A DNA stretch of 51,757 nucleotides from a virus. The stretch is taken from positions 1 through 51,757 of the IMG/VR virus record IMGVR_UViG_3300036717_000008. One strand, given 5' to 3'. Positions 1-51,757 of this stretch are shown piece after piece. The position numbers and the translations under genes are program-made. How positions within the stretch are numbered: position 1 is the stretch's first letter; every line of letters begins with the position of its first letter. The notes beneath the pieces are model-generated. The model was given only the letters and a program-made list of their open reading frames with translations, made no database searches and had not been told where the DNA came from.

Positions 1-127
1 CGGAGTCACGGAAAACGGAGGAAGACCAGACATGTCGGTCAATGCTCCTTATTCTCACGTCTTAGACTTTTTTGTGCAATCATCAGGTTTGTCGGATTTC
101 CATTTCGTGAATGGCACGAACTGGATG
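1..127. repeat. Terminal direct repeat marking a circular contig (left copy)
   Basis: The first 127 bases are identical to 51631-51757. An exact overlap of this length at the two ends is the usual mark of a circular or circularly permuted genome assembled with a long k-mer. The unique genome is therefore 51,630 bp, and genes cut at the edges are joined (the tailspike reading frame continues in phase). It is probably not a true physical terminal repeat, but read depth would be needed to tell. Confidence 0.9.
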
Positions 128-337
128 TCGGACGTTGGTAATTTTACGAACCAGGCAAACCTGTTTATTGGGGCGTTGGTCCCTGTTGTCTGCACAAACA
201 ATCCTCCATGGTGGGGAGTATCTAATGTTTCGCTGCTCTTTCAGAGCAACAACGCCGCAAGGACAGCAGTGCCAAACGGGTATCGCATCTACTACGACGC
301 TGGTACGAATGCGCATGTTTCGGCTGTTGTGTATTGA
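1..337 (+). CDS. Tailspike protein, C-terminal end (gene starts at 50204)
   Basis: This is the last 112 codons of the tailspike gene that begins at 50204 and runs off the right edge. The ATG at 32 is internal: the same codon occurs at 51662, in phase with the start at 50204. Across the join the protein is 587 aa. The C-terminal part is rich in aromatic and small residues, as expected of a trimerisation or receptor-binding end, and closes with a beta-rich VSAVVY tail. Base composition is clearly more GC-rich than the following genes. No catalytic motif is visible in this part. Confidence 0.85.
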   Translation, partial: GVTENGGRPDMSVNAPYSHVLDFFVQSSGLSDFHFVNGTNWMSDVGNFTNQANLFIGALVPVVCTNNPPWWGVSNVSLLFQSNNAARTAVPNGYRIYYDAGTNAHVSAVVY

Positions 338-371
338 TCCATGACCCTAACCACCGCAATACTTAAATGAT

Positions 372-596
372 ATGCAAGAATTAAAAGAACTGATTGGAGA
401 ACTAAAAGAATCATTTGGAAGATTTGATGAGCGACTTAAGAGTCTTGAAAAGGTTATACCAGAACTTACAAAAGCTATGAATGATTCTAACATTCGTAAT
501 GCAAAAAGTGATATGTTAAGTTTGATTGGTAAGACAGCATGGAATGTTGTTGTAGTAGCTATTACAGCAATTCTAACAATCAAATTTGGTCATTAA
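372..596 (+). CDS. Holin-like protein: coiled coil plus C-terminal membrane segment
   Basis: A 74-aa protein. Residues 1-45 are a charged heptad-like helix (LKELIGELKESF..LKSLEKVIPEL) and residues 57-71 form one hydrophobic segment (WNVVVVAITAILTI) with a short basic end. This resembles XhlA/haemolysin-type phage accessory holins, which anchor a coiled coil to the membrane by a C-terminal helix. It is followed after 6 bases by another small membrane protein and then a lipoprotein, which fits a lysis cassette. Function is inferred from topology and position only. The start has no Shine-Dalgarno sequence. Confidence 0.6.
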   Translation: MQELKELIGELKESFGRFDERLKSLEKVIPELTKAMNDSNIRNAKSDMLSLIGKTAWNVVVVAITAILTIKFGH

Positions 597-602
597 ATTA
601 TT

Positions 603-803
603 ATGAATAATCTACAAACTCTTTGGTCAAACCCTCATCTACGTTACCCTCTTATTGCAGCTGGTCTATTGAAGATAGCTGTAGTTTGGCTTCCAACTTA
701 CAAGGAGCAGTTGGAAGAAACAGCGCAATTGGTTATGTATTATACAATTGCTGCTGCTGCAAATAGTGCTCCTACAAACAAACAAGAAAAGAAAGAAAAC
801 TAA
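603..803 (+). CDS. Small membrane protein, possible holin or antiholin
   Basis: A 66-aa protein with a hydrophobic segment at about residues 16-31 (PLIAAGLLKIAVVWLP), a weaker one at 42-53, and a lysine-rich C-terminus (KQEKKEN). Size and a basic tail fit a small holin. It sits between the coiled-coil membrane protein and the lipoprotein of the putative lysis block. No family is recognised. Confidence 0.5.
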   Translation: MNNLQTLWSNPHLRYPLIAAGLLKIAVVWLPTYKEQLEETAQLVMYYTIAAAANSAPTNKQEKKEN

Positions 804-804
804 T

Positions 805-1059
805 ATGCACTATAAAAACGGCCGCCCTGCCAACAATGGGGACAAAGTAGTTCTGCTTGGTGATCAATGGAATGCCCCAGTTGCTGGCATCCTGTATAAT
901 GCAGTTGTCGTTGACAGCAACTGCATTGGACGGATTGCACCAACTTCACCAAATGATCCATGCCCCAACCTCGCTAATTGCTTGCACGCGGATGACATTG
1001 CGCAAGCCACAAGTCAATTAGTAATCGTGCCACTTGTTACGGACAATCCGGTTTCATAA
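805..1059 (+). CDS. Small conserved phage protein of unknown function
   Basis: An 84-aa protein starting MHYKNGRPANNGDKVVLLG. The ATG at 805, one base after the preceding stop, is chosen; a longer frame from 748 would overlap the upstream gene by 56 bases. Small phage proteins with a [K/Y]-x-G-x-x-A-x-x-G-D-x-V opening are common and may form a small beta-barrel, but I know of no function. Four cysteines lie in the central part. Base composition is more GC-rich than its neighbours, suggesting separate acquisition. Confidence 0.6.
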   Translation: MHYKNGRPANNGDKVVLLGDQWNAPVAGILYNAVVVDSNCIGRIAPTSPNDPCPNLANCLHADDIAQATSQLVIVPLVTDNPVS

Positions 1060-1070
1060 CTAAAAAACAA

Positions 1071-1454
1071 ATGAAAAAGATATTCTATTACGCCCCAATT
1101 GTACTTACTGTCATATTGACAGGATGTGCGTCTAACAGACAACAGATTGCTGAAAATGCATCTGGTGATGGTATGTTGGCTAAAGCAGCTGTTCCTATCC
1201 CATCTGTAGGGTCTATTGGATTGAGCCTTTTTGTTGGGAGATTTTCAACCAGTAGTGCTATCAATCCCACCTCAACTAATACTCTTCATGCTGCTAGTAT
1301 TAGCTTTACTGGATATGGCCGTGGTAAACAATCTGTAATTGGATCTATTACTAATGGCGCTGGTATTGGAGATGCATCTGTTGATGTCAGTTCTACCAGT
1401 CTTGGTGAGACTAGTGTTACTAATACTAACATCAGTTCTATAGGTCACAACTAA
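1071..1454 (+). CDS. Predicted lipoprotein
   Basis: A 127-aa protein with a classical lipoprotein signal: MKK, a hydrophobic core at residues 4-15, and lipobox LTGC at 16-19. The mature part is low in charge and rich in Ser, Thr, Gly and Ile, so probably beta-rich. By position after two holin-like membrane proteins it could be an outer-membrane spanin component, but it has no obvious periplasmic helix, so a surface-exclusion or receptor-blocking lipoprotein is equally possible. Secretion is well supported; function is not. Confidence 0.6.
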   Translation: MKKIFYYAPIVLTVILTGCASNRQQIAENASGDGMLAKAAVPIPSVGSIGLSLFVGRFSTSSAINPTSTNTLHAASISFTGYGRGKQSVIGSITNGAGIGDASVDVSSTSLGETSVTNTNISSIGHN

Positions 1455-1468
1455 TTAAGGGCGCGCCT

Positions 1469-1508
1469 GTGTGTTGAGTGGCTTTAGTATTTTCTCCATT
1501 CAACACAC
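1469..1508 (+). promoter_or_regulatory. 13-bp hairpin between lipoprotein and DUF1353 genes
   Basis: Arms 1469-1481 (GTGTGTTGAGTGG) and 1496-1508 (CCATTCAACACAC) pair over 13 bp with one G-U wobble around a 14-nt loop. It directly follows the palindrome GGCGCGCC at 1460-1467. No T-run follows, so it is not a standard intrinsic terminator. It could be an RNA-processing site or translational control for the next gene. A GTG-started reading (1478) would lie inside the hairpin, which argues for the ATG at 1523 as the true start. Confidence 0.6.
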
Positions 1509-1522
1509 GAATTTGGTGGGGA

Positions 1523-1948
1523 ATGAAAATACAAACTAATTTTATGAATTACGGATTTAAAGATACCAAGTTTGAAGTAGAGACAGAAGATGGACGTAAT
1601 TTTGTCATCATTAAAGATGCTGATTATGTATCTAAGAAAGGTATTATATACCGTATTCCAATTGGTGCAACTACTGATGGCGCATCAACTCCTCAGGTCA
1701 GCTGGAACTTAATTCCACCTTTTGGTAAGTACTGGAAAGCAGCTGTATTACATGATGCTGCCTATCGTAATAGTTTGTTAGTTTGGAATGGCACGGTATT
1801 TGCTAAAGCTAACTTAGGATTTGAGGATTCTAATGATTTAATTCTTGAAGCTATGCAATCATGTGGTGTCAATGAAGTAGAGTGTTACACAATTTATGAA
1901 GCTGTTGCTACCTGTGGTAAACTGTCATTTATAAAAGATAGAAACTAA
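1523..1948 (+). CDS. DUF1353-like phage protein
   Basis: A 141-aa protein from the ATG at 1523; a GTG at 1478 would add 15 residues encoded in the hairpin and is less likely. The central part has the DUF1353 signature: IPIGATTDGAST, then W-x3-PPFGKYWKAAVLHDAAY. The conserved His-Asp and the TDGAST motif look metal- or active-site-like, but no reaction is established for the family as far as I know. DUF1353 genes are common near tail and lysis genes of phages. It lies between the lysis block and the tail-fibre genes. Confidence 0.7.
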   Translation: MKIQTNFMNYGFKDTKFEVETEDGRNFVIIKDADYVSKKGIIYRIPIGATTDGASTPQVSWNLIPPFGKYWKAAVLHDAAYRNSLLVWNGTVFAKANLGFEDSNDLILEAMQSCGVNEVECYTIYEAVATCGKLSFIKDRN

Positions 1949-1950
1949 TT

Positions 1951-3174
1951 ATGGCATATCCATTAGTTCCTCCTCCTGCTGGTGATGTTGGTGCCTTAAC
2001 TTGGCCTAGACAGTTACAGCGATGGCTTGATGATAATCCTGTTGGACCATTAACAAGGATTAGTACATACATTGTATTACCTGCCTTTACTCAGGCTTCT
2101 AATACTTGGAATGGATATTCTGACATTGTTGTAGCATTTAATTTTGAAGGACCAAATCACTTTAGCCTTAAAGGTTTTGTTGCTCCTATTACACCCAATT
2201 ATTCCTTATGTATATCTTATCAGGTACAAGGGGTTGTAACACGTTACTCACTGTGGAGAGCTGTGGGGGATAATATTCCAGGGCCAGTAATACCATATGT
2301 CAATCAATATATTGATCCCAATTTTAGACTTGAGATATGGAATACCTCACAAGGTGTAGCATCACAAGCCTCATCATTTACCTTTTACACTGGAAAATTG
2401 GGTGGAATTGATTATAGATGGGGAGCTGATACTACATTAGTTGGCAGTGATGTGCCTGTTACTAATTTTGAGAATATCAATAGTGCAGCTACTTTTCCTG
2501 TTGCCAATTTGATGTTTAATTTTCAGCCAACATCTGGAATGGTACTATCAGGACAACAGGTAGTGACATGGACAGATAGTGTTACTGGATGTGTGTTATA
2601 TGCAACACCTAGTGCATCAACATATTTTGTACAAGTAGCAGACCCAGTTTTTAATAGACTTGTTTTAGGTGTTACTGGCGGAGGACCAGACACTTTAATC
2701 GGTGCTGGATTAGGAAATACTGGAACAGTAGCAGTTGTATTTGGATTATCTACAATAGGTAGTAGCGGTACTCCTATTATAGCAGCATCTGATACAGGTG
2801 TTACATTAAGTTTTGATATCGCAACTGGAAAATTTCATGCCTTTGGTGGAGTTGGGTCTGTAAATTTTAATTTTTCCATCATCATATTTTTAGCTATTCT
2901 TAATCCTACTACATTTACTGCCTATATCTACAATATACAAACTGGTGCATTGGTAGATACTGTTGTAGGTTCAGGATTAAGTTCTAGTGGTCCAGTTGAA
3001 TTGGGGCCCTGTGGATGTTTTATTTATGAAGCAGAATTCTATTCTACAACTATTTCGTTAGGTGAACAAACTCAATTACAAGCCTATCTTGCTGCTAAAT
3101 ATTTAGCATCAGGATTAGCTTATATGTCAGTTCCAATAACTTTTCCAGCTAATTCAATCTCAGTAACCAATTAA
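1951..3174 (+). CDS. Virion-associated beta-rich protein, probable tail fibre or adhesin
   Basis: A 407-aa protein with almost no charged residues beyond the first 60, dominated by Gly, Thr, Ser, Val and Phe. Residues about 190-390 look like a concanavalin/LamG-type jelly roll (FNFQPTSG, TWTDS, a GTVAVVFGL strand, FDIATGKF, ending EAEFYS..EQTQLQAYLAAKYL). That ending is typical of LamG-like modules in phage and secreted proteins. It is followed 6 bases later by a second fibre-like gene and then the nozzle gene, so a tail-surface carbohydrate-binding role is inferred. Confidence 0.6.
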   Translation: MAYPLVPPPAGDVGALTWPRQLQRWLDDNPVGPLTRISTYIVLPAFTQASNTWNGYSDIVVAFNFEGPNHFSLKGFVAPITPNYSLCISYQVQGVVTRYSLWRAVGDNIPGPVIPYVNQYIDPNFRLEIWNTSQGVASQASSFTFYTGKLGGIDYRWGADTTLVGSDVPVTNFENINSAATFPVANLMFNFQPTSGMVLSGQQVVTWTDSVTGCVLYATPSASTYFVQVADPVFNRLVLGVTGGGPDTLIGAGLGNTGTVAVVFGLSTIGSSGTPIIAASDTGVTLSFDIATGKFHAFGGVGSVNFNFSIIIFLAILNPTTFTAYIYNIQTGALVDTVVGSGLSSSGPVELGPCGCFIYEAEFYSTTISLGEQTQLQAYLAAKYLASGLAYMSVPITFPANSISVTN

Positions 3175-3180
3175 TTATTT

Positions 3181-4398
3181 ATGTCAACACCATCAATTTT
3201 TACTGCAGGATTAGATCCTACAGGATTTACTCAAATAACAGGCGCTCAGTTAAAACAGCTTATAGCCTCCGCTCAATTTGCATCAGGTATTGGAGGAATT
3301 ATAGTTACAGTTGATAGTGGAGTTGTGCCGGTATTACCTGACACTACTGACTATCCAACATTCGAGAATTTCATATGGTTGCGTGTTGCTACTACTTATG
3401 GTGCAACAGTGATTCTTTATACATGGAACCCTAATGCAACATACATTCTATCCTATAGTACTGGTAACATAACTACTAATTGGACTCCTGCATTTATTGG
3501 TGCTATTCCTCCACAGTCTATTTTAGGTAGTCAGATTGCTAATGGTACTATTACAGCTACTCAGGTTAATATAGCTAACTTGTTAACAGCAATGGGTCTA
3601 ACACCATCTAGCTATATTACCACTGCTACTACTCCAACAGGAGGTCAGATTGGTGGATCATATGGAGCAGGGTTAACTCTCAATAATAATACTGTTACCT
3701 CAGCTGAAATTGCAGTTGATGGTGTTAATGGTATTCAGACTGCTAACATTAATGCTAAACAGGTTACTGCTGCTAAGATGTTGGGTGGTACCATAAATCA
3801 GATATTAGCTACCACTGATGGAGCTAATTCTGCTGCTTGGGTTGCAGGTAATACTGTTGGTGCTAGAATACTACAACAGATTGTTTATTATGATTCCTCT
3901 ATATTAACTGACACTAACCACCTTGCTGTAACATCACTACCTCAATTTAGCGCAGCTGGTACACTGTATGGATCTGCTGGTACACCTGGCGGTACATCAG
4001 CATATCCTCCCAGTAACACTGGATTAATTGCACCTATAACCCCCAAGAATGCAGCTTCTACAATTCGAGTTAGAGCTTGTGTAAAGTTGGGTGTTAGTGC
4101 TGCTGATTGGCAGTCATTAGCTTTATTTGTTGATACCAGTGGTGCAAAATTTACTGGATTTTCTGCGTCAACTGTTGCAAAAGCAGCCACATCACAGTAT
4201 AATGGCCCAACTGGTATTATGGAAATTACTCTTATGTATGAAATGACATCAGGTCAAACTACTGAGATTGATTTTGGTCTTAGATTTGGTGGTATCACTA
4301 ATACTTGCTATACTAATAAAGATAATACAAAAGCATCTTTCTTTGGTGGCTCGGGAACTGGTATGTATGGTTGGATTGAGTTAACTGAATACATCTAA
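3181..4398 (+). CDS. Tail fibre-like protein
   Basis: A 405-aa low-charge protein. Residues 115-220 carry recurring units of the type SQIANGTITATQVNIAN / GLTLNNNTVTSAEIAVDGV / IQTANINAKQVTAAKML, a periodic pattern typical of phage fibre shafts and collar-binding repeats. The C-terminal 150 residues form a distinct domain with IRVRACVKLGVSAADWQS and a Gly-rich end. It lies between the LamG-like protein and the nozzle-like gene. Fibre assignment is inferred from composition, repeats and place. Confidence 0.6.
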   Translation: MSTPSIFTAGLDPTGFTQITGAQLKQLIASAQFASGIGGIIVTVDSGVVPVLPDTTDYPTFENFIWLRVATTYGATVILYTWNPNATYILSYSTGNITTNWTPAFIGAIPPQSILGSQIANGTITATQVNIANLLTAMGLTPSSYITTATTPTGGQIGGSYGAGLTLNNNTVTSAEIAVDGVNGIQTANINAKQVTAAKMLGGTINQILATTDGANSAAWVAGNTVGARILQQIVYYDSSILTDTNHLAVTSLPQFSAAGTLYGSAGTPGGTSAYPPSNTGLIAPITPKNAASTIRVRACVKLGVSAADWQSLALFVDTSGAKFTGFSASTVAKAATSQYNGPTGIMEITLMYEMTSGQTTEIDFGLRFGGITNTCYTNKDNTKASFFGGSGTGMYGWIELTEYI

Positions 4399-4403
4399 TA
4401 GTA

Positions 4404-6176
4404 ATGGAATATAATCAAGAGTCATTCATCGGTGGAATGAATTTGTTGCTAGATGATACACGTCTAGCCAATTTCAGTAGGTGGAGTTATAATCAGGCTC
4501 TATCTAATAACCAGTATCGACTACTGTTGAACGGTCGTAATCGTTATGATGAGATTGATTCTATAGCCTCCTCAGTATTAGACATTTCATTACCAGCCGG
4601 TGTGATTCAAGAGATTACCACCTTTGGTAATTTTGTAATAGCATTTGTATCAGGATCATGCTATTACCGGCTATATAATGGTCTATTCTGGAATCAAGTA
4701 GATGCATTTAGCATGAGTGCCTCTGCTCCAAGATACTGGACCGTATCAGTACCACTTGCTACTACTAACTATGGACGTGCCTCTATATTACAGGCTAATA
4801 CAGTATTAGTATCAGGAGCTACAAATGTGGCACCAGCTAATACTGGTATATTACAGATTCAAAGTCTAGCTGCATCATTCTCCGGTAATGTACCTGGATT
4901 ACTGGTACAAGATGGTATCAATCAACCAACATTCATTTATATAGATAACTATGGAAATGTTCAAGCTCGTGTAACACAAAACTATAATCAGTGGAATGCT
5001 GTATATGGATTAACACCATCTAATTATGGTGTGTTGTTAACTGACAATCGTGAATATGTACCTATTGGTACTACGATGGCCTACACCTCAGATGGTAAGT
5101 TATTTATAGCATCAACTGATGGAGTTAGTATATTGCAGTCAGTTTCGGGGCGCCCCTTGGATTTTGTCATAAATGTTAATGTTGATGGTTCTAAAGGTGG
5201 AAATGCTTATACAACATCATACAGTGTTGGAGTTGGACCTATTGCTTGTCTTAGACCAATATCTACTGGTGGTCTGTTTGTAGCAGCAGCTAATAGCAAT
5301 TTTACTGTCACTCTTAACAAAACTCCAGGTGCACCAACTCAGTTTGGAGAGTATACGTTCATTAGAACATTCCTATTTGAATCTACCTGTCTGAGTGATA
5401 GATGTATTATGGATTCGTTAGGTGATACGAGATTTATAGATTTGACAGGAGTTAGATCTTTTAATGCCATTGAGCAGTCATTAAATGAGGGTCGTAATAG
5501 TGTTTTCACGTCAACTATTGCTAAAGCATTTCAGGGTATAGTACAAGATGTAGCAGCAGCTATATTCTATGATAACTATGAGTACTATGGAGTCAATACA
5601 ATCTTTGGTCCAGCTATAGCCATCTATGATACAATCAATAATAATTGGGTAGGATTTGATGTGTTGCAAACTGGTGGTAAAAAGATTAAGGCATTCGCTA
5701 AAATTGAGCTAGCAATTCAAGCCTTATTTGCCATCACTGAGGATGATCAATTATACCAGTTGTATGCCTCCACTATCAATGAGGATTTACCTACAATTCG
5801 ATTAGCTGGATTGTGTACAATGGATCCTCGTAAAGAGCAGAGTGTTATTAATACGAGAGTGATATTAACCAACATCACACAAGACTATTCTGTTACTGCG
5901 TCACTGTTTGTCAATAATAGGTTTGTTACATCTCGTCAACAAAATTTTAAGTACGTCCCTGCTCCTAATCCTTATACTGGCATATCTCTTGGACCTGATA
6001 TTGGAACACAGACCAATAACATACTATTCACCTTCCCGAACTCTCAACAAGGGTGGAAAGCATTTATAGTATTAAGCTGGACTGGTGGTGGATCATTAGT
6101 ATCTACATCAGTTAGTACTGAAGACTTAATGCCTATGCAACCCCCTACAACTCAATCTGTCGTAAATCAAAGCTAA
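4404..6176 (+). CDS. Tail nozzle / tubular protein B-like (stabilisation protein)
   Basis: A 590-aa protein opening with FIGGMNLLLDDTRL and WSYNQALSNNQYRLLLNGR, an N-terminal signature typical of podovirus tail nozzle or stabilisation proteins (T7 gp12 / P22 gp10-type, beta-propeller core). The middle holds repeated beta segments expected for propeller blades (TMAYTSDGKLFIASTDGVSI; GLFVAAANSNFTVTL). The stop overlaps the next gene start (TAATGAG), so the two are probably translationally coupled. Together with the adaptor-like protein it would form the tail tube below the portal. Confidence 0.75.
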   Translation: MEYNQESFIGGMNLLLDDTRLANFSRWSYNQALSNNQYRLLLNGRNRYDEIDSIASSVLDISLPAGVIQEITTFGNFVIAFVSGSCYYRLYNGLFWNQVDAFSMSASAPRYWTVSVPLATTNYGRASILQANTVLVSGATNVAPANTGILQIQSLAASFSGNVPGLLVQDGINQPTFIYIDNYGNVQARVTQNYNQWNAVYGLTPSNYGVLLTDNREYVPIGTTMAYTSDGKLFIASTDGVSILQSVSGRPLDFVINVNVDGSKGGNAYTTSYSVGVGPIACLRPISTGGLFVAAANSNFTVTLNKTPGAPTQFGEYTFIRTFLFESTCLSDRCIMDSLGDTRFIDLTGVRSFNAIEQSLNEGRNSVFTSTIAKAFQGIVQDVAAAIFYDNYEYYGVNTIFGPAIAIYDTINNNWVGFDVLQTGGKKIKAFAKIELAIQALFAITEDDQLYQLYASTINEDLPTIRLAGLCTMDPRKEQSVINTRVILTNITQDYSVTASLFVNNRFVTSRQQNFKYVPAPNPYTGISLGPDIGTQTNNILFTFPNSQQGWKAFIVLSWTGGGSLVSTSVSTEDLMPMQPPTTQSVVNQS

Positions 6177-7150
6177 TGAGCACTAAATATATACTGGAAT
6201 TAGTTGGATACAAAACCTCTCTTAATCCGGCTGTTGGACAGGATAGAGCAATCTTATTGCGGTATCTTAATCAGGCCGCTAAAGAATTGTACCATATGTC
6301 TGATATGGCAGGATGTCTTGATGAACAACTATTTAAGGTTAACTCAAATCAGACAATTGCCCTTCCTGATACTGTTGGACAGATTAGAGCTATGCGTGAA
6401 GCTTATAATCACACTGCTATAAGCTTACAACAGATGCGACCTTACTATAACCAATTTAACTGGGAATCAGAATGGAAAGCTTGGAGATTGAAAGGTTTAC
6501 ATCCATTACAAACTACTCTCACTAACCAATCTAACATTGTACTATCAGTTAAAGCTGTTGAGGCTAATCCTATAGTAGTTAGTATTGCTGGACCATCTGA
6601 CGGATCGTCTATGACAAGTGAAACCATCACAATGTCATCTACATCTATGACTACAGTTAATACCTATAATGACATCACAGTACTGTCAAAGTCTGGTAAT
6701 TCTCAATATGATGTGATAGTGTCAGATATTGATGGTAATCAGTTATCATACATTCCATCAAATAAAACCAAAGCTGAGTTTCAGATTGTTGATGTTTCTA
6801 CTGCTCCATGGTGGCCACCTAATCTTAATCCTCTAATTGGATGGGTTGATGTGTTGTACAAGAAAGCATTAGTTCACATGTATAATGATACTGATGAATT
6901 TGTAGCACCAGATTATGATGATGTTCTAGTCAACAAGTGTTTACAAATGTTCTATGAGGAACAAAGTAATGTTCAAGTTGCCGCTAGTTACTACCAGAAA
7001 GCTCAACAAATGCTAGCTCAGATTCATGAGGATGCTAATAGAGGAACTAATGATTGTGTAGCATTAGTTGAGTTTGGCCATGACAAAATGACACACAGGG
7101 TTGGGTATGGCAGAGATTGGCGATTTGCATATAGACTCACAGGACGATAA
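6176..7150 (+). CDS. Head-tail adaptor / tail tubular protein A-like
   Basis: A 324-aa protein. The N-terminal helical part (RAILLRYLNQAAKELYHMSDM) and the C-terminal helical part (WVDVLYKKALVHMYNDTDEFVAPDYDDVLVNKCLQMFYEEQ) are as in podovirus adaptor proteins (T7 gp11-like). A Ser/Thr-rich stretch at about residues 120-200 interrupts them and probably forms an Ig-like or beta insertion. Its start overlaps the nozzle-like stop. The role as ring between portal and nozzle is inferred from family resemblance and order. Confidence 0.7.
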   Translation: MSTKYILELVGYKTSLNPAVGQDRAILLRYLNQAAKELYHMSDMAGCLDEQLFKVNSNQTIALPDTVGQIRAMREAYNHTAISLQQMRPYYNQFNWESEWKAWRLKGLHPLQTTLTNQSNIVLSVKAVEANPIVVSIAGPSDGSSMTSETITMSSTSMTTVNTYNDITVLSKSGNSQYDVIVSDIDGNQLSYIPSNKTKAEFQIVDVSTAPWWPPNLNPLIGWVDVLYKKALVHMYNDTDEFVAPDYDDVLVNKCLQMFYEEQSNVQVAASYYQKAQQMLAQIHEDANRGTNDCVALVEFGHDKMTHRVGYGRDWRFAYRLTGR

Positions 7151-7151
7151 T

Positions 7152-7505
7152 ATGGCTACATTCCTTGATCTAATGACATTTATACTCCTCAACAGAGAAG
7201 ATAAAACTTTCATTGGCTATGATGAAGATCATATCGCTACTATGGTAGCTAAACACTTAGCTGATAACACTTGCTGGATTACACATGATTATCATGGAAA
7301 TATCACCGGCATGATAATTGCTACTCCCAATCATCAAGACAAACTTTTATTCATTGATGAGAATTTATCCATGAATACTACAAATCTATCAGCATTTGCT
7401 CGTCGCGCTAAGGAAGTATTCAAAGGTTACACACTAGAGTTTTTTAAACACGGTAAATATCATTTAGATAAAGGTAATGAATTGTATGATCGACTCACTG
7501 CATAA
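7152..7505 (+). CDS. GNAT-like virion-region protein (T7 gp13-like position)
   Basis: A 117-aa protein from the ATG at 7152; a longer frame from 7101 would overlap the adaptor gene by 50 bases. The pattern TCWITHDYHGNITGMIIATP followed by KLLFIDEN resembles strands 3-4 of a GNAT acetyltransferase fold. Podoviruses often carry a small degenerate GNAT-like protein at exactly this place, after the tail tube genes and before the internal core proteins. Whether it is catalytic is doubtful: no clear acetyl-CoA R/Q-x-x-G-x-G/A loop is visible. Confidence 0.55.
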   Translation: MATFLDLMTFILLNREDKTFIGYDEDHIATMVAKHLADNTCWITHDYHGNITGMIIATPNHQDKLLFIDENLSMNTTNLSAFARRAKEVFKGYTLEFFKHGKYHLDKGNELYDRLTA

Positions 7506-8400
7506 ATTTGAATTTGAGGAAGTATTTCCAGCCTGGCGCCCCGATAAACAGCTTTACTGTTTACAAGGTGGATCTGGAAGTTCCAGCAATCAATCATCTG
7601 GACAGTCATCTAGTTCTAACACGACTACTAGTGGTCCTACATTAAGTCCTCAGGCCATATTGAATCTTTATGGTTCTGCGCTTCCATCAATGGCTACAAC
7701 TGCTACAGGAGCAGCTAATGCAGCTGCCTCACCAGCACTTAATACTGCAAATCAAGGTGCCGCAGCAGCTATTAATGCTATTAATCTTAACGGTTTATCC
7801 CCCGGTGAAAGTAATGCCATTGAGAGGTCCACTAATCAGGGTAACTCTGCCGGTGGCAATTTAGGGTTGAACAACCCATCTAACACAATATCCAATGCTA
7901 TGAATTTTGGTGGGGCATTTAATAGTAAGATTGGTCTAATGGATAATGCTGTCAATGCTGCTACAGGAGCAGCTAATGCTAGTACAAGCAATCTTTCTGC
8001 AATTGCTAATCTATTTAATCCAGTCGGCAACGCAGCTTCTGCAACTACGCTTAACTCTCTCTCTAAGTCATTTGGCACTAATTCTGGTTCAGGTGGATCT
8101 AGTAATATGTCAGCTGGTATCTGTTTCTTAACTACAGCTTGCTGTGAACATAAAGGTTTACCAGATGATTGTGAGGAATTGACTATTCTGAGAAATTTTC
8201 GTGATACATTTGTACCCAAAGATCTAATTGAGGAATACTATCGTATAGCTCCCAATATCTGTGTAAAACTGCAAGGAGATCGTGATACACTTGATAAGGT
8301 CTATAATGCAGTGAGATCCTGTGTAGAAGATATTAAAGCTAACCGTAAATGGTCAGCATTGATTAAATATCGTAATATGGTTAATGCATTAAAGAATTAA
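7477..8400 (+). CDS. Internal virion protein with C-terminal CFI-box domain
   Basis: A 307-aa protein. Residues 30-210 are low complexity (Ser/Gly/Asn/Ala) with duplicated segments such as ATGAANA, like the Ala-rich internal core proteins of podoviruses. The C-terminal 90 residues are a separate domain: CFLTTACCEHKGLPDDCEEL, then LTILRNFRD, IEEYYRIAP. This matches the CFI-box C-terminal domain found on unrelated bacterial proteins. The start overlaps the preceding gene by 29 bases. A core or ejection protein role is inferred from the neighbours. Confidence 0.6.
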   Translation: MNCMIDSLHKFEFEEVFPAWRPDKQLYCLQGGSGSSSNQSSGQSSSSNTTTSGPTLSPQAILNLYGSALPSMATTATGAANAAASPALNTANQGAAAAINAINLNGLSPGESNAIERSTNQGNSAGGNLGLNNPSNTISNAMNFGGAFNSKIGLMDNAVNAATGAANASTSNLSAIANLFNPVGNAASATTLNSLSKSFGTNSGSGGSSNMSAGICFLTTACCEHKGLPDDCEELTILRNFRDTFVPKDLIEEYYRIAPNICVKLQGDRDTLDKVYNAVRSCVEDIKANRKWSALIKYRNMVNALKN

Positions 8401-8404
8401 TACT

Positions 8405-8770
8405 ATGTTAGGAATATCTTCTGATGACTGGGATAATCTTGGTGATAACGCTAAGAATAATTGGAATAAGACTATGAATGATGCATCTAATGGAAGTATT
8501 ATGAAGACTGCTGGAGATGTATACAAATTGAAGAATAACCCTTTTGGTGGGTCATCTAATAGCTCTTCTCCTAATTTACAACCGGCACATTTGGAAGAGC
8601 CAGATGAGAATGGTTACCAAAAGATTAATGATGCCGGGTTACAACATTTACAAGCACAGGCTGCTCAAGCTCAAATACCTGATATGCCAGCTAATAATAC
8701 CCCTGACATGAGTCAAACAACTAAACAAGGCAACCCAGGATTAGTGGGTTCATTACTTGCTGCTATATAA
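8405..8770 (+). CDS. Hypothetical internal virion-region protein
   Basis: A 121-aa protein, hydrophilic and rich in Asn, Gln and Ala, with a helical Ala/Gln stretch LQHLQAQAAQAQIPD at about residue 80. It lies 4 bases after the CFI-box protein and 4 bases before the next core protein gene, inside the tail/core operon. No family is recognised; an ejection or chaperone role is only suggested by position. Confidence 0.55.
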   Translation: MLGISSDDWDNLGDNAKNNWNKTMNDASNGSIMKTAGDVYKLKNNPFGGSSNSSSPNLQPAHLEEPDENGYQKINDAGLQHLQAQAAQAQIPDMPANNTPDMSQTTKQGNPGLVGSLLAAI

Positions 8771-8774
8771 TATT

Positions 8775-10088
8775 ATGGGATATCTAGGCGCAATAATTGG
8801 TGAAAATGTCCTGAATACCCTTTCAGGATATAATCCTACTATAGATTCATCTGTTCAACAGGCTAGTCATTGGAAAGATGGCAAGTACTATACTGATACT
8901 GGGGATGGTACAATGGATGAAGTTCCATCGCCATTCTTTAAGACAAATGATGATGGTTCTTATGCTAAGGCTGCTGGACCATATAATGAACCATCAACTT
9001 GGCAAAAGTTAATATCTACTCGTGCCAATAAGTACGCTGATATTAATGCTCAAGATCAGGCATCATTATTTAATGCTGGCATGGCAGAAAATGCAAGGAT
9101 GCAAACTCCATCTTATGCAGGTACACAACATTATGCTCAAGGGTTAGATCAGAACAATAACCAATTTAATACTGGTGCTCTAGTTGGACAAACTGGTCTT
9201 GCTACTGCTAATACAGGATTATCTGCTGCTCAGTCTGCACAAGCTAGACAGCCTACCATTAATGCAACCAGTGATGCTAATGCCAATTCTGAGAAGTTTC
9301 GTGCATTACATATTACACCAGATGAATATCAATTAGCATCTCAAACTGCTGCTAAACAATTGGGTCGATTTGGTACAGATGATGAGATCTTGAATATTAT
9401 TCAAAATACTCGTTTACAGCAAGCTCAAGCTGAAAACAAGGCTGCACCATACAATGCCTCATCTTTAGTTGGTCAAGCTCAATTTGGTGCTAATGCAACC
9501 GCTGGTGAATTGGCTCGTCAACCACTTGGTGAGAATGCTCGTATGTCAGAAGCCATAGGTGAAGCCTATCTAGCTCAACATCCTCATATATCTAGTCCTA
9601 CAGTATTTGATGCGACCATTGATCCTGATGCTGGTACTATAACAACAGGTAGAGCAAGTCCTCAACAGACAATACTTGGTAAGGTATCTAATGGACTAGG
9701 TCAATCTTCTGACCCAACTACAGTATCTATTGGTGGTAAATCTGTTGCTATTCCTCCTGAACCTACACAACAGTCAGGCGATGATTCTAATGCCGTTGAT
9801 CCTCTTCATAAACATGCTATGGATCTTCATAAAGCTAAAGGTGATGCAGATGCAGCTGGAATTAAAGCTCGCAAAGCTGCCATTGATGCTCAAGCTAAAC
9901 AACAGTCATTAAACCATTTAATTGGAACTACTCATTTAATGGACCCGTCTAATGCACAAGACATAATCAATAATTATGTTCGTCCACGATCCATCTTAAA
10001 TAAAGCATCTCAGGAGGATGAAGATTACTATAAACAACAGATGAGTCCTTTAATTGGGCGCCCCAGCATGTCTCCTAATACTTATTAA
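8775..10088 (+). CDS. Internal virion protein (core/ejection protein)
   Basis: A 437-aa protein from the ATG at 8775; a frame from 8757 would overlap the previous gene. Residues 1-20 include a short hydrophobic start (MGYLGAIIGENVLNTLSG). The rest is Ala-, Gln- and Asn-rich and probably largely helical, with tracts such as TANTGLSAAQSAQARQ and KAKGDADAAGIKARKAAIDAQ. It precedes the very large core protein by two bases. Composition and order match T7 gp14/gp15-type core proteins, but no diagnostic motif is present. Confidence 0.6.
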   Translation: MGYLGAIIGENVLNTLSGYNPTIDSSVQQASHWKDGKYYTDTGDGTMDEVPSPFFKTNDDGSYAKAAGPYNEPSTWQKLISTRANKYADINAQDQASLFNAGMAENARMQTPSYAGTQHYAQGLDQNNNQFNTGALVGQTGLATANTGLSAAQSAQARQPTINATSDANANSEKFRALHITPDEYQLASQTAAKQLGRFGTDDEILNIIQNTRLQQAQAENKAAPYNASSLVGQAQFGANATAGELARQPLGENARMSEAIGEAYLAQHPHISSPTVFDATIDPDAGTITTGRASPQQTILGKVSNGLGQSSDPTTVSIGGKSVAIPPEPTQQSGDDSNAVDPLHKHAMDLHKAKGDADAAGIKARKAAIDAQAKQQSLNHLIGTTHLMDPSNAQDIINNYVRPRSILNKASQEDEDYYKQQMSPLIGRPSMSPNTY

Positions 10089-10090
10089 GT

Positions 10091-13000
10091 ATGCCCCTAA
10101 CACCCTATCAAATACAGTATCTTAAGTCTCAGGGTTACTCTGATGAAGATATTGCTGCTGCTAAACCAGTTGGTCCTGCTCCATCCATACCTAGTACTAT
10201 TGGTAAAACTTTAGTTGCTCATGCTGGTGGGTTAATAGGTGGTGGAGGTGGAACGTTAGCCGGTGCAGAAGCTGGTGGATTAGCTGGTGAAGCTTTATTT
10301 CCTGCTGGTGGGTTAATACCGGGTGCTATTATTGGTGGTATAGCAGGTGGTATGGGAGGTGGTGCAGCTGGACAGAAAGCTCAACAGTTAATTGAACCAG
10401 AAGAACTCTACAATAGTCAACAAGAATCAGCTGAGGAAGCTGCTCAAGCTAATCCTAAAACAGCTGCTGGTACAGATATTGTTGCATCTGCTTTAGCAGC
10501 TGGTGGTAGACCATCAATGGATGCTTTAAGGGCTGGTGAAGGATTGATTGGGAAGTTAAGTGGTAAGGCTTTAACACCTGAAGCTAGAAATTCTTTAATC
10601 TCTACTACTCTAAATACAGCTGTTAACCCTGCCATTAATGCAGGTATTAGTGCTGTTACCGGACAGCCAGAATCAGTAGGAGATGTTGCAAGTCAAGCAT
10701 TGGGTGGAGCTATATTTGGTGGCCAAGCTAAGTGGGCTAAGAGACTATTAGGTAAAGTTGAAGAACCATCTCAGGATGTTAGTAATAATGATACTCCATC
10801 GTCTGATCCTGATGCTGGTATTGATAAAGCTGAACCTATCACAGCCTTTACAGCTAAAGATCCTGATGATAACTATAAGATTGGTGATCCACAGATTAAC
10901 AAGATATTCAAGAAACGTCTTGATGCTTTGTATCCCGTGCCTGATGATGCAGATGAGATAACTAAAGCTCAGATCTTAACTCAGAAAGCTAATGCTGCTA
11001 AAGATCTTGATACTGATGGTAAACGACAATTCTTACATCAGCAAGAATTAGGTAATCAGCAACAAGCAATGGAGCTATTACAGGCTAGAGAATTTAACGA
11101 AAACCAGAAAGCAGAACAAGAAAGAGCAAATGAAGAAAATGCTAGAAACAATCCCCAACCTGAAATTGAACCTGAAGATGGGAGTGTACAAGTTAATGAT
11201 GTTCCTGCAAAGCCTCCCATAACTGCTACACCTGAGATATTGGATGGTATTATTGCTAGGAAGATAACTAAACCCTCAGCAGTACAGAATGCATTTCCTA
11301 ATATGAAATTAGGAGATGATGAGGCGTCAGAATTATTGACTCAAGCCTTACTAAGAAAACATCAGTTAGATCAACAAGATCAAGAGGACTATTTAAAGAA
11401 TGAGACTAACTTAACTTCAGAACAGGTTAAACAGGTATTACAGGAACCAAAAGGAGAAGTTGCTCAGACCGGTAAAGAGACACCTATTGTTCCTGTTACT
11501 AATACTACCGCCACTAACCCAACAGTTGAGCCGATAAAAGGGGCGCCAGTAAAATTGACTAAGGAGGAACAGGACGCTATTAATAAGACTACACAAACGT
11601 CTATTAATAGTTCTCCCACCAATGATACAACTACTGCCACACCTCCACAGGTAGTTAATCATATCATGAATGATCCTAATGCTACAACAGGATCAGTAAT
11701 GAAATTGATGTCACAACAGCATGGTCATCCATTCCAACCATTAGCTAAATGGCTATCGGATAACATGGATAAGATCAGTGCTAAAGTTCCATGGAAAACC
11801 ACTCTTGCTAAGAGGTCTAGTTATTTCCCACCGGGAGGTAGACCTGAACTATCAGATCAGGTTAGGATGACAGGAGAGGGGACATATAAAGCTGCTACTG
11901 TAATGGAAGAAGCATTACATAGTATGACCTCAGCTAAGATACCATCTGAATGGGAAGGATTGAAGGGTGGAGATTTACTTACGGCAATGGACGGGTTTGT
12001 TGCTAAAAATCCTAATCATCCTGTATCAGATCTAATTGGAGCATATAAAGAGACTGCTAAAGCTATGAAGCTTCAGAGTACTTTATTTGACTATGGTAAT
12101 GGTACAGCTGGCCGTCCAGACTATGCAAAATCTGCTGCAATGGATGAATGGGATAATCCACATGGTTACGCCATGGGTGACTTACATGAGTTTATTGCTC
12201 ATGCATTCATGGACAAAGACTTTCAAGAGAAGCTTAATACTATACCCACAACAGGCAATAAGACCTTATGGCAAAAGGTTGTAGAAGCTGTAGCACATCT
12301 ATTAGGTATTCCAGTCAACCAACATCATATGTTAGACAGAGTGTTGCGTTCATCAGCTGAACTGATTAAACGTGAACGTCCCTCTATGTGGGGAGCATTA
12401 GCACATGATCCTCACAACTCTCCACCTGATACAGCTGATGGTCAAGGTAAAAAGCCTAATGAGTACATGGACAAAACAAAGTCCAGAGGTATTGCGGTCA
12501 TAGATGCTATTCATAAGATGGGTACTCCGATTGCTCATAAGATTGGTGATGCTATGAAGATGGCATTAAATAAAACTGATGAATTAAGAGGAGCATGGAA
12601 GAATACTATTGTTCAAGCTGGTAAAGATTTAACTGCCCGTGATAAACAGCAATTAAATGCAGCTTTTGAAGCACGACGAATTAATAAGACTAACACCATA
12701 GGAATGTTATCTTCTCAAGCTGCTAAGAGATTTTATAACCAGACATATAAAACTCTTGATGAATCTGGTAAACACCGTATTGCTATTGGCGAACCCGTAA
12801 ATCAAGGTAATGGTAAATTACGCTTGCTAAAACAAGATCCTAATTACGTCCCCACAATGCCTAACCAAAAGGTAATGGACATCATACGAGCTAATTCCGA
12901 TCCTAAGGCTACTAAAGATATTCATGATAAATTTGTAGATTACAACACAAAGGTAATTGGTAATTCTCCTAAAGATGCTGAACAAAGCTGGAATGATTTT

Positions 13001-14851
13001 ACTACAGCTTTAAGAGGAGATTTATCCAATACAGATAAGTCTCATCAAGACTGGTTTAATGCTTCTCGTAAAGCTATGGGTGATCCTTTGCCACCTGAGT
13101 TTCGTGAACAAGATCCAGTTCTTAACATGGAACGTTACACTGATAGAGCTGCTGTTGATGCAGGACATTATGAATTCATGGAGAAAAATCATGAAGTAAT
13201 GGCAGCACTAGGACAGACTAAGGACGCATGGAAGAATCCTATAAAGCCCTCTAAAGATGGATCATTAGCCGGTAATCAAACCATTAAGAATGGATTAGAT
13301 CAATGGAGACATGAGGTTACTGATACTGCTGATAAGAATGAACATAGCTTATCATCATTAATAACATCCTTTTTTATCTCTGGTCCATCTCTTGAATCTC
13401 ATAAGGTAATATCTAATGTAGTATCTACACTAGCATCTACGTCAAATCCTATCATCATGACCAGGGCTTTAATTCATGGGTTAGTTCATGTGAATTCTGG
13501 ATACGAAACTGCTGTTAAAAATGGCGCAGTGAAGATGTCTGCAAGAAGTGGCTTAGCAATGATTTCAGGTTCTGCAACAGCAGCTGAAAGAATGCAAGCT
13601 ATAGCGAAGACTATCAGGAAGATTAGCACATTGAATGACTTGACTAACATAGCTGGTTATGGATTAGTTCAATCAATGAATGAAGTTATTATACCCTCCA
13701 AGATGCAACGTGCATCGCGTGGAGATATTACACAACAAAAGTTCCTTAAAAACCTAAACCCATCATATGATCCAAGCAAGACGTACTCACAAGCTGAAAT
13801 TTCTAAATACGCATCTAAGATGGCACAATATGTTCACGGGACAGGAGACATACGTTCACTACCGCACTGGATGCTTAATGATGGTGAGGTATCAGGATTC
13901 TTTTCTCTTGCTCATTGGTCAGTAGCACAGACTAATAACTTCATTAAGAATGTCTATGATCCTGCTACTAGAGGAGAATTTGGACCATTGCTGACTGGGG
14001 TATTTGGAGCAACTATTGGAGGATATTTGATCAAAGAAGTTAGAGAGAAGTTGCAAGGTAAGCATAATCAGATTCCCTCTTTAACAGAGATTTCAGCCTC
14101 TAGTAGAGGAATAGCTGGTAATCCAGGATTGGTAGGATACAATATCATATCATCCATGATGTATTCTGGGTTTGGAGGATTGCTATCTCAGGTTGCTAAA
14201 TATCCATTTGATTTTGTGTATAAGAATACACCACAAGGGGCGACCTTTCCAATGGACGAAGTGGTAACTGATATGGCAGGAACACTACATGGAGTATCCG
14301 AAGCAATAGCTAATGATCCCAATATCAATTGGGTTGATTTAGCTAAGGCAGTATCTATGCATGTGTTAAGTACTAACTTTCAGTTAGGACGTATAGCTAT
14401 CAATCAGGGAATTAACAATGGACTTATTGATGGATACCCAGCTGAGAAGAAAGAGTTATCTGATAAGATGGGACAATTGAGAAGGTTTGATATGACAGAA
14501 GGGTTGCCCTATGAAGATATAGATGAGCAACAGGGAAGTTATATGAATCTGGAACAGAAGAAGTTTAAGTCTACTCAGGACTTGAATAAAGCTGTACAAG
14601 AGCTACCTCAATTGGTAGGAAATATTGTACAGACTTATAGGTCTAAACCTGATGTGATGATGCAGAAATTGAAAGCCCTGAAAGAGAATCAGTACGATAC
14701 ATTCCCTTCAATGGAACAGACTCCTCTAAGTTTCTTCAAGTATGTAGGATACTTAAATAACTTAGAGGGTCCTGAAAAGGCAAATGAAGAATTAATGGAT
14801 TACATGAAGCATAAAACCATTAATGAAGTTAAGGCTTCTGCTGTGCCTTAA
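10091..14851 (+). CDS. Large internal virion protein (gp16-like polyvalent protein)
   Basis: At 1586 aa this is the longest gene. Residues 38-95 are a Gly/Ala-rich hydrophobic hairpin (GGGGGTLAG, AIIGGIAGGMGGG) able to cross a membrane. Residues 300-460 are Gln/Glu-rich helices. At about 600-720 there is a region like the degenerate metallopeptidase-associated domains of phage polyvalent proteins (VMEEALHSM, then HEFIAHAFMDKDF); the first zinc motif reads EEALH, not HEALH, so catalysis is doubtful. The C-terminal third (SLITSFFISGPSLESHKVISN) is typical of large polyvalent ejection proteins. It ends the plus arm. By analogy with T7 gp16 it would be ejected with the DNA and span the envelope. 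Confidence 0.7.
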   Translation: MPLTPYQIQYLKSQGYSDEDIAAAKPVGPAPSIPSTIGKTLVAHAGGLIGGGGGTLAGAEAGGLAGEALFPAGGLIPGAIIGGIAGGMGGGAAGQKAQQLIEPEELYNSQQESAEEAAQANPKTAAGTDIVASALAAGGRPSMDALRAGEGLIGKLSGKALTPEARNSLISTTLNTAVNPAINAGISAVTGQPESVGDVASQALGGAIFGGQAKWAKRLLGKVEEPSQDVSNNDTPSSDPDAGIDKAEPITAFTAKDPDDNYKIGDPQINKIFKKRLDALYPVPDDADEITKAQILTQKANAAKDLDTDGKRQFLHQQELGNQQQAMELLQAREFNENQKAEQERANEENARNNPQPEIEPEDGSVQVNDVPAKPPITATPEILDGIIARKITKPSAVQNAFPNMKLGDDEASELLTQALLRKHQLDQQDQEDYLKNETNLTSEQVKQVLQEPKGEVAQTGKETPIVPVTNTTATNPTVEPIKGAPVKLTKEEQDAINKTTQTSINSSPTNDTTTATPPQVVNHIMNDPNATTGSVMKLMSQQHGHPFQPLAKWLSDNMDKISAKVPWKTTLAKRSSYFPPGGRPELSDQVRMTGEGTYKAATVMEEALHSMTSAKIPSEWEGLKGGDLLTAMDGFVAKNPNHPVSDLIGAYKETAKAMKLQSTLFDYGNGTAGRPDYAKSAAMDEWDNPHGYAMGDLHEFIAHAFMDKDFQEKLNTIPTTGNKTLWQKVVEAVAHLLGIPVNQHHMLDRVLRSSAELIKRERPSMWGALAHDPHNSPPDTADGQGKKPNEYMDKTKSRGIAVIDAIHKMGTPIAHKIGDAMKMALNKTDELRGAWKNTIVQAGKDLTARDKQQLNAAFEARRINKTNTIGMLSSQAAKRFYNQTYKTLDESGKHRIAIGEPVNQGNGKLRLLKQDPNYVPTMPNQKVMDIIRANSDPKATKDIHDKFVDYNTKVIGNSPKDAEQSWNDFTTALRGDLSNTDKSHQDWFNASRKAMGDPLPPEFREQDPVLNMERYTDRAAVDAGHYEFMEKNHEVMAALGQTKDAWKNPIKPSKDGSLAGNQTIKNGLDQWRHEVTDTADKNEHSLSSLITSFFISGPSLESHKVISNVVSTLASTSNPIIMTRALIHGLVHVNSGYETAVKNGAVKMSARSGLAMISGSATAAERMQAIAKTIRKISTLNDLTNIAGYGLVQSMNEVIIPSKMQRASRGDITQQKFLKNLNPSYDPSKTYSQAEISKYASKMAQYVHGTGDIRSLPHWMLNDGEVSGFFSLAHWSVAQTNNFIKNVYDPATRGEFGPLLTGVFGATIGGYLIKEVREKLQGKHNQIPSLTEISASSRGIAGNPGLVGYNIISSMMYSGFGGLLSQVAKYPFDFVYKNTPQGATFPMDEVVTDMAGTLHGVSEAIANDPNINWVDLAKAVSMHVLSTNFQLGRIAINQGINNGLIDGYPAEKKELSDKMGQLRRFDMTEGLPYEDIDEQQGSYMNLEQKKFKSTQDLNKAVQELPQLVGNIVQTYRSKPDVMMQKLKALKENQYDTFPSMEQTPLSFFKYVGYLNNLEGPEKANEELMDYMKHKTINEVKASAVP

Positions 14852-14853
14852 GT

Positions 14854-15216
14854 TTAATTCTTCTTTCCATGCTTATACGGACGAGTTTTATTATACTCAT
14901 GCTTAGAGTTAAGTGCCTCCACTATATTAACTCCAAGCCTTTGTGATACATCAAGGGCTCGGATTATAATATCTGCCAGCTCTTCTTCTGTACAATCTAA
15001 TGGGGTCAAACCTAGGTCTTGCATCTTAGCTGCCTTATCACAGAGTTGATATTGCGTATCTGATCTAAATGCATCCCAAAGTTCAGTTATCTCAGCGTGC
15101 ATATTATTGCACTGATTAGCTATAAACTGATCTTCAGATTCATCAGTGGAATGAAAACCTTTCTTTCTTGCATTCTCGTGTACAGCTTGTGCGAACTCAT
15201 TAATGTCAGTTATCAT
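14854..15216 (-). CDS. MazG-like nucleotide pyrophosphohydrolase
   Basis: A 120-aa all-alpha protein with the NTP-PPase pattern: NNMHAEITELWDAFR, then CTEEELADIIIRALDVSQRLG, and NSKHEYNKTRPYKHG at the end. The E-x-x-E-L and E-E-L-A-D-I-I elements are the metal-binding helices of MazG/dUTPase-like enzymes. In phages these hydrolyse non-canonical or alarmone-related nucleotides, or adjust dNTP pools. It is the last gene of the minus replication block; its stop lies two bases from the stop of the convergent core protein gene. Confidence 0.75.
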   Translation of the reverse strand: MITDINEFAQAVHENARKKGFHSTDESEDQFIANQCNNMHAEITELWDAFRSDTQYQLCDKAAKMQDLGLTPLDCTEEELADIIIRALDVSQRLGVNIVEALNSKHEYNKTRPYKHGKKN

Positions 15217-15217
15217 A

Positions 15218-16570
15218 TTATCCTTTCACTATGTATGTTATTGTTCCGTCCTCTTCTACATTTTGTTTTACTTTGTCTAACGCAATGAGATGCTCTAAAC
15301 AATCCTCAAGAGACTTTTTTCCTTGGGGTAGATCATCCCAAAATTCTGTCTCAAAATCTACCCTTGTTGGTTTTTGATATTTAACGATAAAGTCATATAT
15401 CTTATTGGATAGTTTAGCTAATGGATTCTTAGGGTTAGCTACTAAGCCAATGTGCATAGTGGGTTCTTCATCTTCCAAATCTTTAATAGCTTGTTTTACC
15501 TCATCAGTAGTTATAGTCATAGATAAGGACTCTGAGAAGTGATTAGCCATTACAGTCTTCCACATATGTAATTGTTTACGAGCATAATATCCCTCTAATT
15601 TAGAGCACTTATTTATGCGTAGATTCTTATGCTCCTCTATATCGTTCCACCACCATTGAACATAATCTAAGGTTTCTTTATCAACTTTAACTTCACCATG
15701 AAGCTGTGATAGATGTTTAATGTGCTCTAATATCTCAACCCGAAGTCTCTCTTGGTCCTCTGTAAGCTTCGGAATAGAACTAACATTCTTTCTGTTTCTT
15801 GTAGCACATATAAACAAGCATCTGGCAGCAAACCCTGATCCAACGAGTTTATCATCCTGAACTTCCTCCATAAAATCAGGAGTCGTACCTGCAATAAAAG
15901 ACAGGCAACCATTAACAACTCTATCCTCACCAGCAGTTTTTGTTTTATATTCATATTCTTTTGGACAGCCATGAAGGCCTAATAAGTAGTTTATAACTGA
16001 GTCAGCTTTCTTCTTAAATAATGAACCTAATTCATCTAAACAGAAATACATAGAACAGTGTCCATATATGGCTAGTTTAGGTGGAGCACCATTTGCACCA
16101 TTCTTACTGAAGTCTAAATAATTAATACGTCTAAAAGCCTTAGACATTGAATCCACCAATGCCTCATAAGTAGTAGCATCAGGTGCGTAAGGAAAAGCTG
16201 GTGGAGTTGGAACATCTACATTCTTACGAGCTTTAACCATTGAGTCATCAGCTAGTGTACTATTAGTCTCATGAATCTTATCTATCAATACTGCCTCAGC
16301 TTGACTTCTACCATCTTTATTAGGCCGCACGTCTTTAGCTTTCCAGTATCTCAATATATGATTAATGTCACCTAATACTATTGATTTACCAGTACCAGGA
16401 GGGCCATAAAGAATAATGTATTGATTAGGATAGATAGGCTTATCTTCTGATCCATACCAGACACGTCTCTGTAATGCAGCTCCAACTATAAATCTCCATG
16501 ACCATTTTACATAGTTATCAGGAGATGGCAATCTATCTGTTATCTCCAACCATTTTTCAAAGTTGGTCAT
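15218..16570 (-). CDS. DUF3987-like AAA/RecA-fold ATPase, probable replicative helicase component
   Basis: A 450-aa protein with a Walker A (YGPPGTGKS, residues 55-63) and a following acidic Walker B-like stretch (MYFCLDELGSLF), a Q/T sensor (LSFIAGTTPDF) and an arginine segment (SGFAARCLFI). This arrangement is that of DUF3987 ATPases found with phage primase/polymerase genes. No primase zinc finger is seen. It lies between MazG and the polymerase genes with very short gaps, so it belongs to the replication operon. Helicase activity is inferred. Confidence 0.65.
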   Translation of the reverse strand: MTNFEKWLEITDRLPSPDNYVKWSWRFIVGAALQRRVWYGSEDKPIYPNQYIILYGPPGTGKSIVLGDINHILRYWKAKDVRPNKDGRSQAEAVLIDKIHETNSTLADDSMVKARKNVDVPTPPAFPYAPDATTYEALVDSMSKAFRRINYLDFSKNGANGAPPKLAIYGHCSMYFCLDELGSLFKKKADSVINYLLGLHGCPKEYEYKTKTAGEDRVVNGCLSFIAGTTPDFMEEVQDDKLVGSGFAARCLFICATRNRKNVSSIPKLTEDQERLRVEILEHIKHLSQLHGEVKVDKETLDYVQWWWNDIEEHKNLRINKCSKLEGYYARKQLHMWKTVMANHFSESLSMTITTDEVKQAIKDLEDEEPTMHIGLVANPKNPLAKLSNKIYDFIVKYQKPTRVDFETEFWDDLPQGKKSLEDCLEHLIALDKVKQNVEEDGTITYIVKG

Positions 16571-16571
16571 A

Positions 16572-16766
16572 TCAAAACTTATAACAGTCTATCATGTCGT
16601 GTTCAACGGTGATAATTATCATTGGATGAGGCATAAAATCAAAAGCAAATATTATATCACAAACAAAAGATTTAATCTTTTCTGAGTCTTCGGTATATGG
16701 AATGCATCCAATGTACTGAGCTTCTATCAAACCATCAGGTGTTGTCGTCAAGCGATATATTGTCAT
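16572..16766 (-). CDS. Small hypothetical protein
   Basis: A 64-aa protein (MTIYRLTTTPDGLIEAQYIG...). The ATG at 16766 is preferred to a TTG six bases earlier, which overlaps the polymerase stop. It is tightly packed between the polymerase palm gene and the ATPase gene, so it is probably co-translated with them. No family is recognised. Confidence 0.5.
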   Translation of the reverse strand: MTIYRLTTTPDGLIEAQYIGCIPYTEDSEKIKSFVCDIIFAFDFMPHPMIIITVEHDMIDCYKF

Positions 16767-16768
16767 AA

Positions 16769-17764
16769 TCAAAATTTCAGTTCCCTTAAACCAAGTTTGT
16801 TAACGTCCTCTTTACCATCTTTTCCCTTTTTATAAACTCCCCAATTAAAGCCAAATTGAGTTTCTGATCTCATGTTAAATACAGCACCATCAACAGGAGA
16901 TGTGAATTGCATCTCAATATACTCTTTGTGTTTCTTTCCTAATTCAGTCTCCTCTCCTATAGGACATTGTGATAATACACTATCATGACAATTAATCATA
17001 TGATCCCATCTTAGATTATTAGATTCTGTGTGTTGTTGTAATTTACTAAATGCCATATTAGTAATCATGCCTACTGTAGATTGAGGAGGTAGTGCATAGA
17101 TTTCTTTCCATTTAGCTTCCTCAACTTCGTGCCAAGTTATAGTTAAAGGATGACCATGAAGATTATAAACTATGTGGGTCCTCTCAACTTGTTCACGCAA
17201 TCTTCTATGCCAATCTCTAATCTCAGGAAATAAAGAGTGGTACGTTAACAGAAACCGATCAGCTTCCTCTTGAGGTAACATTATCTTACCACCAGATTTC
17301 TCAAGAACATTCATCCTAAATGGGTTGGTTGTAATACCATAATTCGCCGAATGGCAAGTCTGTTTTGCAAGATAATAATAACGTTCATTTACTGGCCAAT
17401 TATCAGAGTCTTTGATTAAGGAATCTAACTCTTTAAAGAACGGCAAAGTCTTAATAGACTCAATAGGTGAATTGATAAAGGTGTTAATATCAAATTTAAA
17501 ATCAGAACTAATCTGATTCCTCATTCGTTTATTCCATACCTCAGCAAACACCTGTATAGCAACATAGACATGGGGTTTAACACCATGAATAAACAATTTA
17601 CGAAAATCAGCATTCTTACAAAGGTAAGCTACTATTAATGCCTCAGCTCCTGATTGGTCAGTTTGAACAAATACTTTAAGTTTAGATCTTTGCTCCTCAG
17701 TGAAGATTGAAATGTCATGTGAGGCGAGATAATAGCTACACTTGTTATAGAGGTCGCTACTCAT
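16769..17764 (-). CDS. DNA polymerase family A, palm/fingers subunit (split gene, second part)
   Basis: 331 aa from the ATG at 17764. Motif A is FVQTDQSGAEALIVA (residues 32-45), motif B is K134..HSANYG, with His in place of the usual aromatic at K+4, and motif C is CHDSVL (259-264). All catalytic acidic residues for polymerisation are present. There is no exonuclease or thumb region: these lie in the separate upstream gene. The start overlaps the stop of that gene in the string ATGAGTAG, so the two halves are probably coupled and assemble into one replicase. About 30 residues before motif A (MSSDLYNKC...) are extra compared with usual PolA. Confidence 0.8.
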   Translation of the reverse strand: MSSDLYNKCSYYLASHDISIFTEEQRSKLKVFVQTDQSGAEALIVAYLCKNADFRKLFIHGVKPHVYVAIQVFAEVWNKRMRNQISSDFKFDINTFINSPIESIKTLPFFKELDSLIKDSDNWPVNERYYYLAKQTCHSANYGITTNPFRMNVLEKSGGKIMLPQEEADRFLLTYHSLFPEIRDWHRRLREQVERTHIVYNLHGHPLTITWHEVEEAKWKEIYALPPQSTVGMITNMAFSKLQQHTESNNLRWDHMINCHDSVLSQCPIGEETELGKKHKEYIEMQFTSPVDGAVFNMRSETQFGFNWGVYKKGKDGKEDVNKLGLRELKF

Positions 17765-19466
17765 TAGGCACTCCATCAGCAATGTAGATTTCTCTCATTG
17801 ATTTTTCTATGTTAGCTAAGTTTCCTCCAAGTCCACGCTCTTTCCATTCTCCGTTAGGTAATAGACGTTTCTTTTTAAACAGGGCTCTACTACCCAATCG
17901 AAATGATTTAGTACCCCCAATTGTCCATTGACAACTATCCCGCATCATATCCTCAGTACTAATCCATGGCAAGAATCTTAACCGGGTTGTCTCTTTCTTA
18001 ACTTCACGGTATGCACATATAAGATTGATAACAGGATTATCATGCTTTAAAGCTAGTCTATACAAGGCTTTCTTTCCTAATGATGGCGCCCTTTTTCCAT
18101 CGACAATAGATGGTTTGCCTCTAGCAATAATAGGATAACCAAGCATCTCATGAAAATATTTCACACACTGAGGATTAGATCCAGCAAACATTCCTAACTT
18201 CTTTTTGCCACGAATTTCACCTAATGCTTTCTCACCTACGAAATATTCTATGAGCCTGTTATACTGAAACATTAAGGCATCATTCTCTTTTACTTTATCA
18301 TCTATCAACTTACGATTTACTTTGATACCATTTAAGGTTGAGATAAGATAAGGACGTATACACGCCATCGCATCATTGATAGAAGATTCAAGTCCTGGAA
18401 TAGTTTTAGCATACTCTGTAACAGCTTGTTTAATAAGGCCCATTGTGTATACGTCTTTACCACAATACTTCATCCTATTAACCATTTGATCGTTAGTTCT
18501 ATACCCTTGTGAGTCTTCATCTTTATGAAACTTCTCCCAGGTCCAGTATGACGTAGCATGACCTAATGACTTCTCTAAGTCAGGAAAACATCTATGAAGA
18601 GCTATCAATGTATCATATGAAGATGAACCCAGTGGGATATGATATTTAAGTGCAAAGACAAGAAAGTCAAAACAAGCACCATTGTGAGCGACAGTGGTAT
18701 TCCTACTGATTCCGATAGCAAGGGCTTGTAACACTTGCGGAACCTCAGGAAAAGCAATTCTATAGTTGTAATCAAGAACAGGAACAGAATAGACAGTCCT
18801 ATAATCCAAACTAAAACTAAAGCATTGTAAATTACATTCTTCATAATCAGTCTCTATGTCTATTAACAGATCCTTATCTTTAGTGTCTCTTAAGATCTCT
18901 ATTACCTCTTTTGGATGAGGGAAGATCTTATAAATTGGTTTAGGTCTTTCACATTCTCTTTGCCAAACGGATGTGCTGAATAATATTTGCTTACACTTCC
19001 AGGTATCCCGACGTAACCAGAATGCATAGTTTGTCCTTTTAGTCCTACCATGCCTTTTGACATCTCCCTCATCCTCATCCTCCCCTTCATCACCTCCAGT
19101 AAATACTTCATCGTCTGGGGTATAACCATCAGATAAAGGATTGGATTGTTTCTCAACATCTTTAAATATATCCACGGCTTGTTGAGGTAAGTATGAACAT
19201 ATAGCGGGTATTCCATTGACATAAAATAATGATCCTCTCATCTCATGAAGAGAGTTCTTTAAAGTTTCAGGTAAGTAATGATGCATCGTAGGTTCACCTA
19301 ATAATAGTAAACACTTTGTATTAGGTAGAAATGGAGACTTATCATCCTTAAGTCTCACATCACACATCATACTATTAAGCTCTGGTTGAAGACAGAAGTT
19401 GCCGAACATAACTCCTCCATTACCTGATAATAGACGGGTTATATCAAAGCGACTTTGGTTTGACAT
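17757..19466 (-). CDS. DNA polymerase family A, UDG-like and 3'-5' exonuclease subunit (split gene, first part)
   Basis: 569 aa from the ATG at 19466 (a start at 19514 would overlap the upstream gene). Residues about 20-98 resemble a uracil-DNA glycosylase-like domain seen at the N-terminus of some phage polymerases (LLLLGEPT...RGSLFYVNGIPAICSYLPQQ). An acidic linker follows (GDEGEDEDEGD). The exonuclease has ExoI LIDIETD (D203, E205), ExoII NTTVAHNGACFDF and ExoIII YCGKDV. It continues into thumb sequence and stops just after NLANIEKSMREIYIADG, exactly before motif A. The rest of the enzyme is encoded in the next gene. Confidence 0.75.
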   Translation of the reverse strand: MSNQSRFDITRLLSGNGGVMFGNFCLQPELNSMMCDVRLKDDKSPFLPNTKCLLLLGEPTMHHYLPETLKNSLHEMRGSLFYVNGIPAICSYLPQQAVDIFKDVEKQSNPLSDGYTPDDEVFTGGDEGEDEDEGDVKRHGRTKRTNYAFWLRRDTWKCKQILFSTSVWQRECERPKPIYKIFPHPKEVIEILRDTKDKDLLIDIETDYEECNLQCFSFSLDYRTVYSVPVLDYNYRIAFPEVPQVLQALAIGISRNTTVAHNGACFDFLVFALKYHIPLGSSSYDTLIALHRCFPDLEKSLGHATSYWTWEKFHKDEDSQGYRTNDQMVNRMKYCGKDVYTMGLIKQAVTEYAKTIPGLESSINDAMACIRPYLISTLNGIKVNRKLIDDKVKENDALMFQYNRLIEYFVGEKALGEIRGKKKLGMFAGSNPQCVKYFHEMLGYPIIARGKPSIVDGKRAPSLGKKALYRLALKHDNPVINLICAYREVKKETTRLRFLPWISTEDMMRDSCQWTIGGTKSFRLGSRALFKKKRLLPNGEWKERGLGGNLANIEKSMREIYIADGVPNE

Positions 19467-19494
19467 AATGATTGTCAAACCACAGTATTTGAAT

Positions 19495-19671
19495 TTAGGA
19501 AGAGACCTTAACATCTTTAATAGTTATTTCAAGTCCTTCATTACCATAACTCATTGATGTGGTTCTATGAATATCAACCAATTCAAATGTATCTTCACCT
19601 CTGCCTAGAATAAAAGCAACCATTTTCTTTGTTTCAGATTCAGATAATTGATATATTTTAGATTCTGTCAT
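19495..19671 (-). CDS. Small hypothetical protein
   Basis: 58 aa from the ATG at 19671 (MTESKIYQLSESETKKMVAF...). A start at 19686 would lie inside the hairpin 19682-19703, so the shorter form is preferred. It directly precedes the polymerase exonuclease gene. No family is recognised. Confidence 0.5.
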   Translation of the reverse strand: MTESKIYQLSESETKKMVAFILGRGEDTFELVDIHRTTSMSYGNEGLEITIKDVKVSS

Positions 19672-19681
19672 AATAAAATTC

Positions 19682-19703
19682 GGCATACTATAACTGGTAT
19701 GCC
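19682..19703 (-). promoter_or_regulatory. 7-bp intergenic hairpin
   Basis: GGCATAC (19682-19688) pairs with GTATGCC (19697-19703) around an 8-nt loop, just before the 58-aa gene. No T-run follows. It may be an RNA-processing or translation-control hairpin. Confidence 0.4.
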
Positions 19704-19721
19704 AGCAGTTTGGTTAACTAA

Positions 19722-19904
19722 CTATTCTGGTGATTCAGATGATTCATCTTCGTCATCATCAATAATGTCACAATCCACCTCTTCAGCTCCATGAACACCA
19801 TCAAGGCGTTTAATGTTGGTTATAATCTCACCAGTCAATCTTTGCAATGCCTCTTCATTGACAACCTCGATGTCAACATCAAACATCAATTTTCCAGTAA
19901 TCAT
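19722..19904 (-). CDS. Small acidic hypothetical protein
   Basis: A 60-aa protein with a mixed helix (EEALQRLTGEIITNIKRL) and a strongly acidic tail (DCDIIDDDEDESSESPE). Such acidic tails occur on ssDNA-binding and DNA-mimic proteins, and it lies directly downstream of a candidate ssDNA-binding gene, but no family is recognised. Confidence 0.5.
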   Translation of the reverse strand: MITGKLMFDVDIEVVNEEALQRLTGEIITNIKRLDGVHGAEEVDCDIIDDDEDESSESPE

Positions 19905-19912
19905 AACACTCC

Positions 19913-20473
19913 TTACAACGATTGACCACCAGTTGGCAATTCAGCAAGACAATAGATCTCCTTAATTTCAGGATAGTTGTCAATGAGGGGTTGCTTAGTC
20001 TTGGGATGTAGCAACACTTTACCAACTTTAATACCCCTAGCCAATTCCTCTCTAGTGGGTGAAGCAGTCTTAGGATTGGCCTCATTTTTAATCAAAGCAT
20101 AAGCCAACACTTTCTTAATATCCTCAGTAGCAGGATTTTCCCAATTAGTTTCTTCAGGAAGTTCAAGCTTCTTACGGAAGTCATTCCACCTTTGGCGACA
20201 AGCTTCAGTCTTGTCTACAATAATTCCACCTTCATTACTGACCTGAATTGTCATGTACATTGCACTGGGCTTAACACCAGCTACAACCACTGGTTTAGTG
20301 TCATTACCAACAGTCATATCTACTGTATCTGGTGCAGCGATTTCAGTCTTGATGGTAATCATTGGATTACCTTTGCTATTCGGGGCTAAAGACAATTCCG
20401 TAAACCGGATGATATAATCTGATTTTGTTACAAAAGGAATTGACATGTTCCACTTAATTGCATTCTCACTCAT
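19913..20473 (-). CDS. Possible single-stranded DNA-binding-like protein
   Basis: A 186-aa protein. The N-terminal half is beta-rich (SIPFVTKSDYIIRFTELSLA, SKGNPMITIKTEI), a pattern of phage OB-fold/DUF669-type proteins that accompany Sak4-like recombinases. The C-terminal half holds VLAYALIKNE and LHPKTKQPLI and is more helical. No acidic tip is present; the adjacent acidic 60-aa gene may supply it. It lies in the replication operon between the RecA-fold ATPase and the polymerase. The assignment rests on context and strand pattern. Confidence 0.4.
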   Translation of the reverse strand: MSENAIKWNMSIPFVTKSDYIIRFTELSLAPNSKGNPMITIKTEIAAPDTVDMTVGNDTKPVVVAGVKPSAMYMTIQVSNEGGIIVDKTEACRQRWNDFRKKLELPEETNWENPATEDIKKVLAYALIKNEANPKTASPTREELARGIKVGKVLLHPKTKQPLIDNYPEIKEIYCLAELPTGGQSL

Positions 20474-20499
20474 ATGTTTTATTTTGTTGTTTACTTAAT

Positions 20500-20524
20500 T
20501 ACTGATCGTAGTTTGTGATCAGTA
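20500..20524 (-). promoter_or_regulatory. 8-bp intergenic hairpin
   Basis: TACTGATC (20500-20507) and GATCAGTA (20517-20524) form a perfect 8-bp stem with a 9-nt loop in the 54-nt gap between two minus-strand genes. Weak A/T flank, no clear T-run. Possible processing site or weak terminator. Confidence 0.45.
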
Positions 20525-20527
20525 AAT

Positions 20528-20719
20528 TTATTTCTCACTTTTATTCTTTTGCTGTGAGATAAATTCTCGTACTTGTGCAACATATTCTGAGACTACCTCA
20601 GACATTTCTTTCTGCACTTTTTCATAGTCATCATAAGAGTAAAATACTCTAGTATGACCTTGACGGGTTACGACGTTTAGAACAAACCCATTTGCTAATG
20701 TTTCAAGTTTAATTTCCAT
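20528..20719 (-). CDS. Small hypothetical protein
   Basis: A 63-aa protein: an N-terminal beta hairpin (LETLANGFVLNVVTRQGHTRVFYSY) and a charged C-terminal helix (VQKEMSEVVSEYVAQVREFISQ). It follows the RecA-fold ATPase gene by three bases. Function unknown. Confidence 0.5.
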   Translation of the reverse strand: MEIKLETLANGFVLNVVTRQGHTRVFYSYDDYEKVQKEMSEVVSEYVAQVREFISQQKNKSEK

Positions 20720-20722
20720 ATA

Positions 20723-21613
20723 CTATTTTGTTGCTGGTGTTATTTGTTGTTTAGTGTACTTCAAGAAAGTCTCATATGTCGCAGGTATTTTAGTTGGGAT
20801 ATTCTGTAATCCTGATGCCTTAGCATCAAAGTTATCATCTCCACAAGTTTGCCAATAGTAAAATGTTTCACCAGTAAACATCTTCTGGCATTCAATAAAC
20901 TCAGATTTAGTCATCCTAAAATCTCTTAAAGTTTCGTCTTTAGGTTCAAGATTCTTACGAGCCGAGAATTGACGAAACCACATAGTGTATTCCTTGACTA
21001 ACTTATCACCAAATTTACCTGTTAGTAAAGGACGAATCTTACCTGTGTACAATCCAGGTTGGCCAGGTGAGGTAGGCTTATCAGCTTTCTCAGCTTCGTG
21101 AGTTAGGGTTATAACATCACACCTAAGATTCTTGATGATAGAATGTATCTCACTAAACCATGTGTCTTTAATATTCCACTGCTCAAACTTATTAAAGTTT
21201 CCATCTTGTGTTATTGTGGCAGATTTACCAAACTTATCCCACCAACTATGATAGATAGTCTCCATGTCAGATAGAGAGTCTATTACTAAGGTCTGATTCT
21301 CTGTGAGACGGGGCGCCTCATTATTGAACCAGACTGTAAGATCATCTTTACGATTCTCTAACTTTGACATTTTGTAAAATGGAATCTGATAGATCCAAGT
21401 GCATCCAACGTGTGATCCTAATCCACGATCAAGATTCAAAACCATACAGTTAGGAAAACCTTTCTGTTTACCATCAGGTGTTCCTAGTATAGACCAGTTC
21501 TTACCAGAACCACCAGCACCCTGTATACCTAGACGAATCTGTTGTTTAACTGTTTCATCTGATAATGGCAATGCTGATTTGGGAATATAAATATCTGTTG
21601 TCATATCATTCAA
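20723..21613 (-). CDS. RecA-fold ATPase, Sak4-like recombinase
   Basis: A 296-aa protein. Walker A region GIQGAGGSGKN at residues 29-39, Walker B TLVIDSLSDM near 107, and a conserved VITLTHEAEK strand near 170, in the order typical of AAA_24/Sak4-like phage ATPases that anneal ssDNA with a partner SSB. The P-loop ends GKN in place of GK[S/T], which is unusual. The C-terminal part is rich in aromatic residues. The gene overlaps the nucleotidyltransferase stop by 8 bases. It sits with the nuclease and the SSB-like gene, a normal phage recombination set. Confidence 0.65.
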   Translation of the reverse strand: MNDMTTDIYIPKSALPLSDETVKQQIRLGIQGAGGSGKNWSILGTPDGKQKGFPNCMVLNLDRGLGSHVGCTWIYQIPFYKMSKLENRKDDLTVWFNNEAPRLTENQTLVIDSLSDMETIYHSWWDKFGKSATITQDGNFNKFEQWNIKDTWFSEIHSIIKNLRCDVITLTHEAEKADKPTSPGQPGLYTGKIRPLLTGKFGDKLVKEYTMWFRQFSARKNLEPKDETLRDFRMTKSEFIECQKMFTGETFYYWQTCGDDNFDAKASGLQNIPTKIPATYETFLKYTKQQITPATK

Positions 21614-21941
21614 GAAAGAAAATGTCTACTCGTTTGTTCTGATACTCATACTGAATTACATCTTTATCATCACCATAACCGGAATGAACTGCTCCACGAT
21701 CACTAATCTCCACTAACCCAAATTGCCGTAATGCACTCTTCATCCAATTAATACCTTGATGTGTAGTTTTATGTGGATAAATAATTATGTCAAGATCTTT
21801 ATTGCTAAATCCTTTATGTAGTACTGACCCTCCAAGAGCTACATGATAGTGATTATACACACGTTTAAGTTTAAGCTCAAGCTGTCTAACTAAATCAATA
21901 GCTTGATCGAGTGTCCATTGTAGTTGTGGTTCAATTTTCAT
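21606..21941 (-). CDS. Nucleotidyltransferase (Pol beta-type fold)
   Basis: A 111-aa protein with GGSVLHKGFSNKDLDIIIYP: the G-G-S motif (residues 37-39) and D49-x-D51 pair of the DNA polymerase beta superfamily. A third acidic residue may be in KRVDIFFLE near the end. It is a minimal NTase, close in size to MNT/KNTase domains of toxin-antitoxin systems and of phage NTases. Substrate unknown. It overlaps both neighbours by a few bases. Confidence 0.65.
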   Translation of the reverse strand: MKIEPQLQWTLDQAIDLVRQLELKLKRVYNHYHVALGGSVLHKGFSNKDLDIIIYPHKTTHQGINWMKSALRQFGLVEISDRGAVHSGYGDDKDVIQYEYQNKRVDIFFLE

Positions 21942-22432
21942 ACTATCTCCATTACTTTTTGTTGTAGGTCCATCAAGGACCCGATGTTTAAAATCGTGTG
22001 ATCAAAGGTTGCATTGTCAAGTTCAACCTCTGAAGCATGAACATCACCATAGTCATGATTTCGCTCTACCCTGATAACTATTCCACCATTTCGTTTCACC
22101 CACTCATACTCATTAATGAATCTCACGTCAGGAACAATTAAGACATCATGGTTGATAGACAATCTTTCCCTTGCATCTTCCATCTTTTTAATCCAGTAAT
22201 CTACACCAAACAATTTACGCCTAAAATCTGTACCCCAACCCTGTAGAATACGGCGGAAGTTATCTTTATGAAGTTCAATGTACTCAACACCATAGCCTGT
22301 TGCATGAGAAACTTCAATCTTAAGTTGTGCAGCAAAGCTATACTTAATTGATTTAGGATAATGACACAACAGTATATCTGCTATTGTATCCTTACCTGCA
22401 CCTTTCTTACCTGATATTCCAATGATTTTCAT
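21938..22432 (-). CDS. Deoxynucleoside monophosphate kinase
   Basis: A 164-aa protein with a P-loop ISGKKGAGKDT (residues 6-16), typical of phage T4 gp1-like dNMP kinases, and DVLIVPDVRFINEYEWVK, the conserved middle segment of that family. It phosphorylates dNMPs to dNDPs for phage DNA synthesis. It is coupled to the nucleotidyltransferase by overlap and follows the nuclease gene directly. Confidence 0.8.
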   Translation of the reverse strand: MKIIGISGKKGAGKDTIADILLCHYPKSIKYSFAAQLKIEVSHATGYGVEYIELHKDNFRRILQGWGTDFRRKLFGVDYWIKKMEDARERLSINHDVLIVPDVRFINEYEWVKRNGGIVIRVERNHDYGDVHASEVELDNATFDHTILNIGSLMDLQQKVMEIV

Positions 22433-23356
22433 TTAGTCGTTATAATGCATGGGGTTGAATTGTTTAACATCAAAATCTCTCTTCAGTAAACCATCCATAA
22501 TTAATGGATTATTATGTTTACAGACATACCAAAAGTCGCACTTGCCATATTTCTTATTACATGACCCATTAACAATACCTTGTTTAGGGAATTGATTATT
22601 TTTAATGGCAAGAGATAAATCTTTACAAACCTTAATGACACCCTCTTTAAACTCATCTATCTCTTCAGGTTGATAAACAAAAACATCGGAGGATTGAAAT
22701 CTAACCTCATTGATCTTAGGTTTAACATATATGCCATCAAACCGAGCACCAATTTGTTGACGAGAAATCTGTCCTAAAATACTATCAGGATGTTTCTCAG
22801 CAAACAATTTCAATCCTAACATGTACCCTCTAGGAGAATTCTTTAACTCATACTGACTCAAATGATCTTTAGCATTCCATGATGAAGTTGTTTTCCAATC
22901 TGTAATCAACCATATCCCATTTCGTTTCTTACCTATACGATCTATGGTACCACACCAGTTAAATACATTATCCTCATCACGATAGATCTCCTCAGAGAAA
23001 GTCTGTTCTACAGCTGGTTTATCATTTAGAATCAAAACCTCAAAGTCAACCTCTTGCTTAACAAACAGTTCCCAAGTCATTAAGGCTACAGCTGTCATGT
23101 GATTAACATCGCTAAGCTGCATTGATTTACTATTATCAATACGAGGTATGCTAGCAAAGGCTATGATAGCCTGTTCTCTGGCAGTAGGAATATGACCACC
23201 AGTTAAGTACATAATTTCTATATACTTATGAACTCCTATACCATAGATCATCTTAGCTGGCATAGCTTTGGTCTTATAGCCTTGCACAACTGTACGATAT
23301 AGATCCAGAATACAGTTGCTATGACCTAATGCTGAAGATGAGAGATTGATTTCCAT
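22433..23356 (-). CDS. PD-(D/E)XK exonuclease, RecB/Cas4-like with Fe-S cysteines
   Basis: A 307-aa protein. The nuclease core is GTIDRIGKK...GIWLITDWKTT (residues 136-157), giving the D and D-x-K catalytic set. One cysteine near residue 16 and three in C-NKKYGK-C-DFWYV-C near 266-279 are the usual four ligands of the Fe-S cluster in Cas4/AddB-type nucleases. It probably processes DNA ends for recombination or recycles host DNA. It forms a unit with the dNMP kinase and Sak4-like genes. Confidence 0.75.
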   Translation of the reverse strand: MEINLSSSALGHSNCILDLYRTVVQGYKTKAMPAKMIYGIGVHKYIEIMYLTGGHIPTAREQAIIAFASIPRIDNSKSMQLSDVNHMTAVALMTWELFVKQEVDFEVLILNDKPAVEQTFSEEIYRDEDNVFNWCGTIDRIGKKRNGIWLITDWKTTSSWNAKDHLSQYELKNSPRGYMLGLKLFAEKHPDSILGQISRQQIGARFDGIYVKPKINEVRFQSSDVFVYQPEEIDEFKEGVIKVCKDLSLAIKNNQFPKQGIVNGSCNKKYGKCDFWYVCKHNNPLIMDGLLKRDFDVKQFNPMHYND

Positions 23357-23601
23357 TACTTTTTATATTTGTTTTTCATGATGGCTATAGCAGGAATAAC
23401 AATTCCTACTGACGCAGCAAGTTGTCTAGCCTTTTCAAATTGTGGATTAGCTTGTAACACATGTTGTTCCATTTTACGAACATGAGATTGTTGCTCAGGA
23501 CGAGTAATACATAGATAATGACTAAAGTGTTCTGTTACTTGTTCAGGAGTCATAGCTGTTAATTCAGCAGCAGACATTCCTATACATTGTTCTATGGTCA
23601 T
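23356..23601 (-). CDS. Small hypothetical protein
   Basis: An 81-aa helical protein (MTIEQCIGMSAAELTAMTPEQ...) with a C-terminal hydrophobic stretch (VGIVIPAIAIMKNKYKK). Its stop overlaps the nuclease start by one base. No family is recognised. Confidence 0.5.
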   Translation of the reverse strand: MTIEQCIGMSAAELTAMTPEQVTEHFSHYLCITRPEQQSHVRKMEQHVLQANPQFEKARQLAASVGIVIPAIAIMKNKYKK

Positions 23602-23602
23602 A

Positions 23603-23995
23603 TTATTCCATTACTCCGCAAGGGAGCCAGGTTTTTCCTTGGTCTAGGGAGTGCATCCAGTAATCCTTCAAAATGTTTGTTCTATAATCGGTATCTCTTA
23701 ATATAATATAACGCTGGCCATTGGACATATAAGTGAATTGAGTTTTGTGCATTTTATGCAAAGCTTCAATCGGAGCATACCATGCATCAATAGGCACTTC
23801 CTCCGCTCTCCACGCGCGCAGTTTCTTGGTCGGAGGTTCGGGGGCGACTCGCCAGTTTAAATTGGTGTCGAAAAATGGATTTGTTACTTTAACCCAACAA
23901 TCCTCTGGATATTCATATTCAATATCCTTCCCGTCAGCGAACGCCTTAATTACAGGCATCAGCTCCAGTATTTTCTTTGCTTCTTCTCTTGTCAT
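23603..23995 (-). CDS. Conserved small phage protein, GC-rich
   Basis: A 130-aa protein starting MTREEAKKILELMPVIKAFADGK, with NWRVAPEPPTKK in the middle. Proteins with this opening plus a W/Y-R-I/V-x-P-E-P motif are widespread in phages, without a known role. The gene is more GC-rich than those around it, including a GC-rich stretch near 23800-23860, and together with the next two tiny genes looks like a recent insertion. Just upstream of the start is the 19-nt repeat 24001-24019. Confidence 0.6.
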   Translation of the reverse strand: MTREEAKKILELMPVIKAFADGKDIEYEYPEDCWVKVTNPFFDTNLNWRVAPEPPTKKLRAWRAEEVPIDAWYAPIEALHKMHKTQFTYMSNGQRYIILRDTDYRTNILKDYWMHSLDQGKTWLPCGVME

Positions 23996-24000
23996 AAATT

Positions 24001-24019
24001 TAATGCACAGATTTTCACC
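24001..24019 (-). repeat. 19-nt repeat, copy A (also 37036-37054)
   Basis: TAATGCACAGATTTTCACC occurs exactly here and at 37036-37054, both times on the upstream side of a minus-strand gene start (6 and 43 bases away). Probably a shared promoter or operator element, or a trace of a shared insertion. Confidence 0.55.
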
Positions 24020-24078
24020 AAACAGGATAACAGACTGATGACGTTTTTGTGTGCCCCATAATCTCCTCGGTAACTGTT

Positions 24079-24228
24079 TTAGTTTTCCGCACGGTCAGCC
24101 GGTTCGGTAAAGACGGATTCGCGGGATTGTTGTTCGGCGAATTGTTTCTGCCGCATCTTTTCGAGATACTCAGTTACGGCTTTATCAGTCGCCTTTTTCT
24201 CTTTCCATTCTTCGTAAGTCATTGTCAT
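24079..24228 (-). CDS. Small charged hypothetical protein (49 aa)
   Basis: MTMTYEEWKEKKATDKAVTEYLEK... ends FTEPADRAEN. A helical, strongly charged peptide. GC-rich third positions match the neighbouring 130-aa gene. A second ATG two codons in is an equal candidate start. Open reading frame and packing between neighbours support it, no family is recognised. Confidence 0.5.
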   Translation of the reverse strand: MTMTYEEWKEKKATDKAVTEYLEKMRQKQFAEQQSRESVFTEPADRAEN

Positions 24229-24253
24229 ATGTTTGTTGGTTTGGTTTGCTAAA

Positions 24254-24340
24254 TCACATCAGCAGCATGTAAATTAAAAATCCGATACCGAACGCAATTA
24301 ACTCGATGTCAAATAGCTTATCGTCATACTTGTTGCTCAT
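24254..24340 (-). CDS. 28-aa single-membrane-span peptide
   Basis: MSNKYDDKLFDIELIAFGIG followed by FLIYMLLM. The ATG overlaps the stop of the upstream 197-aa gene in ATGA, so translation is probably coupled. A short charged head and one hydrophobic helix are typical of phage membrane-acting micropeptides. Function unknown. Confidence 0.45.
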   Translation of the reverse strand: MSNKYDDKLFDIELIAFGIGFLIYMLLM

Positions 24341-24930
24341 AACATCCTTATAATCTTAATCTCTTTGTTATCTATCTTGTATTGAATGTTATCTAACCCA
24401 TCAAGCTCTATCTTAAGTTGTTCAACATCCTCATTAGACAAGATCAATCCACTCTTATGAAAGGGTTTAATCTCATCACCCTCAAGATAATCATTCAGTT
24501 CACGTTTCCACTTAGGAGCTTCCTTTACATCAACAAAATCAGAACCATGAGGTAAGTCAGTAAATGTTTCTCTCAGTTGAATTATGACTCCAACACCTTT
24601 CTTACGAGCTACCTTACATCTCTCCCACAGATCAATCCACTTCTGTTTATCATCAGACTCTTCTCTTAAGTAAAGCCATGCTTGATTGATTAGAAGATAT
24701 AAAGTATTCATAGTGTAACGTCCTGATAGACGAAACACTTTAGGTTTACCATCATCAATTATTTCTTGAAGTTCCTTTGCAGCCCATCTAGCATAATCCT
24801 GATTGTAATAGGTTGCAGTTGATTTTCTACCCCAACCAACAGGCTTCTTCCTGACAACTAAATCTATAACACGCTCAACAGTTTTCTTGTCAGGAAAAAT
24901 AACTGTTATTGGTTGTGGATTATCTGACAT
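24337..24930 (-). CDS. Hypothetical protein, first gene after the tRNA
   Basis: A 197-aa protein, mainly helical and charged, with WGRKSTATYYNQDYARWAAKEL near residue 33 and a Trp-rich segment (QKWIDLWERCK). It is the first protein gene downstream of the sigma-54-like promoter 25396-25413 and the tRNA. No family is recognised. Confidence 0.55.
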   Translation of the reverse strand: MSDNPQPITVIFPDKKTVERVIDLVVRKKPVGWGRKSTATYYNQDYARWAAKELQEIIDDGKPKVFRLSGRYTMNTLYLLINQAWLYLREESDDKQKWIDLWERCKVARKKGVGVIIQLRETFTDLPHGSDFVDVKEAPKWKRELNDYLEGDEIKPFHKSGLILSNEDVEQLKIELDGLDNIQYKIDNKEIKIIRML

Positions 24931-24956
24931 GATATGTTATTACAGTTACTTAAAAT

Positions 24957-25033
24957 TGGTTCCAGAGGCAAGGCTTGAACTTGCTACTCACTATTTAGTA
25001 ACTAGTGCGTTTTACCAATTAAACTACTCTGGA
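24957..25033 (-). tRNA. tRNA with encoded CCA; anticodon probably ACU, loop atypical
   Basis: A full cloverleaf on the minus strand: acceptor TCCAGAG/CTCTGGA (7 bp), D arm GTTT/AAAC with GG in the loop, T arm GCAAG-TTCAAGC-CTTGC, discriminator A, and an encoded CCA end. The anticodon stem is CACTA/TAGTG with a nine-base loop GTTACTAAA. If the outer G and A stack as a mismatched pair, the seven-base loop TTACTAA reads ACU (24999-24997, serine codon AGU). The variable loop is short, unlike normal tRNA-Ser, so identity is uncertain. It lies in the leader of the replication operon. Confidence 0.7.
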
Positions 25034-25153
25034 AGTCAAGTTTGCTATTAGAGATTATCGTGGGAATACGCATAACTTCACGTTATAAAACCATAAACCA
25101 CTATACCTTATGTTACTGTTCAACTATAGGTATTAAGCCAGCTCAGTATTTAG

Positions 25154-25236
25154 ACAGGTGAACAACCTGTATTCTGACTGCAATCACAATCTTCTATTAG
25201 ACAGAACTAATAGACACGGAGTGTATCAACAGTCAG
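25154..25236 (-). ncRNA. Structured leader RNA upstream of the tRNA
   Basis: Between the promoter and the tRNA lie nested perfect stems: CTGACTG/CAGTCAG (25174-25180 with 25230-25236) enclosing hairpins TCTATTAG/CTAATAGA (25193-25200, 25207-25214) and ACAC/GTGT (25214-25217, 25221-25224, sharing one base). A further hairpin ACAGGT/ACCTGT is at 25154-25170. The whole stretch 25034-25395 has no open reading frame. A closing stem around small hairpins recurs in other leaders of this genome. Function unknown. Confidence 0.5.
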
Positions 25237-25395
25237 TGGCTAGGGGATGAGAGAAATTATTTCTTCACTCGGAGAATGTATAATATGGCAAGTGAACATC
25301 CTAGAAATGATCCTAAGATGTTGGAAAAGACAAGCTCAGAGAAATGAATTGTCATATTGTGGTTAAAGAATTTAATAGTTGTGGCAATATTATGT

Positions 25396-25413
25396 AAGCA
25401 AGAATCGTGCCAA
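25396..25413 (-). promoter_or_regulatory. Sigma-54-type promoter for tRNA and replication genes
   Basis: Minus strand TTGGCACGATTCTTGCTT: a near-perfect match to the sigma-54 -24/-12 consensus TTGGCACG-N4-TTGC, with GG-N10-GC spacing. It lies 62 bases downstream of the end of the phage AAA+ activator gene and reads into the structured leader, the tRNA and the replication operon. Confidence 0.8.
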
Positions 25414-25459
25414 CTAATCACAACATATATTATGTTATATTAGATTATACTATGTATGT

Positions 25460-25471
25460 ATCGTTAAAGAT
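25460..25471. promoter_or_regulatory. Candidate activator site upstream of the 25.4 kb promoter
   Basis: ATCGTTAAAGAT, centred 55 bp upstream of the GG of the sigma-54-like promoter. It matches the palindromes before the late promoter at 39652 (CGTTAA core), where the nearest box lies 53-56 bp upstream. Confidence 0.4.
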
Positions 25472-25474
25472 TTA

Positions 25475-26368
25475 TTAGATCTTTTTCAACACACTGTATC
25501 GTTTAATTATTTGTTCGAGTGACCTAACATTAAGTTCAAGTTTAAACTCGGAAGACATAATCATATCTCGGAAGGATCCATTCAATAGTTCAGCTACATC
25601 TTTTTCTTTATGGAGGATCTTCCCAATCTCTTGCATGATGTCTGGTATATCACATCTTCTCTCTCTCAAAGGTTTGATCTTAAGAACAAAGGTTGATATA
25701 CGAGCGTAAAGATCAAGCCTAAACAACTTATCATTAACCATCTCCATTAAGTTACGATGTGTAGCACATACTATTCTACAGCTAATCTCAACCTCTTCTG
25801 TACCACCAACAGGACGTATGTATCGTTTACCATCTATTGGCTGTAATGCATTTAATAGCTTAGCTTGAATCTCAAGTGGCAAATCACCAACCTCATCAAG
25901 AAACAATACTCCACCTTTAGCAACTTCCATCATCCCTTTCTTGTCAGTCATTGCACCAGTAAATGATCCTTTCTTATGTCCAAATAGCTCTGATTCAATC
26001 AATTCTTTTGGCATTGCAGCACAGTTGATACGACAGAATTTAGCATCTCGATCACCAATCATGGCGCGAGCTATCAACTCTTTACCAGTACCAGTCTCAC
26101 CTAAGATTAAGACTTCATCGTCAATCATTGATAACTTACGAGCATCATCTTTTAAAGCTACAGTATCAGAGTCTATTGATATGAATTTATTGAGCCATGT
26201 CTCACATCCAGGAGTTGTGTTTAACAGGACAGGTTTGTCATCACGAATCTCAATTTTATAAGGTAACTTAAATGCAGCAATGTGCATCTTAGCACCATCA
26301 ATTAGATTATTCTGCAACATCAAGTTCAGAATATCTACCGGATCACTTTGTTGTGGATTGTTGGACAT
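25475..26368 (-). CDS. Sigma-54-dependent transcription activator, AAA+ domain only
   Basis: A 297-aa bacterial enhancer-binding-protein core. Walker A GETGTGKE (residues 90-97), sigma-54 contact loop GSFTGA (134-139), Walker B VLFLDEVGDLP (154-164), sensor I RIVCATHRNL (198-207), arginine-finger region FRLDLYARIS (216-225), sensor II LNVRSLEQ (279-286). The family remodels the RNA polymerase-sigma-54 closed complex by ATP hydrolysis. The first 80 residues are not a receiver domain, and the protein stops right after sensor II, so the usual C-terminal Fis-type HTH is missing. With at least eight sigma-54-like promoters in the genome, it is the probable phage switch protein. Confidence 0.85.
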   Translation of the reverse strand: MSNNPQQSDPVDILNLMLQNNLIDGAKMHIAAFKLPYKIEIRDDKPVLLNTTPGCETWLNKFISIDSDTVALKDDARKLSMIDDEVLILGETGTGKELIARAMIGDRDAKFCRINCAAMPKELIESELFGHKKGSFTGAMTDKKGMMEVAKGGVLFLDEVGDLPLEIQAKLLNALQPIDGKRYIRPVGGTEEVEISCRIVCATHRNLMEMVNDKLFRLDLYARISTFVLKIKPLRERRCDIPDIMQEIGKILHKEKDVAELLNGSFRDMIMSSEFKLELNVRSLEQIIKRYSVLKKI

Positions 26369-26369
26369 A

Positions 26370-26555
26370 TTATTTCTTTTTAGTTATAATCATGGCAAAC
26401 ATATAACCAAGCATACCCACTAGCATTAGTGGCCATAGAAAAGCCATGATAATACACATAGTTGTATTATCAGTTTTGGGCTCTATTTTTTCGTTGTGAA
26501 TAAAAATCCCAAACCAAAATGGGATTAATACAATATACAACAATATAATATTCAT
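26370..26555 (-). CDS. Small two-span membrane protein
   Basis: A 61-aa protein with hydrophobic segments at residues 2-19 (IILLYIVLIPFWFGIFI) and 33-55 (MCIIMAFLWPLMLVGMLGY), a charged loop between and a KKK end. The stop lies one base from the activator gene; the start overlaps the upstream gene stop. Function unknown. Confidence 0.5.
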   Translation of the reverse strand: MNIILLYIVLIPFWFGIFIHNEKIEPKTDNTTMCIIMAFLWPLMLVGMLGYMFAMIITKKK

Positions 26556-26899
26556 TTCTTTTTTCCTTTTTTATTAAAGACTCGTTCGTTCCACGCTTTC
26601 CATAATGACATTGCTTTATCACCTGTGTAGGTTAGTCTGTGATTAGCTGTCACTTGGAAAGTTACACAAGGTATCCAGGTATCAAGAAGTCGTTTACGGC
26701 TAGCCTCTTCAAGCATAGTTACAGGAGTAAGACTGCTTAATCCTGACATAAAAGCAGGAGCATCACAATCAAACTCATGACCATGAACTGTTGGGAATTT
26801 TGGTTTGAAAGCTCGTTTGTAATTACCACATGTAGTTACCCAACTATGCCATGCGTATTGACATTTACTTAAATCTACCACTATTCTATTATTTTTCAT
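26552..26899 (-). CDS. Hypothetical protein
   Basis: A 115-aa protein with scattered Cys and His residues (CQYAWHSWVTTCGNYKR, HGHEFDCDAP) and a basic C-terminus (NKKGKKK). The spacing is not that of a standard zinc finger. It overlaps the membrane protein start by four bases. No family is recognised. Confidence 0.5.
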   Translation of the reverse strand: MKNNRIVVDLSKCQYAWHSWVTTCGNYKRAFKPKFPTVHGHEFDCDAPAFMSGLSSLTPVTMLEEASRKRLLDTWIPCVTFQVTANHRLTYTGDKAMSLWKAWNERVFNKKGKKK

Positions 26900-26906
26900 A
26901 TCACGA

Positions 26907-27092
26907 TTATGCCATAATTACGCCACAATTAATCCAGGTTCGGATAATTGTATCATAACTTACACTAGAGCCATCAATCTCATCTTGACTTCGTACATGC
27001 ATTATAGTATCACCCTGCCAAAAGACAAAACCTTTATCAGTGCAGACAACACTATAAATTGGTTTAGTTTTATTTAACTTTTTCTTTTTCAT
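26907..27092 (-). CDS. Small basic hypothetical protein
   Basis: 61 aa from the ATG at 27092, just after the upstream stop, opening MKKKKLNKTKP, then beta-rich (IYSVVCTDKGFVFWQGDTIM). The longer frame from 27107 overlaps the preceding gene. Function unknown. Confidence 0.45.
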   Translation of the reverse strand: MKKKKLNKTKPIYSVVCTDKGFVFWQGDTIMHVRSQDEIDGSSVSYDTIIRTWINCGVIMA

Positions 27093-27094
27093 AA

Positions 27095-27328
27095 TTAATC
27101 TCCACATTCTTCTTTAGCTTGTTGAATAGCCTCTTCCTCCTCACCCTTTGTTAACTCAAAATCCTTTTCAAGCAAAGGCTGTGGCTTAGTTGATAGTATC
27201 TCCCAAGATTCAGGATCATCAGGTTCCTCAGGTGCACCATACTTATCTCTGTGTCCTTTCATTCCCCTGTGATACTCTAATGTAACCTCAACCTCAATCT
27301 CACGGGTTACTACTAATGTTATTGTCAT
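27095..27328 (-). CDS. Small acidic hypothetical protein
   Basis: A 77-aa protein: beta strand start (MTITLVVTREIEVEVTLEYH) and acidic helical end (LTKGEEEEAIQQAKEECGD). It overlaps the ligase stop by four bases, suggesting coupling. No family is recognised. Confidence 0.5.
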   Translation of the reverse strand: MTITLVVTREIEVEVTLEYHRGMKGHRDKYGAPEEPDDPESWEILSTKPQPLLEKDFELTKGEEEEAIQQAKEECGD

Positions 27329-28266
27329 ATATCAATTCCATTTCTAAACCCCATAAATATAGGGTGTCGTAGTTTATCTTTTTGACCAACAGGTTTATAT
27401 TTACCAACAATGAATTTACCAAGATACTTATCTTGATTCATCCAAATTCTTTTCCTTAATTGATTTGTCAATCCTACACCTGTCCCAACATTGACAGTGT
27501 ATCCATCAGGATGTTGACATATAAAGGCTCCTAATGTATTCTTAGGAATCATATTATCCTGATGACTACTTCTATCCATAGCACCAAGGGCATTATGATT
27601 AGTAGGATTAACATTCTCCATCTGCTCCTCAAATCCTATAATCAATAATTCAGTTCGCAAGTATCTGGCAAACTTAACTAATATCTGTTCCTTTAAAGTT
27701 GACCTGTTATCTACAGTTCCTTTCTGGATATATAAACCATTAGGGTCACGAAAACAAATACCCTCTCCACCCAAATCTTCTATTGTTCGTAACTCCAAGA
27801 ATAAAGAATTAGCATTAGAACAAACATGTGGAAAGGAAAATTTAAATGGTGGTATAGACCAACATCTAAGATCTTTATCTATGGATCTCATGCGCTGTTC
27901 ATAAGTCATCCTCTCAAGATTAAAGTTATCAAGCACACGAAATTGAATAAGATCTGAATCCTTATGTTCACGGCTCATTACAATAGACTCAATCTCAGAA
28001 TAACTAAAAGATCGGTTATACAACTCCATATCATATCCACCCGGTAGAAGCATTGATCTGTCACGAATTGATCTGTTAGGAATAGGCTTTAGACGCTTAG
28101 ATAACAATGTACCATTAGCACGAATAGCCCTTATACCATCAAGTTTTACAGAGCATAGTACAGGGTATCTTAGACGGGACATTGCTTCTAGAATGTTATC
28201 ATCAGTATGTTCCACATTTGGTGGTAACAATGATGCTGCTGACATTGGACAGAATTTTCTTTTCAT
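27325..28266 (-). CDS. ATP-dependent DNA ligase
   Basis: A 313-aa protein with nucleotidyltransferase motif I SVKLDGIRAI (Lys41 is adenylated), motif III GYDMELYN, motif IV GEGICFRDPNG, and motif V VKFARYLRTELLIIGF, followed by an OB-fold region. Length and motif set match small phage ligases of the T7/Chlorella virus type. It seals nicks during phage replication and repair and lies between the helicase and the activator gene. Confidence 0.85.
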   Translation of the reverse strand: MKRKFCPMSAASLLPPNVEHTDDNILEAMSRLRYPVLCSVKLDGIRAIRANGTLLSKRLKPIPNRSIRDRSMLLPGGYDMELYNRSFSYSEIESIVMSREHKDSDLIQFRVLDNFNLERMTYEQRMRSIDKDLRCWSIPPFKFSFPHVCSNANSLFLELRTIEDLGGEGICFRDPNGLYIQKGTVDNRSTLKEQILVKFARYLRTELLIIGFEEQMENVNPTNHNALGAMDRSSHQDNMIPKNTLGAFICQHPDGYTVNVGTGVGLTNQLRKRIWMNQDKYLGKFIVGKYKPVGQKDKLRHPIFMGFRNGIDI

Positions 28267-28269
28267 AAA

Positions 28270-28419
28270 TTAAAAATAGCTTAAACACCAGTTATGATTA
28301 AATATACTAATTGTCAAATGATAATGTGTACCATTTCTTACAAAGATAATTTGCCAACATACAAATTTATCAGGGCTAGGTTTTACTTTGTAATGTACAC
28401 AACAAAATTTTCTTTTCAT
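28270..28419 (-). CDS. Small hypothetical protein sharing the ligase leader
   Basis: 49 aa from the ATG at 28419, five bases after the helicase stop. It begins MKRKFCCVHYK, and the next gene, the ligase, begins MKRKFCPM; the DNA around both starts is nearly the same, so one start region may be a duplicate of the other. Function unknown. Confidence 0.45.
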   Translation of the reverse strand: MKRKFCCVHYKVKPSPDKFVCWQIIFVRNGTHYHLTISIFNHNWCLSYF

Positions 28420-28423
28420 AATT

Positions 28424-30739
28424 TTATTCATCATCTTCTTCTGTATTTCCATCTCCTAAATCAGTAGGAGCTTCATCAGTTTCATCTTTCTCCCATTCCT
28501 TAATCATCTGCTCTACAACCTCTTTTCTATTCTCGTACTTCTCGATAAGTCCATACCAATTCTCACCAGGAGATCGTACTACTTTAGTAAGACATCGCAA
28601 TCTGTGCATAACAACACTAGATTGCTCTTCCTCAACTGTACCTTTAAAGAACAGAAATTCTTGTAAAGTGTTAGATAAGGAATTAAGCCTACCAGCACGA
28701 GCTGATCCTTGAACTAAATCAATACCACTCCAACATGGACCGATAGTAACTTTTCTAGGTCTAGTCCACACATACTTAATGTCCTCCTCATAAGCATAAC
28801 CAGACTCTTTATGTCTAACTTTCCCTGGCTCAACTTTATCTTTAGGATTCTTATGAGTTTGATTCCATTTATCAATCATCTCTTTCCACTCTTTAAACCC
28901 TTCAACACTTTCGTTCCATCTAGTACAAAGTTCATCAGTATGATGTAATGATAACCCTACACCACCAGCTTTGTAAGTGTAGATACAATATAAAGATTGT
29001 CCAGATTGAAACTTATCAATCTCACGCTGACGTTCCTCTTTGTTCTGATTACCCAATCTATACTCTTTAGGTATGTCTTCAAGATTTCTATCTTGTACAT
29101 CATCAAGCATCATATCTTCAAGAGTTACACCCGCAGCATCAAAAATATCCTTATTAGCCATTACCTGTTTCTTAAGTTTCTGTTTAACAGATAATTGTGT
29201 TTGTCCACCGCCCCAAATTAAAGAGATATTATCACGACTAATGCCATAGTCCTCAATTAGAATTCTAACTACAGCAATGATAGTTTGTTTATTCTTAGCT
29301 GCCAGCGCAGCAGCATAACCCTCTTTAACATCATGAACCATCTGTGCAGCAAAGATGTACCGTTTTGAGTACTCTGCTGCCATTAGTAACTGACCTAACT
29401 CAATCATTGCTAAAAAGGCAGGATTGTCTGTTACCTGCTCCTTTAATTTTGCTTTACGGGCTAAGTATCTTTCCCATGCAGAATTAAACTCTTTACGAGC
29501 ATCATATTTAGCATTAGCGGGAGGGAAATCCATAACCCTCACAGAGTTTATGGCATTAAACTGCCACCTAACACCCTTAACCCTGACGATATAATCATCA
29601 AGATCATCCATCAATCTATCTACTGCTGTAGCATTATAGTCTTCAGGATCACAGTTCTCACCACAAATTGCTTTAGCATAAGTTGGCCACATTGCACTGG
29701 TTAATCTGGCACCAGGAATTCCAACAGTAGTACTAATATCTTTACGAGTAGCACATGCAAATGCTTTAAAATCTGCTACTCGTTGACCAGGTGTTGCAGA
29801 GATAAAGATAACAGTTGTGTTATCAGGAATGTCAATATACGACATTATGATTTTACTTTGTGTACTATCAGGATTTTTAACAGATTGACACTCATCAAGT
29901 AGTAACACACAAGGATTAATCATTGATTTCCATTGCCAATTAGTAACCTCTTCACCCTTTTCAATGGTATTAATTTCCTCAATCCATATTTGTCCTGCTC
30001 TAGTGTGCAACTTCTCAATATTTATAACCTCAGTCTCAGTGATAGGATCAATACCAAATTTGCTCTTTAGTACTCTCTTAGTTTGCTCTACAACAGAGTT
30101 ACGAGTAATGGCTATATAAGGCATATGACCCCATGTCTTACCCTTATGGAAATTCATGTCCTTAAGTCGTCTATCAACAGCACCCTGAATGAAAGTCTTG
30201 CCGCTGCCCGGGGCTGCTATCAGCATTACAGCACGATAACGCTTTACTACTAACTTATCTAGCATTTCTGCTGCACTTTTCTTTTGGAAATAATAGAGGT
30301 TTGCTTTCTCTTTTTCGGAGGGGACCAAGCCATAATCTGAGTCAATATTTTCTTTTGGCTTTTCTGGTTGATTGTCACGAACAATAGATAGCTTTTCCAA
30401 AACGGGTTCTGTAACCACACTATTGTTACCTTGTTTATAATTGACATTATCCCTATTCTCATCTTTAACAGTTTCAACTCTTGTGGCATTATCATTTGCT
30501 TCTCCTAGTTGTTTGTTTAGATTATCTTTTAAAGCAGTACAGAATGATTTGACATCATCAATAGTAACCTTTATATCACAGTTAGGTTGGCTATTAATCC
30601 ATGTGCTGTCATACCCTACCGTGGTATAAACATCTCGCCACGTTGAGATAGACTTTATACTAAAATAGCTAATCAACTTATTACATATAGCTTGTACAGC
30701 TAGACGTTGACGCTTGTCATTCTTTTCTTTTGGTGTCAT
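28424..30739 (-). CDS. SF2 (SNF2/DEAD-like) helicase
   Basis: A 771-aa protein. Motif I LIAAPGSGKT (residues 173-182), motif II LLLDECQSVKNP (279-290), motif III FISATPG (312-318), and motif VI GIDLVQGSARAGRLN in the C-terminal half. The DECQ box and the QGSARAGR arginine motif are those of SF2 helicases close to SNF2/UvsW types. The first 140 residues are a variable charged domain. A role in replication fork remodelling or transcript displacement is likely. It starts 18 bases downstream of a structured RNA element. Confidence 0.8.
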   Translation of the reverse strand: MTPKEKNDKRQRLAVQAICNKLISYFSIKSISTWRDVYTTVGYDSTWINSQPNCDIKVTIDDVKSFCTALKDNLNKQLGEANDNATRVETVKDENRDNVNYKQGNNSVVTEPVLEKLSIVRDNQPEKPKENIDSDYGLVPSEKEKANLYYFQKKSAAEMLDKLVVKRYRAVMLIAAPGSGKTFIQGAVDRRLKDMNFHKGKTWGHMPYIAITRNSVVEQTKRVLKSKFGIDPITETEVINIEKLHTRAGQIWIEEINTIEKGEEVTNWQWKSMINPCVLLLDECQSVKNPDSTQSKIIMSYIDIPDNTTVIFISATPGQRVADFKAFACATRKDISTTVGIPGARLTSAMWPTYAKAICGENCDPEDYNATAVDRLMDDLDDYIVRVKGVRWQFNAINSVRVMDFPPANAKYDARKEFNSAWERYLARKAKLKEQVTDNPAFLAMIELGQLLMAAEYSKRYIFAAQMVHDVKEGYAAALAAKNKQTIIAVVRILIEDYGISRDNISLIWGGGQTQLSVKQKLKKQVMANKDIFDAAGVTLEDMMLDDVQDRNLEDIPKEYRLGNQNKEERQREIDKFQSGQSLYCIYTYKAGGVGLSLHHTDELCTRWNESVEGFKEWKEMIDKWNQTHKNPKDKVEPGKVRHKESGYAYEEDIKYVWTRPRKVTIGPCWSGIDLVQGSARAGRLNSLSNTLQEFLFFKGTVEEEQSSVVMHRLRCLTKVVRSPGENWYGLIEKYENRKEVVEQMIKEWEKDETDEAPTDLGDGNTEEDDE

Positions 30740-30757
30740 ATTAATAAAAGTGAAACC

Positions 30758-30871
30758 CTCACTACCAAGGCCATTTGTGGAAGATTTGTCGGCCTGATAC
30801 TACCTGCAATACAATACGAATCCCATTACGCATTGATGCATTTGGGGTAATTCATTAGGTAAGGTAGTGAG
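30758..30871 (-). ncRNA. Three-way-junction RNA element in the helicase leader
   Basis: Closing stem CTCACTACC/GGTAGTGAG (30758-30766 with 30863-30871, 9 bp perfect). Inside are two arms: AGGCC/GGCCT with an 18-nt loop, and a longer arm closed by TACCT/AGGTA that contains GAAT..CCC/GGGATTC. It fills nearly the whole gap between the 91-aa gene and the helicase. The form is that of a riboswitch-like or processing element, but I recognise no known class. Confidence 0.55.
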
Positions 30872-30885
30872 AGATGTTGGTGAGA

Positions 30886-31161
30886 TTATTCGTCTGTTTT
30901 AATGAAAGTCGTGAAGGGCCAAACAGGATTATTTTCTGATAAATTTTCTTGCAAGGCTTTCATAGCTCCTTTTTCTATTTCAGGTGTTTGATTTGGATTT
31001 AGATTAAGAACCAGATTTTCTAATTGTTCAGACATAGATACCATAGCTAATGAGATGTATGCTAATCCTTTGACATCACTAGCTCGATTAATATCTATAT
31101 CAAGATCAGTGTTTAAGGTAAACGTGCTTGAATTTGAATTAAAGTCTATTGTTAATTTCAT
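30886..31161 (-). CDS. Hypothetical protein
   Basis: A 91-aa protein with a beta-hairpin start (MKLTIDFNSNSSTFTLNTDL) and a helical centre (SLAMVSMSEQLENLVLNL). It lies directly upstream of the structured element in the helicase leader. No family is recognised. Confidence 0.5.
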   Translation of the reverse strand: MKLTIDFNSNSSTFTLNTDLDIDINRASDVKGLAYISLAMVSMSEQLENLVLNLNPNQTPEIEKGAMKALQENLSENNPVWPFTTFIKTDE

Positions 31162-31162
31162 A

Positions 31163-31408
31163 TTACGGTTTGATGTGGTATTGTTTTAAAGCTTCACAAA
31201 TTAGTCGTTCAATAAATTCTGCCTCTTGATCTTCTGGAGAACATAGGTAATTTAAGACTCTAACTAAGCATTCATGCATCTTTTTGTTTTCTTTGTAGAG
31301 TTCATCCATCTCAATAGTCATGTTATAGATTCGAGCTTGAAGTCTCATTGTTTGATCATAAGGGGATGTGGTTCTTTGATTTAGCAAAATACCCTCTTCT
31401 TCACTCAT
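31163..31408 (-). CDS. Small coiled-coil hypothetical protein
   Basis: An 81-aa protein with a helical heptad-like core (QARIYNMTIEMDELYKENKK) and a second helix (EAEFIERLICEALKQY). It overlaps the upstream 149-aa gene by four bases. Function unknown. Confidence 0.5.
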   Translation of the reverse strand: MSEEEGILLNQRTTSPYDQTMRLQARIYNMTIEMDELYKENKKMHECLVRVLNYLCSPEDQEAEFIERLICEALKQYHIKP

Positions 31409-31854
31409 AACTCCTCCACACTTGTTATTAGTTTACGAACTCCCCAATACTCATGCACAACCGGCCAAGTTGTATCTATGTTATTTAACATCCTCATAGC
31501 CATCATAGATGCATGACTATAAGGTAAAGCTGGTGTCTTTCTAATCATTGCCTGTGCTATAAGCTTATGATTAGCTTCTCGAATCCAATGTTCAATGCGC
31601 CTTTTATCAGAGTATTCTTTACGTCGTCTCAAGATCTCTAAATCCTCATTCCAAGCTTTAAGATGCCACAATACACATACATCATTATCCCACACTACTT
31701 TATGTGTAGTTGAAGTCTTAAACAATTGCGCTAGTATTAGACCAGTCTTTGGTGGCACCTCACACTTAGCTGATCCATGCGGGGAACCATAATAGTCACC
31801 GAGAAGAATATAGAGAAGTTCTGAAAGAGGAATAGTTATGTTTTGGTCATTCAT
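31405..31854 (-). CDS. Hypothetical protein
   Basis: A 149-aa protein, helical, with RRRKEYSDKRRIEHWIREAN in the centre and several Trp and His residues. No domain is recognised. Its start is 26 bases below a structured intergenic element. Confidence 0.5.
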   Translation of the reverse strand: MNDQNITIPLSELLYILLGDYYGSPHGSAKCEVPPKTGLILAQLFKTSTTHKVVWDNDVCVLWHLKAWNEDLEILRRRKEYSDKRRIEHWIREANHKLIAQAMIRKTPALPYSHASMMAMRMLNNIDTTWPVVHEYWGVRKLITSVEEL

Positions 31855-31879
31855 AGTTGTGGACTATTCGGAAATTAAC

Positions 31880-31965
31880 ACATGACAATTAGTCGCATTA
31901 ACTATTGACCTGATTATCAGATCGCCTGATGCAACAGAAACAGGTAGCTTTTGTAACTGTCATGT
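31880..31965 (-). ncRNA. Structured intergenic element (closing stem with nested hairpins)
   Basis: ACATGACA (31880-31887) pairs with TGTCATGT (31958-31965); inside, ACCTG/CAGGT (31908-31912, 31941-31945) encloses hairpin ATCAG/CTGAT (31916-31920, 31926-31930). It lies in the 113-nt gap before the 149-aa gene. It repeats the stem-within-stem plan of the 30758 and 37154 elements without sequence identity. Confidence 0.45.
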
Positions 31966-31967
31966 AG

Positions 31968-32297
31968 TCAAATTCCTTTAAGCTTAAAGTCAGGAGTCAA
32001 TGCTTGAATAAATTCTTGCATATTCTCAAACACATAGCAATCCCAGCCTGGACAACGATCATTTATGGCATCCTGTACTGATGCATAAACTCCTAAATGG
32101 CCGCAAGGCTGATTCATGCTACGAAAAATAAATCCACCTCTATTATTTCCAATCTCCGGTTCATGTCGTAAAATATAAATTATTCTTCCATTGGTTAAAA
32201 TAAAAACCTTACCCAAGATATAGTCTTGGTTACAGATTTGTTTAACAGAAATTTGTGACACCTGCTCTTGATCAACTACTTTTTTCATATTTGTCAT
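31968..32297 (-). CDS. Hypothetical protein, paralogue of the 33.2 kb gene
   Basis: A 109-aa protein; its C-terminal half (YASVQDAINDRCPGWDCYVF, then FIQAL) aligns with the 99-aa protein at 33205 (TIQDAVTKAQDNFTIFQF, then LFKWL). The two look like an old tandem duplication flanking the 214-aa gene. An ATG three codons in is an equal start. Function unknown. Confidence 0.5.
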   Translation of the reverse strand: MTNMKKVVDQEQVSQISVKQICNQDYILGKVFILTNGRIIYILRHEPEIGNNRGGFIFRSMNQPCGHLGVYASVQDAINDRCPGWDCYVFENMQEFIQALTPDFKLKGI

Positions 32298-32316
32298 TTG
32301 GTTGTGGTTAACTAAG

Positions 32317-32394
32317 TAGAATCAATAATAATTTATTGATTCTAGTTAATTGACATACTCTACTGTGTATGTCAGACAGTGCTAGGGTCAATTA
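32317..32394 (-). promoter_or_regulatory. Two hairpins after the 214-aa gene
   Basis: TAGAATCAATAA/TTATTGATTCTA (32317-32328, 32333-32344) is a perfect 12-bp hairpin with a four-base loop. Next to it TAATTGAC/GTCAATTA (32347-32354, 32387-32394) encloses GACATAC/GTATGTC; the outer stem overlaps the stop codon of the 214-aa gene. The hairpins lack a clear T-run, so partial termination or RNA 3'-end protection is more likely than a strong terminator. Confidence 0.5.
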
Positions 32395-33036
32395 CTCAGG
32401 ACGAACAGTGTCCGTCTCAACCTCCTTAGACTTCTTGTTAATCCGCTCGTCATACTCAGCTTTACGCTGAGTCATGATAGCACCGAGCTTGGTGAATTTC
32501 TCACCAATAGCTTTGCGTTCCTCGTCAGTACGGGCTGCAATCATGTCAGTAACAAACTGAGTTTGAGCACTGGTATAAGTTGCAATTGCTTCATCCAACA
32601 GTTCCCGCAATTCAGAGATACGCAACTGAGCAACAGAGAAGTCTTGGATACTACGCAAGAACTTGTCCAGCTGAAACACACCCTTTTGTTCACCTGCGTC
32701 AGGAATAGCATCAAGATGTGCATCTTGTGCAAACCGTTTACAGAAGATGTTCAGAATGGTCTGAACCTTCTCTTTCGAGATGAACCTCAAACCATTAAGG
32801 AAGGTTTCATCTTGTTCAATGAGCTTACCATCTTCCACATTGATCTGTGGAGCTTGATAAACAATACCATCCCAATTGCCACGTTTACCCGCAAATGGTG
32901 TCAATGGAAGTTTAACTCCATTACGTTCCACGACATAAGGTTTGACCTTACTAAGGTCAGGAGCAACCTTTTCAGTGGTAACAGGAGGAGGCAATGGAAC
33001 AGTAGGAGCAGTATGTTGATGTTCGTGTTCAGACAT
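32392..33036 (-). CDS. Hypothetical protein directly behind a sigma-54-like promoter
   Basis: A 214-aa protein: a Pro-rich N-terminus (PTVPLPPPVTTEKVAPDLSK), a middle globular part, and a long charged helix at the C-terminus (ERKAIGEKFTKLGAIMTQRK). It is the first gene after the promoter at 33142-33159, is set off by hairpins at its 3' end, and has slightly more GC-rich codons, all consistent with a strongly expressed protein. No family is recognised. Confidence 0.55.
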   Translation of the reverse strand: MSEHEHQHTAPTVPLPPPVTTEKVAPDLSKVKPYVVERNGVKLPLTPFAGKRGNWDGIVYQAPQINVEDGKLIEQDETFLNGLRFISKEKVQTILNIFCKRFAQDAHLDAIPDAGEQKGVFQLDKFLRSIQDFSVAQLRISELRELLDEAIATYTSAQTQFVTDMIAARTDEERKAIGEKFTKLGAIMTQRKAEYDERINKKSKEVETDTVRPE

Positions 33037-33141
33037 ATTATGTTTTCTTTTTGTTTTGATTAACTATTTGTTATTCGTGGTTAATCGTTCACGTTTCCGT
33101 TAGTTGGAAATTGGAAATTGTGGATTGCAAGGAGATTGTAT

Positions 33142-33159
33142 AAGCAATTATCATGCCAA
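33142..33159 (-). promoter_or_regulatory. Sigma-54-type promoter
   Basis: Minus strand TTGGCATGATAATTGCTT with GG-N10-GC spacing, 106 bases upstream of the 214-aa gene start. It agrees at almost all positions with the promoters at 25396, 39652 and 37372. Confidence 0.75.
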
Positions 33160-33175
33160 CTATCAACAGCATGTA

Positions 33176-33187
33176 ATCGTTAACGAT
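33176..33187. promoter_or_regulatory. Palindrome ATCGTTAACGAT upstream of the promoter
   Basis: A perfect 12-bp palindrome centred 25 bp upstream of the GG of the promoter at 33142. It shares CGTTAACGATAA with the third box of the late enhancer array (39598-39609). Probable binding site of the same regulator. Confidence 0.45.
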
Positions 33188-33204
33188 AAATATATAGTGT
33201 TATA

Positions 33205-33504
33205 TTAATCCTCTGCAAGCCATTTAAATAGTTCCTTATAAGTATCAAATTGGAATATGGTAAAATTGTCTTGAGCTTTGGTAACAGCATCTTGTATAGT
33301 GACGCAATTTTCAAATCCACTAAAACGACTACCTTCGGTTAAATCTATGGCACAAAAGATTATAAATTTACCATTATGTGGTAAAGCAGAGACAAATCCC
33401 TTATCACTAGTGTATTTATGAATCACTCCATAATATTTGTCTGAACTAGCATTTAAAGGATTAATAGTTGGAATATGGACCTCGTTAATAACTTGTATTT
33501 TCAT
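33205..33504 (-). CDS. Hypothetical protein, paralogue of the 31.97 kb gene
   Basis: A 99-aa protein (MKIQVINEVHIPTINPLNAS...). It shares the xVxxQDAV...F..FE/D..xE..xxL ending with the 109-aa protein at 31968. Function unknown. Confidence 0.5.
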   Translation of the reverse strand: MKIQVINEVHIPTINPLNASSDKYYGVIHKYTSDKGFVSALPHNGKFIIFCAIDLTEGSRFSGFENCVTIQDAVTKAQDNFTIFQFDTYKELFKWLAED

Positions 33505-33505
33505 A

Positions 33506-33715
33506 TCACTTGTGTTTAATTATTACAGTTTGTTGTGTTTCATTACTGGAAGGAAATTGAATATCAATATGGTTAATTGATTGCTGTTGCTGAGAAGAAT
33601 GGCTTCGCGGAAGTCGGCTTCGCATAAGCTCTTTACATGCTCTTGGGATAATTCTCCATAGAATCGCCCAAACATCTTGTTCATTACGGATATAGCGGAT
33701 TGTTGATGGTTTCAT
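33506..33715 (-). CDS. Small basic hypothetical protein
   Basis: A 69-aa protein with an Arg/Trp-rich start (MKPSTIRYIRNEQDVWAILW) and a Gln/Ser-rich tail. A helix with RACKELMRSRLPR could bind nucleic acid, but no HTH pattern is clear. No family is recognised. Confidence 0.45.
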   Translation of the reverse strand: MKPSTIRYIRNEQDVWAILWRIIPRACKELMRSRLPRSHSSQQQQSINHIDIQFPSSNETQQTVIIKHK

Positions 33716-33733
33716 ATTAATTGTGTTTGGTTA

Positions 33734-34357
<624 letters not shown>

Positions 34358-34423
34358 TTTCTTATATTTTTTATTGATTTGGTTAAGAGACAAATTATGA
34401 TGCTCCAGACTAGAGCGTGGAAT

Positions 34424-34591
34424 TCAATGTGATGAAAGGTTGTCATGGTAAAGGTAATCATCCCATTGTTTATTATAACACGTTTTACATATCCCATGAC
34501 TGGTGCGACGATGGAATAAGGCTTTTCTTAGCCATTTACGGCACCATGCACATTGGATACTGGTTGTTAGGTAGAATAGTAGTTTTTTCAT
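34424..34591 (-). CDS. Small zinc-ribbon-like protein
   Basis: 55 aa from the ATG at 34591, behind a typical AATAATATG leader. It has CAWC and ICKTC pairs 20 residues apart (C-x2-C...C-x2-C) in the form IQCAWCRKW...SHGICKTCYNK, a pattern of small phage zinc-ribbon proteins. A longer start at 34627 is possible. Role unknown; probably structural zinc binding. Confidence 0.5.
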   Translation of the reverse strand: MKKLLFYLTTSIQCAWCRKWLRKALFHRRTSHGICKTCYNKQWDDYLYHDNLSSH

Positions 34592-34628
34592 ATTATTTGG
34601 ATGATGGAATTGTACTTTTGTTTTCATA

Positions 34629-34647
34629 TTATTGTCCGTCAGTTGGG
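34629..34647. repeat. 19-nt direct repeat, copy A (also 35289-35307)
   Basis: TTATTGTCCGTCAGTTGGG occurs here and at 35289-35307, in each case at the 3' end of a minus-strand gene but in different reading frames. The repeats bracket a module of two small genes and a gene remnant. Confidence 0.6.
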
Positions 34648-34842
34648 CTTACCAAAGTACCCGAGGCCAAGCTTGTTACGCACATGGTTTGCTTTCAAAT
34701 TTTTGCTTCTCAGAAAATGTTGCCAGTTACTAAAACCGCATTGCCTAGATGCCTCATCCAAAGCTTCATGATGAGGGATGCCTAGTTCCTTTTTTATTCT
34801 AGAGGTTAGCCGCTTGATATGTTCAACAGTATGATTTTGCAT
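34639..34842 (-). CDS. Small hypothetical protein
   Basis: 67 aa from the ATG at 34842 (a TTG at 34851 is less likely). Contains EHIKRLTSRIKKELGIPHHE and EASRQCGFSNWQHFL, a helix-turn-helix-like pair with the A-x-x-x-G-F-x-N-W-x-H signature seen in small phage and plasmid proteins. Function unknown. Confidence 0.5.
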   Translation of the reverse strand: MQNHTVEHIKRLTSRIKKELGIPHHEALDEASRQCGFSNWQHFLRSKNLKANHVRNKLGLGYFGKPN

Positions 34843-34847
34843 AACAA

Positions 34848-35162
34848 TCAATTAGCTGTCATGGCATTAATAGCCTGTTGTTTGAGAAATTCAAGTTGTT
34901 GTTCACAGTAAGCTTTGTCACAATTAAACTGGTTATCTCCACTATGTGCTGTATCAAAACCCAGCCACCAATAACCTTTCTCAGAATTATCAGGTAACTC
35001 ATTCTGTGAATAAGTGAGTCCACCATGAACATCAGCATCAATATGATTATATTCTTTATTATACCAAGGATGTTCATGAGGAACACCGATGTAACCATTA
35101 GCATAACCATGAGATATGCTATTAAGGTGAGTAATTGGGATTAGTTTTGTTTTAATTTTCAT
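34848..35162 (-). CDS. Conserved phage protein of unknown function
   Basis: A 104-aa protein with YIGVPHEHPWYNKEY, DVHGGLTYS and WWLGFDTAHSGDN. This G-V-P-x-x-H-P-x-Y / H-G-G-L-T-Y-S / G-F-D-x-A-H-x-G-D pattern is widespread in phages. The His and Asp residues look like a metal site, but I know of no assigned activity. Confidence 0.6.
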   Translation of the reverse strand: MKIKTKLIPITHLNSISHGYANGYIGVPHEHPWYNKEYNHIDADVHGGLTYSQNELPDNSEKGYWWLGFDTAHSGDNQFNCDKAYCEQQLEFLKQQAINAMTAN

Positions 35163-35171
35163 AATATTATT

Positions 35172-35264
35172 CTAGTTGGTCGGTTTTTCTTTTCTCGCTC
35201 TTAAGGTTTCTTTATGTAAGCAACCACAGCTTTTAGTCGCGCCTTTCTTAAGGTGTTTTATCAT
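35172..35264 (-). pseudogene. 30-codon remnant like the C-terminus of HNH/AP2-type proteins
   Basis: A short open frame reading MIKHLKKGATKSCGCLHKET and on to KPTN. The block L-K-x-G-x-T-K-S-C-G-C-L-x-x-E is the usual end of small phage DNA-binding or homing-endonuclease-type zinc domains; the first two-thirds, including the other cysteine pair, is missing. It is either a decayed gene or a very short peptide gene. It lies within the repeat-bracketed module. Confidence 0.4.
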
Positions 35265-35288
35265 GTTGTTTTTTCTTGTTTGAGAAGT

Positions 35289-35307
35289 TTATTGTCCGTC
35301 AGTTGGG
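35289..35307. repeat. 19-nt direct repeat, copy B
   Basis: Second copy of TTATTGTCCGTCAGTTGGG (first at 34629-34647). It ends the 107-aa gene here. Confidence 0.6.
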
Positions 35308-35612
35308 AGGAGAGACTTGAGAAAGACAAGTTCTTTCTTAGCATGAATTAGAAAGTTGGGAAAATCCTCACCTAAAAAACTCCGATTAATATTTTCATAT
35401 GGAGAATTACGACAACCCTCTAACCCGGTGCGTTCATAGACAGGACATCCAATACATATTTTACCCAACCTCTTTTTTAGAGGTGTATTAAATAGTCCAC
35501 ATAGAGCACAGGATGACGGACCAATATTAGCATCATCTAATGACGTTGCATTGGATAATTCTTCCCAGTGCTGGATTGATACCTTTAAGGCGGTTAAAGT
35601 TTCAGGATTCAT
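35289..35612 (-). CDS. Cysteine-rich hypothetical phage protein
   Basis: A 107-aa protein with SCALCGLFNT, ICIGCPVYERTGLEGCRNSPY: five cysteines in C-x2-C...C-x2-C...C form, typical of a small phage zinc- or iron-binding family found among accessory genes. Helices flank the metal site. No activity is known. Confidence 0.55.
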   Translation of the reverse strand: MNPETLTALKVSIQHWEELSNATSLDDANIGPSSCALCGLFNTPLKKRLGKICIGCPVYERTGLEGCRNSPYENINRSFLGEDFPNFLIHAKKELVFLKSLLPTDGQ

Positions 35613-35626
35613 AGTTGATATGTTTT

Positions 35627-36181
35627 TTAAAATGGGTATTGTATAATTTCTCGTATTTTGTCAGCTTGCCATTTCCATTCATTAATAGGAGACCAACCAA
35701 CACCAACACCAACACTCAAGACAGCATAATAAATGGTCGTGGAAGTCATATGAGTAATGTTTTCATAGTGAGTATACATAGTTGAACGAGCTGCACATGA
35801 TGCAGCATGTGCAGCTTGTTTAGCACTATAATCAATTGATAATACGGCAGCCTCACAAGCCCCAAAGCTAGCTTTATCGGCTTCATTAACGGTAATATAT
35901 GATGGCTCTGTTAACCAACGCTTCGCTGCTTCAATTGCTTGTTTTGGTTTATTATTTTCAGGGTATTTTTCTTCAAACTTAAATAATACATGCTCTGCAC
36001 AAGCAATTGCGATCTTGACTGAATGATCTTTGTTTAAACGATTAGTTTTTCTTAAAAACCAAATCAACCAATTTCCATGGTGACACTCATTCCATGCACG
36101 TATTGGATCATAATCAACTGATTCCATGAATTGAATAGATTCATAGCACGGGTTTAAGTCTAAAAATTCTTGTTTTGTCAT
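35627..36181 (-). CDS. Conserved phage protein with helical repeats
   Basis: A 184-aa protein with RAWNECHHGNWLIWFLRK, KIAIACAEHVLFKFEEKYPE, KQAIEAAKRWL and Ala-rich helices (ACEAAVLSIDYSAKQAAHAA). Proteins of this plan, rich in A-x-x-A-A helices, often accompany the DUF7666-like gene in phages. Role unknown. Confidence 0.55.
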   Translation of the reverse strand: MTKQEFLDLNPCYESIQFMESVDYDPIRAWNECHHGNWLIWFLRKTNRLNKDHSVKIAIACAEHVLFKFEEKYPENNKPKQAIEAAKRWLTEPSYITVNEADKASFGACEAAVLSIDYSAKQAAHAASCAARSTMYTHYENITHMTSTTIYYAVLSVGVGVGWSPINEWKWQADKIREIIQYPF

Positions 36182-36192
36182 AATTGATATGT

Positions 36193-36543
36193 CTATTGGC
36201 TAAATTTGAAGTATAAAGTCATTTTGATTTTTCCCTCTGCTAAATTGGTAAGGAAGTTGTCAATGCCAGTACCTAGAAAGACATTAGTCTCTTTTGAAAA
36301 AGATTGATCATGTCTCCAATGGCTACAAAAGTCACATATTTCAAACCAGAGTTTTATAGGCGTAAAGCCTTCAGCAGGTGTTTTCCTAAGTATTAGAGTA
36401 AATCGTTCTTTATTAGGGATGTACTTTCCAACTTGGGTCATACAAAGAGCCAAAGTTTGGTTATTCCATTCACATTCCCATCCACCCTCGTTAGAATAAA
36501 CAAACTGTAATTTGATTGGTGTTTTCATAATTGGTGTTTTCAT
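36193..36543 (-). CDS. Hypothetical protein with duplicated start
   Basis: A 116-aa protein beginning MKTPIMKTPIKLQ: a 15-bp unit (ATGAAAACACCAAT plus one base) is repeated in tandem at the start, giving two in-frame ATGs (36543 and 36528). The first ATG overlaps the stop of the pentapeptide gene in ATGA, so it is well placed for coupled translation. The body is beta-rich with Trp and Cys. No family is recognised. Confidence 0.5.
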   Translation of the reverse strand: MKTPIMKTPIKLQFVYSNEGGWECEWNNQTLALCMTQVGKYIPNKERFTLILRKTPAEGFTPIKLWFEICDFCSHWRHDQSFSKETNVFLGTGIDNFLTNLAEGKIKMTLYFKFSQ

Positions 36544-36720
36544 ACGTAAATGCTTCCTGCATCAATGTCCCACGCGTGAATGCTTCCTGCATCAATGTTT
36601 CTCGCATCAATGTTTTCCGCATCAATACTCCACGCATCAATGTTTTCCGCGTGAATGTTTCCTGCGTAAATGTTCCATGCGTGAATATCTCCCGCGTAAA
36701 TGTTCCCTCTAATTTGCATC
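36540..36720. repeat. 15-bp tandem near-repeats encoding pentapeptides
   Basis: Units of the form ATCAATG(T/C)(T)-(T)(C/T)C(G)C, 15 bp long, repeated with small changes; each codes one pentapeptide. Such tracts expand and contract by slippage or recombination. Confidence 0.6.
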
Positions 36721-36827
36721 GAAGCTTCGATGCAAATTGGGAAGGTAAATTTCACTGAGTCATTTACGATCAGTTTTCCATCCTTAATATCTGCCTTGAC
36801 CTCTTCAAGGTTATGGTAAGTTTTCAT
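36540..36827 (-). CDS. Pentapeptide-repeat protein
   Basis: A 95-aa protein. After a 40-residue head (MKTYHNLEEVKADIKDGKL...) come about ten repeats of A-[G/W/E/R]-[D/N/S]-I-[H/Y/D], e.g. AGDIH, AWNIY, AGNIH, AENID. With Ile at the centre and Ala at -3 these fit a right-handed quadrilateral beta-helix of the pentapeptide-repeat type. Some such proteins mimic DNA and protect gyrase, but this one is short and its role is unknown. The coding DNA is a run of 15-bp near-repeats. Confidence 0.65.
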   Translation of the reverse strand: MKTYHNLEEVKADIKDGKLIVNDSVKFTFPICIEASMQIRGNIYAGDIHAWNIYAGNIHAENIDAWSIDAENIDARNIDAGSIHAWDIDAGSIYV

Positions 36828-36831
36828 AATG

Positions 36832-36993
36832 TTATCGATTCCATGAAGGATGGTTAAATACAGTTTCTAATGGCACCATTCGTCGTCCTGATTCACCATT
36901 CAAGGCTTTACCTTTTGCCTTGTGACGGGAAGTGCCCGACCAATAAGGGAAACTTTGCTTTCTCTTCATGAATCGTTTATGTTTTGTGCTCAT
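36832..36993 (-). CDS. Small basic hypothetical protein (53 aa)
   Basis: MSTKHKRFMKRKQSFPYWSG, then SRHKAKGKALNG... ending NHPSWNR. Strongly basic and short. It begins the accessory block below the structured leader at 37154-37284 and is followed four bases later by the pentapeptide gene. Could bind nucleic acid. No family is recognised. Confidence 0.5.
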   Translation of the reverse strand: MSTKHKRFMKRKQSFPYWSGTSRHKAKGKALNGESGRRMVPLETVFNHPSWNR

Positions 36994-37035
36994 AATTTTT
37001 GTTTCCTTTTGTTTTGTTATTTGTCAACTGAGAGT

Positions 37036-37054
37036 AATGCACAGATTTTCACCT
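37036..37054 (-). repeat. 19-nt repeat, copy B (also 24001-24019)
   Basis: TAATGCACAGATTTTCACC, identical to the copy upstream of the 130-aa gene at 23603. It is 43 bases upstream of the 53-aa gene start. Confidence 0.55.
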
Positions 37055-37153
37055 ATGCACTATTGCTCATTCGACTTATTGAAGCAATCACCTCCAAAGC
37101 TCTTAACTAATAGAGGGACTTGACTGATATATCCAATTCATTTTCTTGGATTT

Positions 37154-37284
37154 CCATAATAGTTGAATGCTGAAGTCTAGTCTATGGTTCATAATGCACT
37201 ATGAAAACATTACTCACATTCGTTAGGGACATACAATACGCGAATATTGTTCTACCCTTAAACTTCAGCAGTCAACCATTATGG
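37154..37284 (-). ncRNA. Structured leader RNA with 23-bp closing stem
   Basis: 37154-37176 and 37262-37284 are reverse complements over 23 positions with only two mismatches. The 85-nt interior holds hairpins TTCATA/TATGAA (37188-37193, 37200-37205) and ACAATA/TATTGT (37233-37238, 37245-37250). It lies between the sigma-54-like promoter at 37372 and the first gene at 36993. This 370-nt leader has no open reading frame. Same plan as the 25174 and 30758 elements: long stem enclosing two hairpins. Confidence 0.55.
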
Positions 37285-37371
37285 TTATCTATTTACAGTC
37301 ATCAGACATCCTAATTGTGCTCGTCACACACTCACCTATTCGGATAGTATTCCAGTGAGATATGGTTAACC

Positions 37372-37389
37372 AAGCATATTACATGCCAA
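37372..37389 (-). promoter_or_regulatory. Sigma-54-type promoter for the accessory block
   Basis: Minus strand TTGGCATGTAATATGCTT, GG-N10-GC. It would drive the structured leader and the small-gene block below 36993. Confidence 0.7.
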
Positions 37390-37550
37390 TGCATGTTCTA
37401 TCTATTGATCCATTTTTAAATAACTCACCTCGTTGCTACCTACACGGTGTTAAGGATTTCAGGGTTTGCATGTTCTTAGTTGCGTTGATAACAGTATTAG
37501 ATGTTATAACGGGTTAGAACATACAATCATCACGGTCTTATTTGTCAGAG

Positions 37551-37607
37551 AAAATAAAAAGCCGGACTAAAGTGAGCTTTTGTAAGCTGCTAACTCTAGC
37601 CCGGCTT
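37551..37607 (-). terminator. Intrinsic terminator of the 131-aa gene
   Basis: On the minus strand AAGCCGGGCTAGAGT pairs fully (with G-U wobbles) with ACTTTAGTCCGGCTT, with an inner AGCTT/AAGCT hairpin, and is followed by TTTTTATTTT. A strong rho-independent terminator just below the 131-aa gene, which separates it from the accessory promoter at 37372. Confidence 0.85.
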
Positions 37608-37627
37608 GTGTCGTGAGTAGTTGTTGA

Positions 37628-38023
37628 TTAGGGTTTTACCGGTTTCTCGTTCAGACTTGCCAAGTACTCTTCCTTAAACTTGGCTGCCCACACTTCGCAA
37701 CAGGCGGGAACATCGGCTTGGATGCCCATTTTATACACCGGTTCATCGGTGCTACCATTGTTGGCGATGCGGTTGATTTGCATGCCAAACAGCAACAATT
37801 GTGCCCATGCTGCATTCAACGGGAGTGAGAGAGTATGTCCCTCTTTCGATGTGATACGTCCCTTTGTCCCTACAGACCACCCGGTTGCTTTGGACACAAT
37901 GCTACCTTCCAGTCGTCCCACATTCGCCGCCGTGTCATTGACCAACTTGTCAAATGCGGGACCGAATTCATCGGAGAAACAGGACAATTCCGCACGAACA
38001 TTAAGGTTATTAATTTTGCTCAT
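37628..38023 (-). CDS. Hypothetical protein in its own transcription unit
   Basis: 131 aa from the ATG at 38023 (MSKINNLNVRAELSCFSDEF...), which is preceded by AGGAAAG, one of the few Shine-Dalgarno-like sites in the genome; a frame from 38062 is less likely. Central beta segments (WSVGTKGRITSKEGHTLSLP) and a helical end. More GC-rich than its neighbours, and closed by a strong terminator. The pattern fits a separately acquired, independently expressed gene. Function unknown. Confidence 0.55.
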   Translation of the reverse strand: MSKINNLNVRAELSCFSDEFGPAFDKLVNDTAANVGRLEGSIVSKATGWSVGTKGRITSKEGHTLSLPLNAAWAQLLLFGMQINRIANNGSTDEPVYKMGIQADVPACCEVWAAKFKEEYLASLNEKPVKP

Positions 38024-38231
38024 AATACTATCTTTCCTATACTCCATGCCCAACTTGTCCAAGGTTTGATTGTCGCCTGTGTCACATGTATTACCCCAAC
38101 AATGATGGATTAACCATGGTATGTTGGGTACGCCTTTGGCGGTTCAAATTGTCAAATAAGTTTAAGACATGGAAATTACCTTGTGTATAACCTTAAGTTA
38201 TTCCCTAATATCTACTCACGACGAAATTAAT

Positions 38232-38668
38232 TGTCATTAATCAGCTGTCTAATGACAGGTGACTAATCAGGTTATTCGCCGTGTGACCTATTGGATAGTG
38301 ACGCCTGACCGCCTGTCTTTCGGCTATGTAAGCTAGCGAGTGTCTATTGGCTCCTTAATCTAGCTGCCGTCACCGGCGTGTGATTGTGTCCTACTAACAG
38401 TCGATCAGGAGTCACTATCCAATCTGTCATACCCAATAGTCCGGCTATCGTCCGCTAGTGCCTTACGTTGTCTCCAGTCTCATAGTTGGTTCGCATGCTG
38501 TCTGAAGTGTCCTGCGTTGCACAGGGTGTCATCATGCGTCAATCTAACCGGGTGAGTACTAGCTATTGTCGCTTACTATATTGGGTGCGGTGGTCTATTC
38601 AGGGTGCTAGCCCTATACCTGCCGATCAGGTCCGCTATGTGCCGTAGCGCACTCATGTGTGCGGACCT
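38232..38668 (-). ncRNA. Large structured non-coding RNA candidate
   Basis: No open reading frame of note on either strand, about half GC between strongly AT-rich flanks, and dense with perfect stems: AGGTCCGC/GCGGACCT (38628-38635, 38661-38668) at the 5' end; ATTGGATAGTGAC/GTCACTATCCAAT (38290-38302, 38411-38423) extended by CCTGA/TCAGG; inside it CGGC..AGCTAG/CTAGCTGCCG (38321-38336, 38360-38369); TGTCATTA/TAATGACA (38232-38257) at the 3' end. A sigma-54-like promoter at 38675-38692 would start transcription at the first stem. Large ornate phage RNAs exist (GOLLD, ROOL), but I cannot place this in a known class. Confidence 0.6.
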
Positions 38669-38674
38669 TGCCGT

Positions 38675-38692
38675 TAGCTGTTATGATGCCAA
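38675..38692 (-). promoter_or_regulatory. Sigma-54-type promoter of the structured RNA
   Basis: Minus strand TTGGCATCATAACAGCTA, GG-N10-GC. Standard spacing puts the start point near 38665, at the first base-paired stem of the structured region. Weaker match at -12 than the others. Confidence 0.6.
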
Positions 38693-38743
38693 CACTATAT
38701 GTTGTAGTGTATTAACCATGGTGACACTACATGTGGTGGTTTT

Positions 38744-38761
38744 ATTGGCATAAAGATTGCT
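38744..38761 (+). promoter_or_regulatory. Sigma-54-type promoter facing the late arm
   Basis: TTGGCATAAAGATTGCTA, GG-N10-GC, about 925 bases before the first late gene. It is back-to-back with the minus promoter at 38675 and would transcribe the AT-rich tract. Confidence 0.6.
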
Positions 38762-38899
38762 ACGTTAATGATAAAGTTGTGTCATTATATTGTCATTATG
38801 GTCAAATTAATACATTAGAGTTAACCTGTTAATAATTAACATGTTATGATGATTATGCTGTCTATAATCGCTCACTTCACCTAACTTTATCGTTATAGT

Positions 38900-38917
38900 T
38901 AGCTATTAAAGTGCCAA
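38900..38917 (-). promoter_or_regulatory. Sigma-54-type promoter, second minus-strand site of the control region
   Basis: Minus strand TTGGCACTTTAATAGCTA, GG-N10-GC, upstream of the structured RNA promoter. Confidence 0.55.
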
Positions 38918-39059
38918 CAAATAAATGTCAATAAATCTTACTTAACAGTCATAACCTGTTGATTTTGAACATAATCCAATTGTATCATAGCCTAATGAGT
39001 TAGGCTAAGTTAACTATTAAAATCCACCGAGTGCAACAGTTAGTATAACATTTCATTAA

Positions 39060-39370
39060 AGGTCTATATAACACTTTTCATTATTTTATATAAATAATTA
39101 ATTATAATATATATATAGTATACATACTTATATATTATATAATATATAACTTTATAAACTTTGGTTAAAAACGAAAATTTTATATAGACCAAAAGTAAAG
39201 TGAGTATTATATAAAACTTTAATAAGAAACTATACAAAGTTATATAATTAATAAGGTTTAATACTTAATTAAGCTTATTAACTATTAAGTAATCATTACT
39301 CAACACTAAGTAATCATTATTGATTAGTAAACATTACTAATTAACTGATTAGTAAGGTTTATTAAGTAAA
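39060..39370. other. Candidate replication origin: AT-rich tract with iteron-like repeats
   Basis: The stretch is almost pure A/T at 39090-39250 (runs such as TATATATATAG). It ends in related repeats: AAGTAATCATTA at 39287 and 39308 (21 bp apart), a diverged AGTAAACATTACT at 39326, and TGATTAGTAA at 39321 and 39346. TTACTAAT/ATTAGTAA forms an inverted repeat. No gene is present. An unwinding element beside iterons between two divergent arms is the usual origin layout. The initiator is unknown. Confidence 0.4.
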
Positions 39371-39548
39371 TCCGGTAATCAGGAAGTTGAAAATGAAAAC
39401 CAGAAAGTAAAACCCGAAACTTGACTATGCTATTCTCGAAATTTGATAAAAAATAAGTTTAGAAATATATAACAATATATAAATCCTATATAAACCCTAT
39501 ATACTAAATATATAATCTGTATATAACTATACAGAGATATTTTGTGAA

Positions 39549-39609
39549 TCTTTAACGTTAAAGAATAGTTCGTTAACGTTAACTCTTCTGTGTTAAACGT
39601 TAACGATAA
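39549..39609. promoter_or_regulatory. Enhancer-like array of three AACGTT palindromes, 21 bp apart
   Basis: AACGTT cores at 39554-39559, 39575-39580 and 39596-39601: centre-to-centre distances are exactly 21 bp, two helical turns. The first is a 16-bp palindrome (TCTTTAACGTTAAAGA), the second has GTTAACGTTAAC, the third AAACGTTAACGATAAC. They lie 56-98 bp upstream of the GG of the promoter at 39652, the normal place of a sigma-54 enhancer. Similar boxes occur at 25460, 33176 and 38762. Confidence 0.6.
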
Positions 39610-39651
39610 CTCTTCCTGTATAATTATACTGTTATATAACCATAATATCAA

Positions 39652-39669
39652 TTGGCATGAATCTTGCTT
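39652..39669 (+). promoter_or_regulatory. Sigma-54-type main late promoter
   Basis: TTGGCATGAATCTTGCTT, GG-N10-GC, close to consensus. It overlaps a possible ATG at 39657, which is therefore not a real start; the first late gene starts at 39687 near the expected transcript start. Confidence 0.8.
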
Positions 39670-39686
39670 ATGTTAGAGTTACAGTA

Positions 39687-39890
39687 ATGAAATATGACGA
39701 ATCACAAATACTATCTGACTCAGATTATGAAGCTCTTAAATCAAAAAGAGATAGTATTACCTCATTAATGAATTCTGGACCATTACCAGAACATTATGTG
39801 AATCATTTAAACACTCAATTAGGTCAGATTCGTACCACTTTAAAAAATCATCATCATGCTAAATTCCACTCTGGAAAAGGAAATAGATAA
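39687..39890 (+). CDS. First late gene, small hypothetical protein
   Basis: 67 aa from the ATG at 39687 (MKYDESQILSDSDYEALKSK...), because the earlier ATG at 39657 lies in the promoter core. Helical, with EHYVNHLNTQLGQIRTTLKN and a His/Lys-rich end. The transcript may begin only a few bases before this start, so its leader would be very short. Function unknown. Confidence 0.55.
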   Translation: MKYDESQILSDSDYEALKSKRDSITSLMNSGPLPEHYVNHLNTQLGQIRTTLKNHHHAKFHSGKGNR

Positions 39891-40038
39891 TCGTTCAGAT
39901 TTTGACAAGTCATTAGATAACTGTAACACAATCAAGACTGTCTCATTGAAAGATCTGGCGCCCTTATTTATGACTCAAGATAACAAATACATCAACGATT
40001 ATGTCTCTACACAGGCAATTGCTAGTACTTCCAATTAA
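39856..40038 (+). CDS. Small hypothetical protein
   Basis: A 60-aa protein (MLNSTLEKEIDNRSDFDKSL...) that overlaps the genes on both sides by about 35 bases, a sign of coupled translation. Ser- and Asp-rich. No family is recognised. Confidence 0.45.
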   Translation: MLNSTLEKEIDNRSDFDKSLDNCNTIKTVSLKDLAPLFMTQDNKYINDYVSTQAIASTSN

Positions 40039-40306
40039 GGAACAACAGGTTTGTGATAAGTTGAAAGGACTTACACCTGTTAAGGATATTATAGATCACC
40101 GTCATAATAAAGCTTATGATGAGTATTTTTTAAGGTCACCAGTTGAGACTCATACTAAAGAAGAATTAGATGCTGTACATAGAGCAATTCTATACACTCA
40201 TCTATTTAAACGTGAAGAATCAATGAGAAAGATGGACGAGGAAGAATTGTTATATCGTCCTATGCCTAAGATCAGTTTTTCTGCTAAACCTAATAAAAGA
40301 AAATGA
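40001..40306 (+). CDS. Hypothetical protein
   Basis: A 101-aa charged helical protein (LKGLTPVKDIIDHRHNKAYD, EELDAVHRAILYTHLFKREE) with a basic tail (KPNKRK). It precedes the terminase genes. No family is recognised. Confidence 0.5.
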   Translation: MSLHRQLLVLPIKEQQVCDKLKGLTPVKDIIDHRHNKAYDEYFLRSPVETHTKEELDAVHRAILYTHLFKREESMRKMDEEELLYRPMPKISFSAKPNKRK

Positions 40307-40407
40307 AATCAATTCATATTGAGATAAGATCTTTCTGGTATGATTATTACATGCTTAATCCCAGAACTAACAAACACATTAAGATTTATAGCTTTTGTTT
40401 TAATTAA
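40303..40407 (+). CDS. 34-aa peptide gene
   Basis: MKSIHIEIRSFWYDYYMLNP... ends IYSFCFN. Its ATG overlaps the stop of the 101-aa gene in ATGA and it fills the gap before the small terminase gene. Short, so moderate certainty. Function unknown. Confidence 0.4.
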   Translation: MKSIHIEIRSFWYDYYMLNPRTNKHIKIYSFCFN

Positions 40408-40418
40408 CAATAACTAAT

Positions 40419-40817
40419 ATGACAGCTCAAGAGACAGCTATTAAGACAGCCTTTGAAGTAGAGGAAATGACTCCACAAGAGATTTCTGAATGTATGGGTC
40501 TTGATGTCATAGCTGTTAAGTCCTGTCTATTAAATTACTCAACTAGATACCGTAAACTTTGTAATGAAGCTCCTGAAGAGGAAGATACTCTTAACTATAA
40601 TCGTGAAGAGCAACAGCGCATTAAAGATGTGATAATGGATCTAGCTATGGGAGCTGAATCTGAGAAGTTGAGATTTGAGGCAGCAGTTTATATTCGTGAT
40701 GATGCTAAAGGCCGTAAAGATCGTAATAACAATCTGCCAACTACTAACGTGCTAGTCCTTAATAACATCTTAAAACAGGGACGTGAGATGGCAGATAAGA
40801 TTAAACAGATTAATTAA
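40419..40817 (+). CDS. Terminase small subunit
   Basis: A 132-aa protein. N-terminal HTH-like segment (IKTAFEVEEMTPQEISECMG, then DVIAVKSCLLNYS) resembling the DNA-binding domain of small terminases, a helical middle (EEQQRIKDVIMDLAMGAES) for oligomerisation, and a basic C-terminal end. It directly precedes the large subunit (one base between stop and GTG). It would recognise the packaging site and load the large subunit. Confidence 0.7.
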   Translation: MTAQETAIKTAFEVEEMTPQEISECMGLDVIAVKSCLLNYSTRYRKLCNEAPEEEDTLNYNREEQQRIKDVIMDLAMGAESEKLRFEAAVYIRDDAKGRKDRNNNLPTTNVLVLNNILKQGREMADKIKQIN

Positions 40818-40818
40818 G

Positions 40819-42825
40819 GTGGACCTCTCATCTCTAACACCTGAACAGTTAGCTGATGCCATTAATAATGGTACTGAACTTTCATCGTTGGTACAGAAAT
40901 CTTCTCATCCTGAATCTGAGAGTTGTGGCTTAGATTCTAACTCTGTACCAACGATATCTTCTGGGACCCACGCAAGTGGGGGCAACACGATAGATAATAA
41001 GACTGTAATTCCCCTTAATTCTAACTCTAACTTAACGGCGACCGCAGGTCGAACTTCCATAGAAACGATTTCTCCAAGTACACTCATAACCACAAATACA
41101 ATTGAACCAACTGTTATCCCTGACTATGTAGCCATTAATAGATCTATTAATGGTTCCTCACTTGACAAGGGAGAATTTGATGGATTAGATATACAAGATC
41201 CTGTAGAGCTATTAGTTCTATTAGAAGATGATATTCGTACTGGTGAGACTAAATTGCACCCTTGGCAAATCACTTTTATGTTAGATTTTGCCAATTCTAA
41301 ACATACTAAAGAGTCACCATTTCAGGCTGCTGTACAGGCATGTAACTCTTCAGGAAAAGATAAGTATGTAATAGCTGCTTGTGCAGTATGGTTATGTATG
41401 AGATATAGGGATGTTATATGTCCTATTACCTCCTCTTCTGGTGAACAGTTAGACAAGCAAACATGTGCTCATATTACAAGGTTATCTAATAAGGCTAATG
41501 TATTGTTTGCCAGTTATGGATTATCTTGGAAGATTAACTATAGAGATTACAAATTTCTACATGTTGATCCAATTACAGGTCGCCCTTGTACTAGTCAAAT
41601 AACACTATTTGCAACAGATGAACCTGGTAAAGCAGAGGGCTATCATCCCTTAGAAAAGGGTAAAAAGATGGCTGTATTCACGTCAGAAACAAAGTCTATC
41701 CCCTCTGACATTACTGATGCTATTGAACGGTGTACAGGGTTTACACATCGTGTAGATGCATCATCTCCTGGAGCAGCAGCAGGATATTTCTATAACGTAT
41801 GCTCATATGGTATAGCTCGTACCTCAATTTCCGACATTAAACAGCTTGATTCTACACAGATTATTCTATATAAAATTACAGCCTATGATTGTCCTCATAT
41901 TACCCCTTCAGAGATAAACCGGTTCGCAGCTAAACAACCGGGTGGAGTTAATAGCATTGTATACAGATCCTCAATATTAGCAGAATTTGGATCTACAGAT
42001 GAACAGGTTGTTATACCATCTGATATGGTACATAGAGCTGTTGAAAATACTAGAATGTTCTGTAAGATACAATGGATACAGGAACAATGCAATCATGCTG
42101 GATTTGATATTTCAATGGGTGGAGCAGAGAGTGTTATCTGCGTTAGAAATGGTAATAAACTCATTGGCATGGAATATGCTAATATACATGATACCAGTGC
42201 CCAGATTAGTTGGGCTGAAGAGATGTTCTTTAAACATAAATTGAACAATTCTGACTCTAAAATAAGAGGTGATTATGTTGGCATTGGCGGTCCTATATTA
42301 CAGATCTTAAAGAAGACTAAAAAGTGGGACAACATTATCTATGTTGACAGTCGTAATAAGGCCTCAGAATTTAAGACTTATAAGAATCGTGGTACTGAAT
42401 TATTCTTTCATGTACGTTCTTTATTTGAGAAAAAACACATCATTTTGTTTTATGATAAAGAACTCATAGAGCAATTGTGTTCTAGACATTTTAAAGTGAT
42501 TGATGCTAAGATACATCAATTACTATCTAAACAAGAGGAACGTAATAAAGGGTTTGTATCTCCTGATAGAGCTGATGCATTGAATCTTTGCTTTTGGGGA
42601 TATGAACGAACAGATTTAAAAGAGGATGAATCAAATCCTCCTTATAAACAGAAGGAACTTGAAGAAGTCTATGATCCTTCTAATGAAGCATTTGACCTTA
42701 AGAGCTGGGCTAATAGAGGTCGAAAGATGTATCAACCTGATCATGTTGAGATATCTGAAATGAAAGAAACTGGTCTTATAGATGAAATTAATCACTATAA
42801 TCAACAACTGCTAATGTGCCGATAA
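40819..42825 (+). CDS. Terminase large subunit
   Basis: 668 aa from the GTG at 40819; an ATG at 40783 would overlap the small subunit by 35 bases. The first 100 residues are a Ser/Thr-rich linker of odd composition. The ATPase has P-loop ACNSSGKDKYV (GKD in place of GK[S/T]) after an HPWQITFMLDFA adenine motif. The RNase H-like nuclease has GFDISMGGAESVICVR, RGDYVGIGGPILQIL and SPDRADALNLCFW, giving the three catalytic Asp residues. It packages DNA through the portal. Confidence 0.85.
   Translation: MDLSSLTPEQLADAINNGTELSSLVQKSSHPESESCGLDSNSVPTISSGTHASGGNTIDNKTVIPLNSNSNLTATAGRTSIETISPSTLITTNTIEPTVIPDYVAINRSINGSSLDKGEFDGLDIQDPVELLVLLEDDIRTGETKLHPWQITFMLDFANSKHTKESPFQAAVQACNSSGKDKYVIAACAVWLCMRYRDVICPITSSSGEQLDKQTCAHITRLSNKANVLFASYGLSWKINYRDYKFLHVDPITGRPCTSQITLFATDEPGKAEGYHPLEKGKKMAVFTSETKSIPSDITDAIERCTGFTHRVDASSPGAAAGYFYNVCSYGIARTSISDIKQLDSTQIILYKITAYDCPHITPSEINRFAAKQPGGVNSIVYRSSILAEFGSTDEQVVIPSDMVHRAVENTRMFCKIQWIQEQCNHAGFDISMGGAESVICVRNGNKLIGMEYANIHDTSAQISWAEEMFFKHKLNNSDSKIRGDYVGIGGPILQILKKTKKWDNIIYVDSRNKASEFKTYKNRGTELFFHVRSLFEKKHIILFYDKELIEQLCSRHFKVIDAKIHQLLSKQEERNKGFVSPDRADALNLCFWGYERTDLKEDESNPPYKQKELEEVYDPSNEAFDLKSWANRGRKMYQPDHVEISEMKETGLIDEINHYNQQLLMCR
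40884..41051 (+). other. Structured segment inside the terminase linker; possible packaging site
   Basis: ATCGTTGGTACAGA (40884-40897) and TCTGTACCAACGAT (40942-40955) form a perfect 14-bp inverted repeat. It is followed by CCCAC-GCAA-GTGGG (40967-40980), a hairpin with a GNRA tetraloop, and by CGACC-GCA-GGTCG (41039-41051). Codons here (ACG, GGG, CCC, GGC) are unusual for the genome. Many headful phages carry their pac site in a terminase gene, so this is a candidate site; alternatively a small inserted element. Confidence 0.4.
42164..42181 (+). promoter_or_regulatory. Intragenic sigma-54-like site in the large terminase gene
   Basis: TTGGCATGGAATATGCTA, GG-N10-GC. As it lies in coding sequence (encoding IGMEYAN) it could be chance, but it fits the genome consensus and would add a promoter upstream of the portal and scaffold genes. 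Confidence 0.35.
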
Positions 42826-42829
42826 TAAT

Positions 42830-43282
42830 ATGAGTACTACTTACAATCCTCGGGATAACACCTTCATTAAGAAACCTGAACCATCTACATGTCCTACATG
42901 TGGTCAGTTGGTACAAGATCTTGGTAAGCCCTTTCAAAATCACATGAATAATTACATCTCTGAAACAGGTGTGATTATGACTATGAATAGTAATGAGGAC
43001 ATCATTGAAATTAAAGGTGTCCCTATGTATAAGTGTGATGACACTAACTCTAAGAATGGCTTGATGCATGTGTCACGTTATCTTGAGAATAAGAAATGTG
43101 CTGCTGCTAAGGTTGTAGTTGGGGTTGATAGGCAACCTCAGGCACAACAGCAACAGGTACAACAGCAGGTCAATCCTGAAAAAGCTATTGCGCCACAAAT
43201 TAATGTCGCAATTCCCCCACCTGCCAGTAAGCTACGAGCTTCACAATTGGTGGCTCCTAAACCCTTGGAAGGAGCTGTTTAA
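42830..43282 (+). CDS. Zinc-ribbon-containing hypothetical protein
   Basis: A 150-aa protein. CPTCGQLV near residue 21 and a later Cys (YKCDD) suggest a metal site; residues 100-120 are Gln-rich (QAQQQQVQQQV), followed by a Pro-rich tail. It lies between terminase and portal genes. Role in packaging or head assembly is only inferred from position. Confidence 0.5.
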   Translation: MSTTYNPRDNTFIKKPEPSTCPTCGQLVQDLGKPFQNHMNNYISETGVIMTMNSNEDIIEIKGVPMYKCDDTNSKNGLMHVSRYLENKKCAAAKVVVGVDRQPQAQQQQVQQQVNPEKAIAPQINVAIPPPASKLRASQLVAPKPLEGAV

Positions 43283-43284
43283 TT

Positions 43285-43572
43285 ATGAATGAAACCATCG
43301 AACAACTTCAGGTTAAAACTATCGAACAACATATCATCCAAGTTAAAACCTTGCGTCGTGATATTGATGCTCAAATTCAACAGGTTAAATCTTTGAAGTC
43401 TTCCCGTGAACTATCATTGGTGATTACCAAATTGCAAGAAGGAGTTATGTGGCTTGGTATGGAGCTTAAAAGAGTTAATGAACTCACTGGTGTTGGTACT
43501 AATCCTTACCCAAATAGTAAGGACCCATCTAATACGAAGATTGAACCAACTGCGGATGGACTTAAACTTTAA
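43285..43572 (+). CDS. Small coiled-coil protein
   Basis: A 95-aa protein, mostly one long helix with heptads (IEQLQVKTIEQHIIQVKTLR, RDIDAQIQQVKSLK). In the head-gene cluster, three bases after the previous gene. Could be an assembly helper. No family is recognised. Confidence 0.5.
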   Translation: MNETIEQLQVKTIEQHIIQVKTLRRDIDAQIQQVKSLKSSRELSLVITKLQEGVMWLGMELKRVNELTGVGTNPYPNSKDPSNTKIEPTADGLKL

Positions 43573-43583
43573 CTAATAATATT

Positions 43584-43877
43584 ATGCCACTAGAATCTAA
43601 TCAAGATCCAGAAGATGATAAACAGAATACCGGAACTGTTGAATATGCTAAGTCGGGAGATAATGATGGAGATGATGACTCCACTCCTGAAGATGGTGTA
43701 AGTATTCCAGAAGACTTCCAGAAACAGGTGCATGGAGTAATGTCTAAATGCACTAATTGTCATCACATAGATCATGTGAGGTCAAAACTCAATGAGAAAG
43801 AAAAAGAGATGAGGGATAAGGAGATGAAGGGTAAGAGGAAGTCATTCTCTATGGATGACGCACCTACACAATATTAA
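43584..43877 (+). CDS. Small acidic protein with C-x2-C-x2-H motif
   Basis: A 97-aa protein. Acidic N-terminus (DPEDDKQNTG, GDDDST), then KCTNCHHIDHVRSKLNEKEK: a short C-x2-C-H-H cluster ahead of a charged helix. Directly upstream of the portal gene. Function unknown. Confidence 0.5.
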   Translation: MPLESNQDPEDDKQNTGTVEYAKSGDNDGDDDSTPEDGVSIPEDFQKQVHGVMSKCTNCHHIDHVRSKLNEKEKEMRDKEMKGKRKSFSMDDAPTQY

Positions 43878-43885
43878 GGACTATT

Positions 43886-45760
43886 ATGCCAGATGACTCT
43901 GCTGTTGATTACGGTACAGAATATATAGATGCCACTGACTATAAGAAATTGGTCACCAAGATCAATAACTTATATGATGTCGCGTTTGACCTAACAACCA
44001 AGTCTCTGGCAACCCGTAAATTGCGTTATGTAGAACTTGACCTTGAAGTAGAACGTAAAGCTGGGAGATTGGCACCTGACGAAATCTACACTCCAATACA
44101 TGTAATTGACACTAACATACGACGTGAACAATCTCAATATGTACAGTATGTTACACAGTCTCCAAGAGCAGTTATATTGAAAGATCGTGATGATCCTGCT
44201 AATGATCTTTCCTTACTAGAAGTTGATCTAACAGAGAAGTTGAGATTTGATGGTTGGCAATTAGCAACTTATGCTAATATTGATGGGTTTCAGTCCTATG
44301 GCTATGGTGTAATGGAAACCATAATGGACCAAAATAATCCTGGTGAGATTGGTCGTGAGTATGTTCAATTTGGTGACTTCTCATTCATTGCTGATACTAG
44401 GGATTTACAGAAGTGTGAAATGATAGGGCGAGCTTATTATTTCACTAAGACTAAACTAAAGCACTTAACAAGTATTGATAACAAGGAGGATAGATGGGAT
44501 AAAGATCAGACTGAGAAGTTGTTAAAGGCTGAGCCTAATGATGAACAATCTCAGATCTATTCTGGGACTACAACCATAAACCGTTCCTTATACAAAGTCT
44601 TCAAGATAATGTTTAGGGTTAAAGGTACAGTATTTGTAGGTTGGGCTTGTCCTAAATTGTGTGATGACTGGTTGCGTAAACCACGAGAATTATATCTTGG
44701 GAGAAGGACAATTCGTGATGACATTATCAAGCAATCTCAGAATCCTCTCTCAGGTGGTCAGATTGATCCTAAATACATTGCAATGATGCAGAAAGGGTTA
44801 CCTCCCTCTGATGAGGAATATGAGACTGAATATCCATATGTTCTTTACCCTTATCTCATCTCTGAAAATGACACTATCAGCAATTTAAAAGGGCGCACAT
44901 TTCTAGATCAAGATACTCAGAATGCAGCTACTAGTCTATTAAGTTGTACCTTAACTAAGGCTAGGAGATCTTCAATTCTGGCTTTCTCTAAGGACACAAC
45001 TGATCCTAATGATGACTTCTTGATGCAGAAGAATATCATCTTAAAGCAAGGAGCATTGATTAATGGTAAAGTTAAAGAGTTCTCAATGGAGCCTCCTGAT
45101 GCTCAGATGTTTACTGCCATTAACACTCTGATTTCCATCAATCAACAGGAAACCTCACAAATCAATTTCGCAGAGAATAACAGACAAGCTGATTCTAGAA
45201 AGACTGCTACAGCTATTAAGGCCTCCATTTCACAGGCACAACAGTTATCCTCAACACAAATAACCTTGTTTAGCATGGCTCTTAAGAAGCAATATACTTA
45301 TGAGTCAATGATTATTCGGTCACGGGTAATGGCTGGGTTAATTAAAGTGTCGCCAGTACTAGCCCAGATGTATGCTAAGAATTGGACTGTTAAGCCCTCT
45401 GGTGATACAGATGTTATTGAGAAACAACAGATGGTTGAGAAGATGACTGAGGCATGGCCTATTATGTCTCAAACAGCTTGTGCGTCCTTATTTTTAGCTG
45501 ATCTATTAGAGAAGATGTTTCCTGATAGTGCAGCCAAGTATGTACAAGCATTACAGCAGGCCGATCAACAGAAACAATCTCAGCAACAACAGATGATGCA
45601 ACAGGGATTAATGTTTGCTAAACAGTTAGGTACTGATATCATAGGTCTAGCTAAGAAACCTGAGATGTTTAGTGAGAGTGGATTGATACACGTTTATCCT
45701 CAAATTGAGAATCTCGCAGATAAAGCAAAACAACTAATGGCACAACTAGAAGCTAAATAA
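43886..45760 (+). CDS. Portal protein
   Basis: 624 aa, the size of podovirus portals. The N-terminal half holds EIYTPIHVIDTNIRREQSQY and GWQLATYANIDGFQSYGYGVM; the C-terminal part has the long helical stem region and a Gln-rich barrel end (QQADQQKQSQQQQMMQQ). Position after terminase and before scaffold and capsid genes is canonical. It forms the dodecameric DNA channel at one capsid vertex. Confidence 0.8.
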   Translation: MPDDSAVDYGTEYIDATDYKKLVTKINNLYDVAFDLTTKSLATRKLRYVELDLEVERKAGRLAPDEIYTPIHVIDTNIRREQSQYVQYVTQSPRAVILKDRDDPANDLSLLEVDLTEKLRFDGWQLATYANIDGFQSYGYGVMETIMDQNNPGEIGREYVQFGDFSFIADTRDLQKCEMIGRAYYFTKTKLKHLTSIDNKEDRWDKDQTEKLLKAEPNDEQSQIYSGTTTINRSLYKVFKIMFRVKGTVFVGWACPKLCDDWLRKPRELYLGRRTIRDDIIKQSQNPLSGGQIDPKYIAMMQKGLPPSDEEYETEYPYVLYPYLISENDTISNLKGRTFLDQDTQNAATSLLSCTLTKARRSSILAFSKDTTDPNDDFLMQKNIILKQGALINGKVKEFSMEPPDAQMFTAINTLISINQQETSQINFAENNRQADSRKTATAIKASISQAQQLSSTQITLFSMALKKQYTYESMIIRSRVMAGLIKVSPVLAQMYAKNWTVKPSGDTDVIEKQQMVEKMTEAWPIMSQTACASLFLADLLEKMFPDSAAKYVQALQQADQQKQSQQQQMMQQGLMFAKQLGTDIIGLAKKPEMFSESGLIHVYPQIENLADKAKQLMAQLEAK

Positions 45761-45761
45761 A

Positions 45762-46019
45762 ATGTCAAACATCACCCCAGAAAACGTAGCAGAGTTACAG
45801 CACATAGATTGGTTAAAGCACCCTGTAACAGTACAAATGATAAAGAATATTCGTGCCCATAAAAAGGATCTAATAGAAAAGGGTATTGCTATTAGTAGTG
45901 ATTACACTCAGCCAGATAACTTCTTTAGATCCTTGAGTTATGGGGCTAAAACTATTGATGCAATTTTAAGGCAAATTGAAAACACTGATCAATACTTAGA
46001 AGTGAGTAAACGGAACTAA
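45762..46019 (+). CDS. Small hypothetical protein
   Basis: An 85-aa helical protein (NVAELQHIDWLKHPVTVQMI) starting one base after the portal stop. The last A of its stop codon is the first base of an ATG that opens into the GC-rich island. Similar small proteins follow the portal in other podoviruses. Function unknown. Confidence 0.55.
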   Translation: MSNITPENVAELQHIDWLKHPVTVQMIKNIRAHKKDLIEKGIAISSDYTQPDNFFRSLSYGAKTIDAILRQIENTDQYLEVSKRN

Positions 46020-46160
46020 TGGACGCTCGCTACCTGGAACGTAACCGAGCGACCGTAAGGGCGCGAGGTAACCACTGCTTTCCCCACTACAGGCAATGCG
46101 GGCGCGGGTAGCTGGCACGAAATGAAGGCTAATCCCGCCCACTGCGTGGATTCGGGATAC
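46019..46160 (+). other. GC-rich island between portal block and scaffold: structured RNA or 30-aa gene
   Basis: About 140 nt of much higher GC than its surroundings. It can pair as CGCTCG/CGAGCG (46024-46029, 46046-46051) and GCGGG-TAGC/GCTA-(AT)-CCCGC (46104-46112, 46128-46138), which suggests a structured RNA. It also holds a 30-codon open frame from an ATG that overlaps the previous stop (TAATG), reading MDARYLERNRATVRARGNHC and on to CGRG, with codon use unlike the genome. I cannot decide between the two. Confidence 0.45.
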
Positions 46161-46191
46161 TAACAAAACAACAAACAGAAAGAAAATACAT

Positions 46192-47382
46192 ATGCCAATG
46201 GACGTACTAGTTAATACACCCGGTGCAACTCCTGCTCTTCTTGAGAAGACAATGGAGATTCCGGACAACATTAAATCAATGGTATTTGACTCTAGTTCAA
46301 TGCCTAATATGGATGGTACAGGAGATACTACCATAACAACTGATAAAGGTGTAGAACTTAAGGTTGAAGAGCCTGATATTAAAGAGGAGAAATCTGGACA
46401 GGAAGAACCTAAACTTGAAGTTAAGAAAGAGGAGAAGATAACTCCTCCATCCGCAAAGAAAGATACTGAGAAAGTGGCGCCAGTTAAAACTGATGATAAG
46501 CCAAAAATTAATCAAATATCTCCTGTTAAGAAAGCTGATAAAAAGGATGATACTCAGGATACTTTTGATTATACAAAGTATGCTCCTCAAGAGGTAACTA
46601 ATATGAAGAATATGTCTCGTCAATCACGAGAGGCATATGCTAAAGTTATTGAGGAAAATAAAACATTATCTCAGCTGAAAGATTCTAATTATCTTCAACA
46701 TGAGCAAGGCTATACCTTATCACCTGAATATCGTCAATTGCAGACTCGTGAAACAGAGGTCTATTCTGAAGGTAAGGCTTGGGAGAATGCACTATTGGCT
46801 ATTAAGAAAGGTGAGAAGTTTCGTCAACCTATTGATAGGGATAAGGATGGAAGATTAGTATTTAGCGAGCTTACTGCACCTACTGATGTTGATGAGATTC
46901 GTATTGCACAGAATTTAGCATTGTGTACTACTGAATTGGGTAAGGTGAGAGGAGAGCTGAATGGTTATGGTACTCAATTTAAGAATAGGATTAGTCAGGA
47001 TGTAAAGGATATTCAAGCAGAAAGATCTAATCGTTTTGCATGGGTATCAGATCCTAAATTGATGGATGCTCCTGTTAATGTCAATGGTAAAGAGATTCCT
47101 GTTAAACAGATCATTTCTGAGTTTAAATCTCTATTGCCAGTTTATCATCGTAATTCCATTGTTGCAGATGTTGCTGCTGATCTATTTGTAGCATTACAAA
47201 TTCAAAATGGATTGTTACAAGAGGCACAAAAGGGCGCAACTATTAGTGATCTTAAAGCTAAAGAGGCTAGTAGAGCAGAACCTACATCAGAGGATTCTAA
47301 TCGTAATGATGGAGGAGATAAATTAACCATTAAAGGTAAATCTGTACCTCGTAAATTTAGCCTTGAGGAAATGCCTGAATAA
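46192..47382 (+). CDS. Scaffolding-like head assembly protein
   Basis: A 396-aa protein with a Glu/Lys-rich disordered middle (residues 55-125: VEEPDIKEEKSG, KKEEKITPP, KKADKKDD) and helical C-terminal half. Composition and position immediately before the capsid gene fit a scaffolding protein, which guides procapsid assembly. The end (VPRKFSLEEMPE) might bind capsid protein. No motif proves it. Confidence 0.65.
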   Translation: MPMDVLVNTPGATPALLEKTMEIPDNIKSMVFDSSSMPNMDGTGDTTITTDKGVELKVEEPDIKEEKSGQEEPKLEVKKEEKITPPSAKKDTEKVAPVKTDDKPKINQISPVKKADKKDDTQDTFDYTKYAPQEVTNMKNMSRQSREAYAKVIEENKTLSQLKDSNYLQHEQGYTLSPEYRQLQTRETEVYSEGKAWENALLAIKKGEKFRQPIDRDKDGRLVFSELTAPTDVDEIRIAQNLALCTTELGKVRGELNGYGTQFKNRISQDVKDIQAERSNRFAWVSDPKLMDAPVNVNGKEIPVKQIISEFKSLLPVYHRNSIVADVAADLFVALQIQNGLLQEAQKGATISDLKAKEASRAEPTSEDSNRNDGGDKLTIKGKSVPRKFSLEEMPE

Positions 47383-47383
47383 T

Positions 47384-47608
47384 ATGAAAAAGATTGCTGT
47401 TCTATTTGTGTACCAGTTTTTATTTATCGTGTCTGTTACTTACGTTGTTGAAATTAAGATAAAAGAGTTTGATGATCGTATTAGCAAACTGGAAAATAAT
47501 CAACCAAAATCTGTGATATATCCTGGGTTTAGTATACCTTGTATTACCACTACAAATTATTATACCTTAGTGGCCTGTTCCTCAAACTTAGTTGAAGAGC
47601 AGAAATAA
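47384..47608 (+). CDS. Small membrane-anchored protein
   Basis: 74 aa from the ATG at 47384 (a frame from 47363 overlaps the scaffold gene). MKKIAVLFVYQFLFIVSVTY is a signal-anchor or signal peptide, followed by a short helix (EIKIKEFDDRISKLENNQ) and a tail with two cysteines. An inner-membrane spanin-like or exclusion role is possible. Its place between scaffold and capsid is unusual. Confidence 0.5.
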   Translation: MKKIAVLFVYQFLFIVSVTYVVEIKIKEFDDRISKLENNQPKSVIYPGFSIPCITTTNYYTLVACSSNLVEEQK

Positions 47609-47621
47609 CCCTTAATTACAC

Positions 47622-47639
47622 TTGGCATGATTTCTGCTA
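47622..47639 (+). promoter_or_regulatory. Sigma-54-type promoter of the major capsid gene
   Basis: TTGGCATGATTTCTGCTA, GG-N10-GC, 139 bases before the capsid start. A dedicated promoter fits the high demand for capsid protein. No AACGTT box is obvious upstream, where coding sequence begins at once. Confidence 0.75.
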
Positions 47640-47662
47640 ATAGAATAATTAGCTTCTAATAA

Positions 47663-47743
47663 ACTTCAAGAGCATGAAGTAATTTAGCCTCAAATGTTGT
47701 CAAAGGGCATTGACTCGGAGTTGTAGATTTCCGTATAATCTAC
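47663..47743 (+). promoter_or_regulatory. Hairpin-rich leader of the capsid gene
   Basis: Three hairpins in the capsid leader: ACTTCA/TGAAGT (47663-47680), GTCAA/TTGAC (47699-47714), and GTAGATT/AATCTAC (47723-47743). They probably stabilise the capsid mRNA or aid its translation; there is no Shine-Dalgarno sequence before the ATG at 47778. Confidence 0.45.
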
Positions 47744-47777
47744 GAATTTCAAGTAACAATCAATCTTTTGATGACAC

Positions 47778-49118
47778 ATGCCAAGTATTTATAATCTCCC
47801 GGGACAGTTTAATAACGTCCCCATTGAAGCAGTTAATCGGTTTGCTCAACTTCCATTCTATCTCGTTCATAACGAAATCCAACAGTATGCTGTCTGGAAT
47901 GAGTTTGATCAGGTTTATGGATCTATTCCATGGCAAGAGAACATGGGTTCAACCATGGAAGCTGTAACTCCTCAGCGTTCACCTGTTGGTCGCTCATTGT
48001 TCTTCCCTAATCCTATTACTACTGCTAGTAATAAGGATATCTATCAGATCTCTGAATCAAACGAAACTGCTGTGCTTTACAAGCATAAGTATGGTAGTTT
48101 TGTATTTAACTTCCTCCCGTCTTTTCAAATCTTCTGGGATAAATACATTAAGTTCAACAGTGATGACGTTGTTAAGCAGATTGCTATCTCTAACAATCAA
48201 TTCATTGAAACTCAAATGTTGCAGTGCTGTACCTACATTTATCTGTGTGGTACTGGTTTGATTGGTGGACAACCTACTGGTGCTATGAATTCAGCACTCA
48301 ATGCTGCTGGTTCTAAGACTGCTGCATGGTTGGTTGCTACCACATTGGGTACTGGTAATAATACTGGCGTTCTTCAGAATCTTCGTTTGAGGGACATTAA
48401 ACGTGCTATTATGAACCTCCAAGATGATCTTGGTGCTCCTTCATTTAATGGTTCGTTGAATATGCCTAAGGATAACGAAGGTTTGAAAGGTCGTTATGCT
48501 TTGTTTTGTTCTTCAGAGGATTATTACAACTTTGACTATGATCCTGATGTCAATAAGTTTAGTGGTTCTACTGCTGGTGCTGGTCTTGGTAGTATTAATC
48601 TCGACCTGTTGTTCAATGATTTCAAGGGTTCATTGTTTGGTCAGTTGACCTGTAAGATTAAGAAATACCCGATTCGTTACAACGTAGTTAATACTACTGA
48701 TACATTGGGTAATGTTCTGTGGCCTGCTGGTTTCCCAATTGATCCTGAAATTTTTGATCCTATTGATCAGAAGTGGAAACCCAATCCGTATTACACATCC
48801 TTGGCATCTGCTCCTTTCTCCATTGCTTGGATGCTTGGTAATAACTTCATCAAGACTCTTAAAGTTGGTCCTCCTCCGAAAGAGTTTGCTACTAAGAATA
48901 TGTCTGGTGAGAAGTTCTACTCTCTTAGGTGGAATGGTGAAGTGAGACTTACTGACCAGATCTTGATTACCAATCCTGACGGTTCTATTGAACTGAATGA
49001 TTTTGGTGAAAACTTGCAACTCAAAGCTCAGCTTACACACGGTGTAATTCCTACTGAACGTAGGTTTGCATTCCCGATGCTGTTAGCTCGTAGTCGTCCT
49101 GCTATTCAGGTGAACTAA
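47778..49118 (+). CDS. Major capsid protein
   Basis: A 446-aa protein, rich in Asn, Phe and Gly, without Lys/Glu-rich stretches. Position after the scaffold gene, its own promoter and an intrinsic terminator two genes downstream all fit the major capsid protein. Segments such as WNEFDQVYGSIPWQENMGST and EVRLTDQILITNPDGSIELND look like parts of an HK97-type or T7-type coat, but I cannot assign the sub-family by eye. Confidence 0.75.
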   Translation: MPSIYNLPGQFNNVPIEAVNRFAQLPFYLVHNEIQQYAVWNEFDQVYGSIPWQENMGSTMEAVTPQRSPVGRSLFFPNPITTASNKDIYQISESNETAVLYKHKYGSFVFNFLPSFQIFWDKYIKFNSDDVVKQIAISNNQFIETQMLQCCTYIYLCGTGLIGGQPTGAMNSALNAAGSKTAAWLVATTLGTGNNTGVLQNLRLRDIKRAIMNLQDDLGAPSFNGSLNMPKDNEGLKGRYALFCSSEDYYNFDYDPDVNKFSGSTAGAGLGSINLDLLFNDFKGSLFGQLTCKIKKYPIRYNVVNTTDTLGNVLWPAGFPIDPEIFDPIDQKWKPNPYYTSLASAPFSIAWMLGNNFIKTLKVGPPPKEFATKNMSGEKFYSLRWNGEVRLTDQILITNPDGSIELNDFGENLQLKAQLTHGVIPTERRFAFPMLLARSRPAIQVN

Positions 49119-49157
49119 TCTAACTTAACACACTGTAATCTATACAAACGAAATAAT

Positions 49158-49712
49158 ATGAATAAATTCTTCAATAAACTTGCAATTGGTGTTAGTCTTG
49201 GATTGACTCTTTTTGCATGTAGTTCAAAAGCTGGTACAGCTACTGTCACAGTACTTGGTGGTACTATGACTAACCTGTTCAGCTTCACTCCCAATCAAGG
49301 TTCAGTGCTGCTTAAGCAGGTGATTGTGTCACCGGCGACTGGCGTTGTTCCTCAACTGTTGAGTTTGGTTGATACTCCTACTAACTTGCTGGTGTTTACT
49401 ACACTGGCTTATAGTAATAAGATCAGCTACGCTACTAACTATGTTGTTGTTTATACCAACGTTTATGGAGTTGTTACTAGCAATAACTGGTATCAAGCTG
49501 CGGTTGGTAATACTTATACCAACTTCTCTTTGGTAGATATTACCAACTCTGTTCCTCAAGCTACTAATAACTACAATGTTCGATTCTCTGTTGCTGTTGT
49601 TAGTAACTCTCCTCCCATTGTTTATAGTGCTATCAATCAGTATTATGACAATGGTATTTGGGTCACTAATGCTGCTGCTTCTGGTTCTGCTACAGTGACA
49701 ATTGTTTGGTAA
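49158..49712 (+). CDS. Capsid-region protein with a signal peptide
   Basis: A 184-aa protein. MNKFFNKLAIGVSLGLTLFA then CSSKAG is a signal peptide, with a cysteine (residue 21) placed like a lipobox. The mature part is nearly uncharged and beta-rich (Thr, Val, Asn, Tyr). As it is co-transcribed with the major capsid gene, it might be a decoration protein, but a secretion signal is unexpected for one. Alternatively it coats the infected cell. Confidence 0.55.
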   Translation: MNKFFNKLAIGVSLGLTLFACSSKAGTATVTVLGGTMTNLFSFTPNQGSVLLKQVIVSPATGVVPQLLSLVDTPTNLLVFTTLAYSNKISYATNYVVVYTNVYGVVTSNNWYQAAVGNTYTNFSLVDITNSVPQATNNYNVRFSVAVVSNSPPIVYSAINQYYDNGIWVTNAAASGSATVTIVW

Positions 49713-49719
49713 TGGTTAT

Positions 49720-49760
49720 TGGGTGTGTGGTTGTTGTGGCCACACACCCATTTTAGTTTA
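49720..49760 (+). terminator. Intrinsic terminator after the capsid operon
   Basis: TGGGTGTGTGG (49720-49730) and CCACACACCCA (49740-49750) form a perfect 11-bp stem with a 9-nt loop, followed by TTTTAGTTTA. A strong rho-independent terminator, partial read-through being needed to reach the next genes unless they have their own promoter. Confidence 0.85.
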
Positions 49761-49779
49761 AATTTAAATTTATAATTTT

Positions 49780-50199
49780 ATGGGAGTTAGAGTAATAAAT
49801 ACAGTTGAGAAGAATGTTGTACCTAAGCCATATAACTTGGTGGTGGTACCAGCTAATAAGCCCATTCAAGTTCTAGCTGCTATCAATAATGATTTTGAAG
49901 AGTATGCTGCTAGGTATATCCAGAATGTTGGAACTGGTATAACCTATTACAATTTCACTTCTGGAACTCCTGCTGGTACTGGTGTTACATCCACTGATCC
50001 TGCTGGTATTGGGCCTAATCAATTTTGTGGTATAATGAACGGTGCTGGAACAGTTGATAGTAATGGATTTGGTTATGGTCAACAGGTGGATTGTTCTAAT
50101 CATCCCGGTGATGTATGGGTATATAGTACAACTGGTACCACCATTGCCATTACTGTTCTGATTCGTAAAGACTTAATTCGTGGTGGTAATCCGATGTAA
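49780..50199 (+). CDS. Hypothetical virion-region protein
   Basis: A 139-aa beta-rich protein (MGVRVINTVEKNVVPKPYNL...) with a Gly/Thr-rich middle and a short basic end (IRKDLIRGGNPM). Four bases separate it from the tailspike start. Small proteins of this kind accompany capsid or spike proteins; a structural role is likely but unproven. Confidence 0.5.
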   Translation: MGVRVINTVEKNVVPKPYNLVVVPANKPIQVLAAINNDFEEYAARYIQNVGTGITYYNFTSGTPAGTGVTSTDPAGIGPNQFCGIMNGAGTVDSNGFGYGQQVDCSNHPGDVWVYSTTGTTIAITVLIRKDLIRGGNPM

Positions 50200-50203
50200 T
50201 GAT

Positions 50204-51757
50204 ATGAGAAAATATCTATCTATAATTTCTGTTTGTGCATCATTGGTTGTCACGTCTGCTTATGGTTTAGGTGGGATGGTTAATAGTACAATCTCTGGTA
50301 CACCTTTTCCATTTAATGTGGGGAGTGTGGTGACTAACTTTACGTTCATCTCGCCCATGCAGTTTGGTGCTGTGGGGAACGGGGTGGCGAATGACACTGC
50401 AGCGCTGTCAAACTCGGTGGCGGCAATGAACGCGGGGAACATCCTTAATTGGGATGGGCAGGGGCAGACGTATTATATAACGTCTGGTGTGGCGTGGACC
50501 GGAGGACACATCGAGGTGCGCAATGCCACGATCGTGATCCCCAGCAATTTTCTAGGGTCGGTCTTTATTCACAGCCAAAACGGCCTGCCGGTGAGTGGGG
50601 CGAATTTTCATAACCTCACGATAGAAAGAATTGGAACAAATGCCCCCGATCCATCCGTTGTAGGTATCCAAAATGGTGTATTGGGATTTGGCTATTTCGA
50701 AGATTTAAAAACGGAATTTGTTCACTTTTCCAACCTGTGGCGGTGCGTGGAAATTATCAACACTCCTCAATTTGACATCAGGCATTGTTTTATGGGTAAT
50801 TGTTGGAGTAATAAAGTATATGTTGCTCAATCTGTTGCTCAATCACAAACTTCTAGCGAAGGAGGTGATGAATCAATTATCACATTGAACGACATGAACA
50901 CGCTGGATGACAATGGATCGTCACCGACCAGCGTTGTTGATTCACAGCGTCATAATTGCATCGACATCCAACTGGATGCGTACTGCATTCACCTGGAGGT
51001 CTCGTACAATAACGGCGGCAGCGATAAGCAGGCAGTGAAAGTTTCCCCATGGGTGGGTGGATCAACGATCTTTTTCCGGGGTGGCGAATATGAAGGGATG
51101 TTTGCGAACTATCCCACAAATCTGTGCGAGTTCGAAATCTGGAACTCAGTGGTGCACTTCGAGGACTGTCATATTGCGGGGAACGGTGTCTTTGGAACAA
51201 GTAATTATCTTGCCGCAATTGGTTTGTACGCGACGAACGGTCAGCATATCTCTTTCCGGTCGGACACGTTTACCGGCCAGCTGTCGAATGAGACGAACGT
51301 ATTCGATATTTGGACGGCAGACGGATTCCTGGGCAACATCGATTCCGCCCAGTTTCCTCAATACTTGTCAGCCAATACGTGCGGCTTCACATGGCACACT
51401 AACCTCTATGACGTGGGGGTGAATTATCCCTTGCAGGGCACGTATGGGATCAACGGCCTCGCAGGGACTAATATAATAGTTGACGCACCGAATGGAGGGA
51501 CAGTGACAATCGGCACGGCGAATTGCATGGTGGCGCTCAACGAAAACGGGGTGGGGCAGTACTGCACGTTCGGAAATGAGGCATATTTCAACAATGGTTT
51601 TTTGTCGCTTGGGAATGCTTATTTTAACAGCGGAGTCACGGAAAACGGAGGAAGACCAGACATGTCGGTCAATGCTCCTTATTCTCACGTCTTAGACTTT
51701 TTTGTGCAATCATCAGGTTTGTCGGATTTCCATTTCGTGAATGGCACGAACTGGATG
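50204..51757 (+). CDS. Tailspike protein with signal peptide, pectate-lyase-like beta-helix (N-terminal 518 codons)
   Basis: The gene runs from the ATG at 50204 over the circle join to 337, 587 aa in total. MRKYLSIISVCASLVVTSAY is a signal peptide. MQFGAVGNGVANDTAALSNS (residues 52-71) is the entry motif of pectate-lyase-3-type phage tailspikes (FGA-x-G-D/N-G-x-x-D/N-D-T-x-A). The following 400 residues have the strand periodicity of a right-handed beta-helix. It should bind or cut host surface polysaccharide. The signal-peptide end is AT-rich, the beta-helix part much more GC-rich, with an AT-rich patch near 50770-50885: a mosaic gene. Confidence 0.8.
   Translation, partial: MRKYLSIISVCASLVVTSAYGLGGMVNSTISGTPFPFNVGSVVTNFTFISPMQFGAVGNGVANDTAALSNSVAAMNAGNILNWDGQGQTYYITSGVAWTGGHIEVRNATIVIPSNFLGSVFIHSQNGLPVSGANFHNLTIERIGTNAPDPSVVGIQNGVLGFGYFEDLKTEFVHFSNLWRCVEIINTPQFDIRHCFMGNCWSNKVYVAQSVAQSQTSSEGGDESIITLNDMNTLDDNGSSPTSVVDSQRHNCIDIQLDAYCIHLEVSYNNGGSDKQAVKVSPWVGGSTIFFRGGEYEGMFANYPTNLCEFEIWNSVVHFEDCHIAGNGVFGTSNYLAAIGLYATNGQHISFRSDTFTGQLSNETNVFDIWTADGFLGNIDSAQFPQYLSANTCGFTWHTNLYDVGVNYPLQGTYGINGLAGTNIIVDAPNGGTVTIGTANCMVALNENGVGQYCTFGNEAYFNNGFLSLGNAYFNSGVTENGGRPDMSVNAPYSHVLDFFVQSSGLSDFHFVNGTNWM
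51631..51757. repeat. Terminal direct repeat marking a circular contig (right copy)
   Basis: Identical to 1-127. See the left copy. Confidence 0.9.

What the first reader, a model, noticed from the sequence alone, without database searches (positions are those of the whole stretch)
25396..47639. A phage-wide set of sigma-54 promoters with a phage-encoded activator
Eight intergenic sites match TTGGCA[T/C]-N7-[T/A][T/C]GCT or close to it, all with exact GG-N10-GC spacing: 25396(-), 33142(-), 37372(-), 38675(-), 38744(+), 38900(-), 39652(+), 47622(+). They stand before the tRNA/replication block, accessory blocks, a structured RNA, the late arm and the capsid gene. The genome also encodes a sigma-54 AAA+ activator (25475-26368) and no RNA polymerase of its own. 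Together this looks like a phage that runs its middle and late programme through host sigma-54, which I do not know to be described as a whole-genome strategy.
Basis: partly seen in the sequence, partly recalled or inferred. Interest (0 to 1): 0.92.

Follow-up and report, generated by a model that had tools for sequence, protein, structure and literature searches.

The report
Phage-encoded sigma-54 activator and promoter network
A large group of never-cultured tailed phages carries its own stripped-down version of the motor protein that switches on the bacterial sigma-54 transcription system, together with matching sigma-54 start signals in front of its replication and structural genes, which suggests that these phages run much of their infection programme through this specialised host machinery.

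Summary
All eight sites exist (coordinates off by at most one; the spacer is N5, not N7; GG-N10-GC is right). With a sigma-54 matrix the window has 9 hits >=15 bits against 0.55 in shuffles, 6 noncoding against 0.08; lambda, T7, T4, N4, YuA and a gut phage have none. Only GG-N10-GC is enriched (45 noncoding hits over 11 genomes; 0-3 at nine other spacings). All ten relatives carry the activator. A consensus site follows the activator gene in all ten and precedes the putative capsid gene in all nine that hold it. Of 33 activator clusters from uncultured viral contigs, 25 have a site within 230 bp after the gene (0.69 expected). The activator is a sigma-54 AAA+ ATPase without the C-terminal HTH, so it probably acts from solution, like FlgR/CtcC/FleT. 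The genome has no sigma-54, so host RpoN would be used. Precedent: Pseudomonas phage YuA needs host sigma-54, but no activator domain was found in its record. New here is a phage-encoded activator wired to a conserved phage promoter network. No transcription data exist; host unknown; timing inferred.

The parts
25475..26368 (-). phage sigma-54 activator (bEBP-like AAA+ ATPase, 297 aa; Walker A GETGTGKE, GSFTGA loop, Walker B LFLDEVGD; small N-terminal domain; no C-terminal HTH)
   Evidence: PF00158 E=6.7e-55; PDB FlrA/FleQ/NtrC E to 4.6e-50; AlphaFold pLDDT 87.5 and Foldseek to FleQ/NtrC1/PspF, TMt about 0.8; no HTH family in 10 of 10 family members
25397..25413 (-). sigma-54 promoter TTGGCACGATTCTTGCT (20.0 bits), 61 bp after the activator stop, before the replication block
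   Evidence: a site follows the activator gene in all 10 relatives
33143..33159 (-). sigma-54 promoter TTGGCATGATAATTGCT (17.5 bits) before ORF 32392-33036
   Evidence: site in the same place in G003, G004, G007, G010
37373..37389 (-). sigma-54 promoter TTGGCATGTAATATGCT (15.7 bits), followed by a strongly folding noncoding stretch
38676..38692 (-). sigma-54-like site TTGGCATCATAACAGCT (10.6 bits, weak -12), followed by a strongly folding noncoding stretch
38745..38761 (+). sigma-54 promoter TTGGCATAAAGATTGCT (16.2 bits) in the large intergenic region
38901..38917 (-). sigma-54-like site TTGGCACTTTAATAGCT (13.3 bits)
39652..39668 (+). sigma-54 promoter TTGGCATGAATCTTGCT (18.3 bits) at the head of the rightward arm
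   Evidence: comparable sites heading the arm in G003, G004, G007, G010
47622..47638 (+). sigma-54 promoter TTGGCATGATTTCTGCT (16.8 bits), 139 bp before ORF 47778-49118
   Evidence: site 134-210 bp before the orthologue in 9 of 9 relatives
1788..1804 (+). intragenic sigma-54-like site ATGGCACGGTATTTGCT (16.5 bits), possible internal promoter
   Evidence: not tested further
7306..7322 (+). intragenic sigma-54-like site CCGGCATGATAATTGCT (15.3 bits) before ORF 7477; may reflect a conserved peptide
42164..42180 (+). intragenic sigma-54-like site TTGGCATGGAATATGCT (16.4 bits) inside ORF 40783-42825
   Evidence: not tested further
24337..24930 (-). first conserved ORF after promoter 25397, function unknown (197 aa)
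   Evidence: orthologue in 10 of 10 relatives at 29-45%; no Pfam or PHROG family and no fold match
47778..49118 (+). most conserved late-arm protein (58-82%), putative major capsid protein by gene order and conservation only
   Evidence: no family or clear structure match

Best explanation
The phage directs part of its gene expression through host RNA polymerase carrying host sigma-54. Closed complexes would form at TTGGCAY-N5-NTGCT promoters before the replication module, the head of the structural arm, the putative capsid gene and other blocks. They stay silent until the phage makes its own bEBP, a ring-forming AAA+ ATPase of the NtrC/FleQ/PspF class that remodels sigma-54 through its GAFTGA-type loop. 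As the bEBP has no DNA-binding domain and no common upstream site was found, it probably acts from solution on all phage promoters, and perhaps on host sigma-54 promoters too. Shown: the sites, their enrichment, spacing and synteny, the activator's domain identity, absence of an HTH, absence of sigma-54 in the genome. Inferred: promoter activity, activation by this protein, action from solution, order of expression, host identity.
For: Sites: 9 hits >=15 bits against 0.55 in shuffles, noncoding 6 against 0.08; only GG-N10-GC enriched, 45 noncoding against 0-3 at nine other spacings; six unrelated phages 0 hits >=14. Synteny: after the activator in 10/10 relatives, before the putative capsid gene in 9/9, and a site before the capsid orthologue in two phage contigs binned in MAGs. 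Linkage: 25 of 33 activator clusters have a site within 230 bp after the stop, 0.69 expected. Activator: PF00158 in 10/10 members, no HTH family; conserved Walker A, Walker B and arginines; GAFTGA or GSFTGA, GAFTDA once; position-2 S and position-5 D occur in bacterial EBPs (PMC3162934). Fold matches FleQ, NtrC1, PspF. Bacterial EBPs in one MAG run 277-292 residues past Walker A; the short phage one in the same bin runs 188. No sigma-54 in the genome.
Against: No transcription, binding or infection data. The host is unknown, so presence of RpoN in it is not shown. The matrix was written from memory of the published consensus, though the same matrix was applied to shuffles and controls. A TATAAC element is enriched upstream of some sites, so a DNA-tethered route is not excluded. 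Eight of 33 activator clusters lack a site at >=13 bits in the 230-bp stretch, though two of them (G007, G009) have one at about 256-357 bp and two (L095, L098) look bacterial. Two of the eight window sites have a weak -12 element.
Confidence: 0.86

Rival explanations
1. The sites are sigma-54 promoters, but the activator is brought to DNA by a separate phage or host DNA-binding protein, so activation is promoter-specific through an upstream element.
For: TATAAC/GTTATA elements are about 3.5-fold enriched upstream of the activator-linked, 32392-type and arm-head sites. The predicted secondary structure of ORF 24337-24930 could hold winged-helix folds.
Against: TATAAC is absent at nearly all putative-capsid and intragenic sites and its distance varies. 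The ORF 24337 model is poor (pTM 0.41) and has no fold match. Activators in some contigs have shrunk to 241-250 aa, little more than the AAA+ domain.
Confidence: 0.2
2. The phage sites answer to host bEBPs (nitrogen, flagellar or stress signals), and the phage AAA+ protein serves mainly to misregulate host sigma-54 genes or titrate sigma-54.
For: Host bEBPs can act on phage promoters in principle. YuA uses host sigma-54 and no PF00158 match was found in its record.
Against: The tight linkage of activator gene and promoter over distant clades and their presence in 10 of 10 relatives point to a matched pair.
Confidence: 0.1
3. The repeated motif is another signal, for example a site for a phage repressor, packaging or recombination protein, that resembles -24/-12.
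For: No functional data; similar repeats in phages are often operator or origin sites.
Against: The motif matches the known consensus at GG, CA, Y and GC, has the fixed N10 spacing, lies in noncoding DNA before genes in the sense direction at the conserved places, and co-occurs with a sigma-54 activator.
Confidence: 0.03

Closest known systems
Pseudomonas phage YuA (Yuavirus, Mesyanzhinovviridae)
   Same: Development is reported to be strictly dependent on host sigma-54 (PMC5053324 citing Ceyssens 2008); its record annotates three active -24/-12 promoters in the structural region.
   Different: No PF00158 match in the YuA genome; no hit >=14 bits with this matrix in its first 50 kb; no related activator in the tblastn search.
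bEBPs without a DNA-binding domain: Helicobacter FlgR, Chlamydia CtcC, Rhodobacter FleT
   Same: AAA+ sigma-54 activation domain without C-terminal HTH (PMC7175178, PMC3162934, PMC7482065); H. pylori FlgR is reported as enhancer-independent in a title cited there.
   Different: Here encoded by phages, with a short N-terminal domain in place of a response-regulator receiver, or none, and linked to phage promoters.
NtrC/FleQ/PspF-class bEBPs
   Same: Same AAA+ fold, Walker motifs, GAFTGA-type loop, arginine-finger region.
   Different: No Fis-type HTH; no receiver, GAF or PAS domain found.
Phage-encoded transcription takeover proteins (T4 MotA/AsiA, gp55; T7 RNA polymerase)
   Same: A phage protein switches host or phage polymerase to phage promoters (own knowledge).
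   Different: Those act on sigma-70 polymerase, replace sigma, or bring a new polymerase; here the ATP-driven sigma-54 activation step would be supplied.

Membership tests
sigma-54 (-24/-12) promoters | GG and GC separated by exactly 10 nt in a TGGCAY-N5-TTGC context | tested here: met
   only N10 enriched
sigma-54 (-24/-12) promoters | more frequent than chance and placed before genes | tested here: met
sigma-54 (-24/-12) promoters | RpoN-dependent transcription start about 12 nt downstream of GC | not testable with these tools
   needs infected cells or in vitro transcription
bacterial enhancer-binding proteins (bEBP) | sigma-54 interaction AAA+ domain PF00158 with Walker A/B and arginine-finger region | tested here: met
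bacterial enhancer-binding proteins (bEBP) | GAFTGA loop (allowed variants) | tested here: met
   GSFTGA in the window; GAFTGA, GSFTGA or GAFTDA in relatives; these variants known in bacterial EBPs
bacterial enhancer-binding proteins (bEBP) | C-terminal Fis-type HTH DNA-binding domain (present in most, absent in FlgR/CtcC/FleT) | tested here: not met
   absent in 10 of 10 family members; activators in other contigs end soon after the AAA+ domain except L095 and L098. The feature is not obligatory for the family.
bacterial enhancer-binding proteins (bEBP) | ATPase-driven remodelling of sigma-54 closed complexes | not testable with these tools
   biochemistry needed
YuA-like phages (Yuavirus) | genomic relatedness to YuA | tested here: not met
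   no tblastn match of DNA polymerase, putative capsid or 624-aa late protein in 50,697 phage records, YuA included

The most novel reading that the evidence does not exclude
A large, uncultured lineage of tailed phages makes host sigma-54 its main switch for replication and structural genes by carrying a minimal, DNA-binding-free bEBP that activates all sigma-54 promoters in the cell from solution, so that expression of this one ATPase is the early-to-late switch and also fires the host sigma-54 regulon.
Probability: 0.55. Interest if true: 0.88.

Novelty: new variant of a known kind. Interest (0 to 1): 0.78.

Why it matters
Known phage transcription takeovers mostly act on sigma-70 or bring a new polymerase. 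A phage-supplied sigma-54 activator would be a different logic: promoters preloaded with a locked host polymerase and opened by one ATP-driven phage protein. It would add a natural family of bEBPs with little or nothing beyond the AAA+ core (a review, PMC7175178, names FleT as the only known bEBP lacking both regulatory and DNA-binding domains), predicts that these phages need RpoN-bearing hosts, and gives a simple genomic signature for host prediction. It can be tested with standard sigma-54 biochemistry.

Tried and rejected
The N7 reading of the pattern gives only chance counts. A conserved enhancer site: TATAAC elements are enriched but not at all sites and not at a fixed place, so not accepted. 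ORF 24337-24930 as a DNA-binding partner: no family, weak model, no fold match. Host: the putative capsid profile found only two MAG contigs, one in a methanogen bin (archaeon, probably mis-binned) and one in a Deltaproteobacteria bin; a further search of 155 genomes of that class found no other; host left open. Sigma-70 promoter scan: no more hits than shuffles, so the early promoters remain unknown. Rfam: no family. No cultured phage relative. Gut phage MT121960 has a bEBP-like protein but no strong sites. Literature: searches on phage-encoded bEBPs found no prior report, but the library is open-access only.

Full report
What was checked. The window is a 51,757-base virus record. All eight reported sites are present; their 17-mers start at 25397(-), 33143(-), 37373(-), 38676(-), 38745(+), 38901(-), 39652(+) and 47622(+).

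Chance. I scanned both strands with a matrix approximating the published -24/-12 consensus (written from memory; the same matrix was used on all controls). The window has 9 hits at >=15 bits, against a mean of 0.55 and a maximum of 3 in 200 dinucleotide shuffles; 6 are noncoding against 0.08. Lambda, T7, parts of T4, N4 and YuA, and gut phage MT121960 give no hit >=14. With the two half-sites set at ten different spacings over 11 genomes, only GG-N10-GC stands out: 45 noncoding hits against 0-3 at each of the others.

The activator. ORF 25475-26368(-) encodes a sigma-54 AAA+ domain (PF00158 E=6.7e-55) with Walker A GETGTGKE, a GSFTGA loop and Walker B LFLDEVGD. Best solved relatives are FlrA, FleQ and NtrC family proteins. 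The AlphaFold model (pLDDT 87.5) matches FleQ, NtrC1 and PspF with target TM about 0.8. It ends 15-20 residues after the sensor-II NVRS motif and has no HTH; Pfam finds none in 10 of 10 family members. The first 60 or so residues form a small domain of unknown role. Serine at loop position 2 and aspartate at position 5 (one relative) are known in bacterial EBPs (PMC3162934).

Relatives. DNA polymerase and activator searches found ten related viral contigs (23-54 kb; G001 and G002 are near-duplicates), all with the activator at 45-62% identity. A site follows the activator gene in all ten, 24 to about 360 bp after the stop, on the same strand; a site lies 134-210 bp before the orthologue of ORF 47778 (putative capsid) in all nine that hold it. 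Sites also recur before ORF 32392 and at the head of the rightward arm in several relatives. The 49 sites laid out share invariant GGCA, GC and T; that list was chosen by the matrix, so it describes rather than tests.

Wider. The activator alignment reached 63 loci in viral contigs. Clustered at 70% identity, 33 clusters could be tested: 25 have a site >=13 bits within 230 bp after the activator stop, 0.69 expected from the site density of the same loci, a density that already includes the real sites. Nearly all lack an HTH; the exceptions L095 and L098 lack other phage genes of this lineage and look bacterial. Most of these loci share DNA polymerase, nuclease or helicase genes with the window at 20-64%, so this is one deep phage lineage or replication module. 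Some members have activators of only 241-250 aa.

How it most likely works. The genome encodes no sigma-54, so host RpoN is needed. The activator gene lies in a leftward block with helicase and ligase; the promoter just after it would drive ORF 24337 and then nuclease, Sak4-like and DNA polymerase genes; the rightward arm carries terminase-like and portal-like genes (by motif and order only) and the putative capsid gene, with promoters at its head and before the capsid. The likely sequence is: early expression of the activator from an unknown promoter, then opening of preloaded sigma-54 complexes at the replication and structural promoters. As site 33143 lies upstream of the same leftward block, read-through could reinforce activator expression; this is inference.

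Comparison. Phage use of sigma-54 is not without precedent: YuA is described as strictly dependent on it (PMC5053324) and its record marks three -24/-12 promoters, but no PF00158 match was found in it. HTH-less bEBPs are known (FlgR, CtcC, FleT). The new element is their combination in phages. No cultured phage resembles the window's DNA polymerase, putative capsid or 624-aa late protein.

Limits. No transcription data; host unknown; early promoters unknown; 'capsid', 'portal' and 'terminase' rest on conservation, order and motifs, without a family match. The literature library holds open-access papers only.

Noticed in passing
38140-38680 (-): Noncoding stretch just downstream of site 38676(-) folds far better than shuffles (-171.3 kcal/mol, z=-5.7); no Rfam family and no similar DNA in relatives. 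Possible promoter-driven structured RNA.
   Followed up: partly
37110-37365 (-): Second strongly folding noncoding stretch (z=-5.0), just downstream of site 37373(-).
   Followed up: partly
24957-25033 (-): tRNA-like gene called Ser with anticodon ACT, without the long variable arm of a tRNA-Ser, absent from all ten relatives; may be a decayed or unusual tRNA.
   Followed up: partly
upstream of 25397, 33143 and 39652 and of the matching sites in relatives: TATAAC/GTTATA element enriched about 3.5-fold, sometimes as a pair 20 bp apart (G003, G010), but absent at nearly all putative-capsid sites. Role unknown.
   Followed up: partly
L134 (MT121960.1) 22349-23263: A human-gut phage record carries a bEBP-like protein (Walker A GETGTDKE, GAFTGA) with no strong sigma-54 sites.
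   Followed up: partly
L123 (JACTVG010000014.1) and contig C19 of the same MAG: A methanogen MAG (Methanoregulaceae) holds contigs of this phage lineage with capsid orthologue, activator and site; probably a binning error.
   Followed up: partly
phrog_7998: A PHROG family of unknown function (339 positions) matches the activator at 8.5e-35 and is probably a family of phage bEBP-like proteins.
   Followed up: no
39560-39615: Repeated GTTAACGTTAAC-like palindromic stretches lie just upstream of promoter 39652.
   Followed up: no

Follow-up and report, generated by a model that had tools for sequence, protein, structure and literature searches.

The minus strand of positions 38217-38666 (block A) of the window, by which we mean the whole 51,757-bp stretch of viral DNA analysed here, is predicted to form the structured front of a ~640-nt 5′ leader. 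This leader would belong to a single-gene transcript driven by sigma-54, and its fold would act in cis. We put the probability of this reading slightly above one half. An earlier note, made from the letters of the sequence, had described positions 38232-38668 as a large structured non-coding RNA. Its strong fold on the strand that the promoter would transcribe was recovered in our analysis, but no terminator was found at the end of the block, and the transcript would continue into a gene for a 131-aa protein. Block A would occupy the front two thirds of an untranslated leader of ~640 nt. The interpretation as a non-coding RNA therefore holds only in part, and a separate gene for such an RNA is not supported. 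The features discussed below are collected in Table 1.

Table 1. Positions of predicted features in the window.
Feature	Position	Strand	Description
Phage-encoded sigma-54 activator	25475..26368	-	AAA+, GSFTGA loop; PF00158 E=6.7e-55
Sigma-54-type promoter, leader A	38676..38692	-	TTGGCATCATAACAGCT, GG-N10-GC, 2 mismatches to TTGGCAT-N5-TTGCT
Divergent perfect sigma-54-type site	38745..38761	+	Motif match
Structured block of leader A, corrected boundaries	38217..38666	-	z -5.58, 0/100 shuffles; main-arm helix probabilities 0.97-1.0
5′ hairpin	38628..38668	-	8-bp AGGTCCGC/GCGGACCT and inner 4-bp stem; predicted +1 within 5′ arm
Main arm	38290..38423	-	13-bp perfect stem 38411-38423/38290-38302; 8-bp and 5-bp helices inside
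3′ domain	38217..38283	-	9-bp helix 38275-38283/38217-38225 (p 0.97) around 8+5-bp hairpin 38236-38267
AT-rich remainder of leader A	38024..38216	-	~190-200 nt; z -0.4 for 38024-38231, no excess structure
Small gene	37628..38023	-	131 aa, ATG at 38023; homologues in G010 (44%) and G003 (31%)
Intrinsic terminator after small gene	37551..37605	-	dG -24.7, TTTTTATTTT tail
Sigma-54-type promoter, leader B	37373..37389	-	1 mismatch
Leader B	36994..37362	-	13+12-bp arm; z -5.86 vs -2.77 on other strand; before 53-aa gene
Sigma-54-type promoter, leader C	25397..25413	-	1 mismatch; same place in most relatives
Leader C	25034..25386	-	Conserved RNA, hairpin with invariant 11-nt loop TTGAAYAGTAA; then tRNA-Ser(ACT)
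tRNA-Ser, anticodon ACT, terminal part of leader C	24957..25033	-	tRNA prediction
AT-rich repeat-filled block between divergent arms	38999..39600	.	15-27% GC; AT-rich counterparts in relatives
Perfect sigma-54-type site before rightward operon towards terminase	39652..39668	+	Same place in most relatives

The window was taken from a viral metagenome record (IMGVR_UViG_3300036717_000008) and carries a 127-bp end repeat, because of which it was judged to be probably a circularly closed, complete genome. A 33.7-kb IMG/VR contig is 99.85% identical to it across the overlap. The capsid gene was found in 11 additional contigs, with protein identities of 46-82%. Nine of these, in which a terminase gene was found (G002, G003, and G005-G011), served as relatives, so that ten genomes including the window were compared. 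The closest named terminases are those of Akkermansia phages (25-28% identity). In the host search, the sole genome match was a contig (L077, JACTVG010000014.1) that had been assigned to the MAG of a methanogen from SPRUCE peat. It contains the capsid gene of a relative and is probably mis-binned, in view of sigma-54-type promoters. Among the other genes of the window, 33734-34393 (-) codes for a protein whose long tail is rich in Ala, Asp, and Tyr and consists of near-repeats (AAADAYAAAYAAYAAY...), and the protein encoded at 35627-36181 (-) matches Imm5-like immunity proteins (PF21805).

The folding energy of block A was compared with that of shuffled sequences. The minus strand of 38232-38668 gave -147.2 kcal/mol, against -117.2 ± 5.4 kcal/mol for the shuffles (z = -5.6, 0 of 100 shuffles), and the plus strand of the same stretch gave z = -3.6. 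When the whole window was scanned on both strands in 437-nt windows, 38232(-) was second of 314 by energy excess (-30.9), after 36961(-) in leader B (-32.5). Block A was not outstanding in a scan with 200-nt windows, which indicates that the signal resides in the entire block. At this window size, folding was strongest at 32301-32500 (z -7.2 on the plus strand), where long AT hairpins lie at the end of gene 32392-33036 and ahead of the next gene; this is perhaps a terminator region.

Most of the structural details given in the earlier note were reproduced. The stretch is gene-free, with no overlapping ORF longer than 53 aa. The 13-bp perfect stem is present (38411-38423/38290-38302) and is extended by helices of 8 and 5 bp, with pair probabilities of 0.97-1.0; a perfect inverted repeat of this length arose by chance in 1 of 200 shuffles. 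The 8-bp stems reported for each end were found at 38661-38668/38628-38635 and 38260-38267/38236-38243 (probability 0.98 for both). The boundaries had to be adjusted: the block lies where it had been placed, but the 9-bp helix 38275-38283/38217-38225 extends partly beyond it, and we therefore set block A at ~38217-38666. The GC content, claimed to exceed that of the flanks, is 0.51 compared with 0.15-0.30 on the right flank; the adjoining small gene is equally GC-rich.

Among 2.9 million viral contigs, block A has one homologue, which is identical across the block and hence carries no covarying pairs. Searches with DNA patterns for the main stem and for a motif shared with G005 (GGARCCAATARASACTCGCT) hit the copy in the window itself, G005, and an unrelated contig, and nothing else. 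The similarity to G005 was near the shuffle level and was rejected as a sign of homology. Leader-to-leader alignment revealed no homology of leader A to leaders B and C or to the leader of any relative; only the G006 and G007 leaders match each other. In computational terms the fold of block A appears genuine, and a cis role of the RNA would be deduced from its position.

In the AT-rich remainder of leader A, AATTTCCATG occurs at ~38170 and recurs in the leaders of G006, G007, and G010. The 131-aa protein encoded behind it gave no match in Pfam, PHROG or NCBIfam, and searches for further phages with its gene yielded G010 only. Its AlphaFold model (pLDDT 58) was too uncertain for a structure search. 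No intrinsic terminator was found on the minus strand from 38700 to this gene, i.e., nothing that would give an independent non-coding RNA its own transcript end; the sole one between 38700 and 37500 stands directly after the gene. None of the eight leaders examined contains a terminator, and in G010, G005, and G008 an equally strong one follows the gene at the same place. As the sole terminator follows the gene and none occurs within the leaders, we consider the promoter, long leader, small gene, and terminator to be one unit. With a promoter upstream, a conserved gene downstream, and a terminator behind the gene, it has the layout of a 5′ leader and would be read as a single continuous transcript.

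The unit is kept in the same place by most relatives, and the leader sequence and even the gene family vary. The GC content is raised over leader A and the 131-aa gene jointly. This rise and the different gene families at this place suggest that the unit, which lies next to the presumed origin, is an exchangeable cassette; the AT-rich block 38999-39600 is a possible replication origin. The leaders of the relatives are mostly more structured than shuffled sequences (z from -1.9 to -5.5, with -3.3 for G003; z = -3.6 for G010). In G009, the 81-nt stretch taken as the leader was not more structured than shuffles. In G002 and G003, folding of the leader is slightly stronger on the opposite strand, which means that the strand preference is not general. 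A vague resemblance of the G007 A leader to motifs of RNase P RNA (GAAAGTCCGGGC, GGGTGAAA) was dropped, as Rfam gave no confirmation.

A homologue of the sigma-54 activator is encoded in all ten genomes. The protein lacks a C-terminal DNA-binding domain, and its domain matches stop at residue 294 of 297. It shares the AAA+ sigma-54 interaction domain, the GSFTGA loop, and the missing C-terminal helix-turn-helix with PspF-like activators without a DNA-binding domain. In contrast to them, it is phage-encoded, present in all relatives, and accompanied by a phage-wide set of sigma-54-type promoters. FlgR of Helicobacter pylori is an example of a sigma-54 activator without a DNA-binding domain. In the ten genomes, 35 strict sigma-54-type sites were observed, with 1.2 expected from shuffles. 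Such sites recur before the capsid gene, the packaging operon, leaders A, B, and C, and gene 32392-33036; G010 has no strict site, and looser ones occur there. The activator in all ten genomes, together with the excess of strict sites at recurring places, makes sigma-54 control of this phage group likely.

The sigma-54-type promoter assigned to block A by the earlier note is thus supported by the phage activator and by the site excess, but the A site itself is weak, and three relatives have sigma-70-like sequences there. The TTGGCAT element and the GG-N10-GC spacing are present, the -12 element is CAGCT instead of TTGCT, and the two mismatches rank it with the window's weaker sigma-54-type sites. 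GG-N10-GC sites occupy the corresponding place in G002, G003, G007, and G008, and sigma-70-like hexamers, read by eye, are found there in G005, G006, and G010. The window itself has a sigma-70-like match (10 of 12) at 38796-38768. The start predicted near the first stem agrees with our estimate, since the GG-N10-GC site would set +1 at ~38665, inside that stem. Between the divergent sites 38692(-) and 38745(+), the stretch 38691-38745 contains two similar imperfect palindromes (CACTATATGTTGTAGTG and CACTACATGTGGTGG), which are possible regulator sites. A 15-bp repeat with one mismatch (ATTAACCATGGT) is found both in the promoter region (38708-38722) and in a leader hairpin by the gene start (38106-38120).

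Leader B has the same anatomy as leader A, i.e., a sigma-54-type site, a structured leader, and a gene downstream; the 53-aa protein behind it is basic. At the place of leader B, G006 and G007 have a tmRNA behind a sigma-54-type site. These tmRNA genes (L017 2997-3287 in G006 and L018 9551-9844 in G007) have an unusual predicted 29-residue tag (ANQDYAMSVAQADAVLAHYGYVDAGLVTV), the end of which is not the usual LAA. In most genomes, leader C is followed by a tRNA or by an aberrant tRNA-like structure ending in CCA. Its hairpin was found in the window, G002, G005, G008, and G010, and GTGAAGTT-N-CACGATAA was found in four genomes. In the stem, 6 of 7 pairs are changed on both sides, and the covariation score was 0.886 compared with 0.32 for shuffles (five sequences, hand-aligned on the loop). 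A hairpin of this type is absent from A and B, and block A has none of the other motifs either. Leader C is better supported than block A, and it is likely a new RNA class. The conserved and covarying hairpin indicates that this phage group does put conserved structured RNAs behind sigma-54-type promoters.

The mechanism that we infer for leader A is as follows. The phage would produce its own sigma-54 activator, which would trigger opening by the host's sigma-54 RNA polymerase at the GG-N10-GC site 38692(-). Transcription would begin at ~38665, and several stable domains would form in the initial 450 nt. Beyond them, the transcript would cross the AT-rich stretch, read through the 131-aa gene, and end at the terminator 37605-37551. 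The fold would act in cis, either by shielding the 5′ end of the mRNA or by timing the production of the small protein; given its position, a cis role is the most likely one. The leader explanation is supported by the fold of the transcribed strand beyond shuffles, by the 131-aa gene kept in G010 and G003, whose leaders also beat shuffles, by the same layout in relatives despite the change of gene family, and by the like anatomy of leader B. Several observations count against it. These are the poor -12 element taken together with the sigma-70-like sequences in three relatives and in the window, the identical copy as the only sequence homologous to block A, and the opposite strand preference in G002 and G003. 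In addition, an activator lacking a DNA-binding domain leaves its choice of phage promoters unaccounted for. Like structured 5′ leaders and cis-regulatory RNAs, block A lies between a promoter and the start codon of one gene, with a terminator behind. It is much longer than most of them, and neither a ligand, an antiterminator or a hidden ribosome-binding-site switch nor motif-defining homologues were identified for it.

Block A might instead be a stable trans-acting non-coding RNA, cut from the leader by ribonucleases of the host or the phage, or ending without a recognisable terminator. It would then work on its own late in infection, perhaps in the scaffold or sponge role that has been proposed for GOLLD and ROOL; a multimeric RNA cage and expression rising at lysis would be further criteria for GOLLD. 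The limitation of structure to the initial 450 nt, with the next ~200 nt at shuffle level, would fit such an RNA. So would the RNA genes in other sigma-54-type units, namely the tmRNA of G006 and G007 and, in leader C, the tRNA or tRNA-like ends and the covarying hairpin. We regard this reading as doubtful, because the 3′ end of block A has no terminator or recognisable processing site, the gene downstream is intact, Rfam gave no match, and block A is not conserved, unlike known functional non-coding RNA classes. It is unlikely that block A has no function at the RNA level and is GC-rich imported or decaying DNA, or a DNA element by the origin, with inverted repeats that fold incidentally and are simply traversed by the transcript. 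The GC content raised as in an acquired cassette, the non-transcribed strand that also beats shuffles, the unconserved leader sequence, and the strongly negative z of some genic windows are consistent with this. However, the two most structured 437-nt windows are leaders behind sigma-54-type promoters, both favouring the transcribed strand, and a long leader is kept here by most relatives.

The resemblance to no known RNA class, suggested in the earlier note, was borne out by Rfam searches at gathering and permissive thresholds, which covered the window region and 20 leader loci and gave no match for A. For GOLLD (RF02032), there was no match at E <= 10 in the window or the nine relatives, and none at the gathering threshold. 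ROOL (RF03087) gave no match either, although the control genomes of one search also lacked ROOL, which makes that search weak by itself. No tmRNA (RF00023) was found in the window. GOLLD and ROOL are large ornate phage RNAs often close to tRNA islands, and many GOLLD RNAs exceed 800 nt (PMC12286853). Block A is likewise large, highly structured, and phage-encoded, but it has ~450 nt, runs into a protein gene, and shows no conserved 3′ domain. ROOL, also large and ornate, is a class of phages and prophages, whereas the sequence of A is common to no other phage searched. The downstream protein gene without an intervening terminator argues against grouping block A with either class. That block A is a divergent GOLLD, ROOL or tmRNA is highly improbable and already largely refuted, since its size, phage location, and ornate fold, and the tmRNA that two relatives carry in the adjacent B place, stand against permissive covariance searches that found none in it and against the lack of tRNA-like ends or a tag reading frame.

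A limited search of the open-access literature, not a full review, did not turn up a phage family that combines a sigma-54 activator of its own with genome-wide sigma-54-type promoters, nor one in which such promoters lead into long structured RNAs. Read as the front of a cis-acting leader, block A would add a new structured leader, set in a phage context under sigma-54 control that is without precedent within this search. More speculatively, the phage lineage with its activator may have assembled a regulon under sigma-54, with several promoters from which large structured RNAs are transcribed (A, B, and C, which in some relatives include tRNA-like, tRNA or tmRNA components). A set of new non-coding RNAs, block A among them, would then be induced jointly during a single infection stage. 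Block A is of less importance by itself, unless selection on its fold becomes evident from a relative or an experiment. If true, these phages would offer a simple, testable system for the infection stage placed under sigma-54 and for the role of structured leaders.
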